Assembly: GCA_017560425.1 (NCBI GenBank)
Contig: JAFZEX010000039.1
Span: 1 to 40,056 of the forward strand
DNA from: Alistipes sp.
Lineage (GTDB): Bacteria; Bacteroidota; Bacteroidia; Bacteroidales; Rikenellaceae
DNA length: 40,056 bases
Reading direction: 5' to 3'
The number at the start of each line of letters is the position of its first letter. Position 1 is the stretch's first letter. This document shows positions 1-40,056 of the stretch, in pieces. The notes beneath the pieces were generated by a model, which was given only the letters and a program-made list of their open reading frames with translations, searched no databases and was not told the origin of the DNA. Both the position numbers and the translations under genes were made by a program.

Positions 1-297
1 CGCTCCTCCCTAAACTCCTTAAACTCCCTAAACTCCCTATCCTTGCGCTAATTACAGGGGCAGAAGGGGCAAAAAGGGTCACAAGAGTATTATAACCCTT
101 TATGACCCTTTTAGACCTTTATGACCCTTTATGACCTTATGACCTTAGGACCATTAAGATGGTTGCGGACAAATGTCCTATTGGTCCTAAAGGTCTTAAT
201 GGTCTTAATCCTCTACCAATTAATAACTGATGATAGCGCTCTCCCTAAACTCCTTAAACTCTCTAAACTCTCTATCTCTGCGCTTCTCCCATCTATT
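1..297. repeat. Degenerate low-complexity intergenic repeats, no gene
   Basis: This stretch is made of degenerate short-period repeats. Variants of CTAAACTCC/CTTAAACTCC occur at about 5-40 and again at about 240-290, and a CCTTTATGAC-like run occupies about 95-160. Both CTAAACTCC blocks are bordered by a GCGC or GCGCT motif. The only open frame (62 aa) is built from the repeats and has no recognisable features. I see no gene. The same kind of sequence recurs near 8.45, 12.1, 14.8 and 32.65 kb. Confidence 0.7.
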
Positions 298-1482
298 CTA
301 TCTCTCTAAGCCCGACCTCATATCACACTTAAACTCCCTGCCAAAGCGGTCGGTAACGCTAATCGTAATCTCGCTATCGGGCGAGGTGCGCTTGCAGCGG
401 AAATAGTGGCTGTGGGGGTGGGCAGAGCGGCGTAGGCGTTGCATGATGGTGTCGTTGTAATCTGCCTCATTCTCAACATAATAGATGTAGTCGGGGTCGA
501 GAATAGTTATCTGCTCCATAGCACCCATCTTAACGCCATTCTCCGACCACTCAACACGATGTTGATTGTCCCAGCCGATAACCTTCACTACCACATACTC
601 TTCGTTATCCTTAACCTCGCCCTCGTGCCATATTCGTAGCTTTTGCTGCTCCTTGTCAAAGGTGCGGAAGTGCCACTGCCACACGTCATTACGCTCCTCG
701 ATGCATAGCACGCCCGGGGGTGTTCCGTCGGTGCACAATGGGGCAAACCATAGGTTGCCACACACCTGAGCCACGCTATGCTCAATGCTGTTTTTGTCAA
801 GCTCCACCGTGGCATGGCGGTGTCTATGCCCCGTGATAAAGTGAAGCTCATGGCCTCGAAACATGCGCATAATATCTCGGGCGTAGGGCAGCATCTTGCC
901 CTCACGGAAGCTATATGCTGGGGCGTGCATGCATATCGCCACACGCTCATTTTTAGCTATATCTTTAGCCACGCCACGCAACCACTTTTGCTGCTCCTTG
1001 TCAAGCTCTATGGAGTAGTTCTCGTAGCTGTGGTAGAGAATATTATCGAGTAGTATAAAGCGAGTGTCACCAAGTGTAAAGCTCTTATAGCGAGCGCCAA
1101 ACGCTGCTTTGTATGCCTGCTCCTTGGCGCTCTCGTCGCCCTCCGTGTTGCGGTCGTGATCGTGGTTGCCAATGACGGTTATAAGCTCCACGTCGAGGCT
1201 TGAGAAGAGCTCCTTGAGGCGTGGTAAAAAAGCCATATTGTCCCACACCACGTCGCCCGTGATAAGCACTATGATGGGTAGGTTGCTCTTCTGGCGATAC
1301 TCCTTGATAATGAGCTCAATATTAGGTACTACCTCGCGCTCTAAGCGCTCGAACTGCTCCTCGGTTTGTGGCTGTGTGTCGCCCACGACAATAAGGTTAA
1401 AGCCACGCTCCTGTGCCGATGTTGTGGCGATAGAGAGCAGGGTGATGCCGAGTAGAAATATGTATGTTAATAGTTGTTTCAT
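298..1482 (-). CDS. Secreted calcineurin-like metallophosphoesterase
   Basis: Predicted 394-aa exported phosphohydrolase. The N-terminus is a signal peptide (MKQLLTYIF followed by a hydrophobic stretch ending in TTSAQ), so it should act in the periplasm or be envelope-attached. The metal-binding motifs of the calcineurin-like superfamily appear in order: GDTQ, then GDVVWD, GNHDHD, a later MHAP histidine, and GHRHRH. The C-terminal third resembles the extra domain seen in Bacteroidetes metallophosphoesterases. The frame is open further upstream, but that extension would cross the promoter and lacks a signal peptide at its start, so I chose the ATG at 1482. The gene diverges from dnaX. The substrate cannot be told from the sequence; a phosphomonoester or phosphodiester is likely from the family. 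Confidence 0.85.
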   Translation of the reverse strand: MKQLLTYIFLLGITLLSIATTSAQERGFNLIVVGDTQPQTEEQFERLEREVVPNIELIIKEYRQKSNLPIIVLITGDVVWDNMAFLPRLKELFSSLDVELITVIGNHDHDRNTEGDESAKEQAYKAAFGARYKSFTLGDTRFILLDNILYHSYENYSIELDKEQQKWLRGVAKDIAKNERVAICMHAPAYSFREGKMLPYARDIMRMFRGHELHFITGHRHRHATVELDKNSIEHSVAQVCGNLWFAPLCTDGTPPGVLCIEERNDVWQWHFRTFDKEQQKLRIWHEGEVKDNEEYVVVKVIGWDNQHRVEWSENGVKMGAMEQITILDPDYIYYVENEADYNDTIMQRLRRSAHPHSHYFRCKRTSPDSEITISVTDRFGREFKCDMRSGLER

Positions 1483-1486
1483 AGTG

Positions 1487-1494
1487 ACAAAGAT
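1487..1494 (-). promoter_or_regulatory. -7 promoter element of the metallophosphoesterase gene
   Basis: Read on the minus strand this is TATCTTTG, a perfect match to the Bacteroidota -7 consensus TAnnTTTG. Only four bases separate it from the chosen ATG, so the mRNA would be leaderless or nearly so. A perfect 10-bp palindrome, CACTCGAGTG (1516-1525), overlaps where the -33 element would lie. Confidence 0.6.
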
Positions 1495-1570
1495 AGCGCA
1501 AAAATTGTGAAATCGCACTCGAGTGAGTGAAAATAGTGTGCTCGTACGTGCGCATGTGAGAAAATTTTTA

Positions 1571-1578
1571 TATCTTTG
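1571..1578 (+). promoter_or_regulatory. -7 promoter element of dnaX
   Basis: TATCTTTG matches TAnnTTTG exactly and ends seven bases before the dnaX ATG at 1586, which predicts a leaderless or nearly leaderless transcript. No clear TTTG is visible at the -33 distance. This site supports ATG 1586 over the upstream in-frame start at 1523, because translation from 1523 would have to begin upstream of the promoter. Confidence 0.55.
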
Positions 1579-1585
1579 TCGAGTT

Positions 1586-3391
1586 ATGGAGAATTTTGTA
1601 GTATCAGCACGTAAGTATCGCCCTGCAACCTTTGCTTCGGTTGTGGGACAGCGACATATCACATCGACGCTCAAGAATGCTATCGAGCGTGGTCAGCTGG
1701 CGCATGCCTACCTCTTCTGCGGTCCTCGTGGCGTGGGTAAGACAACATGTGCCCGCATCTTTGCCAAGGCTATCAACTGCCAGAATCCTCAGCATGGCGA
1801 GGCTTGCAACGAGTGCGAGTCGTGCCGTTCGTTTAATGAGGGTCGCTCGCTCAATGTTCACGAGCTCGATGCTGCATCAAACAACTCGGTAGATGATATT
1901 CGTAACCTTATCGAGCAGGTGAGAATTATCCCTCAGCAGGGTAGCTATTCGGTGTTCGTCATCGACGAGGTGCATATGCTCTCGGCAGCAGCCTTCAACG
2001 CCTTTTTGAAGACCTTGGAGGAGCCACCACACCACGCAATATTTATCCTTGCAACAACCGAGAAGCATAAGATTATCCCAACGATCATATCACGTTGTCA
2101 GATCTATGACTTTAACCGTATTCGTGTTGAGGATGGCGTGGAGTATCTCCGATATATCGCAACAAAGGAGGGTGTCGAGGCCGACGACGAGGCGCTAAAC
2201 CTTATCTCGCACAAGGCTGATGGCGGTATGCGTGATGCCCTGTCTATGTTCGACAAGGCGGTGTCGTTCTGCGGCAACAAGCTTAGCTATAAGGATGTTG
2301 CGGCAACGCTCAACGTCCTCGACTACGACACCTACTTCTCGGCAACAGATATGCTCCTTGCGGGACGCTATGTCGATGCCTTGATGCTCTTTGACCAGGT
2401 GCTCAGCCGTGGCTTCTCGCCTCAGGTCTTTATCTCGGGACTTAATGCCCATATGCGTGACTTGCTCATGTCGAAGGGCCCTGCTATCTCGCTTGTCGAG
2501 TTTACGGGTAGTCTGGTCGAGCGATATAAGGAGCAGGCGGCACGTTGTGACGAGGCGTTCTTGTTTGGCGCTATATCGCTACTCACCGAGGCTGATGGCA
2601 AGATACGACAGTCGTCAAATCAGCGTCTGCTTGTTGAACTGGGACTCATGAAGATTGCGGGTCTCGGTCAAAAAAAAAATGACGAGGTAGCATCGCTCAG
2701 CCTTGAGGTTGATGTGCCACTGCCCGAGTTGCAGCCCGCACAACAACCAACTTCCGCACAGCAACCAGCGCCTGTGGCACAACCAGCACCACAGCCAGCA
2801 CCACAGCCCGTTGCACAGCCTGTTGCGCCACAACCAACTGAGTCAGCGCCCGTGCCACAGCCTACGCCAGCGCCCCAACCAGCGCCCGTGGTCGAGGAGC
2901 GTCCAGCCGAGGTGGTAGCGCCACGTGTTGCAACACCACGTAGCCGACGCATGGGAATGTCGATTGGTGCATTGCTCTCGGAGGAGGTAAACACCAAGGC
3001 TAAGGGCGAGGTGCACGACGTTGTTGAGGAGGTAGATCCCAACTGCGAGGCGAAGCTAACGGCTATCAAGGCTCAGTTTGTGGAGATACTGTCGAAAGGT
3101 CGTATGCGTTATGTTCCCGTCTTCGAGACGATGACCGTCAGCGATAGGGTGGTGCGTGTTGTGGTTCCCTCACGTGAGCTCTTCGAGGAGATTATGCGTG
3201 ACAAGCTCGAGTGGCTAAAGGAGATTCAGAAGCTTGCAGGGTTGAAGTGTAGTATCGACCTCGAGGTGATTGTCAATGAGGCGGTGCGCATTGCTCGCCC
3301 AATTACGATTGAGGATCGCCTACGCCACCTTGTGGGCAAGAACGAGCGACTCAAAGAGATGATCGAGACGCTTGTGCTTGATGCAGAGTAA
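1586..3391 (+). CDS. dnaX: DNA polymerase III subunit tau (and probably gamma)
   Basis: Clamp-loader ATPase that opens the sliding clamp and tethers the replicative polymerases. The protein is 601 aa from ATG 1586. Visible features are the N-terminal KYRPATF motif, Walker A GPRGVGKT (46-53), the zinc-binding cysteines C65, C74, C77 and C80, Walker B VIDEVH (about 125-130), the SRC arginine-finger motif, and clamp-loader domains to about residue 360. A Pro/Gln/Ala-rich linker (about 380-440) and a C-terminal tau-specific domain follow. At residues 362-365 the codons CAA AAA AAA AAT form a run of ten A residues, with immediate stops in both other frames, so a roughly 365-aa gamma-like form is plausible. 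tyrS follows 35 bases downstream. Confidence 0.95.
   Translation: MENFVVSARKYRPATFASVVGQRHITSTLKNAIERGQLAHAYLFCGPRGVGKTTCARIFAKAINCQNPQHGEACNECESCRSFNEGRSLNVHELDAASNNSVDDIRNLIEQVRIIPQQGSYSVFVIDEVHMLSAAAFNAFLKTLEEPPHHAIFILATTEKHKIIPTIISRCQIYDFNRIRVEDGVEYLRYIATKEGVEADDEALNLISHKADGGMRDALSMFDKAVSFCGNKLSYKDVAATLNVLDYDTYFSATDMLLAGRYVDALMLFDQVLSRGFSPQVFISGLNAHMRDLLMSKGPAISLVEFTGSLVERYKEQAARCDEAFLFGAISLLTEADGKIRQSSNQRLLVELGLMKIAGLGQKKNDEVASLSLEVDVPLPELQPAQQPTSAQQPAPVAQPAPQPAPQPVAQPVAPQPTESAPVPQPTPAPQPAPVVEERPAEVVAPRVATPRSRRMGMSIGALLSEEVNTKAKGEVHDVVEEVDPNCEAKLTAIKAQFVEILSKGRMRYVPVFETMTVSDRVVRVVVPSRELFEEIMRDKLEWLKEIQKLAGLKCSIDLEVIVNEAVRIARPITIEDRLRHLVGKNERLKEMIETLVLDAE
2670..2679 (+). promoter_or_regulatory. 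dnaX: A10 slippage or frameshift site within dnaX
   Basis: Ten consecutive A residues lie exactly at the boundary between the clamp-loader domains and the proline-rich linker. The frame read is CAA AAA AAA AAT GAC. One added A, or a -1 ribosomal shift, gives AAA TGA (stop). One lost A gives ATG ACG AGG TAG (stop). The arrangement resembles the known dnaX sites of Escherichia coli (ribosomal -1 frameshift) and Thermus thermophilus (transcriptional slippage on A9). Confidence 0.6.
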
Positions 3392-3426
3392 TTTAGAACG
3401 AATATAAACAAAAAATATAAGTACTT

Positions 3427-4719
3427 ATGAAGAATTTTATTGAGGAGCTCGAGTGGCGTGGTATGATCCATACCGTGATGCCAGGAGCTAAAGAGGAGCT
3501 TGAGAAGGGTATGGCTTCGGCATACCTCGGCATCGACCCAACTGCCGACTCATTGCATATTGGTCACTTGGTGGGTGTAATGATTTTGAAGCACTTCCAG
3601 ATGTGTGGTCACCGTCCTATCGCCTTGATTGGTGGTGCTACGGGTATGATTGGCGACCCATCGGGTAAGTCGCAGGAGCGTAACCTCCTCGACGAGGCAA
3701 CCCTCCGCCACAACCAGGAGGCTATCAAGGCGCAGCTTGCTAAGCTCATCGACTTCGACTCTGAGGCAGACAACCGTGCCTTGTTGGTGAACAACTACGA
3801 TTGGATGAAGCAGTTCTCATTCCTCGACTTTGCTCGTGACATCGGTAAGTGCATCACCGTGAACTACATGATGGCTAAGGACTCTGTTAAGAAGCGCTTC
3901 AATGGCGAGGGCGACGGTATGTCGTTTACTGAGTTTACCTACCAGCTATTGCAGGGCTACGACTTCTTGCACCTCTACCAGGAGCACGGCTGTAAGTTCC
4001 AGCTTGGTGGTGCCGACCAGTGGGGTAACATCACCACAGGTACGGAGCTTATCCGTCGTAAGCTCGGCTCTGAGGCTGAGGCATTTGCCATCACTTGCCC
4101 ACTTATCACCAAGGCCGATGGCACTAAGTTTGGTAAGACCGAGTCGGGCAACGTATGGCTCGATGCTCGCTACACCTCGCCATATAAGTTCTACCAGTTC
4201 TGGCTAAACGTGAGCGACGACGACGCTAAGCGCTACATCAAGATCTTCACGCTGCTCAACCGTGAGACTATCGACTCGCTTATCAAGGAGCACGACGAGG
4301 CCCCACACCTCCGCATCTTGCAGAAGCGCCTTGCCGAGATTCTTACCGAGACTATCCACTCACGCGAGGAGTTGGAGAAGGCTCAGGCAGCAACCAACAT
4401 CTTGTTTGGCAACGCTACCTCTGAGGCGTTGCGCTCGTTGGACGAGGCTACATTGTTGCAGGTGTTTGAGGGTGTTCCTCAGTTCTCAATCTCTCGTGAC
4501 AACCTCGACAAGGCGTTCGTAGACATCGTTGCCGAGGTATGCAAGGTATTCCCATCTAAGGGCGAGTGCCGTAAGATGGTGCAGGGTGGTGGCGTTCAGC
4601 TCAACAAGGAGAAGGTGGCTGATGCTCAGCGCCCCGTTGTCGAGGCTGACCTTATCGCTGGCAAGTACTTGCTCGTGCAGAAGGGCAAGAAGAACTACTT
4701 CCTAATTACTGTTGAGTAA
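3427..4719 (+). CDS. tyrS: Tyrosyl-tRNA synthetase
   Basis: Class I aminoacyl-tRNA synthetase that charges tRNA-Tyr, 430 aa, a normal length. The signature LHIGHLVG stands in the HIGH position (about residue 40), followed by the tyrosine-pocket region GGADQWGN and a KMSKS-type loop read as [10 protein letters not shown]. The C-terminal ~70 residues ([17 protein letters not shown]...) form the S4-like RNA-binding domain. Codon use is strongly biased (AAG, AAC, CGT/CGC), as expected for a highly expressed gene. It lies 35 bases after dnaX and overlaps or abuts folB, so the three may be co-transcribed. Confidence 0.97.
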
Positions 4720-5080
4720 GGTGAATCCGATATACACAATCCGCCTCGACGGCATATTTTTGCGTGCCTACCACGGCTGCTACGACCTTGAGCAGCAGGT
4801 GGGCAACCGCTTTCGTGTCGATTTGGCGATACGTACACCCTTGGGCAATCTACCCAAGAGCGACGATGTGCGTGAGGCTGTGAACTACCTCACCGTCTAC
4901 GAGATTGTTGAGCGCACCATGCAGCGTACGCAGCGCACCATCGAGGCGGCAGCAACCAACATTATCGAGGCTGTTAAGGAGGCATTCCCCGAGATTATTG
5001 AGGTGGAGTGCACCGTGTCGAAGCTCGCACCGCCCCTCGGAGGCAAGATTGACAGGGTAAGCGTAACACTTATTGGATAA
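4712..5080 (+). CDS. folB: Dihydroneopterin aldolase
   Basis: Folate-pathway enzyme that cleaves 7,8-dihydroneopterin to 6-hydroxymethyl-dihydropterin and glycolaldehyde. The protein is 122 aa, typical of FolB. Family features are [12 protein letters not shown] near the N-terminus, the [10 protein letters not shown] helix, and the C-terminal segment [17 protein letters not shown] that carries the conserved catalytic lysine region. There is no ATG: the start is either TTG 4712, overlapping the end of tyrS by 8 bases, or GTG 4721, three codons later. Translational coupling to tyrS is likely. The next gene begins 10 bases after the stop. Confidence 0.88.
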
Positions 5081-5090
5081 AAACAAAATT

Positions 5091-6554
5091 ATGGCTAATA
5101 CAGAAAATCGTGGCGGCTTCGGTGGTAAGCTCGCTGCAATCCTCGCCGCCGCAGGCTCGGCTATCGGCCTCGGCAACATTTGGCGATTTCCATATATCAC
5201 ATCGGAGCATGGTGGCGGTGCCTTCATTCTCATCTACTTGGGCTGTATCCTCTTCCTGGGCCTTCCGCTGCTCATCGCTGAGTTTGCCGTGGGTCACAAC
5301 TCGAAGTGCAACCCTATAGATGCCTTTGCCAAGATCCGCAAGGGCTGGGGTTGGCTTGGTGCTGCGGGCCTCATCTCGGTATTCCTTATCATGGGTTACT
5401 ACTTCGTGATCTCGGGCTGGACGCTGAACTATGCTATCGCCTCGGCAACAAACTCTATCGGTGGTGACTTTGGTGGCTTCTTCACAAGCTTCACCACGGC
5501 AACGTGGGCTCCGCTCATCTTCACCTACATCTTCATCTTGCTCAACCACTTCATCATCATTGGTGGTGTGCAGGGTGGTATCGAGAAGGCTTCAAAGGTG
5601 ATGATGCCCCTCCTCTTCGCCATTCTCATCATCTTGGTAGTCTACTCGTTGTGGCTGCCCGAGGGTCGTGAGGCGTTGGTAAATGTCTTCACCCCCGACT
5701 TTACAAAGGTGTCGGGCAAGACCTTCCTCGATGCTATGGGTCAGGCATTCTTTACCCTCTCGGTGGGTATGGGCGCTATGCTTATCTACGGCTCGTACTT
5801 TACTAAGGGCACTAAGATTGCGGGCTCGGCAATCAGCGTGGTGTCGCTCGACACGCTTGTGGCGCTCACCGCCGCAGTCATCATCTTCTCGGCAGGTGTC
5901 GAGAACGAGAGCGGCATGCAGCTCGCATTTGTTGCTATGCCTAAGGTCTTCTCGGCAATGCCTTTTGGCAACTTCTGGGCTATGCTCTTCTTCTTGCTGT
6001 TGGGTCTTGCTGCCTTGTCATCAACAATATCTATGCACGAGGCTGTAACAACCTACTTCGTCGAGAAGCGAGGTATGTCACGAGGTAAGGGTGCTCTTAT
6101 CGTTACCATTGGCGCCATGCTCTTGGCTACGGCAGCGTCGTTGTCGCTTGGCGCATGGAGCGACATTAAAGTTGCGGGCATGAACATCTTTGCTCTGCTC
6201 GACAACTTCACAGCCATTGTCATGCTACCACTCCTTGGCATCTTCACCGCCATCTTCGTGGGCTGGATATGGAAGAGGGAGGATATGCGTGCCGAGCTTA
6301 CGGCGGAGGGCGGCGTAGACAAGGCCACCTATCCCGTTATCCGCTTCCTCCTACGCTGGGTATGCCCCGTGTTGGTGAGCGTGGTATTTGTGTTTGGCAT
6401 CGCCGACTTTGCTCGCAGTCTTGCCAAGCCTGAGGCAGAGCCTAAGCTCAAGGCAGAGAGTGTTGAGCTCAAGGTTATGGGCGTTGAGGAGGGTGTTCCT
6501 GCCTCGGCAGAGCCTCTCGAGCATGTCGTTATCAATGTTGTAGAAACCGAATAA
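5091..6554 (+). CDS. Sodium-dependent symporter of the NSS/SNF family
   Basis: Inner-membrane sodium-coupled transporter, 487 aa, with about 11-12 hydrophobic segments. The N-terminal signature is clear: [19 protein letters not shown] followed by IWRFPYI, which forms the sodium and substrate site of this LeuT-fold family. The C-terminal ~60 residues are hydrophilic and Glu/Lys-rich. I chose ATG 5091 rather than TTG 5073 because the latter overlaps folB and adds an uncharacteristic leader. Bacterial relatives carry amino acids, often aromatic ones (TnaT, Tyt1, MhsT). The adjacent tyrS is weakly compatible with tyrosine transport, but the substrate is an inference. Confidence 0.9.
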
Positions 6555-6579
6555 AACTAATATAAAACCAAAGAAAATT

Positions 6580-8193
6580 ATGGCAGACTTTATCTACCAG
6601 GAGCCGTTTCCTATCCAGGAGGATAAGACGGAGTATCGTCTTTTGACGAAGGACTATGTTAAGGTTGTCGAGTGTGATGGCCGCAAGATTTTGAAGGTTG
6701 ATCCTAAGGGCCTTGAGCTCTTGGCTAAGGAGGCATATGCAGATGTGTCGTTCTACCTTCGTGCCTCACACCTCCAGAAGTTGGCTAACATCCTCGAGGA
6801 TCCAGAGGCTACCGACAACGACAAGTTTGTAGCATACACCATGCTCATGAACCAGTGCGTAGCTGCTGAGGGCGAGTTGCCAACATGCCAGGATACAGGT
6901 ACAGCAATCTGTATCGGTCACAAGGGCGAGGACGTATACACAGGCGCTAACGATGCTGAGTGTATCTCATGTGGTGTGTACGAGACCTACAAGGAGCGTA
7001 ACCTTCGCTACTCACAGGTTGTGCCTTTCACCATGACCGAGGAGAAGAACTCAGCAACCAACCTTCCAGCACAGATCGACATCTACGCAGGTCACCCAGG
7101 CATGGAGTACGAGTTCTTGTTCATCACTAAGGGTGGTGGCTCGGCAAACAAGACCTTCCTCTACCAGCAGACCAAGGCTCTGCTTAACGAGAAGTCGCTC
7201 ACCGAGTTCATCAAGAAGCATATCTTGGATCTCGGCACATCGGCATGTCCTCCATACCACCTTGCACTCTGCATCGGCGGCACATCGGCAGAGATGTGTC
7301 TTTCAACAGTGAAGAAGGCATCTGCGGGCTACCTCGACGAGCTTCCAACATCTGGTAACGAGGGCGGTCGCTGCTTCCGTGACTTGGAGTGGGAGGCTAA
7401 GGTGCAGAAGATCTGCCAGGAGATTGGCCTCGGCGCACAGTTTGGTGGCAAGTACTACGTTCACGACGTGCGTGTTATCCGTGCTCCACGCCACGCAGCA
7501 TCATGTCCGGTGGCTATCGGCGTTAGCTGCTCTGCCGACCGTAACATCAAGGCTAAGATCACCCCTGAGGGTATCTTCCTCGAGCAGTTGGAGAAGAACC
7601 CAGCACGCTTCCTCCCAGCTCAGGCTCCAGCAATGTCGCCAGCAGTAGATATCGACCTTGACGAGGGTATGGACAAGGTACGTGAGATCTTGTCGAAGTA
7701 TCCTATCAAGACTCGCCTAAACCTCAAGGGTACGTTGGTTGTTGCTCGTGACATCGCTCACGCTCGCATCAAGCAGATGCTCGACGAGGGTAAGCCTATG
7801 CCTGACTACTTCAAGAACCACCCTGTATACTATGCAGGTCCTGCAAAGACTCCTCAGGGCATGGCTTCAGGCTCATTTGGCCCAACCACAGCGGGTCGTA
7901 TGGACTCTTACGTAGACCTCTTCCAGAAGGCTGGTGGCTCTATGGTGATGGTTGCTAAGGGTAACCGCTCACAGCAGGTGACCGACGCTTGTAAGAACAA
8001 CGGCGGCTTCTACCTTGGCTCTATCGGTGGTCCTGCAGCTATCCTCGCTAAGAACTCAATCAAGAAGGTCGAGGTAGTAGACTTCGAGGAGCTCGGCATG
8101 GAGGCAGTACGTAAGATCTACGTTGAGAACTTCCCAGCCTTCATCATCGTTGATGATAAGGGTAATGATTTCTTTGCCGACTTCGCACATTAA
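6580..8193 (+). CDS. Fumarate hydratase, class I (iron-sulfur)
   Basis: Oxygen-sensitive [4Fe-4S] fumarase interconverting fumarate and malate in the cytoplasm, used in the reductive succinate branch in Bacteroidales. The protein is 537 aa, the usual length for single-chain class I enzymes with fused alpha and beta domains. Cluster-ligand motifs include [13 protein letters not shown] (first Cys about 103) and [12 protein letters not shown]. The C-terminal beta domain carries [15 protein letters not shown] and [15 protein letters not shown]. Codon use is that of a highly expressed gene. It begins 25 bases after the transporter and is followed by a tandem hairpin repeat. Confidence 0.96.
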
Positions 8194-8200
8194 AATTGTA

Positions 8201-8315
8201 TAGCGGGGTTATTTTGGCGTCTTGCTTGAGTGTGAAATCCTCACATACGCATAGTATGCTGCGGTTTCACACTCGGCGACAATCCACCAAACTAACCCCA
8301 CTCTCCAATTTTAAT
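8201..8315 (+). repeat. 115-bp hairpin repeat, copy 1
   Basis: First of two direct copies 126 bp apart, starting 7 bases after the fumarase stop. The unit folds into one long hairpin. The outer arms are GGGGTTA..TTTGG and CCAAA..TAACCCC, the middle stem is GAGTGTGAAA/TTTCACACTC, and the inner stem is CATAC/GTATG around loop GCATA. The internal loop strands are TCCTCA and CTGCGG. A similar architecture with different stem sequence lies at 38301-38420. Confidence 0.9.
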
Positions 8316-8326
8316 TGTTGTGCGGG

Positions 8327-8441
8327 TAGCGAGGTTATTTCGGCGTCTTGCTTGAGTGTGAAATCCTCACATACGCATAGTATGCTGCGGTTTCACACTC
8401 GGCGACAATCCACCAAACTAACCCCACTCTCCAATTTTAAT
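8327..8441 (+). repeat. 115-bp hairpin repeat, copy 2
   Basis: Second direct copy, differing from copy 1 at only two positions near its left end (GCGGGG to GCGAGG, TTTTGG to TTTCGG). The near identity points to recent tandem duplication or gene conversion. The copies are joined by 11 bases (TGTTGTGCGGG). An apparent 98-aa open frame across both copies comes from the repeat itself and is not a gene. Confidence 0.9.
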
Positions 8442-8449
8442 CTTATAGA

Positions 8450-8641
8450 GAGATTAGGGAGTTTAGTGAATTTAAGGAACATAGGGATTTAGGGGTATGG
8501 GTAATGCTCCCTAAATTCCTTATATTCCTTAAAATCCTTAACTTCACAAATTCATTTTAATCACCGCACTATTCTGCTGCGATAGCAATAAAACGCCATG
8601 CCGAGGCGTTAAAAAAATATCGGGAGAATAACAATTAGAAG
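8450..8641. repeat. Degenerate GGGATTTAG/CCTTAAATTCC runs and a small hairpin before batD
   Basis: Positions 8450-8545 hold short degenerate purine runs (GGAGTTTAG, GAATTTAAGG) followed by their complements (CTCCCTAAATTCC, TTCCTTAAAATCC), so the block as a whole can pair with itself. A short hairpin, AACGCC-N7-GGCGTT flanked by A residues, lies at about 8591-8611. I see no clear promoter for batD and no gene. Confidence 0.6.
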
Positions 8642-10513
8642 ATGAAACGAATCTTTATTTTACGTCTTGCGCTACTCGTCGTTGCACTGCTATCATCAGT
8701 GCAGCTGTGGGCACAGGTGACCTTCAAGGCTGAGGCTCCACTGCTCGTATCCACAACTGAGCGTTTTCAGGTGAGGTTTAGCGTAAATAAAGAGCCTGAT
8801 GGCGAGAACACCTTCAAAGCCCCTTCGTTCGAGGGCTTTAGGGTTATTGCCGGACCTGCCATAGCCACAGGTAGAGATATTCAGTGGATAAATGGCCACC
8901 AAACATCGAACTATAGCTGCACCTACACCTTTGTGCTTATCCCCGAGAGCGCTGGTAAGCACACAATCGGCTCTGCGTCGATAGATGTAGACGGCAAGAC
9001 ATACAAGACAAAATCTCTGCTTATCGAGGTTATCGACGAGAGTGCCGCCTCGGCAAATGGTGCTAAGCCATCGAACCCTCAGCAGCAACAACAGCAGCCT
9101 GCGCCCGAGGCAAAGCCCAAGCCACAAAGTGCCGAGGAGAGTGTTGGCAAGGATGACATCTTCATAATGCTCAACGTGTCGGATAGAAACGTCTATAAGG
9201 GCGAAGCGGTGCGTGTCACGCTCATGCTCTACACACGTGTGGGCTATCCCGAGATCGAGTCATTCAATGTGCCCACCTTCAACGACTTCTGGACACAGGA
9301 GCTGCATGCACGTGGCGAGCAGTCGCGTGCCGAGTACAAGGGCAAGGTATACGACACCTATAAGCTCACCGAGCATATCATAGCGCCACAGCGCACAGGA
9401 AAGATAACAATCTCGCCAGCCGAGCTCAACGTGGGTGTGCCCGTGGTTACGCACACCAACACAGGAAGCATCTTTCACAGCGTACGCCACGTAAACCTTG
9501 TGCGCCGAGCACTGCGCTCAGCACCCGTGGTAATCAACGTCAAGGAGTTTCCAGCGAATGCCCCCGCCACCTTTAGCGGTGCTGTGGGCTCGTTCTCTAT
9601 GTCGAGCGTAGCGCCCGAATTGGAGATGAATGCCAACAGCTCAAACGAGATAAAGATAACAATATCGGGTAGTGGCAACCTTAAGTTTGTCACAGCACCC
9701 AAGCTCACGCTCCCCGAGTCGTTCGAGATCTACGACACCAAGGTTGTGGATAATGTTCGCACGTCGGCAGCCGGCTCGTCGGGAAGCATAACCTACACCT
9801 ACCCCTTTGTGGCACGTGCCTCGGGAGAGTTTGTCGTAGAGCCTTTGGTGTTCACCTATTTCGACCTTGCGTCGGAGCAGTACAAGAGCCTCTCTACGGA
9901 GCGCTATGTTATCACCGTCAAAGATGATGGTAGCGCTGTGGTGAGTGGCACCGACAGCTCACGAGGCTATGCCGACTATGGTGGTCGCATGAAGCAGCTC
10001 GACAAGGATATCCGATTTATTCACACCAGCCCTTTTACAAAGTCATCGCCATCGATCTTCATACTCTCGCCAGCATATTGGCTTGTTGTGGTTGTCATCA
10101 TCGCCCTCTTCGCCGTGGCATACCACCTGCTTCGCAAGCGCATACGCCAAAATCGTAATGTCGTAGCACGTCGCATGCGTCAGGCCGATAAGGTTGCTGT
10201 GCAGCGCCTACGCCTTGCCGAGCGCTCGATGCACGAGGGTAACCGCCACGCCTTCTATGAGGAGATGTTGCGTGCCATGTGGGGCTATATCAGCGATAAG
10301 TTTAATATCCCTGTTTCCAACCTTACGAAGGAGACCATTCGTGAGGAGCTCTACCGCCGTGGCGTGTCGGCAGCCGATGCCGAGCAGTTCTGCCAGATTA
10401 TCTCTCGTAGCGACGAGGCGCAGTATGCCCCATCTACCGAGAGCGACATGGGCGAGGTGTATGCCGATGCAGTGTCGGTGATTTCAAAGATTGAGTCGAT
10501 AGTAAAGCGATAA
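8642..10513 (+). CDS. batD: BatD family membrane-anchored protein
   Basis: Envelope protein of 623 aa related to BatD from the Bacteroides aerotolerance (bat) locus; the molecular role is unknown. An N-terminal signal peptide ends near QLWAQ. A large extracytoplasmic region of beta-sandwich character follows, interrupted by a Gln/Pro-rich linker (about 143-165). A single transmembrane helix lies near residues 477-497, then a basic cytoplasmic stretch and a helical C-terminal domain. batE follows after 3 bases, so the two are co-transcribed. The usual upstream partners (MoxR ATPase, DUF58, BatA/BatB von Willebrand proteins) are absent from this window. Confidence 0.88.
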   Translation: MKRIFILRLALLVVALLSSVQLWAQVTFKAEAPLLVSTTERFQVRFSVNKEPDGENTFKAPSFEGFRVIAGPAIATGRDIQWINGHQTSNYSCTYTFVLIPESAGKHTIGSASIDVDGKTYKTKSLLIEVIDESAASANGAKPSNPQQQQQQPAPEAKPKPQSAEESVGKDDIFIMLNVSDRNVYKGEAVRVTLMLYTRVGYPEIESFNVPTFNDFWTQELHARGEQSRAEYKGKVYDTYKLTEHIIAPQRTGKITISPAELNVGVPVVTHTNTGSIFHSVRHVNLVRRALRSAPVVINVKEFPANAPATFSGAVGSFSMSSVAPELEMNANSSNEIKITISGSGNLKFVTAPKLTLPESFEIYDTKVVDNVRTSAAGSSGSITYTYPFVARASGEFVVEPLVFTYFDLASEQYKSLSTERYVITVKDDGSAVVSGTDSSRGYADYGGRMKQLDKDIRFIHTSPFTKSSPSIFILSPAYWLVVVVIIALFAVAYHLLRKRIRQNRNVVARRMRQADKVAVQRLRLAERSMHEGNRHAFYEEMLRAMWGYISDKFNIPVSNLTKETIREELYRRGVSAADAEQFCQIISRSDEAQYAPSTESDMGEVYADAVSVISKIESIVKR

Positions 10514-10516
10514 ACT

Positions 10517-11332
10517 ATGAGAGTTCTTGTTAATATAATAAAGGTATTCATACTTGCGGTAGCCACTATCGGTGCCTATCAAACCTATGCCCAGGATTCT
10601 GCTCACGAGGCGGAGGCTGAGTGGCAGCGTGGCATCGAGGCATACTCGGCAAAGGAGTATGCCACTGCCAAGGAGGCTTTCGAGCGTGTTGAGGCTATGG
10701 GCTACGCTTCGGCAGACCTGTACTACAACCTCGGCAACACCTACCTTAAGCTTGGCGAGCAGCACGACAAGCGCTATGCGGAGGGTGAGCTAGGATGTGC
10801 CATACTCAACTATCGTCGTGCCTTGAAGCTCGACCCCACGATGGAGGACGCACGCTACAACCTCGACATCGTGCACGACTACACCAACGACACCGAGCCT
10901 ATGCCCCATGGTGTTATGGGTTCTATGTGGCTGGCTGTGAGCGGCATAATGTCGTCGAATGGCTGGTCCGTAACATCTATTGTGTCGCTAATCACCGCCC
11001 TTGTGATGATCATGTTCTACCTGCTCTCGTCGCTCATCGCCTTGCGCAAGGTGGCATTCTTCAGCTCTATCGTCCTGATATTTTTCTTCCTGCTCAGCAC
11101 GGCATTTGCCATCTCGCAGCGCCGAGCTATGGAGCGATCAACCGAGGCTGTGATATTGTGCAACGACATCTGCTCGGTGCACGCCTCGCCCGACAACACC
11201 TCGAAGGTTATCCGCCAGCCATCGCAGGGCGTGTCGGTAAACATATTGCGTACCCATGGCACATGGTCCGAAATCGAGTTTGTCGATGGCGAGAAGGGCT
11301 GGATACCATCTAAATCCGTAGAGCAGATATAG
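10517..11332 (+). CDS. batE: BatE-like TPR and SH3-domain protein
   Basis: A 271-aa envelope protein. It has an N-terminal signal or anchor segment ending near YQTYAQ, then tetratricopeptide-type helices (about 25-120, including ADLYYNLGNTYLKLGEQ and CAILNYRRALKLDPTMEDARYN). Two hydrophobic helices (about 155-200) follow, and then a C-terminal bacterial SH3-like domain (about 210-271, ending EKGWIPSKSVEQI). This architecture matches BatE-type partners of BatD. It lies 3 bases after batD and 3 bases before recR, so recR may be read from the same transcript. Confidence 0.85.
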   Translation: MRVLVNIIKVFILAVATIGAYQTYAQDSAHEAEAEWQRGIEAYSAKEYATAKEAFERVEAMGYASADLYYNLGNTYLKLGEQHDKRYAEGELGCAILNYRRALKLDPTMEDARYNLDIVHDYTNDTEPMPHGVMGSMWLAVSGIMSSNGWSVTSIVSLITALVMIMFYLLSSLIALRKVAFFSSIVLIFFFLLSTAFAISQRRAMERSTEAVILCNDICSVHASPDNTSKVIRQPSQGVSVNILRTHGTWSEIEFVDGEKGWIPSKSVEQI

Positions 11333-11335
11333 TCT

Positions 11336-11929
11336 ATGTCAAAGCTTCTTGATAACGTATGCTCTGAGCTTCAGCGACTTCCAGGTATTGGTCGCCGCAC
11401 AGCGTTGCGCCTCGCAATGCATATCCTCAAGATGGATACCGAGGTGGTAGACTCACTCTCTGAGAGCATCGCTCGCTTCCGCCACGACATACGCCACTGC
11501 CAAAGTTGCAACAACCTCTCTGACGAGGCTCTATGCCCCATCTGTAGCGATAGCCGCCGTGACCGCTCGGTGGTATGCGTCGTCGAGCAGGTTGCCGACC
11601 TTATGTCTATCGAGAATACGGGGCAGTATCATGGCATGTACCATGTCCTCGGTGGTGTCATCTCGCCGATGCAGGGCATAGGGCCTTCCGACCTCAAGAT
11701 CGACCTGCTGTGCGACAAGCTACTCACGGGCGAGATACGTGAGGTCATCGTGGCAATATCTACCTCTGTCGAGGGCGAGACCACGCTCTTCTACCTTCAG
11801 AACCGCCTCAAGGCATTCCCCGACGTTAAGGTTACTACCATCGCCCGAGGCATCGGCTTCGGCGACGAGCTCGAGTATGTCGATGAGCTGACTATTACAC
11901 ACGCCCTACTCAACCGCCGAGAAATATAA
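11336..11929 (+). CDS. recR: Recombination mediator protein RecR
   Basis: Acts with RecO (and RecF) to load RecA on single-stranded DNA during gap repair. The protein is 197 aa, the normal size. It has an N-terminal helix-hairpin-helix (LQRLPGIGRRTALRLA), a zinc finger with C55, C58, C67 and C70, and a Toprim domain beginning SVVCVVEQVADLMSIE with the characteristic YHVLGGVISPMQGIGP. The end of the gene is notable: the TAA stop runs directly into the left end of a 129-bp palindromic repeat. Confidence 0.97.
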   Translation: MSKLLDNVCSELQRLPGIGRRTALRLAMHILKMDTEVVDSLSESIARFRHDIRHCQSCNNLSDEALCPICSDSRRDRSVVCVVEQVADLMSIENTGQYHGMYHVLGGVISPMQGIGPSDLKIDLLCDKLLTGEIREVIVAISTSVEGETTLFYLQNRLKAFPDVKVTTIARGIGFGDELEYVDELTITHALLNRREI

Positions 11930-12056
11930 TTTGTTGTGATAAGCCGTAATCTGCGGCACATCTAAAAAGCTGACCACCACGGGCTGTACTAAGTGTACTA
12001 TCCCGTGGTGGTCACTTTTTAGATGCACCACATCTCACGGCTTCTAACAACAAATT
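11928..12056. repeat. Stop-codon-associated palindromic element, copy E1
   Basis: A 129-bp imperfect palindrome with ends AATTTGTTGT and ACAACAAATT. The centre is a roughly 21-bp stem with an A-tract on the left arm and a T-tract on the right (TGACCACCACGGG pairing with CCCGTGGTGGTCA), so it could act as a bidirectional terminator. The loop is CTGTACT-aagt-GTACTAT minus shared bases. Outer arms AAGCCGT/ACGGCTT pair, and both arms carry an unpaired ATCT motif at the same place. The first two bases are the last two of the recR stop codon. Confidence 0.85.
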
Positions 12057-12069
12057 TATGTGGTGAGTA

Positions 12070-12320
12070 ATGAGGAATTAGTAATTAGTAATAGTTTTTT
12101 AGGGACAATAGGGACGAAAGGGACGAAAGAGACAACAACGAAACTCGGGTATCAACTTTTTCTCTGTGATCTCTGTGGTCTCTACTGTCTTTGTTGTCTC
12201 TGCTGTCTTTAATCTCATCTTCCCCATCGTCCCTATCTTCCCCATATTACTAATCGCCCCTATCCGGAACTACCCAGCTATTCCCCAGCTTGCCCTCCTG
12301 AAAACCGCATTTAATCGCCT
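12070..12320. repeat. Degenerate GGGACGAAA and TCTCTGTGGTC runs, no gene
   Basis: A purine-rich block (GGGACAATAGGGACGAAAGGGACG, about 12103-12126) is followed by a pyrimidine-rich block (TCTCTGTGATCTCTGTGGTC and CCCTATCTTCCCC variants, about 12160-12290). This is the same purine-then-pyrimidine design as in the other low-complexity regions. The 79-aa open frame across it is composed of the repeats and is not credible as a gene. Confidence 0.6.
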
Positions 12321-12327
12321 CATTTTC

Positions 12328-12357
12328 TTGCTATTTGCAAATTTTTTACTACCTTTG
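12328..12357 (+). promoter_or_regulatory. Promoter of rplY-pth
   Basis: TTG at 12328-12330, a 19-base gap, then TACCTTTG at 12350-12357, fitting the Bacteroidota consensus. It leaves a leader of about 80 bases before the rplY ATG. The leader contains a short hairpin (CATAA-N7-TTATG, about 12386-12402); whether this is regulatory cannot be judged from one sequence. Confidence 0.65.
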
Positions 12358-12442
12358 CCCTCCCAAGCAGGCATCTATGGGGTCATAACATGTGATTATG
12401 ATTGAGTGGTGCTGAAGTTAAAATATTAATTATCAAACAATT

Positions 12443-13003
12443 ATGAAGACAATTCAGATTAACGGTACTGCACGTGCAAACTACGGCAAGAAGTTTGCTA
12501 AGGCAGCTCGTCGCGAGGGTCAGGTACCTTGCATCGTCTACGGCGGTGGCGCTGAGAAGGCATTTACTATCGACGCTAAGGAGCTTGCACAGCTTATCTA
12601 CACTCCTAACTCTTACATCATCGAGCTCAACATCGATGGCGTTGTAGAGAAGGCAGTTATGCGTGAGGTTCAGTATCACCCAGTTCGTGAGCAGGTTCTC
12701 CACGTAGACTTCTACCGTGTTCAGGAGGGTAAGCCAGTTGCTGTAAACGTTCCAGTACGCCTCACAGGTAACGCTGAGGGTGTTAAGATCGGTGGTAAGC
12801 TCGCTCTTTCTGCTCGTAAGCTCACAGTTAAGGCTTTGGTTGAGTTTATTCCAGATGAGATCGTTGTTGATGTTACTCCATTGAAGGTTGGTCAGACTAT
12901 CTTCGTTGGTGACCTCAAGCACGAGAACCTTACATTCGTTACTCCTGCGACAACTGCTGTTTGCGCCGTTCGTGTAACACGTGCTTCACGTGCTGCTCAG
13001 TAG
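12443..13003 (+). CDS. rplY: 50S ribosomal protein L25 (Ctc form)
   Basis: Ribosomal protein that binds 5S rRNA in the large subunit. The protein is 186 aa, the long Ctc-type form. The N-terminal L25 domain reads IQINGTARANYGKKFAKAAR with the GQVPCIVYGG turn, and a C-terminal TL5 beta domain covers about residues 95-180. Codon use is strongly optimised. pth lies 26 bases downstream, the common rplY-pth pairing. The antisense open frame of 179 aa over this gene is a shadow. Confidence 0.95.
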   Translation: MKTIQINGTARANYGKKFAKAARREGQVPCIVYGGGAEKAFTIDAKELAQLIYTPNSYIIELNIDGVVEKAVMREVQYHPVREQVLHVDFYRVQEGKPVAVNVPVRLTGNAEGVKIGGKLALSARKLTVKALVEFIPDEIVVDVTPLKVGQTIFVGDLKHENLTFVTPATTAVCAVRVTRASRAAQ

Positions 13004-13029
13004 TAGTTAGCTGCTTAAAACGAATCGTT

Positions 13030-13593
13030 ATGAAGTATCTTGTTGTCGGGTTGGGCAACATCGGTGCCGAGTATGCCGCTACCCGCCACAACATAGGTTT
13101 TAGAGTGTTGGATGCCTTAGCTGAGGCATCCAATATCTCTTTTACGACAGTGCGTTATGGTGCTATGGCTACGCTCAAGCACCGTGGACGTACGGTCTAC
13201 CTGCTCAAGCCCTCGACATATATGAACCTCTCGGGCAAGGCGGTGCGCTATTGGATGGAGCAGGAGCGTATTCCTCGCGAAAACCTCCTCGTCATCTCTG
13301 ACGACATAGCCCTTCCTTTTGGCACCTTCCGCATGCGCAAGAATGGCTCGGAGGGTGGTCACAACGGACTACGCAACATCACCGAGATGCTTGGCGACAA
13401 CCAGTACTCACGCCTTAGGTTTGGTGTTGGTGGCGACTTCCCACGAGGTCACCAGGTCGATTATGTCCTTGGCGACTTTTCCGACGAGGAGAACAAACTG
13501 ATGCCCGAGCGCCTCAAGCTCTTTGGCGATGCCGTTCTCTCGTTTGTGTCGATAGGTGTAGATCGCACGATGAACACCTACAACGGTAAATAA
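13030..13593 (+). CDS. pth: Peptidyl-tRNA hydrolase
   Basis: Releases tRNA from prematurely dropped peptidyl-tRNA. The protein is 187 aa from ATG 13030. Family motifs visible are GLGNIGAEYAATRHNIGF (catalytic His and the following Asn), LLKPSTYMNLSGKAV, ISDDIALPFGTFRMR and GSEGGHNGLRNI. The frame stays open upstream to 12961, but that overlaps rplY and adds a Cys-rich non-homologous leader, so ATG 13030 is preferred. It is co-transcribed with rplY and ends in a strong terminator. Confidence 0.96.
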   Translation: MKYLVVGLGNIGAEYAATRHNIGFRVLDALAEASNISFTTVRYGAMATLKHRGRTVYLLKPSTYMNLSGKAVRYWMEQERIPRENLLVISDDIALPFGTFRMRKNGSEGGHNGLRNITEMLGDNQYSRLRFGVGGDFPRGHQVDYVLGDFSDEENKLMPERLKLFGDAVLSFVSIGVDRTMNTYNGK

Positions 13594-13630
13594 AAAATGC
13601 TGACTCTGAAGTTGGGGTCAGCATTTTTTT
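13594..13630. terminator. Bidirectional intrinsic terminator
   Basis: AAAAATGCTGAC, a 12-base loop, then GTCAGCATTTTTTT. There is an A-tract on the left and a T-tract on the right, so it can end pth on the plus strand and the META lipoprotein gene on the minus strand. Confidence 0.9.
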
Positions 13631-13645
13631 GTTTGTGTCTGTTCG

Positions 13646-14074
13646 TTACTCCGTCGCCGCCTTGAGTATCGCCACGAGCGTGCCATTCGAGAGGAGTAGC
13701 ATGTGGTCGGCATCCATCTCGTAGTGGGTAACGCCCTCGAGCATATCCATAAAGGCGTTCTCCAGCTCGTAGTTTTTGCAGAGCTTGCGTGTAGAGCCTA
13801 ACTCCTTGATTTCGAGGCTGCGGCTGGGTGTTGTCTGGTATATTGCCGAGAGTATGTTGCAGTCGCCCTTGCCCACGATGCTGCCGTCGCTCTTGAACGT
13901 TAGGCGATAGCTGTCGCCCTCTGCCACGATGTCCTTTGCCATAAGCTGCACCAGCTGCCACTCGGTGCCCACGAGGGGCTTTACCAACTTGCTACGCTTG
14001 CGACAGTCGCAGCAGCCTGCGACGAGGAGTGCAGAAATGAGGAGTATGAGCGAAAATAGTTGTGTTCGTTTCAT
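13646..14074 (-). CDS. META/HslJ-domain lipoprotein
   Basis: A 142-aa predicted lipoprotein. The N-terminus MKRTQLFSLILLISALLVAGC carries a lipobox (LVAGC), so it should be lipid-anchored in the envelope. The rest is one META (HslJ-like) domain: GTEWQLVQL at the start, LTFKSDGSIVGKGDCN in the middle, and a C-terminal LLLSNGTLVAILK strand. Such domains are linked with heat and novobiocin tolerance in enterobacteria, but the biochemical role is unknown. The start at 14074 is set by the signal peptide; the open frame extends 16 codons upstream into the promoter. It diverges from ridA across a symmetrical promoter. Confidence 0.85.
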   Translation of the reverse strand: MKRTQLFSLILLISALLVAGCCDCRKRSKLVKPLVGTEWQLVQLMAKDIVAEGDSYRLTFKSDGSIVGKGDCNILSAIYQTTPSRSLEIKELGSTRKLCKNYELENAFMDMLEGVTHYEMDADHMLLLSNGTLVAILKAATE

Positions 14075-14091
14075 AGTTTTGACAAAATTCG

Positions 14092-14110
14092 TTATCTTTG
14101 TGACAAAGAT
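14092..14110. promoter_or_regulatory. Palindromic divergent -7 elements for ridA and the META lipoprotein
   Basis: TATCTTTGT-G-ACAAAGATA is a perfect palindrome around one base. Each strand therefore reads TATCTTTG, the -7 consensus, so one 19-bp sequence supplies overlapping divergent promoters. ridA starts 30 bases to the right and the lipoprotein gene 18 bases to the left. Confidence 0.6.
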
Positions 14111-14139
14111 AGTACAAAACACTAAAAACTAATACGAAA

Positions 14140-14514
14140 ATGAAAAAAGTTATCGCATCACCTTTGGCTCCTAAGGCCGTAGGTCCTTACTCACAGGCTA
14201 TCGCTCACGACTCAACACTCTACATCTCTGGTCAGCTTCCTATCGACGGCGCTACAGGCGTTATGGCAGAGGGCGTTGAGGCGCAGACACGCCAGGCACT
14301 CACTAACCTTGGCTATATCCTTAACGAGGCTGGCTACTCTTTCGACGACGTGGCTAAGACAACAGTTCTTCTTGCCGACATCGCAGACTTCGCTGCAATG
14401 AACGCTATCTACGCTGAGTTCTTCACAGGCGACAAGCCAGCACGTATCTGCTATCAGGTTGCAGCACTTCCTATGGGTGCACGTGTGGAGATTGATGCTA
14501 TCGCCATCAAGTAA
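14140..14514 (+). CDS. ridA: RidA family reactive imine/enamine deaminase
   Basis: Hydrolyses reactive 2-aminoacrylate and related imines produced by PLP enzymes, releasing ammonia. The protein is 124 aa, full length. Motifs are PKAVGPYSQAI at the N-terminus, YISGQLPID, the central NLGYILNEAGYSFDDVAKTTV, and the C-terminal PARICYQVAALPMGARVEIDAIAI with the substrate-binding arginine of RidA. Codon use is optimised. The TAA stop runs directly into palindromic element E2. Confidence 0.95.
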   Translation: MKKVIASPLAPKAVGPYSQAIAHDSTLYISGQLPIDGATGVMAEGVEAQTRQALTNLGYILNEAGYSFDDVAKTTVLLADIADFAAMNAIYAEFFTGDKPARICYQVAALPMGARVEIDAIAIK

Positions 14515-14641
14515 TTTGTTGTGATAAGGGGTCATCTTTGACCTATCCCAAAAGTTGAGCACCCGAGGCTGTACTATTTGTACTATCCTCGGGTGCTCAC
14601 TTTTGCGATAAGCCAAATCTAACCTCTTCTAACAACAAATT
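14513..14641. repeat. Stop-codon-associated palindromic element, copy E2
   Basis: A 129-bp element with ends AATTTGTTGT/ACAACAAATT starting within the ridA stop codon. The central stem GAGCACCCGAGG/CCTCGGGTGCTC differs in sequence from E1 but is equally well paired. The loop CTGTACT..GTACTAT is the same. Both arms again carry ATCT opposite each other. A-tract and T-tract flank the stem. Confidence 0.85.
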
Positions 14642-14768
14642 ATTTCTTGTGATAAGGGCGCATCTGCGACCTTTCAATCAAAGCTCCGAATGAGCAGTAC
14701 TTCGAGTACAGCCCATCCGGAGCTTTTTCATGTCAAGGCCACATCTGCGACCCTTCTAACAAGAAATA
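14641..14768. repeat. Palindromic element, copy E3 (core inverted)
   Basis: A 128-bp element sharing its first base with E2 and ending ACAAGAAATA. The termini are TATTTCTTGT/ACAAGAAATA. The stem is AAAGCTCCG/CGGAGCTTT. The core reads AGCAGTAC-ttcga-GTACAG, which on the minus strand is CTGTAC..GTACT, so the core has the opposite orientation to E1, E2, E4 and E5. Both arms carry ATCTGCGACC. Confidence 0.8.
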
Positions 14769-14777
14769 GCGCGCTGA

Positions 14778-14915
14778 GATAGTGAACTTAGAGAATTTAA
14801 GGAGTTTAGGGAGTTTAAGGAGGGCGCTATCATCATTTGTCTGCAAGGTATTATCCCTAAATTCATTAAGTTCCCTATCTTCACTAATCTCACTATCCAC
14901 TACTAATTACTATTT
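14778..14915. repeat. Degenerate GGAGTTTAG/CCCTAAATTC runs before iorA
   Basis: A purine block (variants of GAATTTAAGGAGTTTAGGGAG, about 14785-14825) is separated by about 40 bases from a pyrimidine block (CCCTAAATTCATTAAGTTCCC, about 14853-14875), so the region can form a loose hairpin. It follows E3 directly. No gene is present between ridA and iorA. Confidence 0.6.
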
Positions 14916-14993
14916 GCTCATTAAACAAAGCGTTGTAGATACCTCTCTTCTCACTTTTTTTCTCTTTTATTTCTTAGAATAAGAAAAAAGTTG

Positions 14994-15001
14994 TAACTTT
15001 G
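14994..15001 (+). promoter_or_regulatory. -7 element for the iorAB operon
   Basis: TAACTTTG fits TAnnTTTG and lies 48 bases before the iorA ATG. I see no convincing TTTG at the -33 distance; the upstream sequence is T-rich. Confidence 0.5.
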
Positions 15002-15049
15002 ACAAATAGACAACCTTAAAAAGATAACAAACCTAAAACATTTTGAGAT

Positions 15050-16669
15050 ATGAGAAAACTACTTCTCGGTGACGAGGCCATTGCTCAGGCCGCTATCGAC
15101 GCTGGTCTATCAGGTGTCTATGCCTATCCAGGTACTCCGTCTACCGAAATTACTGAGTTCATTCAGCTACGTGAGGAGAAGCGTGGCGATGCTGAGAACA
15201 AGATTTGCTGCCGCTGGGCAACTAACGAGAAGACCGCTATGGAGGGTGCTCTCGGTATGTCGTACATGGGCAAGCGTGCATTGGTATGTATGAAGCACGT
15301 TGGTATGAACGTGGCTGCCGATCCATTCGTAAACTCTGCTATGACAGGCGTTAATGGTGGTTTGGTTGTTGTTGCTGCCGACGACCCATCTATGCACTCA
15401 TCACAGAACGAGCAGGACTCTCGCTTCTATGGTAAGTTCGCCATGATGCCAATCTTCGAGCCATCGAACCAGCAGGAGGCTTACGAGATGACACGTGCTG
15501 CATTCGAGCTTTCGGAGGCTGTTAAGCTTCCTGTGTTGATGCGTGTAACTACACGTATGGCTCACTCACGTGCCGTTGTTGAGGTTGCGGAGACTCCTCG
15601 CAAGCAGAACGACATTAAGCGTCCTGAGGATGTTCGCACATGGATCTTGTTGCCAGCATTTGCTAAGAAGCGCTATGTTCAGCTTCTCGCTCAGCAGGAC
15701 GACCTTATGAAGGCTGCTGTTGAGTCAAAGTTCAACCACTACCGCAAGGGTACAAACCCTGAGCGTGGCGTTATCGCAACAGGTATCGCTTACAACTACT
15801 ACATGGAGAACTGCGCAAACTGCGACGAGCGTAGCGTATTGAAGGTGTCACAGTATCCACTTCCAGTAGCTCTTATCGAGAAGATGGTTGAGGATGGCGC
15901 TAAGGAGATCCTCGTTATGGAGGAGGGTCAGCCTGTTGTTGAGGAGATGGTACGTGCCATCGTTCCTTCGACAGTTAAGGTTTTGGGCCGTCTTACTGGC
16001 GACCTTCCACGTGTTGGCGAGCTTAACCCTGACTCTGTTCGCAAGTCGTTGGGCATGGCGGCATTGGAGAACCTCGAGGCTGACGACATCGTTGTAGCAC
16101 GCCCACCAGCATTGTGCCAGGGCTGTGGCCACCGTGATATGTACAAGGCGTTGAACGAGGTTGCTGCTGAGTACGAGAACCCACGCATCTTCGGCGATAT
16201 CGGTTGCTACACTTTGGGTGCTTTGCCTCCATTCCAGGCTCTTCACGCTTGTGTCGAGATGGGTGCTTCAATCACCATGGCTAAGGGTGCTGCTGATGCA
16301 GGTCAGTTCCCAGCATTCGCAGTTATTGGCGACTCTACATTCACTCACTCAGGTATCACAGGCTTGTTGGATTGCGTAAATGCTAAGGCAAATGTTGTTA
16401 TCATCATCTCTGATAACCTCACTACAGGTATGACCGGTGGTCAGGACTCAGCAGGTACAGGTAAGATTGAGGATATCTGCCGTGGCGTAGGTGTTGCTCC
16501 TGAGCACGTACATGTTGTGGTGCCTCTACCAAAGAACATGGAGGAGATCAAGGATATTCTTCGTAAGGAGATCGAGTACAACGGCGTATCAGTAGTAATC
16601 CCACGTCGTGAGTGTATCCAGACAGCTAAGCGTCATGCTAAGGCACGTGCAGCTGCAAAGAAGGAGTAA
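15050..16669 (+). CDS. iorA: Indolepyruvate:ferredoxin oxidoreductase, alpha subunit (without ferredoxin domain)
   Basis: TPP-dependent subunit of a 2-oxo acid:ferredoxin oxidoreductase that decarboxylates aryl-pyruvates to aryl-acyl-CoA and reduces ferredoxin. The N-terminal LLLGDEAIAQAAIDAG and YAYPGTPSTEI are typical of IorA. The TPP site is seen as CQGCGHRDMY, GDIGCYTLG, VIGDSTFTHSG and ISDNLTTGMTGGQDS. The protein is 539 aa and ends in a basic tail. The C-terminal [4Fe-4S] domain (CxxCxxC repeats) of classical IorA, which runs to about 600 aa or more, is not present. Electron transfer must therefore use another path, or this is a Bacteroidales short form. First gene of a likely four-gene operon. 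Confidence 0.9.
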   Translation: MRKLLLGDEAIAQAAIDAGLSGVYAYPGTPSTEITEFIQLREEKRGDAENKICCRWATNEKTAMEGALGMSYMGKRALVCMKHVGMNVAADPFVNSAMTGVNGGLVVVAADDPSMHSSQNEQDSRFYGKFAMMPIFEPSNQQEAYEMTRAAFELSEAVKLPVLMRVTTRMAHSRAVVEVAETPRKQNDIKRPEDVRTWILLPAFAKKRYVQLLAQQDDLMKAAVESKFNHYRKGTNPERGVIATGIAYNYYMENCANCDERSVLKVSQYPLPVALIEKMVEDGAKEILVMEEGQPVVEEMVRAIVPSTVKVLGRLTGDLPRVGELNPDSVRKSLGMAALENLEADDIVVARPPALCQGCGHRDMYKALNEVAAEYENPRIFGDIGCYTLGALPPFQALHACVEMGASITMAKGAADAGQFPAFAVIGDSTFTHSGITGLLDCVNAKANVVIIISDNLTTGMTGGQDSAGTGKIEDICRGVGVAPEHVHVVVPLPKNMEEIKDILRKEIEYNGVSVVIPRRECIQTAKRHAKARAAAKKE

Positions 16670-16699
16670 CGGGGCTAACAACATTAAACGAACATTATC

Positions 16700-17281
16700 A
16701 TGAAGAAAGATATTATTTTGGCAGGCGTCGGCGGACAGGGTATCTTGTCGATTGCCACAGTCATTGGCGAGGCAGCTATGGCTGAGGGTTGGAACATCAA
16801 GCAGGCTGAGGTTCATGGTATGAGCCAGCGTGGTGGCGATGTGCAGAGTAACTTGCGCCTAAGCACCGAGCCTATTGCCTCTGACCTTATCGCAAAGGGT
16901 GGTGCTGACATCATCATCTCGTTGGAGCCTATGGAGGCTTTGCGCTACTTGGAGTATTTGAAGAAAGATGGTTGGGTGGTTACATCTAACGTTCCTTTCA
17001 TCAACATTCCTAACTATCCTAACGAGGAGGAGCTCAACAAGCACCTCGCAGCGTTGCCACACTGCGTGTCACTAAATGTTGAGGAGCTTGCTAAGGAGGC
17101 TGGTGCGCCACAGCAGGCTGCTAACATGGTGTTGTTGGGTGCTGCTATTCCTATGCTTGACATCGAGTTTGAGAAAATCGAGGCAGGTATCCGTCGTATC
17201 TTCGCTCGCAAGGGTGAGGAGGTAATCGAGAAGAACCTTGCTGCTGTACGTGCAGGCTATGACAACTCAATCAAAAAATAG
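16700..17281 (+). CDS. iorB: Indolepyruvate:ferredoxin oxidoreductase, beta (gamma-domain) subunit
   Basis: Partner of IorA, 193 aa, consisting of the pyruvate:ferredoxin oxidoreductase gamma-type domain. Diagnostic segments are ILAGVGGQGILSIATVIGEAA and QAEVHGMSQRGGDVQSNLRL, conserved in IorB and related subunits. It begins 30 bases after iorA and is followed 7 bases later by an aminotransferase gene. It should form an IorAB complex in the cytoplasm. Confidence 0.92.
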   Translation: MKKDIILAGVGGQGILSIATVIGEAAMAEGWNIKQAEVHGMSQRGGDVQSNLRLSTEPIASDLIAKGGADIIISLEPMEALRYLEYLKKDGWVVTSNVPFINIPNYPNEEELNKHLAALPHCVSLNVEELAKEAGAPQQAANMVLLGAAIPMLDIEFEKIEAGIRRIFARKGEEVIEKNLAAVRAGYDNSIKK

Positions 17282-17288
17282 CAAGACC

Positions 17289-18605
17289 ATGGAGAGACCA
17301 TTAGATAAGCAAACCGTAGATAACATCTGTATTGCCAACGGTCTTCGCAATGCTAAGGAGCTTGGTGCGGCATCTATCCGCCAGTTTGTGAGCGTTGTTA
17401 AGGATATCGAGGCTAAGACGGGTGTCGAGTATATCCGTATGGAGATTGGTGAGCCAGGCCTTCCTGCCGAGATGATCGGTATCGAGGCTGAGCACGAGGC
17501 GTTGTTGGCTGGTTGCGGTTCGAAGTACCCACTCATCACAGGTATCGAGCCTTTGACCAAGGAGGCATCACGCTTTGTTAAGGCATTTATCAACCTCGAC
17601 ATTCCTCCTATGTGCTTCGTGCCTACAGTAGGCTCTATGCAGGGTGCTTTTGCCAGCTTCATGGCACTTGCTCAGATGCGCAAGGATCGTGATACTATCC
17701 TCTTTATCGACCCAGGCTTCCCTGTTCAGAAGATGCAGTGCAAGGTGCAGGGTATTCGCATCGAGTCGTTCGACGTTATCGACTATCGTGGCAAGAAACT
17801 CGAGGAGAAGCTCGAGGAGATTCTCTCGTCAGGTCGTGTTGCGGGTATGATCTACTCTAACCCTAACAACCCTACATGGATGTGTCTTAACGATGAGGAG
17901 CTCGAGATTATTGGTCGCATGGCTACCAAGCACGATGTTATCGTTGTTGAGGACTTGGCTTATCTAAACATGGACTTCCGTGAGGACCGCTCGAAGCCTT
18001 TCGAGGCGCCTTACCAGCCATCTGTTGCTCGCTACACTGAGAACTGCATCCACCTCTTGTCAGGTTCGAAGATGTTCTCGTATGCGGGTCAGCGTATCGC
18101 TGTTGTGGCTATGAACCCAGCGCTTGCTGAGCGTTGCTACGAGGGCTTTGCCGAGCGCTATGGTAACGATGGTCAGTTCCGTCGCAACTTCATCTTCAAC
18201 ATTCTTTATGTTCTCTCATCGGGTGTGCCTCACTCAGCACAGTATGCATTGGCTGCTATGTTCCGTGCTGCATCTGATGGTCGCCTCGACTTCGTGGGCC
18301 ACACACGTGAGTACGCACGTCGTGCACAGCGTGTTAAGGAGATCATGATTAAGAATGGCTTCCACATTGTCTACGACAAGGACTGCGAGCAGGAGGTTAG
18401 CGATGGCTTCTTCTTCACGTTCGGCTATAAGGATATGACCGGCGAGCAGCTTATCAACAAGCTTATCTACTACGGTATCTCGGCTATCACACTCACACCT
18501 ACCGGCAGCTCACGTGAGGGCTTGCGTGGTTGCGTGTCGATGATTTCGGACTATCAGTACGACGAGTTGGATAAGCGTTTGCGTCTATTCAGCCAAGACT
18601 ATTAA
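17289..18605 (+). CDS. PLP-dependent aminotransferase, class I/II
   Basis: Cytoplasmic fold-type I aminotransferase of 438 aa. It shows the family motif NPNNPTW (about 191-197), the PLP-interacting Glu-Asp pair (VVEDLAY, 221-222), and the lysine that should bind PLP in LLSGSKMFSYAGQR (K261). ATG 17289 is chosen because the open frame upstream overlaps iorB. Placed between iorB and a CoA-transferase, it probably supplies the 2-oxo acid (for example phenylpyruvate or indolepyruvate) to IorAB. Its exact amino donor is inferred from this context only. Confidence 0.85.
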   Translation: MERPLDKQTVDNICIANGLRNAKELGAASIRQFVSVVKDIEAKTGVEYIRMEIGEPGLPAEMIGIEAEHEALLAGCGSKYPLITGIEPLTKEASRFVKAFINLDIPPMCFVPTVGSMQGAFASFMALAQMRKDRDTILFIDPGFPVQKMQCKVQGIRIESFDVIDYRGKKLEEKLEEILSSGRVAGMIYSNPNNPTWMCLNDEELEIIGRMATKHDVIVVEDLAYLNMDFREDRSKPFEAPYQPSVARYTENCIHLLSGSKMFSYAGQRIAVVAMNPALAERCYEGFAERYGNDGQFRRNFIFNILYVLSSGVPHSAQYALAAMFRAASDGRLDFVGHTREYARRAQRVKEIMIKNGFHIVYDKDCEQEVSDGFFFTFGYKDMTGEQLINKLIYYGISAITLTPTGSSREGLRGCVSMISDYQYDELDKRLRLFSQDY

Positions 18606-18613
18606 TGTGTAAT

Positions 18614-18638
18614 AGGGCTGCCCGCTTAGGACAGCCCT
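18614..18638 (+). terminator. Intercistronic hairpin (possible attenuator)
   Basis: AGGGCTGcCC-GCTTA-GGaCAGCCCT forms a strong hairpin 8 bases after the aminotransferase stop and 17 bases before the CoA-transferase ATG. The following bases (TCTTAAACT) are only weakly T-rich, so it is more likely a partial terminator or an mRNA-stabilising structure than a full stop. Confidence 0.5.
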
Positions 18639-18655
18639 TCTTAAACTATAAGAGT

Positions 18656-19945
18656 ATGAATTTAGTTAGTGCGGCTGAAGCCGTCAAACTTATTAAGTCG
18701 AGCGACTCGGTATATATCCAGGGCTCGACATCTATCCCTGAGGTGTTGGTGCAGGCGATGACCGACCGTGCGCCCGAGCTTCGTGGCGTGAAGGTATATA
18801 CTGCCTTTGCCATTGGTCGTTTCGATGCTCCTTATGCTAAGGCAGAGCTCCGTGACTCTTTCGAGCCACTCAGCTTCTTTGTTGCCAACAACCTCCGCAA
18901 GGCAATCAACGAGGGTGTGGCGCAGACCATTCCTGCCTTCCTTGGCGAGATCCCCTTCTTGTTCCGCTCGGGTCAGGTGCCCTTGGACGTTACTCTGTTG
19001 AACGTCTCAGAGCCTGACGAGGATGGCTACTGCTCGTATGGTGTATCTGCCGACCTTGCCTTCTCGGCTGCCGAGTGCTCAAAGGTTATCATTGCGCAGG
19101 TAAACAAGTATATGCCTCGTACGTTTGGTGATCCTGTGATCCATGTGTCGAAGATCGACGCTATGGTACGTGGCGACGAGCCATTGGTTGAGGTGCCTAC
19201 TGTTATTCCTAACGACGTGGAGCGCCGCATCGGTAACTTCATCGCTCAGGAGATTCCTGATGGTGCTACATTGCAGATTGGCGTGGGTGGTATTCCTAAC
19301 GCTGTGCTCGATGCGTTGCATGGCCACAAGCACCTCGGCTTGCACACCGAGGCGATGACCGATGGCGTGGTGCCTCTCATTCAGAAGGGCATTATCGATA
19401 ACTCGCTCAAGAAGCTATACCCTGGTCAGTCGCTCGCTTGCTTGTGCTTGGGTAGCCAGCGCCTATACGACTACTTACACAACAACCGTGACGTGGTAAT
19501 CCGTGATGTGGCATGGACCAACGACCCACAGAACATTCGCCAGAACCCTAAGGTTATGGCCGTAAACTCAGCTATCGAGATTGACCTTACAGGTCAGATT
19601 TGTGCCGACAGTATTGGCGAGCGCATCTTCTCGGGTGTGGGTGGCCAGCACGACTTTATGTATGGTGGTGCTTTGTCGGAGGGTGGCAAGTGCTTCATCG
19701 CTCTTCCATCAATCACCTCTAAGGGTCAGTCGAAGATTGTGCCTACGCTCACTAAGGGTGCAGGTGTTGTTACCACACGCTTCCAGGCGCAGTATATCGC
19801 CACAGAGCACGGTATCGTATACTTGCGCAACAAGTCGTTGGCCGAGCGTGCTAAGTTGCTTATCTCGATTGCTGATCCTTCAGTGCGTGAGGATTTGGAG
19901 AGAGCAGCAGTGGAGCGCTTCGGCATCGGCTTCTTGAGAGCATAA
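18656..19945 (+). CDS. Acetyl-CoA hydrolase/CoA-transferase family protein
   Basis: A 429-aa member of the family containing acetate, succinate and 4-hydroxybutyrate CoA-transferases. Visible features are the GVGGIPNAVLDAL oxyanion region (209-221), the probable catalytic glutamate in GLHTEAMTDG (E232), and the C-terminal FSGVGGQHDFMYGG and TEHGIVYLRNKSLAERA segments. ATG 18656 is preferred over 18605, which would translate the hairpin. As last gene of the iorAB-aminotransferase operon it could move CoA from the aryl- or acyl-CoA product to acetate or succinate, saving the thioester energy. Substrate assignment is an inference. Confidence 0.88.
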   Translation: MNLVSAAEAVKLIKSSDSVYIQGSTSIPEVLVQAMTDRAPELRGVKVYTAFAIGRFDAPYAKAELRDSFEPLSFFVANNLRKAINEGVAQTIPAFLGEIPFLFRSGQVPLDVTLLNVSEPDEDGYCSYGVSADLAFSAAECSKVIIAQVNKYMPRTFGDPVIHVSKIDAMVRGDEPLVEVPTVIPNDVERRIGNFIAQEIPDGATLQIGVGGIPNAVLDALHGHKHLGLHTEAMTDGVVPLIQKGIIDNSLKKLYPGQSLACLCLGSQRLYDYLHNNRDVVIRDVAWTNDPQNIRQNPKVMAVNSAIEIDLTGQICADSIGERIFSGVGGQHDFMYGGALSEGGKCFIALPSITSKGQSKIVPTLTKGAGVVTTRFQAQYIATEHGIVYLRNKSLAERAKLLISIADPSVREDLERAAVERFGIGFLRA

Positions 19946-19968
19946 TCGCCTAAGCGCATACGCATAAT

Positions 19969-20005
19969 ATAACCCCTTCGGTTAAGCCGAGGGGGTTATT
20001 TTTGT
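19969..20005 (+). terminator. Intrinsic terminator of the iorAB operon
   Basis: AACCCCtTCGG-TTAAG-CCGAgGGGGTT followed by ATTTTTG, 24 bases after the CoA-transferase stop. A strong GC stem with a T-tract. Confidence 0.9.
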
Positions 20006-20030
20006 CTATACCTATATTATATATAAGCGC

Positions 20031-20065
20031 AAAAAATAGGCTGCCCCAGCGGAACAGCCTATTTT
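20031..20065 (-). terminator. Intrinsic terminator of the Omp28 cluster
   Basis: On the minus strand AATAGGCTG and CAGCCTATT pair around an 11-base loop and are followed by TTTTTT. It lies 20 bases beyond the stop of the last Omp28 gene and faces the terminator of the convergent operon. Confidence 0.85.
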
Positions 20066-20084
20066 CGTATGCAATGATCTGCAA

Positions 20085-21224
20085 TTAGTCGATGTACTCG
20101 TAAGTCTTAGACTTCTCAGCGAGTGAGCAGTATGCTGAGTTAGCAACCTCCCAACGGCCGTTAGCAGTCTTAGTAGAAACGATTACAAGAACACCCATGT
20201 TCTCCCAGTACCACTTTGTGCTGATTACAGGAAGCTCGAATGCGCAGTCATAAGTCTGACCAGCCTCGATAACACCTACTGACTCACCTGAAACGTTTGA
20301 AGCGTTGTAAGTACCGCTGATGTTACGGATAGCGTAGTTGTAGAGGTAGTGGTCAGTCTTTGAAGCACCAGCCTGGTTCTTGTTGTAGATGTTGCTCTCA
20401 AGCAACCATGCAACAACCTTGTACTCCTGAGCAACCTTAGCCTTAACCTGAGCAGCGCAGTAGATGTTTGTAGCGTCGCCCTCGAGTGCCATTGCGATAC
20501 CAACGTCAGCACCGTCCTTCTTGATGTAGCCGTCGATAGCAGCCTTAATCTGGTTCAAAACAGCAGCGCTGTTAGTGCACTTTGCAGTAGCGAAGTTTAC
20601 GCAAACTGTAGGCATACCGAATGAGCCGAATACGCTTGCCTGGTACTTACCCAACTGCTCAGCAGCATTTGAGTTTGCAGGGTCGCCCTGAGTAAGTGAA
20701 CCACCGTTACCGTGGCAAGTTACCTCGTTGTAGTGGTTGTGGTAGTCAGTCTTAGCAAGCTCGATAAGACGATCAACCATCTGTGGGCAGTATGGGCAGT
20801 TAGCACCTGTGTGGTCGATCAACACTGCACGGTGGTTGAATGCCAAGCATGATGGATCTGGATCAGCAGGAACCTCAGGCATCTGAGCCAATACAGTAAT
20901 AGTGAGAGCTGTTGAAGCCTCAGCACCGTAAGTAGCTGTGATTGAGTAGTAACCAGAAGCTGTTGGTGTGAATGGGTTTGAGATGGTGTTAAGATCGCCG
21001 TCGCAGAACTCAGCGTAAGCAGTAACGTCTACCTTCTCGCCTGTATTCTTGTCAGTCTGCTCTACCTTGAATGTTACAGACTCGCCAAGAGCAACAGTAG
21101 TCTTGTCAGCAGTAAGGGTGATCTTACCCTCAGTTGATGGCTGTGGCTGTGGGTTTGGAGTTGGCTCACATGCCACAACAGCACCTACAGCGCAGATAAG
21201 CGCAAGAAACTTTGTGAATTTCAT
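20085..21224 (-). CDS. Omp28-type outer-membrane lipoprotein with CPYC motif
   Basis: A 379-aa lipoprotein. The signal peptide MKFTKFLALICAVGAVVAC carries a lipobox with Cys19. A Pro/Gln-rich spacer and an immunoglobulin-like beta domain (about 32-112) follow. The Omp28-like domain starts with FNHRAVLIDHTGANCPYCP; its CPYC pair (C143, C146) is at a thioredoxin-like position. It is paralogous to the next gene upstream in the transcript (same signal start MKFTKF, same order). Last gene of the TlpA-DUF6029-Omp28-Omp28 set. Omp28 was described as a Porphyromonas surface protein; a redox or disulfide role here is inferred from the CxxC motif and the neighbours. Confidence 0.82.
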   Translation of the reverse strand: MKFTKFLALICAVGAVVACEPTPNPQPQPSTEGKITLTADKTTVALGESVTFKVEQTDKNTGEKVDVTAYAEFCDGDLNTISNPFTPTASGYYSITATYGAEASTALTITVLAQMPEVPADPDPSCLAFNHRAVLIDHTGANCPYCPQMVDRLIELAKTDYHNHYNEVTCHGNGGSLTQGDPANSNAAEQLGKYQASVFGSFGMPTVCVNFATAKCTNSAAVLNQIKAAIDGYIKKDGADVGIAMALEGDATNIYCAAQVKAKVAQEYKVVAWLLESNIYNKNQAGASKTDHYLYNYAIRNISGTYNASNVSGESVGVIEAGQTYDCAFELPVISTKWYWENMGVLVIVSTKTANGRWEVANSAYCSLAEKSKTYEYID

Positions 21225-21257
21225 AATGGTAATAAATGTTTTAAGTTATAGAATAAA

Positions 21258-22331
21258 TTATTTGTAGTCGTATGAGATGCTCTGGTTGAGAGGGCAGATA
21301 GCCACGTTTGCCACGTCGTACTTGCCCTTTGCGTTCTTCTTCGACACGATAAGCATAACCTTGAAGTTGTCACGGTTCCATGATGTCGATACGATGTCGA
21401 GGTTAAGAACCTGCTCAACGCTCTTGCCCGCCTCGATTGTGCCAAGCTCGTAGCCCGACAAAGGCTCGGTTGTTGCCACGTTGCGGATAGCATTGTCGTG
21501 AATGTTCATCCAGTCGGCAGTAGCATTTGTCTGCTTAGCCTCGATGCCATCCTCCAAGAGCCATGCGTTGATGCTATACTCAGCAGTCAATGCCGCCTTG
21601 ATCTCGGTGTTTACTACAACGCTCTTTGTTGCAAGGCTTGTTGAAGCAGCCACAGATACCTCGGCATACTCCTTCCACAAAGCGTCGATCTGAGACATGA
21701 TGTGCTCAGCATTGTAGCTCGATGTTGTTGTGTGGTAGAAGTTGTAGGTGAGCGTAGGGTAGTTTGTGATGCCATAGTGGCCCGACACTGCAAATGCTGC
21801 GCTTGACGATGCTGGATCCGACTGCTTGTAGGTGTGAGCCATAGCCTCGTAGTACTTCGAGTGATAGTCGCCAGTCTCAGCCACCTGCTTGAGCGCTGTC
21901 ATCATCTTAGGGCAGTAGCCACACTCATTGCCGGTGTGATCAACGAGCAATATGCGGTGGTTGAACTCGGTGCTCTCAGGCTTAGCATCCTCAGGGAGTG
22001 CTGGCACGGTAGGTGTCACAATAACATCTACATCGTTGGTGATGGCATCACCATATACTGCGTAGAATTTGTACTTGCCGTCGGCAGTAGGGGTGAATGG
22101 GTTTGACACCTCCTCGAATATGTTCTTGTCGTAGATTGTTGCCAACGCCGTAACGTCGTTGCCCGCCTCGTCCTCAACGATAAACTCGATAGGAGTGTTT
22201 ACCTCGAGAACATTCTTCACAACGCTGAGCTTAGCCACTGCGCTAACAGGATCCTCCTGTGGTGTTGGCTCGCAACCTGCAAAGAGTGTTGCTGCGGCTG
22301 CGATGAGTGCGATAAACTTTGTAAATTTCAT
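21258..22331 (-). CDS. Omp28-type outer-membrane lipoprotein with CGYC motif
   Basis: A 357-aa paralogue of the neighbouring lipoprotein. The signal peptide is MKFTKFIALIAAAATLFAGC (lipobox Cys20). A beta-sandwich domain (about 35-108) precedes an Omp28-like domain beginning FNHRILLVDHTGNECGYCP, with C137 and C140 forming a CxxC pair. The two proteins clearly share layout and conserved blocks (LVDHTG/LIDHTG, the NPFTPTA turn in the beta domain) but differ in between, so the duplication is old. It starts 10 bases after the DUF6029 stop and the next copy begins 33 bases downstream, consistent with one transcript. Confidence 0.82.
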   Translation of the reverse strand: MKFTKFIALIAAAATLFAGCEPTPQEDPVSAVAKLSVVKNVLEVNTPIEFIVEDEAGNDVTALATIYDKNIFEEVSNPFTPTADGKYKFYAVYGDAITNDVDVIVTPTVPALPEDAKPESTEFNHRILLVDHTGNECGYCPKMMTALKQVAETGDYHSKYYEAMAHTYKQSDPASSSAAFAVSGHYGITNYPTLTYNFYHTTTSSYNAEHIMSQIDALWKEYAEVSVAASTSLATKSVVVNTEIKAALTAEYSINAWLLEDGIEAKQTNATADWMNIHDNAIRNVATTEPLSGYELGTIEAGKSVEQVLNLDIVSTSWNRDNFKVMLIVSKKNAKGKYDVANVAICPLNQSISYDYK

Positions 22332-22341
22332 ATCTCGTCTT

Positions 22342-24054
22342 TTAGAATGAGAGTGTGATAGCGAGGTTTAGACCTGTATATGCTGGCTGGAAGCGGCATA
22401 CACCACCCGAGCAAACATATCCTGCACGGTTACGACCGTATGATAGCTGTGCACGGAGGCTGTTGTGGGTGAAGCTTGCGCCAACCTGATAGTAGTGCAA
22501 GAGGTAGTGGTCTGACTCCCATGTCTCGAGGCTTGTGTAGTCGTTACCATACATGCCGTCGTCCATCTTCTCGCAGTTCCACATATCGCTAACGTAGAAG
22601 CTGAACTTAGGAGCGAAGTTGTACTCGATGCTTGCTGCAACCCAGTCACCCTCGTAGTTGTTAGATGCAAGGTACTGAGCCTCGAAGCGCAATGAGTGCT
22701 TCTTGTTGATCTTGTAGGTTACGTCACCCACGAAGATGTGTGATGCGCAGTAGTGAGCCTCAGGAGAGTCGAAGTGGTTGATCTCCTCGTCCCAGCGCTG
22801 GAATGAGTAGAGGAACGTTGTCTTGAGCTGCTTGTTCCACTGACGCTCAACATCGAAGTTAGCGTCGAGCCATACGTTACGACCCTTCATCTCCTCGCCC
22901 GTGTAGGCGTTGAGGTGGTTCACAGTGTTGAACATTGAGAAGTTAGCATGGAAGTTCCAGTACTTGTTACGCACCTTAGGGTTACGCAATGAGTAGTACA
23001 AGTCGAGCTGACCGCCAATCTCACCACCTGTGTGCACGCTTGAGCCACGGTATGGGTTGAGGTTAGCGAGTGAGTATGTGTGCTGACGAGTGAGCAATGG
23101 CACATAGTTGATCATGTTACCACCGCCATTACCCATAGGCACCATAACTGAAGGTGTTGTCATGTTCTCCTGACGACGGAATGTAGCCGATGCCGAGAAG
23201 CGCTTGTAGTTGTAGCCGAGGTCTACGCTGATAACGTTACCCTTAGCCGCAGGAAGCGATGGGTTGAACACATCCTCGTTGAGTTTCTGAACGTACTCGC
23301 CACGCAATGTGAAGCCCGCAGTCTCGAAGTTCAAGCGACCAGAAACCATATTGAGAAGCTTCTGCTCAGTGAGGTAGCTTACCTCCTGCACGTTGTTCTG
23401 GTAGCGACCAACGTAGCTGCCCTCGAGGGCAAGCATGCCGTTGTACCAGCCAATCATGTCAGAGAGTGAGAGCGAGAGGTCGGCACCAAAGATAGCGTTC
23501 TTTGTGCGTGAGTCGTACAAGCGTGGCATACCTGCAACAACCTTCACATTAACCATGTTGTTGAAGTTGTAGTAGGCACGAGCACCAGCCAAGGCGTTGT
23601 TGAATGCCAAGGCACGATCCTCATATGTACGGAAGATAAGACCATTACCAAACTGATCATAAATATCACCAAGGCGAACACCCCAATTCTGATCCTCCCA
23701 CTGAACATACTTAGTGATGAAGGCGGTGAGCTTAGAGTCGCGCTGCTGATACTCGTAGAAGTCGTAGCCATAGAGGCCTGGGAGGTAGCCCTCAACCTGA
23801 ACGCCTGCCGAGAACTTACCTGTGTTGTAGTCTACCTTGAGGTAGTCGTTCGAGCCGAAGTTGCCACGGATACGCTTATCGGGCATAATAAGGCCGATAT
23901 CCTCGAGGGTCTTATCCTCGAGGTAGTAGCTGCTGTTGCTCTCCAAGGCGATAGATACCTGGCCATTCTCGCCAGCCTTGATCTGAGCCGATGCCTCATT
24001 AACCACAAAAGTTGCACATAGTGCAACGCCTAAAAATAGTAGAAATTTCTTCAT
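22342..24054 (-). CDS. DUF6029-type outer-membrane beta-barrel protein
   Basis: A 570-aa predicted outer-membrane protein with a signal peptide (MKKFLLFLGVALCATFVVNEASAQ). The mature part is rich in alternating aromatic strands and ends in LNLAITLSF, a C-terminal Phe strand typical of barrels. The segment LGDIYDQFGNGLIFRTYEDRAL near residue 130 resembles the conserved block of DUF6029 proteins of Bacteroidetes. The function is unknown. It is flanked by a TlpA-like protein and two Omp28 lipoproteins on the same strand, suggesting a barrel with surface lipoprotein partners. Confidence 0.8.
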   Translation of the reverse strand: MKKFLLFLGVALCATFVVNEASAQIKAGENGQVSIALESNSSYYLEDKTLEDIGLIMPDKRIRGNFGSNDYLKVDYNTGKFSAGVQVEGYLPGLYGYDFYEYQQRDSKLTAFITKYVQWEDQNWGVRLGDIYDQFGNGLIFRTYEDRALAFNNALAGARAYYNFNNMVNVKVVAGMPRLYDSRTKNAIFGADLSLSLSDMIGWYNGMLALEGSYVGRYQNNVQEVSYLTEQKLLNMVSGRLNFETAGFTLRGEYVQKLNEDVFNPSLPAAKGNVISVDLGYNYKRFSASATFRRQENMTTPSVMVPMGNGGGNMINYVPLLTRQHTYSLANLNPYRGSSVHTGGEIGGQLDLYYSLRNPKVRNKYWNFHANFSMFNTVNHLNAYTGEEMKGRNVWLDANFDVERQWNKQLKTTFLYSFQRWDEEINHFDSPEAHYCASHIFVGDVTYKINKKHSLRFEAQYLASNNYEGDWVAASIEYNFAPKFSFYVSDMWNCEKMDDGMYGNDYTSLETWESDHYLLHYYQVGASFTHNSLRAQLSYGRNRAGYVCSGGVCRFQPAYTGLNLAITLSF

Positions 24055-24083
24055 CCTACAAACGGTTTAAATTTAGGAACAAT

Positions 24084-24107
24084 GGGAGCCACACGCATGT
24101 AGCTCCC
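24084..24107 (-). other. Intercistronic hairpin between tlpA-like gene and DUF6029 gene
   Basis: GGGAGC and GCTCCC pair around a 12-base loop in the 79-base gap. On the minus strand the stem is followed by ATTGTTCC, not a T-tract, so it is not a convincing terminator for the upstream gene. On the plus strand it is followed by TTTTG. An mRNA-stability or partial attenuation role is possible. Confidence 0.4.
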
Positions 24108-24133
24108 TTTTGTTTGTGTTAGGTATGTATCTC

Positions 24134-24616
24134 TTACTTCAACGCCTTGATCTTCTCGAAGAGCTCCTCCTCGCTACCTGGAGTGTAGCCAGAGTGTGAG
24201 TAAACGATGTTACCATTGCCATCAACGATGAATGTGTGAGGAGTGAGGCTCACGTTCATTGCACGCTTTAGGTCCTGGTTCTTGTCGTAGAGGCATGTGT
24301 ACTCGTCCCAGCCCTGACCCTGAGTCATAGCACGTGCACGGCTAACAGTACGTGCGTCGTCTACTGAAACGGCAACAACCTTCATGTTTACCTCCTCCAA
24401 CCAATCTGGGAGGTTGTTGTTAATAGCGTTGAGCTCCATGATGCATGGCTTGCAAGTAGTAGACCAGAATGAGATGATCATAGGAGTGCCGTCGATAACC
24501 TCACGGATAGAGACTACCTTACCCTCCTGATTCTCGATCTTAACATCTGGCAAAGTCTGTGCTGAAGCACTGAAACCCATTACAAGGGCAAACATCAAAA
24601 ACATTAGCTTTTTCAT
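24134..24616 (-). CDS. TlpA-like periplasmic thioredoxin
   Basis: A 160-aa exported thioredoxin-fold protein. The signal peptide ends at SASAQ. The redox motif is WSTTCKPCIMEL (C55, C58), followed by the LPDWLEEVNMKVVAVSVDD strand and the cis-proline region VSLTPHTFIVDGNGNIVYSH. Such proteins reduce disulfides or serve as partners for other periplasmic thiol proteins. As first gene of the cluster with two CxxC lipoproteins it may keep them reduced, an inference from gene order. A TAnnTTTG match lies 4 bases upstream of the ATG. Confidence 0.9.
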   Translation of the reverse strand: MKKLMFLMFALVMGFSASAQTLPDVKIENQEGKVVSIREVIDGTPMIISFWSTTCKPCIMELNAINNNLPDWLEEVNMKVVAVSVDDARTVSRARAMTQGQGWDEYTCLYDKNQDLKRAMNVSLTPHTFIVDGNGNIVYSHSGYTPGSEEELFEKIKALK

Positions 24617-24620
24617 GGTT

Positions 24621-24628
24621 CAAAAGTA
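24621..24628 (-). promoter_or_regulatory. Possible -7 element of the TlpA/Omp28 cluster
   Basis: On the minus strand this reads TACTTTTG, matching TAnnTTTG, but it is only 4 bases from the ATG and has no TTTG at the -33 distance. It would give a leaderless mRNA. The real promoter may lie further upstream in the 378-base gap. Confidence 0.35.
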
Positions 24629-24960
24629 TTTTAAGTTAATTTTTTGTTTTTCGCTTTTTTTAGTCGTTGCAACCGTCGTCTACACCACCCTTACAACTCG
24701 CATCTGCACTCACCTCTATAACGCACATGTCCACCGCTTTGGTATGCAGCGAGTTAGTCGCTCGACACCTTATTATATATTTTATTTGTGCGCAAGATAG
24801 TGATTTTTTAGCAAACCGACGCAAAGTTTAGCAAAAAAAATGGGCGAAACGCCAAAAATAGAGGCTGAATGGCACATGACGAATTAATAGCGGTGGTCCC
24901 AAATTAGTGGCAGAATAAGTTGTGGCTAATTGCTAATTCCCCATTTATTTCGTATCTTTG
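24629..24960 (+). promoter_or_regulatory. Divergent gene-free region with the promoter of the GH5 gene
   Basis: No gene is visible between the tlpA-like gene and the GH5 gene. The region is AT-rich, with a short GGCG-aaa-CGCC hairpin near 24843-24853. TATCTTTG at 24953-24960 is a perfect -7 element for the GH5 gene, 34 bases before its ATG. Confidence 0.6.
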
Positions 24961-24994
24961 TCAAAAATAACGAAACATAAAAAATTATTATACA

Positions 24995-26323
24995 ATGAAG
25001 AGACTATTTACTATCTTGAGCCTCGTGCTTATCTGTACGGTGGCTGTGTGGGGTGCTTCATGCAACTGCAATAACCCTAAAAAGGGTATTATCACCGTTA
25101 AGAACGGTCAGTTTATTCGTGATGGCAAGCCCTACTACTTTGTAGGCACCAACTTTTGGTATGGTGCTATCCTTGGCTCTGAGGGCGAGGGCGGCAACCG
25201 TGAGCGCTTGTGCAAGGAGCTCGACTTTATGAAGGCTAACGGCATCGACAACCTCCGCATCTTGGTTGGTGGCGAGGGCGAGAATGGCCTCCTTGGCAAG
25301 ATCGAGCCTAACCTACAGCCTACGCCTGGCGAGTATAACGACGATGTGTTGGCAGGTCTTGACTACCTGATGATGGAGCTCGGCAAGCGCAAGATGACCG
25401 CCGTGCTATATTTCAACAACGCCTGGGAGTGGAGCGGTGGCTACACGCAGTATGTTGCATGGGCAAACAACACCCCTGTGCTCGTACCACGTGTCGATGG
25501 CTGGTTCTCGTACAACACCTTTGCGGGCGAGTTTGTGCGTAACGAGCGTGCTAAGCAGATCTTCTACGACCACGTGAAGTTTATCGTGAGCCGCACAAAC
25601 CGCTACACCGGCATCAAGTATATCGACGACCCAGCAATCTTCTCATGGCAGATCTCGAACGAGCCACGTGCCTTCAGCTCGAAGGAGCAGAACAACAAGG
25701 AGCACTTTGCAGAGTGGCTTGCTACATCGGCAAAGCTTATCCGAGAGCTCGACCCTAACCACATGATTTCCACAGGCTCTGAGGGCTTCTATGGCTGCGA
25801 GTGGGATATGGAGTTGTGCGAGAAGATTCACGCCATCGACGAGATTTCGTATATCAACTGCCATGTATGGCCCTACAATTGGAAGTGGTTGCGTGGCGAC
25901 CATATGCGTGAGGACTTGCTACAGTCGTGCGAGAATACCGAGGAGTATATCAACATGCACATCGAGCTTGGCGAGAAGATTAATAAGCCCGTTGTTGTTG
26001 AGGAGTTTGGCATGCCACGTGACAATATGGACTTCCACAAGGGTAGCCCTGTTGTTTGCCGTGACCTATACTACACCTTCGTGTTCGACCTTATCGAGAC
26101 GGCGAAGAATAGCAATGGCGTATTTGCTGGTTGCAACTTCTGGAGCTGGGGTGGCTATGCGCAGACAAATGTCGAGGATCATGAGTATTGGGCTAAGGGC
26201 GACGACTACACCGGCGACCCAGCACAGGAGCAGCAGGGTCTTAACTCGATTTTTGTTGAGGATGAGTCTACGATGACCATCATTCGCAATGCGAATATAG
26301 CTCTTGGCAACCTTGCCGAGTAA
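24995..26323 (+). CDS. Glycoside hydrolase family 5 endo-mannanase-like enzyme
   Basis: Secreted 442-aa glycosidase, most like GH5 subfamily 7 beta-1,4-mannanases. A signal peptide covers about residues 1-22; Cys23 and Cys25 follow at once, so lipid attachment is possible but the lipobox is poor. The (beta/alpha)8 barrel opens with KPYYFVGTNFWYG. The acid/base is E223 in WQISNEPR and the nucleophile is E337 in VVVEEFGM, both intact. FSW and FWSWGGYA aromatic segments line the cleft. A CE7 acetyl esterase gene follows after 21 bases, suggesting attack on acetylated mannans. No SusC/SusD pair is in the window. Confidence 0.9.
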   Translation: MKRLFTILSLVLICTVAVWGASCNCNNPKKGIITVKNGQFIRDGKPYYFVGTNFWYGAILGSEGEGGNRERLCKELDFMKANGIDNLRILVGGEGENGLLGKIEPNLQPTPGEYNDDVLAGLDYLMMELGKRKMTAVLYFNNAWEWSGGYTQYVAWANNTPVLVPRVDGWFSYNTFAGEFVRNERAKQIFYDHVKFIVSRTNRYTGIKYIDDPAIFSWQISNEPRAFSSKEQNNKEHFAEWLATSAKLIRELDPNHMISTGSEGFYGCEWDMELCEKIHAIDEISYINCHVWPYNWKWLRGDHMREDLLQSCENTEEYINMHIELGEKINKPVVVEEFGMPRDNMDFHKGSPVVCRDLYYTFVFDLIETAKNSNGVFAGCNFWSWGGYAQTNVEDHEYWAKGDDYTGDPAQEQQGLNSIFVEDESTMTIIRNANIALGNLAE

Positions 26324-26344
26324 TCAATTAATTAGAGTGTAACT

Positions 26345-27616
26345 ATGAGGAGATTAGCGAGTTATATATGTGCGCTGCTGCTTGTTTGTGTGGCGGCTGC
26401 ACCACTTCGTGCCGAGGGCTTGTGCGAAATTCGCACCGAGTGCACCAACGATTGGATTTACACCGACGAGGCATTCTTCAATGTTATGCTCACCGCAGGA
26501 GAACGAGGTGCTTCGGGCACCGTGATATTCAAAATCTACACCGACAAGGGTGTGGAGCTCAAGAACTTGGTGCGTAGCTATGCCATTAAGCCTGGCGAGC
26601 CTCAGCAGCTGCAATTTGTTGTCGAGGGTCTCGATGCTGGCTTCTATATCGCTGAGGTTGTTGATGATGGCCGTAGCGTGAAGAGGTTTAACTTTGGCGT
26701 GCGCCCCGACGATATTATCTCGCCCAAAGATGGCGCTGATGATTTGTGGGAGTTTTGGGAGCGTAGTCTACGTGAGCTTGCCGAGGTAGATCCCGAGTAT
26801 AAGCTTACGCATCAGCCACAGCTATCAGGCTCAAAGCGAGATGTTTACGAGGTGGAGATGAAGTCGTGGGGTGGCGAGACCATTCGTGGCTATTGGGCTG
26901 TGCCTAAGGCCGCTGGCAAGTATCCCGTGGTGGTCACCTACATGGGCTATGCCGCACGCTCATGGGCACCTAACGCCAACCGCAATGGCGACCGTTGCGA
27001 GTTTATCCTCTCAATTCGTGGTCAGGGACTAAACACGCCATACAACACCTATGGCGAGTGGATGTGCTATGGCCTTGATAATAAGGAGCATTACTACTAT
27101 CGTGGTGCCTTTCTCGACACCATTCGTGCTATCGACTTCGTGTTGTCGCAATCTGTTGTCGATGAGCGCTGTGTGTTGCTCGACGGTGGCTCGCAGGGTG
27201 GTGCTCTGACGCTCGCTGCTGCCTCGCTTGATAAGCGTGTTGCTGGCGCTGCGCCATATGTCCCATTCTTGGGCGATTTCCGTGACTACTTCGACATTGT
27301 CGATTGGCCAGGCTCAAAGTTTTTTGCTGAGGCTAAGCGTCTGGGTATCAGTTATGATGCGATGTTTAATATGCTCTCCTATTTCGACCTAAAGAACCTC
27401 ACCGAGCGCATCGAGTGCCCCGTGCTCATGGGCTTCGGCTTGCAGGATATTATCTGTCCGCCACACACCAATTTCGCAAGCTACAATAGCATTGTAGCCC
27501 CCAAGCGCTGGATAGTATTCCCCGAAAAGGGTCACAACGTGGGCTTCGAGAAAAAGTGGCTCGACTCGAAAGAGGAGTTCTTTCAATCCATTATCAAAGA
27601 GCGACTTACAAAATAA
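26345..27616 (+). CDS. Carbohydrate esterase family 7 (AXE1-like) acetyl esterase
   Basis: Exported 423-aa alpha/beta hydrolase. A signal peptide ends near APLRAEG. A beta-sandwich N-terminal domain (about 25-120) precedes the catalytic domain. CE7 hallmarks are SIRGQG (about 223-228), the nucleophile S283 in LDGGSQGGAL, D368 in GLQDIICPP and H397 in EKGHNVG. In the family the catalytic His is normally followed by Glu; here it is followed by Asn. It probably removes acetyl groups from plant oligosaccharides opened by the adjacent GH5 enzyme. It ends at a bidirectional terminator. Confidence 0.88.
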   Translation: MRRLASYICALLLVCVAAAPLRAEGLCEIRTECTNDWIYTDEAFFNVMLTAGERGASGTVIFKIYTDKGVELKNLVRSYAIKPGEPQQLQFVVEGLDAGFYIAEVVDDGRSVKRFNFGVRPDDIISPKDGADDLWEFWERSLRELAEVDPEYKLTHQPQLSGSKRDVYEVEMKSWGGETIRGYWAVPKAAGKYPVVVTYMGYAARSWAPNANRNGDRCEFILSIRGQGLNTPYNTYGEWMCYGLDNKEHYYYRGAFLDTIRAIDFVLSQSVVDERCVLLDGGSQGGALTLAAASLDKRVAGAAPYVPFLGDFRDYFDIVDWPGSKFFAEAKRLGISYDAMFNMLSYFDLKNLTERIECPVLMGFGLQDIICPPHTNFASYNSIVAPKRWIVFPEKGHNVGFEKKWLDSKEEFFQSIIKERLTK

Positions 27617-27649
27617 AATTAGGCTGACTTTAAGGGTCAGCCTAATTTG
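27615..27649. terminator. Bidirectional intrinsic terminator
   Basis: ATTAGGCTGAC, a 7-base loop, then GTCAGCCTAAT. T-rich bases follow on both strands (ATTTGTTAT on plus, TTTATTTT on minus), so it can serve both the CE7 gene and rpoN, which converge here. Confidence 0.88.
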
Positions 27650-29077
27650 TTATATCTGCTTTCGCATGCGTGCCACGGGGATGTCGAGCATCTCTCTATA
27701 TTTTGCCACCGTGCGGCGTGCTATGCGGTAGCCTCGCTCGTTGAGAATATCCATCAGGTTCTCGTCGGTGAGCGGGTGGCGCTTATCCTCGTTGTCGATA
27801 TATTCGCTTAGGATTGTCTTTATCTCGTGGCTCGACACCTCCTCGCCCGAGGATGTGAGCATCGCCTCCGAGAAGAGCGACTTAAGGAGGATTATGCCGA
27901 AGTGAGTCTGTATGTACTTGCTATTTACCACACGTGATATGGTCGATACGTCGAGCTCGGTGCGGTCGGCTATATCCTTAAGTATCATCGGCTTGAGCTT
28001 GCTCTTGTCGCCATCTTGGAAGTATTCGCGCTGGAAGTTGAGAATGGTCTGCATCGTGCGCATCAGCGTGTCGTGACGCTGCTTGATAGCCGAGATAAAC
28101 CACTTTGCCGAGTCGATCTTCGACTTTACGAACTGCACCGCCTCCTTATCCTCCGCCTTGATGTTGCCATCGGGGCCCACAAGGTCACGCATCATATCCT
28201 TATATCGGCGTGATATGCGCACCTCGGGAATGCCCTGCGAGTTGAGCATCAGCCTTAGCTCGCCGTCGCTGTTATCCAGGAGGAAGTCGGGCGTGATGTA
28301 TGGCGTGGTGTCGATGCCTCCCTCGGTGTAGAGGTTGCCGGGCTTGGGCGAGAGGCTGCGAATGTAGTCGATAGCCTCTCTAAACTCCTCCTCGCTGCAG
28401 CCGAGGCGTGTGATGAGTCGCTCGTAGTGCTTCTTGGTGAATGCCTCGAAGTGCGACGATATAATCTTGTGTGCTAAGCGTTTAGCCTTGCTGTCGAGGC
28501 TTCGCTCGGGCATTTGTAGTAGTAGGCACTCTTGCAATGTGCGTGCGCCAATGCCTGCTGGCTCGAGCTCGTGTACGATGTGTAGTATGCGCTCGAGCTC
28601 CTCGACACTCACGTCTAAGCCTCGTGTGAAGGCGAGGTCGTCGCTAAGCGAGCCGAGGTCACGACGCAGATAGCCATCGTCGTCGATACTGCCAACGATA
28701 TATGCCGCAATGGTCAGCTCCTGGTCTGTGAGTGAGCGGAAGCGTAGCTGCTCGATGAGCGACTCGCCCAAGGATCTGCCCTCGGAGATATATACAGGGC
28801 GCTCTTTGTCGTCCTTCGAGAAGTTGTTCACACGGGCCTTGTACGAGGGTGTGTCGTCCTCACGACCGATATACTCCTCTACCGAGATTTTTGTTGGCTC
28901 GTCGCCACTATCGTTTTGAGTATCAGGCTCCTCCTCCAACACAATGTTCTCCTCGATTTCACGCTTTATGCGCTCCTCGAGTTGCATTGCTGGTAGCTCC
29001 AGAAGCTTTATCATCTGGATCTGTTGCGGCGAGATTTTGGTCTGCAGCGCAATGGTTTGTTGAAGTCGGTTTGCCAT
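27650..29077 (-). CDS. rpoN: RNA polymerase sigma-54 factor
   Basis: Alternative sigma factor that recognises -24/-12 promoters and needs AAA+ activators. The protein is 475 aa. Region I is Gln/Leu-rich (LQQTIALQTKISPQQIQMIKLL at residues about 5-26), followed by an acidic region II (about 45-75), the core-binding domain, and the DNA-binding region III. The RpoN box is nearly canonical, ARRTVAKYRE, at residues 453-462. It lies downstream of asnS but is separated from it by a terminator. No sigma-54 activator gene is in the window. Confidence 0.97.
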   Translation of the reverse strand: MANRLQQTIALQTKISPQQIQMIKLLELPAMQLEERIKREIEENIVLEEEPDTQNDSGDEPTKISVEEYIGREDDTPSYKARVNNFSKDDKERPVYISEGRSLGESLIEQLRFRSLTDQELTIAAYIVGSIDDDGYLRRDLGSLSDDLAFTRGLDVSVEELERILHIVHELEPAGIGARTLQECLLLQMPERSLDSKAKRLAHKIISSHFEAFTKKHYERLITRLGCSEEEFREAIDYIRSLSPKPGNLYTEGGIDTTPYITPDFLLDNSDGELRLMLNSQGIPEVRISRRYKDMMRDLVGPDGNIKAEDKEAVQFVKSKIDSAKWFISAIKQRHDTLMRTMQTILNFQREYFQDGDKSKLKPMILKDIADRTELDVSTISRVVNSKYIQTHFGIILLKSLFSEAMLTSSGEEVSSHEIKTILSEYIDNEDKRHPLTDENLMDILNERGYRIARRTVAKYREMLDIPVARMRKQI

Positions 29078-29107
29078 TAATTACTCTTTTTATCGTACCC
29101 TAATATT

Positions 29108-29137
29108 AAAAAACGGCCAGCCTTGGGCCGGCCGTTT
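29108..29137 (-). terminator. Intrinsic terminator of asnS
   Basis: On the minus strand AAACGGCC and GGCCGTTT pair, with further GC pairs inside, followed by TTTTAATATT. It lies between the asnS stop and the rpoN start, so rpoN should have its own promoter or depend on read-through. Confidence 0.88.
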
Positions 29138-29155
29138 GTAAGGCATTGTGTCGGT

Positions 29156-30544
29156 TTAGAACTCTGCGTTCTTTGGCGTACGTGGGAATGGAATAACATC
29201 ACGGATGTTGCCCATGCCTGTAACGAACAGAAGCAGACGCTCGAAGCCGAGACCGAAGCCAGAGTGAGGTGCTGAGCCCCAACGACGTGTGTCGAGGTAC
29301 CACCAAAGCTCCTTGCGGCTCATGCCCAACTCGTCTACTCTTGCACAAAGCTTGCCAAAGTCTGCCTCACGCTCCGAGCCACCGATAATTTCGCCAATCT
29401 GTGGGAACAAAACGTCCATGGCACGTACTGTCTTGCCATCCTCGTTCTGCTTCATATAGAACGCCTTAATCTCCTTAGGGTAGTTGATCAAGATTACAGG
29501 ACGCTTGAAGTGCTCCTCTACAAGATAGCGCTCGTGCTCCGACTGAAGGTCGCAGCCCCACTCGCATGGGAACTCGAACTTACGGCCTGAAGCCTTCAAT
29601 ATCTCGATACCCTCGGTGTAGTCGAGGCGTACGAAGTCGTTGTCGAGAACAAACTGCAAACGCTCCAAAAGACCCTTATCCCACATCTTGTTCATGAACT
29701 CGAGATCCTCACGGCAGTTCTCCATGGCGTAGCGGATAAGATACTTGAGGAAGTCCTCGGCGAGATCCATGTCGTCCTGAAGCTCGTAGAATGCCATCTC
29801 TGGCTCGATCATCCAGAACTCTGCCAAGTGGCGTGGAGTGTTTGAGTTCTCGGCACGGAATGTAGGACCAAATGTGTAGATCTGACCCAACGCCAATGCG
29901 CCAAGCTCACCCTCGAGCTGACCCGATACGGTTAGGCTACATGGCTTGCCGAAGAAGTCCTGTGAGTAGTCCACTGTGCCGTCCTCGAGGCGTGGTGGGT
30001 TCTGCATATCGAGTGTCGATACGTTGAACATAGCACCAGCACCCTCGCAGTCAGAGGCTGTGATGAGTGGGGTGTGGAGATAGTAGAAACCCTTGTCGTT
30101 GAAGTACTTGTGGATAGCGAAAGCCATGGCGTGGCGAATGCGCAACACAGCACCAAAGGTGTTGGTACGTGGACGCAAATAGGCGATGTCACGCAAGAAC
30201 TCGAGAGAGTGACCCTTCTTCTGAAGTGGGTATGTCTCAGGATCGGCAGTGCCATAAATCTCGATTTTTGATGCCTGCACCTCTACGCCCTGGCCCTGAC
30301 CGAGTGATGCTACAAGCTGGCCATCGACACGCAAGCATGCGCCTGTGGTCACGCCCTTAAGCTCTGCCTCGTCAATCTTTGCAAGGTCCACAACAATCTG
30401 AATGTTAGCTACGCACGAGCCATCGTTGAGTGCGATGAAGGCTACGTTCTTGTTGCCTCGCTTGGTGCGCACCCAGCCCTTGACTGTAATCTCTCTGCCG
30501 TCGCCCTCCATCTTGAGAATCTCGGCAATACGTGTAAGTTTCAT
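29156..30544 (-). CDS. asnS: Asparaginyl-tRNA synthetase
   Basis: Class IIb aminoacyl-tRNA synthetase, 462 aa. The N-terminal OB-fold anticodon-binding domain (about 17-110) begins [21 protein letters not shown]. The catalytic domain shows motif 2-type [22 protein letters not shown] and motif 3 [15 protein letters not shown], followed by [11 protein letters not shown]. The AsnRS-typical [19 protein letters not shown] stretch distinguishes it from AspRS. Upstream lies a TAnnTTTG promoter element and a divergent gene. Confidence 0.97.
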
Positions 30545-30610
30545 ACTCTTTATATATTTTATTTCGATTTTTGTTCGTTATCTTAGGCGTAGCAACGCCA
30601 TAATATCGTG

Positions 30611-30618
30611 CAAAATTA
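30611..30618 (-). promoter_or_regulatory. Possible -7 element of asnS
   Basis: Reads TAATTTTG on the minus strand, matching TAnnTTTG, 66 bases upstream of the asnS ATG. No clear -33 TTTG. Confidence 0.4.
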
Positions 30619-30637
30619 CTAAAAAAATTATAAACGA

Positions 30638-30668
30638 TTGCATACTTATCTGCTTTTTTGTACCTTTG
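30638..30668 (+). promoter_or_regulatory. Promoter of the GH2-like gene
   Basis: TTG near 30638-30640, about 20 bases, then TACCTTTG at 30661-30668, a good Bacteroidota promoter. The ATG is 15 bases further on. Confidence 0.6.
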
Positions 30669-30683
30669 TGCTAAATTGATTAT

Positions 30684-32012
30684 ATGAAAAAAGTCACATT
30701 ATACACTTTTGCTCTCCTTGCTACGCTCCTCGTAGCACCCCTCGAGCTTATGGCGCAGGCGCGCATCGCCCGCTCCGAGTTTATCTGTTACGATAAGCGT
30801 GAAGATGCTCAAAGCGACATCCGCACAAAGATAGACAACTACATTGCTGTTAGCCCCGAGCTACAGTTCGAAGAGCCTACAGGCACGGTGCGTGCGGTCT
30901 ACGAGCAGCAGATCGAGGTGCCCGCAGCATGGAACGACTTTAGCGCCTACCTCCACATGGAGAACGTGGGTGCCGACTACGCGATATTTATCAATGGCAA
31001 GCAGATTTGCTCCTCTATCGATAAGTTCTCGCCCGCCGACCTCTATATATCGCCCTACCTCGACCAGGGAGCTAACACCCTCGCCGTGGTTGTTGTTGCC
31101 GAGCCATATATGGAGCGTCTTGCGGAGGGCTTGACCATTGCCCAGCGCACAAAGTTCGAGAACTGCTACATCTTTGCGCAGCGCCGTGTGGGTGTCTACG
31201 ACTTCAACGTGCGCCTACTGCCCGTGTTGGATAAGGATTATGGCCGCCTACAACTCGACATCACCGTGGAGAATAGCTTCACCACCGACGAGGAGCTCGA
31301 GCTCGGTTACGACCTCTACGACCCCGATGGCAAGCTTGTGGATTATACCGTTAATAAGTTCACCTTCGAGGCTAACTCACGTGACACCGTTACGTTTAAG
31401 CCCTATAGCTATAACTCGAACCACTTCCGCTGGTCGGCAACAAACCCTAAGCTCTACAGCCTGATGATATATGTTAAGCGTGGCGGTGCGGTGCGTGAAT
31501 ATATCCCCATTAAGGTGGGTATGGCAGAGTATGGCTTTAACGACAACGGCGAGATATTACTTTCGGGCAAGCCGCTGAAACTTAACAAGCAAACCTACAA
31601 CTCGGCAAAGAGTAAGACCACAACCGAGCAGGAGATAAAGGCGCTCAAGGCAAAGGGTATAAACTGCCTATGTCCCGAGTATCCGCAGCCTAAGTGGTTC
31701 TACTCATTGTGCGACGCTATTGGCATCTACGTCATCGATTGTGCCGCCCTCGCCTCGCCATCGTCGGCTGACAATCGTGACATCAACGGCACGCCATCGA
31801 ACGACCCGCTGCTCGTTGATGAGTACCTTATGCGTGTTGAGGCTATGTATCGCCGTGCGCAGAATCATGTGTCGATCATTGCATTCTCGCTCGGCGGCAA
31901 CATCGGCAACGGATATAATATGTATAAGGCATACGAACTCCTCAAGAGCTATGGCGACAGCCGTCCAATAATCTTTGATGGGGCTCAGGGCGAGTGGAAC
32001 TCAGATATTTAG
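30684..32012 (+). CDS. GH2-like protein lacking catalytic residues
   Basis: Exported 442-aa protein with the layout of glycoside hydrolase family 2: a signal peptide (to about MAQA), a sugar-binding jelly-roll (about 60-175), an immunoglobulin-like domain (about 185-280) and the start of a TIM barrel from about 285. The barrel is incomplete. The acid/base motif, normally SLGNE, reads SLGGNIGNG (402-410), so the Glu is replaced by Asn406, and the protein ends about 30 residues later, before the nucleophile strand. It is therefore probably a non-catalytic carbohydrate-binding relative, or a decayed gene whose frame has stayed open. rlmH starts 2 bases after its stop. Confidence 0.78.
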   Translation: MKKVTLYTFALLATLLVAPLELMAQARIARSEFICYDKREDAQSDIRTKIDNYIAVSPELQFEEPTGTVRAVYEQQIEVPAAWNDFSAYLHMENVGADYAIFINGKQICSSIDKFSPADLYISPYLDQGANTLAVVVVAEPYMERLAEGLTIAQRTKFENCYIFAQRRVGVYDFNVRLLPVLDKDYGRLQLDITVENSFTTDEELELGYDLYDPDGKLVDYTVNKFTFEANSRDTVTFKPYSYNSNHFRWSATNPKLYSLMIYVKRGGAVREYIPIKVGMAEYGFNDNGEILLSGKPLKLNKQTYNSAKSKTTTEQEIKALKAKGINCLCPEYPQPKWFYSLCDAIGIYVIDCAALASPSSADNRDINGTPSNDPLLVDEYLMRVEAMYRRAQNHVSIIAFSLGGNIGNGYNMYKAYELLKSYGDSRPIIFDGAQGEWNSDI

Positions 32013-32014
32013 CT

Positions 32015-32488
32015 ATGAACATCGAGCTTATTGTTGTCGGCAAGACCGACATGAAGGAGGTCGAGGCACTTGTGACGATGTACACCAAGCGCCTAAACCA
32101 CTATGTCAAGTTTGCGATAACCACGCTTGCTGACGTGCGCAACACCCGCAAACTCTCGGAGGCAGAGCAGAAGCGTCTAGAGGGTGAGCAGATACTTAAG
32201 CTTATAAGCGATGCCGACCACCTCATGCTCCTCGACGAGCATGGTGCCGAGCTCCGCTCTATCGAGTTTGCCGACATGCTTCAGCGCCGAATGTCGGCGG
32301 GCACTAAGCGCCTTGTCTTTGTTATCGGTGGTCCTTATGGCTTTAGCGACGCTGTCTATCAGCGTGCTAATAGCAAGCTCTCGCTCTCTAAGATGACCTT
32401 CTCGCACCAAATCGTGCGTGCGATATTTACGGAGCAGCTCTACCGAGCCTTTACTATTCTAAAGAACGAGCCTTACCACCACGAGTAA
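32015..32488 (+). CDS. rlmH: 23S rRNA pseudouridine-1915 N3-methyltransferase
   Basis: SPOUT-family methyltransferase acting on helix 69 of 23S rRNA in assembled ribosomes. The protein is 157 aa, the usual length. Features are the N-terminal IELIVVGKTDMKEVEALVTMYTKRL, the LLDEHGAELRSIEFAD strand, and the knotted SAM-binding motifs VFVIGGPYGFSDAVY and LSLSKMTFSHQIVRAIFTEQLYRA. ATG 32015 is preferred over the upstream start inside the previous gene. The TAA stop runs directly into palindromic element E4. Confidence 0.96.
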   Translation: MNIELIVVGKTDMKEVEALVTMYTKRLNHYVKFAITTLADVRNTRKLSEAEQKRLEGEQILKLISDADHLMLLDEHGAELRSIEFADMLQRRMSAGTKRLVFVIGGPYGFSDAVYQRANSKLSLSKMTFSHQIVRAIFTEQLYRAFTILKNEPYHHE

Positions 32489-32617
32489 TTTGTTGTGATA
32501 AGGGGTCATCTTTGACCTGTCCCAAAAAGTTGAGTACCCGAGGCTGTACGTTTGAGTACTATTCTCGGGTGCTCACTTTTGCGATAAGCCAAATCTAATC
32601 CCTTCTAACAAGAAATA
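32487..32617. repeat. Stop-codon-associated palindromic element, copy E4
   Basis: A 131-bp element whose left end is identical to E2 (AATTTGTTGTGATAAGGGGT...) and whose right end is of the E3 type (ACAAGAAATA). The stem is GAGTACCCGAG/CTCGGGTGCTC with one mismatch, and the loop CTGTAC..GTACTAT is kept. A-tract and T-tract flank the stem. It starts in the rlmH stop codon. Confidence 0.85.
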
Positions 32618-32626
32618 GTGCGCTGA

Positions 32627-32850
32627 TTGAGGTGGTAGATTAAGTAGTTTAGTGAATTTAATGAAATTAGGGAGTTTAGTGATAGTCTTTCCCTAAGTTC
32701 CTTAAATTCCCTATTCTCCCTATCTGTCCCATCTATCCCATTTATCCCATTCGTCCCATCTTTCCCATAAAATAAATATCGTGCGAAGCACACCTTACTT
32801 TTCACTTTTCACTTTTCACCTCTCACTTTCCCCCACCCTCCTCCCCCCCC
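32627..32850. repeat. Degenerate GGGAGTTTAG/CCCTAAGTTCC and TATCCCAT runs
   Basis: A purine block (TAGTTTAGTGAATTTAATG, GGGAGTTTAG, about 32645-32680) is followed by a pyrimidine block (CCCTAAGTTCC, CCTATCTGTCCC and TATCCCATT repeats, about 32690-32768) and then by CACTTTT repeats and a C-run to 32851. The block directly follows E4. No gene is present. Confidence 0.6.
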
Positions 32851-33033
32851 CAAAAAAAGGAACTGCCCCACGAATGGGGCAGCTCACGGACACAAACAAT
32901 CTTAACTTTACACTACTAATTTTTTACACCAATTTTTACATCTCGTTTAATCTATTCTCTCAATTCTATATATTATTAACCCTCTCTTTTTTTTCGTTCG
33001 CCACGCTCGTTTTGTGGCCTTATTTCCTTGTTT
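32851..33033 (-). ncRNA. Candidate small non-coding RNA
   Basis: On the minus strand a full promoter (TTTG, 20 bases, TATATTTG at 33071-33040) is followed about 180 bases later by an intrinsic terminator (CTGCCCCA-ttcg-TGGGGCAG then TTCCTTTTTTT, 32882-32852). The predicted RNA begins near 33033. It has no open frame worth noting: the only ATG near the middle is followed at once by TAA. A 5' hairpin (GCCAC-N9-GTGGC, about 33016-32998) and an A-rich middle are visible. AAGGAA near the 5' end can pair with TTCCTT at the 3' end, as in rod-like regulatory RNAs. The identity is unknown. Confidence 0.55.
32852..32885 (-). terminator. Intrinsic terminator on the minus strand
   Basis: A perfect 8-bp stem CTGCCCCA/TGGGGCAG with a 4-base loop, followed on the minus strand by TTCC and seven T residues. 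No protein gene on this strand is close enough to need it, which supports a short transcript ending here. Confidence 0.75.
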
Positions 33034-33039
33034 CTGGTG

Positions 33040-33071
33040 CAAATATATGGCGAAAAAAATAATCTTGCAAA
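33040..33071 (-). promoter_or_regulatory. Orphan minus-strand promoter
   Basis: Minus-strand TTTG (33071-33068), 20 bases, TATATTTG (33047-33040). It matches the consensus at both boxes with correct spacing, but no coding sequence follows. Confidence 0.65.
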
Positions 33072-33372
33072 TCAAAAATATTTATCATATTATAATCAAA
33101 ACTTATATCTGCCATCAAATGCTATCAGATTGTATGATATATAGTCTTATTATGAATATATTCCCAATGAATTTAACCATTAATGTATTTCGTCTGTCTT
33201 TGTAAATACCAGATGTTCAGTGCAGTTGTTTTTGAAAATAAGTAAAAATACTATTTTCTGTGTAAAAATTTTTACGCCTCAGCAAAAGTTTTTTGCGAAG
33301 CTCACTTTTTAGGGGTACTACGTAGCTGTGCTGAGCTGTTCGAAATATTTGTGAAGAAATTATTTCAAAAGT

Positions 33373-33403
33373 TTTGCGTTTATTGAAAAAAATAGTATAT
33401 TTG
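33373..33403 (+). promoter_or_regulatory. Promoter of lipA-lipB
   Basis: TTTG (33373-33376), 19 bases, TATATTTG (33396-33403), a textbook Bacteroidota promoter. lipA ATG is 27 bases downstream. The upstream in-frame start at 33374 lies inside the -33 box, so it cannot be used on this transcript. Confidence 0.8.
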
Positions 33404-33430
33404 CATCAATTGGAAAAAAGTGAACTAAAA

Positions 33431-34321
33431 ATGCCGAAGGTACCACAGAGAAGCGAATATCTACGTAAGCCCGACTGGCTAAAGATTAGCCTGAGGAGCA
33501 CGACAGATAGTGCAGAGGTCGAACAAATCGTCGAGGGCCGCTGTCTGCATACTATATGCACCAGTGGAATGTGCCCAAATAAGGCGGAGTGTTGGAGTCG
33601 TCGTACTGCAACATTTATGATTCTTGGCGACATCTGTACACGTAATTGCCGCTTCTGTGCTACGGCAACAGGTCGTCCGCTGCCTCCCGACGAGGCTGAG
33701 CCCGACAAGGTTGCCGAGAGCGTGAAGCTGATGGGACTGAAGCATGTTGTTGTTACATCTGTTACACGTGACGACCTCGAGGATCATGGTGCTGCAATCT
33801 GGGCACGCACCGTCGAGGCAATTCGTCGTGATAACCCCGATGCAACGATAGAGCTCCTTATTTCTGATATGGATGCCCGCCCCGAGCTATTGGACGTGGT
33901 GTTGGCATCTAACCCCGACATTGTTGGACATAACATCGAAACCGTCGAGCGACTAACCCCTGAGGTGCGTTCACGTGCGAAGTATCGTACGTCGCTTCAG
34001 ACCTTGAAGCACATTGCTGATAGTGGGGCAGTTGCCAAGAGCGGCTTGATGGTCGGTTTGGGCGAGGCTGAGGAGGAGATATTGCAGACACTTCGTGATT
34101 TGCGTGAGGTGGGTGTGAGCATTGTCACTCTCGGCCAATATCTTCGACCTACAAAGGAGCACTATCCTGTAAAGGCGTATATCACGCCCGAGAAGTTCGA
34201 AGAGTACCGACTTGCAGCTCTTGAGATGGGTTTCAGCTATTGTGCGAGTGCACCATTGGTGCGTTCGTCGTATTTGGCAGATGCCGCCCTTGAAGCTGTG
34301 AAGAAGGTATGCAAGAAGTAG
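33431..34321 (+). CDS. lipA: Lipoyl synthase
   Basis: Radical-SAM enzyme that inserts two sulfurs into protein-bound octanoyl groups to make lipoate. The protein is 296 aa. The auxiliary cluster cysteines are C43, C48 and C54 (CTSGMCPNKAEC) and the radical-SAM cysteines are C69, C73 and C76 (CTRNCRFC). Also visible are the VVTSVTRDDLEDHGA strand and the C-terminal RSSY (about 278-281), whose Ser ligates the auxiliary cluster. lipB overlaps its last 13 bases, so the two are translationally coupled. Confidence 0.97.
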   Translation: MPKVPQRSEYLRKPDWLKISLRSTTDSAEVEQIVEGRCLHTICTSGMCPNKAECWSRRTATFMILGDICTRNCRFCATATGRPLPPDEAEPDKVAESVKLMGLKHVVVTSVTRDDLEDHGAAIWARTVEAIRRDNPDATIELLISDMDARPELLDVVLASNPDIVGHNIETVERLTPEVRSRAKYRTSLQTLKHIADSGAVAKSGLMVGLGEAEEEILQTLRDLREVGVSIVTLGQYLRPTKEHYPVKAYITPEKFEEYRLAALEMGFSYCASAPLVRSSYLADAALEAVKKVCKK

Positions 34322-34995
34322 AAATCAGAGATTTACAGAGTATGGCGTATGGCGAGTGCTGGGATTTGCAGCGTTCGCTATTCGACGCATTGTGTCGTAA
34401 GAAGCTCGAGAAGAGCTTTGCGGACGACGAGCCACGTGGCACAATCCTTCTTGTTGAGCACCCCGCAGTATATACATTGGGTAAGAGCGGTAACGAGCAG
34501 AATATGCTTGTTACTGAGGAGTATCTCAAGGGTCTTGGTGCCGAGTTCTACCATATCGACCGTGGTGGCGACATCACGTTCCACGGTCCTGGACAGCTTG
34601 TCTGCTATCCAATTATCGATCTCGACGCAATAGGCATTGGCGTACGACGTTATATCGAGGCTTTGGAACAGTCGGTAATCGACCTTGCAAAGGAGTATGG
34701 CATTGAGGCACACCGCTCGGAGGGCGCTTCGGGTGTGTGGGTTAGCCAGGGTAGCCACCTTGTCAAGCTATGTGCTGTTGGCGTGCGTGCCTCACATGGC
34801 GTGACCATGCATGGCTTGGCTATGAATGTCTCTACCGACCTTAAGTGGTTCCACCTTATCAATCCATGCGGCTTCACCGATAGAGGTGTTTGCTCGCTCT
34901 CGACGCTTACCGGCCGAGAGGTTACCATGGAGGAGGTAAAGCCCAAGTTTATCAATTACTTAGCAAAAAATTTAAATGTTAAATATAAAAAATAA
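34309..34995 (+). CDS. lipB: Octanoyl-(acyl-carrier-protein):protein octanoyltransferase
   Basis: Transfers octanoate from acyl carrier protein to lipoyl domains of 2-oxo acid dehydrogenases or GcvH, the substrate for LipA. The protein is 228 aa. Motifs are HPAVYTLGKSG, RGGDITFHGPGQLVCYPI (85-102), the catalytic lysine in GSHLVKLCAVGVR (K153), HGLAMNVSTDL, and the catalytic cysteine in NPCGFTDRGVCSL (C187). It starts inside the end of lipA and is followed by recJ after 5 bases, so recJ is probably part of this operon. Confidence 0.96.
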   Translation: MQEVEIRDLQSMAYGECWDLQRSLFDALCRKKLEKSFADDEPRGTILLVEHPAVYTLGKSGNEQNMLVTEEYLKGLGAEFYHIDRGGDITFHGPGQLVCYPIIDLDAIGIGVRRYIEALEQSVIDLAKEYGIEAHRSEGASGVWVSQGSHLVKLCAVGVRASHGVTMHGLAMNVSTDLKWFHLINPCGFTDRGVCSLSTLTGREVTMEEVKPKFINYLAKNLNVKYKK

Positions 34996-35000
34996 TTATT

Positions 35001-36761
35001 ATGCCCATAGAGAAAAGATGGGTTGTCAAGCCGCAGGGCGATCGCTCGGTGGTGGAGTCGTTGGCTTCACACCTGGGTATGTCGCCAGTCTTGACCAACC
35101 TGCTAGTTCAGAGGGGCATAGACACCGTGGAGAAGGCAAAGAAATTCTTCTCGCCATCGCTCCGAGACTTGCACGATCCCTTCCTGATGAAGGACATGGA
35201 CAAGGCAGTGGAGCGTATCGAGAAGGCTGTGAAGGCGGGCGAAAAGGTTATGATCTATGGCGACTACGACGTAGATGGAACAACTGCCGTTTCGCTGGTC
35301 TACAAGTTCTTAAGCCAGATAGGACACAAGAATTTGTTGTTCTACATTCCAGACCGATATGTCGATGGATATGGCATATCAATCCGAAGCATCGACCATG
35401 CTGTACGTAAGGGCGTAACGCTGGTCATCGCCTTGGACTGCGGCATCAAAGCTGTGGAGAAGGTGGCCTATGCCAAGCAAAAGGGCGTAGATTTCATCAT
35501 CTGCGACCACCATTTACCTGCCGAGGAGATTCCTCAGGCAGTGGCTGTATTGGACCCCAAGCGTCCCGACTGCAACTATCCTTTCGATGAGTTGTCAGGC
35601 TGTGGCGTTGGTTTCAAACTCGTCGAGGCTTATGCACGACGCAACAACATTTCGTTCCGTGAGATCGAGCATCTCTTGGACTTGTTGGTTGTGAGCATCG
35701 CCTCTGACATTGTGCCTCTTGTGGACGAGAACCGCATTTTGGCATACTACGGACTTAAGAAGCTTAACTCGGCACCGTCGAAGGGCTTGCTCTCCATCAT
35801 CAAGATTTGTGGTTTGGAGGGTCACAACATCACCATCGACGACATCGTCTTTAAGATTGGCCCTCGTATCAACGCTGCGGGACGTATGCGTATGGACGAG
35901 GACGACGAGAATGCCGCACCTTCGGGCGGTCATGCTGCCGTGAGCCTTCTCATCGAGGGTAACGAGCGTGAGGCCATGAAGTTTGGCGACGTTATCGACT
36001 CGTATAACCAGGATCGCAAGAGCATCGACAGGAATGTTACGCAGGAGGCGCACGACTATGTCGAGGCAAATCCTGAGCTCAAGGCTCGTAAGAGCACGGT
36101 GATATATAACCCTAAGTGGATGAAGGGTATCGTGGGTATTGTTGCATCACGCCTTATCGAGACCTACTATCGTCCTACGGTTGTGCTCACCAAGTCGAAT
36201 GGCTTTGTTACGGGCTCGGCACGCTCTGTTGTCGGCTTCGACTTGTACCAGGCTGTCGAGTCGTGCTCCGATTTGTTGGAGAACTTCGGCGGACATATGT
36301 ACGCTGCGGGTCTTACTATGCGTGAGGAGAATGTCGAGGCATTCACTAAGCGCTTCAATGACTACGTGGAGAAGAATATCGACCCAAGCATTCTCGTGCC
36401 TCAGGTAGATATCGATAGCGAGTTGTTGTTCTCGGATATCACTGACGAGTTCCACCGCCAGCTCAACTCGTTCCAGCCCTTTGGCCCTGGAAATAGTGCT
36501 CCGGTGTTTGTCACTCGTGGTGCCAGCAACCGTGGCGATGCTAAGCTCGTGGGTGTTGAGTGCGACCACTTGCGCATGGACCTCATGCAGCGACAGAAGC
36601 CACACACGACAATCGCTGCGATTGCCTTCCAGCAGCCTACTCACTACGAGTGGGTGCGTGCGGGCAAGCCGGTAGCTGTCTGCTACCAGATTGTCGAGAA
36701 CCACTATCGTGGCACGGTGTCCCGACAGTTGCGTGTCAAAGATATCAAGCCCGAGCGCTAA
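35001..36761 (+). CDS. recJ: Single-stranded-DNA-specific exonuclease RecJ
   Basis: 5'-to-3' exonuclease used in mismatch, base-excision and recombinational repair. The protein is 586 aa. The DHH-family core is intact: MIYGDYDVDGTTA (D88, D90, D92), ALDCGIK, CDHHLP (D169, H170, H171) and VVSIASDIVPL. The DHHA1 domain follows, with GIVGIVASRLIE and NFGGHMYAAGLTM, then a C-terminal OB-fold with QPFGPGNSAPVF. Its TAA stop abuts palindromic element E5. Confidence 0.96.
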   Translation: MPIEKRWVVKPQGDRSVVESLASHLGMSPVLTNLLVQRGIDTVEKAKKFFSPSLRDLHDPFLMKDMDKAVERIEKAVKAGEKVMIYGDYDVDGTTAVSLVYKFLSQIGHKNLLFYIPDRYVDGYGISIRSIDHAVRKGVTLVIALDCGIKAVEKVAYAKQKGVDFIICDHHLPAEEIPQAVAVLDPKRPDCNYPFDELSGCGVGFKLVEAYARRNNISFREIEHLLDLLVVSIASDIVPLVDENRILAYYGLKKLNSAPSKGLLSIIKICGLEGHNITIDDIVFKIGPRINAAGRMRMDEDDENAAPSGGHAAVSLLIEGNEREAMKFGDVIDSYNQDRKSIDRNVTQEAHDYVEANPELKARKSTVIYNPKWMKGIVGIVASRLIETYYRPTVVLTKSNGFVTGSARSVVGFDLYQAVESCSDLLENFGGHMYAAGLTMREENVEAFTKRFNDYVEKNIDPSILVPQVDIDSELLFSDITDEFHRQLNSFQPFGPGNSAPVFVTRGASNRGDAKLVGVECDHLRMDLMQRQKPHTTIAAIAFQQPTHYEWVRAGKPVAVCYQIVENHYRGTVSRQLRVKDIKPER

Positions 36762-36890
36762 ATTTGTTGTGATAAGCCGCAGTCTGTGGCACATTGTAAA
36801 AAGCTGACCACCATGGGCTGTACTTCTTGTACTATCCCGTGGTGGTCCCTTTTTAGATGCACCACATCTCACGGCTTCTAACCATAAATT
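36761..36890. repeat. Stop-codon-associated palindromic element, copy E5
   Basis: A 130-bp element beginning AATTTGTTGTGATAAGCC at the last base of the recJ stop. The stem is TGACCACCATGGG/CCCGTGGTGGTCC with the kept loop CTGTACTtctTGTACTAT. The left half is close to E1. The right end (AACCATAAATT) is diverged from the usual ACAACAAATT. Confidence 0.82.
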
Positions 36891-36933
36891 ATCTCTTGTA
36901 ATAAGCCGCAATCTGTGGCAAATCTAAAAATGA
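36889..36933. repeat. Truncated left half of a further palindromic element (E6)
   Basis: TCTCTTGTAATAAGCCGCAA and the following TCTGTGGCAAATCTAAAAA repeat the left arm of E5 and E1, but the stem, loop and right arm are missing. The sequence breaks off about 10 bases before the start of the nuclease-like gene, which suggests that insertion or deletion here removed the other half. Confidence 0.65.
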
Positions 36934-36940
36934 TTGTTGT

Positions 36941-37876
36941 ATGAAGCAGAATATCTACGGAGAGCCATATGCAGGTGATTCAAAATTTGTTGCCTTGTGT
37001 CGTTGTCTTCAGTCTATTTATCGTGTTGAGATAAATCAGAAGATTAGAGGGTATGTAGGCAAAGATAGAGTCTATTACTTTGGTAACTATATCGAGGACG
37101 GTGAGCATTCTGGAGCAAACTTCTTGGAGGATTACATATTTGAATATGCCAAATTTAGAGTTGACAACAGACGTAAATATGAAACCATAGAGTCGGATAG
37201 GCTCTTTAATAATTTGCTGTCGAGCCAGCCTATGGCATTCAACCTGTTTTGTCCGCTTCGCAAGATGGTCGAGTGTTGCCCTGATGTCGCTACCGATGCG
37301 ATTAGGACAGCACTGCCCATGTATCGCATAGCAAAGGTAACAGATGTCGATTTGGAGTTTATACCGTCAAACTACAAGGAGTTAACAGGCGACAAGAGTG
37401 CTATGGATGCTATCATCAGGTTTGAGGACGACCATGGCAAGAGTTGCTTTATAGCCATTGAGACCAAGTATTCTGAAAATCTCGGCACCAATGAGGCATC
37501 AACAAAGGATAGGGCCATTGATGTTATCAAGGAGCTACAATGCTTTAATGCCGAAGTGGAGCAGCGCATAAATAGCGAAGATGTCAAGCTGACGCAGATA
37601 TATCGCAATTTTCTACTAAGCGAGGCTTATGGCAGAAGCGTTGATGCCGAGTCTTACTCGTTGATTCTCGCTCCTGCTATCCACCCATCAACCGAGCGTG
37701 AAGTTCAGTCGCTATGTGTTGAGTTACGTGACGATTTTAAGCGTAAGGTGCATTCTTTGTCCTTGGAGAGCTTTGTTGATGGGCTACTTTCTAAGTGTCC
37801 AGAGGGGTACAAGCAGACTTTTGAGAAGTTTAAGGATAGGTATCTTAACTTCGGCAAGGCATCTAACATTTTATAA
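36941..37876 (+). CDS. PD-(D/E)XK nuclease-superfamily protein (PGN_0703-like)
   Basis: A 311-aa cytoplasmic protein without signal peptide. Residues about 155-178 read MDAIIRFEDDHG... then FIAIETKYSENLG, giving D156, E174 and K176, the D-(N)-ExK pattern of the PD-(D/E)XK fold. The C-terminal part is helical. This resembles the PGN_0703-type restriction-endonuclease-like family of Bacteroidetes, whose function is unproven. No methyltransferase, helicase or specificity gene is next to it. Codon use is more A/T-rich (AAA, ATA, AGG, AAT) than in its neighbours, and it follows a broken repeat, both hinting at acquisition. Confidence 0.72.
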   Translation: MKQNIYGEPYAGDSKFVALCRCLQSIYRVEINQKIRGYVGKDRVYYFGNYIEDGEHSGANFLEDYIFEYAKFRVDNRRKYETIESDRLFNNLLSSQPMAFNLFCPLRKMVECCPDVATDAIRTALPMYRIAKVTDVDLEFIPSNYKELTGDKSAMDAIIRFEDDHGKSCFIAIETKYSENLGTNEASTKDRAIDVIKELQCFNAEVEQRINSEDVKLTQIYRNFLLSEAYGRSVDAESYSLILAPAIHPSTEREVQSLCVELRDDFKRKVHSLSLESFVDGLLSKCPEGYKQTFEKFKDRYLNFGKASNIL

Positions 37877-37899
37877 ATCCATATAATTTCAGTGTTATT

Positions 37900-38277
37900 G
37901 TGAGAAAATTGGTTATTGCAATATGTGCGTTGCTCTCGTTTTTCGGGGTGTCGTGCCAGGCGCAGGAGGCATTCCGCTCGGTCGATGTGGCGGAGTTTGA
38001 GCTTGCGGTGGCTGATGAGTCATATGTAGTGCTCGATGTTCGCACACCTGAGGAGCATGCCGAGGGACATATCTCGGGAACAGATTTTAATATCAACGTG
38101 CTCGATGATGGCTTTGTGGCTGAGGCGTTGGCGGTGTTGCCAAAGGATAAGAGCGTGGCACTATATTGCCGAAGTGGTAATCGCAGCAAGCGAGCAGCGA
38201 AGATTCTTGCCGAGAATGGCTACGATGTAGTCGAGCTCGCCACGGGCTACAACGGCTGGGTGGCTGCTGGTAAGTAG
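37900..38277 (+). CDS. Exported single-domain rhodanese-like protein
   Basis: A 125-aa sulfurtransferase-type protein with a signal peptide (MRKLVIAICALLSFFGVSC). Cys19 could be lipidated but the lipobox is atypical, so cleavage after QAQ is also possible. The rhodanese domain shows VVLDVRTPEEHAEGHISG, the active-site loop CRSGNRSKRAA (catalytic C90) and the C-terminal ELATGYNGWVAAGK. It should act in the periplasm on sulfane sulfur or thiosulfate-like substrates; the physiological substrate is unknown. The start is GTG 37900; no ATG is available that keeps the signal peptide. Confidence 0.88.
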   Translation: MRKLVIAICALLSFFGVSCQAQEAFRSVDVAEFELAVADESYVVLDVRTPEEHAEGHISGTDFNINVLDDGFVAEALAVLPKDKSVALYCRSGNRSKRAAKILAENGYDVVELATGYNGWVAAGK

Positions 38278-38300
38278 ATGATGAACCGCACAAAAGTTGA

Positions 38301-38420
38301 GAGGCTGAATAAAAAGTGTATTTTGTCGTTATGCTCGCCCGAAAAATGCTCATTTACTTTAAGTAAACTCCGCTTTTTCGTGCTTCGCAGGCCTAAAACT
38401 ACATCTTTTTATTCAACCTC
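38301..38420. repeat. 120-bp hairpin repeat of the fumarase-downstream type
   Basis: The outer arms GAGGCTGAATAAAAAG (38301-38316) and CTTTTTATTCAACCTC (38405-38420) pair at 15 of 16 positions. Near the centre CGAAAAA/TTTTTCG and TTTAC/GTAAA pair around loop TTTAA. The internal-loop strands between these two stems are TGCTCA and CTCCGC, matching TCCTCA and CTGCGG in the 8.2-kb repeats, although the stems are unrelated in sequence. Confidence 0.8.
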
Positions 38421-38428
38421 ATAACAAA

Positions 38429-38468
38429 AGGGAATGGCTAATTTACTTTTTAGTCATTCCCTCTGTTT
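38429..38468. terminator. Intrinsic terminator after the rhodanese gene
   Basis: AGGGAATGgCTAA and TTAGtCATTCCCT pair with one mismatch around an 8-base loop and are followed by CTGTTTTT on the plus strand. On the minus strand the stem is followed by CTTTTGTTATG, so it may also serve the converging DUF1295 gene. Confidence 0.8.
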
Positions 38469-39272
38469 TTATCCCTTAAGCCATGTGTGCTTTGCCACGC
38501 TGTAGATTGGCACAAACGGAAGAATCAAAGGACGTTTGTGGATATAATTTTGGAACTCGGGGTCGTTGCCGTACACCTCGTTCTGTCGAAGCTCGATGCG
38601 GCGAGCACCGCTAAACATTACGTAGACGATGCCGACATAGCCAAATGCGGCGATGACCCACTGCCAAAGTGTGCAGCATGCGCCGAAGCAGATGATAAAA
38701 CTGCCTGTCCACATTAGCACCTCGCCAAAGTAGTTGGGGCAACGAACAAGGCGGTAAAGACCTGTATCGACAAATCTATTTGCGTTGATCCTCTTTGCTC
38801 GGCTCTTCTGAGCGTCGGCAACCATCTCGATAACCACGCCAACGGCAGCTACCACAGCGCCTACCCATGCCCACGTCTCGCTGATGGCAGCACCCTCAGA
38901 GAGGTTGAAGAGGTAGAATGTTGCAGGGCTCATCTGACCAATATAGAGCAGTGCGCACGACACCCATATCGTGGTCATCACAAATACGGGCTTCTTCGTG
39001 GTGTTGTCGGGCTGATACAAAATCTTCTTATACGATGCCGACTTGCGCTCGCGAAGTAGTAGGTATAGGGCTAAGCGTATGCCATAGACAAAGAGCACGC
39101 CACAGAGAATTGCAATGGGGAGTGTCATCGTGTCGTGGAAGATTACGGCTGTTGCCACAGCAAGTGCCGAGATCGAGAGACCATAGCCGATGCTGAAAAA
39201 GTAGATGAAGTAGATCCAGCCTACGGCAGATACCAAGAATGATATCGCCAGGAGAGTGTACAAGTAGCTCAT
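38469..39272 (-). CDS. DUF1295 family membrane protein (steroid 5-alpha-reductase-like)
   Basis: A 267-aa polytopic inner-membrane protein with about seven hydrophobic helices. The C-terminal half has the DUF1295/isoprenylcysteine-methyltransferase-like signature: RFVDTGLYRLVRCPNYFGEVLMW, then GARRIELRQNEVYGNDPEFQNYIHKRPLILP. Relatives include 3-oxo-5-alpha-steroid 4-dehydrogenase-like reductases and methyltransferases, but the bacterial DUF1295 proteins have no established activity. It is transcribed toward the rhodanese gene. A TAACTTTG (minus strand, 39311-39304) may be its -7 element. Confidence 0.85.
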   Translation of the reverse strand: MSYLYTLLAISFLVSAVGWIYFIYFFSIGYGLSISALAVATAVIFHDTMTLPIAILCGVLFVYGIRLALYLLLRERKSASYKKILYQPDNTTKKPVFVMTTIWVSCALLYIGQMSPATFYLFNLSEGAAISETWAWVGAVVAAVGVVIEMVADAQKSRAKRINANRFVDTGLYRLVRCPNYFGEVLMWTGSFIICFGACCTLWQWVIAAFGYVGIVYVMFSGARRIELRQNEVYGNDPEFQNYIHKRPLILPFVPIYSVAKHTWLKG

Positions 39273-39493
39273 AGTTTATCGGGGTTTTAGATTATTACCT
39301 ATACAAAGTTACAACTTTCTATTCAATTCACCGCACGCTCGACCCTGAAATTTGCAATAACTGTGCACGATTAAGCCGACAAGAGGGTGGTTTGCCCCCA
39401 TCTTACCCCTCTCCCTTATATATATTATATATATAGGTATACCTCTATATTCTTAATAAATTTTAAAATATATTGAAAATTTTTGCAAAAATG
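39273..39493. other. AT-rich gene-free region upstream of the rRNA promoters
   Basis: No gene is seen. A weak hairpin GAGGGT..ACCCCTC lies at about 39383-39411. Immediately after it comes an alternating TATA palindrome (about 39417-39435) and a second palindromic patch, TATAGGTATACCTCTATA (about 39433-39450). These may be DNA-bending or easily melted sequences. Confidence 0.45.
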
Positions 39494-39524
39494 TTTGGAG
39501 ATTAAAATAAAAGCGCTACCTTTG
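39494..39524 (+). promoter_or_regulatory. rRNA promoter P1
   Basis: TTTG (39494-39497), 19 bases, TACCTTTG (39517-39524). It is upstream of the repeated promoters and does not share their flanking sequence. It lies about 500 bases before the 16S start. Confidence 0.7.
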
Positions 39525-39606
39525 CACCCGCAATCAGAAACAAACAGGCTTCTGAATGCTGCAAAATGAGGTTCTTGAAATTTTTTTGAAAAAAGTTCCG
39601 AAAAAA

Positions 39607-39638
39607 TTTGGAAGTTCAAAAAATATGCCTTATCTTTG
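39607..39638 (+). promoter_or_regulatory. rRNA promoter P2
   Basis: TTTG (39607-39610), 20 bases, TATCTTTG (39631-39638), preceded by an A/T-tract segment that could serve as an UP-like element. Confidence 0.75.
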
Positions 39639-39716
39639 CATCGCTTTTCGCCTCTTAAAACGGCGATAAGCAAAAAGGTTCTTAGAAAAAGTTTTTTGAA
39701 AAAGTTCCGAAAAAAA

Positions 39717-39747
39717 TTGGAAGTTCAAAAAATAGTTCTTACCTTTG
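39717..39747 (+). promoter_or_regulatory. rRNA promoter P3
   Basis: TTG (39717-39719; the first box base is changed to A), 20 bases, TACCTTTG (39740-39747), in the second tandem copy. Confidence 0.72.
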
Positions 39748-39826
39748 CATCGCTTTTCGCCTCTTAAAAATGGCGACCAGCAAAAAGGTTCTTAGAAAAG
39801 TTTTTTTGAAAAAAGTTTCCAAAAAA

Positions 39827-39858
39827 TTTGGAAGTTCAAAAAATAGTTCTTACCTTTG
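39827..39858 (+). promoter_or_regulatory. rRNA promoter P4
   Basis: TTTG (39827-39830), 20 bases, TACCTTTG (39851-39858), in the third tandem copy and closest to 16S (about 175 bases). Confidence 0.75.
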
Positions 39859-39923
39859 CACCGCTTTTCCGCTCTAAAAAATTAGACGGTCTGGTGATGA
39901 AAGTTCTGATGAAAATTAGAATA

Positions 39924-39938
39924 TAGTTCTTTGAAGAT
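39924..39938 (+). promoter_or_regulatory. boxA-like antitermination site in the rRNA leader
   Basis: TAGTTCTTTGAAGAT resembles the boxA consensus (TGCTCTTTAACA) and lies in the leader between P4 and 16S, where NusB/NusE-dependent antitermination sites are expected. Assignment by position and similarity only. Confidence 0.45.
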
Positions 39939-40031
39939 TTTGAGCAGCTAAAGTTTTATCTATCTCCTATGAGATAATTTCAAAACAATACCTTTGAGAT
40001 TAGAGCTAACGATTAATATTCAAAATTTTTT

Positions 40032-40056
40032 ACAATGGAGAGTTTGATCCTGGCTC
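40032..40056 (+). rRNA. rrs: 16S ribosomal RNA, 5' end (truncated by window edge)
   Basis: ACAATGGAGAGTTTGATCCT and the following GGCTC are the conserved first bases of bacterial 16S rRNA; the ACAATGGAGAG form is usual in Bacteroidota. The 5' end is placed by alignment with the E. coli start (AAATTGAAGAG). Only 25 bases are inside the window. Confidence 0.95.

Follow-up and report, generated by a model that had tools for sequence, protein, structure and literature searches.

Cassette genes carry attC sites at their 3' ends in a fixed orientation; these sites have the core motifs RYYYAAC and GTTRRRY, and ERIC elements are palindromic with a TA target. An attC site is an imperfect palindrome that folds preferentially as its bottom strand and has a tip whose terminal structure varies (PMC8946536). 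In Escherichia coli, 446 of 4,072 REPs are within 15 nt of a stop codon (PMC12306157). The enterobacterial small repeat RU-1 is 127 bp long (PMC2759123), ERIC at the 3' ends of Yersinia genes has been reported to change transcript levels, and of two MITEs, Coxiella QMITE2 is reported mainly from 3' untranslated regions and pneumococcal SPRITE as terminator-like (PMC10969869).

The element studied here, found in many copies in rumen Alistipes, shares with attC sites the palindrome, the preference for bottom-strand folding (135 of 136 copies with DNA energies), the variable tip, and a fixed orientation at gene 3' ends; however, its identified hosts are housekeeping genes instead of cassettes, no integrase scored above cut-off in 10 genomes, and the attC core motifs were absent from the element ends, TTTSTTGTGATAAG and CTTCTRACAASAAA, when these were read by eye. 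Like the REPs of REP/RAYT systems it is a palindrome at gene ends, but it is much longer, is placed exactly on the stop instead of near it, and is accompanied by no Y1 transposase in seven genomes. It resembles ERIC and RU-1 in being intergenic, multi-copy, and of similar length, with no sequence relation claimed; the exact stop joint and antisense bias belong to the Alistipes element and are not described for ERIC or RU-1 in the available passages of those reports, nor are stop-codon precision, strand bias, and slot exchange described for QMITE2 or SPRITE in the available passages of theirs. No paper found by literature searching describes this family, as judged by title and the opening of the abstract, among literature that includes only a minority of subscription papers and preprints. 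Although short palindromic repeats are commonly treated as scattered debris, this family is tied to one codon position, and a hairpin fused to stop codons with swapped contents may hint at a novel kind of genome shuffling.

Placement at stop codons

The window, which is the whole stretch of 40,056 nucleotides that was analysed, has copies of the element at the stops of four genes assigned by NCBIfam to RecR, the Rid family, RlmH, and RecJ (Table 1). The four full copies given for these stops in the earlier note are correctly positioned within 1-2 bases. The left end TTTGTTGTGATAAG continues each of the four host stops, with one A shared at recJ, and a left-end 16-mer with up to three mismatches matched eight times in a search of both strands, against 0.26 expected. 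A tandem copy beginning at 14641 and a truncated copy beginning at 36888 had been omitted from the earlier note.

Table 1. Element copies, host genes, and related palindromes in the window
Feature	Position	Strand	Remarks
recR, slot host gene	11336..11929	+	TIGR00615; ORF
Element copy at recR stop	11928..12056	+	Single full copy; stop TAA 11927-11929; tip loop TAAGT 11990-11994
ridA-type (Rid family) gene, slot host	14140..14514	+	TIGR00004; ORF
Element copy at ridA stop, first of array	14513..14641	+	Stop TAA 14512-14514
Second head-to-tail copy, other subfamily, directly 3' of ridA copy	14641..14768	+	
rlmH, slot host gene	31994..32488	+	NF000990; ORF
Element copy at rlmH stop	32487..32616	+	Stop TAA 32486-32488
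recJ, slot host gene	35001..36761	+	TIGR00644; ORF
Element copy at recJ stop	36761..36889	+	Stop TAA 36759-36761
Left part of second copy, truncated, 3' of recJ copy	36888..36930	+	Repeat family D3
Palindrome of a different family (D7)	8194..8318	+	Directly after stop TAA 8191-8193; similar tip, same antisense bias
Tandem second copy of D7 palindrome	8327..8441	+	98% identical; folded as 8319-8445

The placement at stop codons is confirmed as real and genome-wide, with tabulated distances and strands showing enrichment at same-strand stops. The exact left end TTTSTTGTGATAAG occurs 92 times in genome G000, against none for its backwards control. Across the genus, 53 genomes are carriers and 127 lack the strict pattern. 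With a profile built from 79 copies, 117 copies were found in the fetched 243 kb of this genome: 78 leading copies judged against an upstream open frame of 60 codons or more, 37 later array copies, and two that could not be judged. Of the 78, 52 overlap a same-strand gene by the final base of its stop (51 TAA, 1 TAG), and another seven are read into by the gene, the frame ending at the element's own TGA, which for one apparent read-in (C21:61952) may be preceded by the real stop about 15 nt upstream of the copy. The endings, 51 TAA versus 7 TGA, depart from equal thirds of frame. In all, 76 of 78 are within -10 to +11 of the stop and the other two are 25 and 53 nt downstream. The G000 loci were selected by their left end, whereas 369 kb of the sister species G118 was sampled without such selection and gave 34 copies (24 leading and 10 later). 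All 24 leading copies are at same-strand gene ends, from -8 to +11, and 14 are exact (12 TAA, 1 TAG, 1 TGA), in a sample with 1827 non-coding TAA outside elements versus 182 TAA stops. Among 30 loci from six carriers, one is tandem, 24 of the other 29 have a stop within -8 to +11 (14 exact), and five have none. Of these five, L191 is nested inside another palindrome, L207 and L219 come after sequence resembling a right end and are probably tandem copies, and L190 and L208 may be exceptions to stop placement.

Orthologous loci with and without the element revealed no displaced stop at empty sites: rlmH and ridA stop at the same codon position and have the same C-terminal residues with the element present or absent, and recR has the same C-terminal residues in filled and empty loci among close relatives. 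The recR and ridA loci were the best 30 of 176 and 169 matching genomes, respectively, and the rlmH loci were 14 of 80. Filled loci of the three genes end in TAA in 20 of 21 cases (TGA in the other), compared with 24 TAA and 30 TAG in 54 element-free loci, counts made by eye on rows related to each other and with the window in all three gene sets. The precise, strand-matched placement and the link to TAA that had been proposed from the window alone are thus borne out, but the proposal that the left end of the element supplies the final A or AA of the stop is probably mistaken. The bases before TTT in later tandem copies are TTA, ATA, or TTC in 27 of 34 and TAA in only five, and the junctions TAG/TTTG, TAG/TTTC, and TGA/TTTC exist; the element is therefore best read as beginning right after the gene's own stop, with the consensus layout TAA/TTTSTTG...CAASAAA/T.

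Structure and the antisense strand

The element is about 127 bp long (125-130 bp), and its antisense, or bottom, strand is structurally constrained, a feature that is not in the earlier note. With RNA energies this strand folds better in 127 of 136 copies, by a mean of 14.5 kcal/mol and with 631 G.U pairs versus 62, and is favoured in 20 of 21 clusters; with DNA energies it is favoured in 135 of 136 copies and in all 21 clusters. The arms covary strongly in a way that keeps the bottom strand paired, with 95.4% paired cells versus 82.0% after shuffling (0 of 500 shuffles) and double changes in 17 of 24 pairs; set A1 consisted of 58 of the 59 copies picked at <90% identity from 137 full copies. 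A YAG/AUC internal loop is nearly invariant, tandem G.A-type mismatches are present in most copies, and the tip is TAC-N5/6-GTA with a hypervariable loop of 5-6 nt, which is the same in only 5 of 18 pairs with identical arms. Core and end statistics come from 133 of the 137 copies, the other four having no TAC-N-GTA centre, and the terminal stem was scored in 128 of the 133. The ends form terminal inverted repeats: in 92 of these 128 copies TTTxyz matches the right end of the same copy, compared with 54.5 (maximum 68) when ends were re-dealt. In the window, the recR copy has an RNA fold of -70.1 kcal/mol (z -11.8), and the fold z values of the others are -10.9 and -8.5 for the first and second ridA copies, -6.8 for rlmH, and -8.1 for recJ. 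Control 3' ends favour folding of the sense strand in G118 (44 versus 10) and G000 (27 versus 8), while those of G018 (55 versus 42) have a sense bias without significance. A bias towards C-to-T mutation in the bottom strand could contribute to the excess of G.U pairs, and bottom-strand DNA and antisense RNA are indistinguishable as the working form from these data. Rfam 15 at gathering score gave no element match on either strand of the window and only a tRNA at eight further loci. Matches at relaxed thresholds (microRNA-type hairpins and one antitoxin RNA) were below gathering score and taken as chance.

Terminator features, slots, and arrays

The core of A-tract, GC stem, and T-tract that was first seen in the window copies is found through the family, with a T-run of at least four in 98 of 133 copies and an A-run of at least four in 86 of 133. 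The 98 copies have the feature of an intrinsic terminator, a GC stem followed by a T-run, on sequence alone; a simple terminator/promoter scan of 11000-15200 was uninformative, picking up no copy in that interval. In G118, elements are found only where the spacing resembles the end of a transcription unit: the 23 gene ends that carry an element comprise 16 convergent ones and seven that are codirectional at a spacing of at least 150 bp, whereas 137 of 265 ends without an element are codirectional with <60 bp.

Sixteen of 19 G000 slots are also filled in G118, the 19 being those of 80 non-tandem G000 copies whose orthologous upstream gene was in the sampled 19% of G118. The body is different in 12 of these 16, and for the 12 differing slots copies 0.91-1.00 alike are found elsewhere in G000 or G118. 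The suggestion of a co-evolving 3' end module therefore holds for the slot, which is kept, but not for its content, which usually differs. In the four like-bodied orthologous slots the tip loop is the same in two and different in two, and given the two with the same loop a change of loop at each copying event is not proven. Copies occur singly or as head-to-tail arrays, often of unlike subfamilies. A test of array order favours newest-first by 24 to 11 (1 tie; p 0.04), and terminal pairing is found in 67 of 74 leading versus 13 of 32 later copies in the selected G000 set, and in 12 of 22 versus 2 of 9 in G118 (p 0.13), which weakly supports arrays that may grow newest-first.

Explanations for the stop-joined element

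The reading given about an even chance is that of a mobile palindrome whose working form would be the folded bottom strand, recognised by an enzyme, joined at stops, and tolerated as a terminator. A recombinase or transposase, for which no candidate was found, would read the shape of the folded bottom strand, with single-stranded DNA as the most likely substrate, and would join the hairpin to a stop codon or to a copy already in place. The inserted core would be a putative two-way intrinsic terminator, so that copies would survive only where termination is harmless. The exact stop joint is the least certain step: insertion may be guided there, or early stop-anchored slots may have been kept while their contents were exchanged. 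The enzyme that reads such hairpins, how insertion finds stops, and the exchangeability of gene 3' ends can now be tested.

Among known enzymes, Y1 (RAYT) transposase PF01797 was absent from seven genomes (four of them carriers) and present in 5 of 14 control genomes, and Y1/RAYT transposition was rejected on its absence from those seven. The integron integrase model TIGR02249 had weak matches in 10 of 10 genomes, none above cut-off; the 14 controls likewise had none, so there was no positive control. Of 180 genomes of the genus, 61 have reverse transcriptase PF00078, among them the carriers G123, G088, and G031; the two richest carriers, G000 and G118, lack it, as do G038 and G042. Reverse transcription or retro-insertion was rejected on its absence from the richest carriers and, by eye, its lack of a tie to carriage.

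It is unlikely that the copies are an old, ordinary family of bidirectional terminators at the ends of transcription units, spread by homologous exchange of 3' ends among related Alistipes and selected for proximity to stops with no dedicated enzyme. The core, the restriction of G118 copies to ends like those of transcription units, and the 16 of 19 slots common to the sister species all fit such modules, and part of the content swapping could be due to imported DNA exchanged by homology. However, selection on spacing predicts a spread of distances and 52 of 78 are exact, selection would be expected on the sense strand, as seems to be so at other G118 and G000 ends, instead of the antisense strand, and exchange through gene homology alone leaves the origin of the slot unexplained. 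Element-free orthologues are known, and some of these empty loci may be losses.

Also doubtful is a structured antisense RNA made from downstream or convergent genes, processed or bound, and shielding the upstream gene from antisense transcription or acting as a regulator. G.U instead of A.C on the antisense strand, the conserved internal loop with tandem G.A, and a convergent gene opposite 16 of 23 slots argue for an RNA, but DNA energies give the same strand bias, no Rfam family reaches gathering score on either strand, 7 of 23 slots are without a convergent neighbour, and exchange, arrays, and the variable tip are left unexplained. A classical DDE-transposase MITE targeting TAA would account for the terminal inverted repeats, length, copy number, TAA link, and TAA repeated at 4 of 29 array junctions, but is very improbable given the single orientation to the gene, the lack of G118 leading copies off gene ends despite abundant non-coding TAA, and left and right 3-mers that are equal in none of 59 single leading copies. 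The same comparison, made on 3-mers only, led to the rejection of stop-codon duplication on insertion; within arrays, equal 3-mers flank 4 of 29 leading copies and 4 of 34 later ones. Examination of the nested copies L191 and L244 for an empty site revealed no clean duplication; the two occupy the same position within a second family of palindromes and may be one event.

The mobile, enzyme-recognised palindrome could also be the rumen Alistipes form of a recombination system of the whole order Bacteroidales, in which orphan attC-like hairpins, recognised by the shape of their bottom DNA strand, would be inserted at gene 3' ends and swapped among them by an enzyme as interchangeable modules, with the joint exactly at the stop in rumen Alistipes and copying able to leave a new tip loop; this extension is tentative and rather improbable. 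Of 393 genomes of the order, 43 have hairpins with a similar tip, as do 32 of the 207 genera sampled, so the relevance of an answer would extend past a single genus. One locus each was taken for 29 of the 43 genomes with such hairpins; the better-folding strand is the same one in 28 of these 29 loci, and since many of these loci are not at a same-strand stop, the strand bias seems to belong to the element.

Placement at gene ends

The four element copies that the earlier note had placed at the ends of recR, a ridA-type gene, rlmH and recJ are present; in each, the left end TTTGTTGTGATAAG runs on from a TAA stop. The source genome (G000) is a 1.84-Mb draft assembly of 50 contigs with a completeness of 89.6%; among named records, its rlmH is closest mostly to those of Alistipes MAGs from the guts of ruminants. 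Exact TTTSTTGTGATAAG occurs 92 times in G000, and its backwards control 0 times. A profile derived from 79 full copies matches 117 copies in 243 kb of G000, 34 copies in 369 kb of the sister species G118, sampled as stretches chosen irrespective of the element, and three weak copies in 400 kb of another genome, G018. An element lies no more than about 600 bases from an end of G000 contigs C1, C5, C6, C9, C15-C18, C20, C21, C23, C27, C32, and C46; the copies thus appear to interrupt the assembly, and their count is probably too low.

The suggested preference for stop codons extends well beyond the window. Apart from 37 later array copies and two that were not judgeable, 78 leading copies were judged in G000: 52 overlap a same-strand stop by its final base (51 TAA, one TAG), 76 lie within -10 to +11 of the stop, and the remaining two are 25 and 53 nt downstream. 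In seven of the 78, the reading frame enters the element and stops at its TGA. In the unselected G118 sample, which holds 10 later array copies besides, every one of the 24 leading copies sits at the end of a gene on the same strand (14 exactly), and the profile found no element away from gene ends in these 369 kb. Six carriers have 24 of 29 non-tandem copies at stops (30 loci).

Accidental run-in of reading frames predicts endings at the element's TAA and TGA equally often, while G000 shows 51 versus 7. If the element sought TAA and were purged from genes, it would lie mostly away from stops, given the 182 TAA stops versus 1827 other non-coding TAA (both strands) in the G118 sample outside elements, 346 of the latter in convergent spacers, which 45 TAA stops flank; this is not the distribution found.

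The core has the A-tract, GC stem, and T-tract described in the earlier note. Element-bearing gene ends in the G118 sample are convergent (16 of 23) or codirectional with at least 150 bp (7 of 23), and none of the 23 has operon-like spacing. As far as sequence can tell, this fits a two-way terminator in place.

Features in the window and in related sequences
Feature	Sequence	Position	Remarks
Element, recR	window	11928-12056	
Element, ridA-type gene	window	14513-14641	
Element, rlmH	window	32487-32617	
Element, recJ	window	36761-36890	
Second palindrome	window	8194-8318	starts behind stop; similar tip; antisense folds better
Palindrome of 9-nt units	window	6-58, 241-284, 8445-8550, 14771-14896, 32617-32740	low complexity; AGGGAGTTTA type, often starting with AGTGCGCTGA
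Reading frame, 311 aa	window	36941-37876	directly behind truncated element after recJ; no NCBIfam match
Three tandem ~110-bp copies	window	39578-39880	second 89%, third 87% like first; each with promoter-like end, TATCTTTGCA or TACCTTTGCA
Apparent mosaics of two subfamilies	G000	C26:11805, C5:37905	judged by eye
Mini-element, ~45 nt	G000	C28:40154	also in L162 and L221
Weak, diverged copies (three)	G018	L281 17334-17566, L286 13135-13257	two directly at stops (one TGA, one TAA)

Slots and their contents

Upstream genes of 19 of the 80 non-tandem G000 copies were located in the G118 sample. The same stop is filled there in 16 cases and empty in three; 12 of the 16 common slots hold bodies less than 75% identical and four hold bodies at least 85% identical, while each compared G000 copy has a relative of 91-100% identity elsewhere in G000 or G118. 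In the G118 sample, an element is present at just 23 of 288 gene ends that have a neighbor, so the common positions are not due to chance. The slots are inherited and their contents replaced.

Arrays in G000 and G118 (64 single, 33 double, 7 triple) run head-to-tail and often mix unlike subfamilies, and at least one (slot 1) is a local duplication whose copies have identical loops. The palindrome of 9-nt units comes after elements at many loci, and behind rlmH it is nearly the same in a relative (L080), though the intervening elements differ. L191 (G038) and L244 (G067) each contain an element embedded in a member of a second palindrome family (GCTGAATAAAAAGTGTATTTTGTCGTT...), at an identical point in both. 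The mini-elements have both ends and one small hairpin without the core, and resemble deletions between the direct repeats CATCTGC of the two arms.

Among orthologous loci, the element is directly at the stop of rlmH in the window and in 5 of 14 Alistipes-type loci (nine without), of recR in 5 of 30 loci (the best 30 matching genomes of 176), and of ridA in 10 of 30 (the best 30 of 169). The proposed comparison of filled and empty loci indicated that rlmH and ridA keep their last residues either way; for recR this holds among the closest relatives, and more distant recR proteins are often longer. By eye count, 20 of 21 filled loci end in TAA and one in TGA, while the 54 loci without an element have 24 TAA and 30 TAG; some of the 54 have another palindrome near the stop (recR of L169, L172, L184, and L185). 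The TAA excess may reflect either TAA as the preferred target or TAA arising later. The claim that the element itself supplies the final A or AA probably does not hold: 27 of 34 later tandem copies lack AA before TTT, which favors assigning the AA to the gene's own stop. Two ridA loci that lack the element, L230 and L232, have TAATTTAG right at the stop. This looks like a deletion between the left-end ATTT and AAATTTAG, a sequence often present behind the right end.

Strand-biased folding

Sense RNA folds of five window copies have z values of -6.8 to -11.8. With RNA energies, 127 of 136 distinct copies have the more stable fold on the antisense strand and eight on the sense strand; the antisense advantage averages 14.5 kcal/mol, with 631 versus 62 G.U pairs. 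One representative for each of 21 clusters gives 99 versus 10, with 20 clusters agreeing, and with DNA energies the bottom strand is better in 135 of 136 copies and all 21 clusters. For the 75 nt behind other stops, the sense strand folds better in G118 (44 v 10) and G000 (27 v 8), and G018 has no significant bias (55 v 42). A 24-pair model, derived from the consensus fold of the same 58 diverse copies on which it was scored, pairs 95.4% of 1379 cells versus 82.0% when shuffled. Double changes occur in 17 of the 24 pairs, and the covariation score (0.399 versus 0.165) was matched by none of 500 shuffles and no slid control. Model cells read antisense include 145 G.U and 19 A.C, and the internal loop columns of the 58 copies are nearly invariant (A 57, G 57 on one side; A 57, T 58, C 58 on the other). 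If the bottom strand is exposed, a C-to-T bias on it could contribute to the surplus of G.U pairs; with or without such a bias, the bottom strand is the special strand.

The tip TAC-N5/6-GTA is present in 133 of 137 full copies with 53 different loops. The loop is common to 5 of 18 copy pairs with no mismatch over about 86 arm positions and to 11 of 47 with one, these pairs not being independent. Like-bodied orthologous slots (two of four with the same loop) and recurrent loops such as TTCGA (15 times) speak against a simple per-copy loop change.

The element may be a mobile hairpin recognized as a folded bottom strand, DNA rather than RNA we infer, by a putative enzyme and tolerated at gene ends as a terminator. 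Integron attC sites hold a fixed orientation at gene ends. PMC8946536 describes their bottom-strand folding, shape over sequence, and variable tip. The element resembles them in these respects, but is not an attC site by the tests run: for example, no integron integrase scored above cut-off in 10 draft genomes. No Y1 transposase was found in seven genomes, no reverse transcriptase in G000, G118, G038, and G042, and no 3-bp duplication around 59 single copies; since the genomes are drafts, absence of an enzyme from any single one is weak evidence.

Distribution and related palindromes

Of 268 family genomes, 53 have the strict pattern, and all of these belong to a single genus, represented by 180 genomes. 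Further palindromes like the second one of the window, in the relatives G118, L172, and L185, likewise fold better antisense, while for the stretches of L166 and L169 it is the sense strand that folds better. Among 393 genomes of the order, from 207 genera, 43 genomes in 32 genera have a related tip, CTCATTTAC-N4-6-GTAAACTSCG (backwards control 0), often in multiple copies with a varying loop. Each of 29 loci, one per genome, has this tip on a predicted hairpin 67-168 nt long, and in 28 of them the better fold is that of the antisense strand. When reading frames of 100 codons or more are counted, 11 of these hairpins begin no further than 26 nt from a same-strand stop and six, one also among the 11, end within 26 nt of a convergent stop; the others neither start nor end near such a stop. 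Since most are not at a same-strand stop, exact stop anchoring characterizes the Alistipes family but does not extend to the whole set, and the strand bias appears to be a property of the element and not of its location. The similar tip suggests homology between the Alistipes family and this wider set. The weak copies in G018, a species without the strict pattern, suggest older relatives of the element family.
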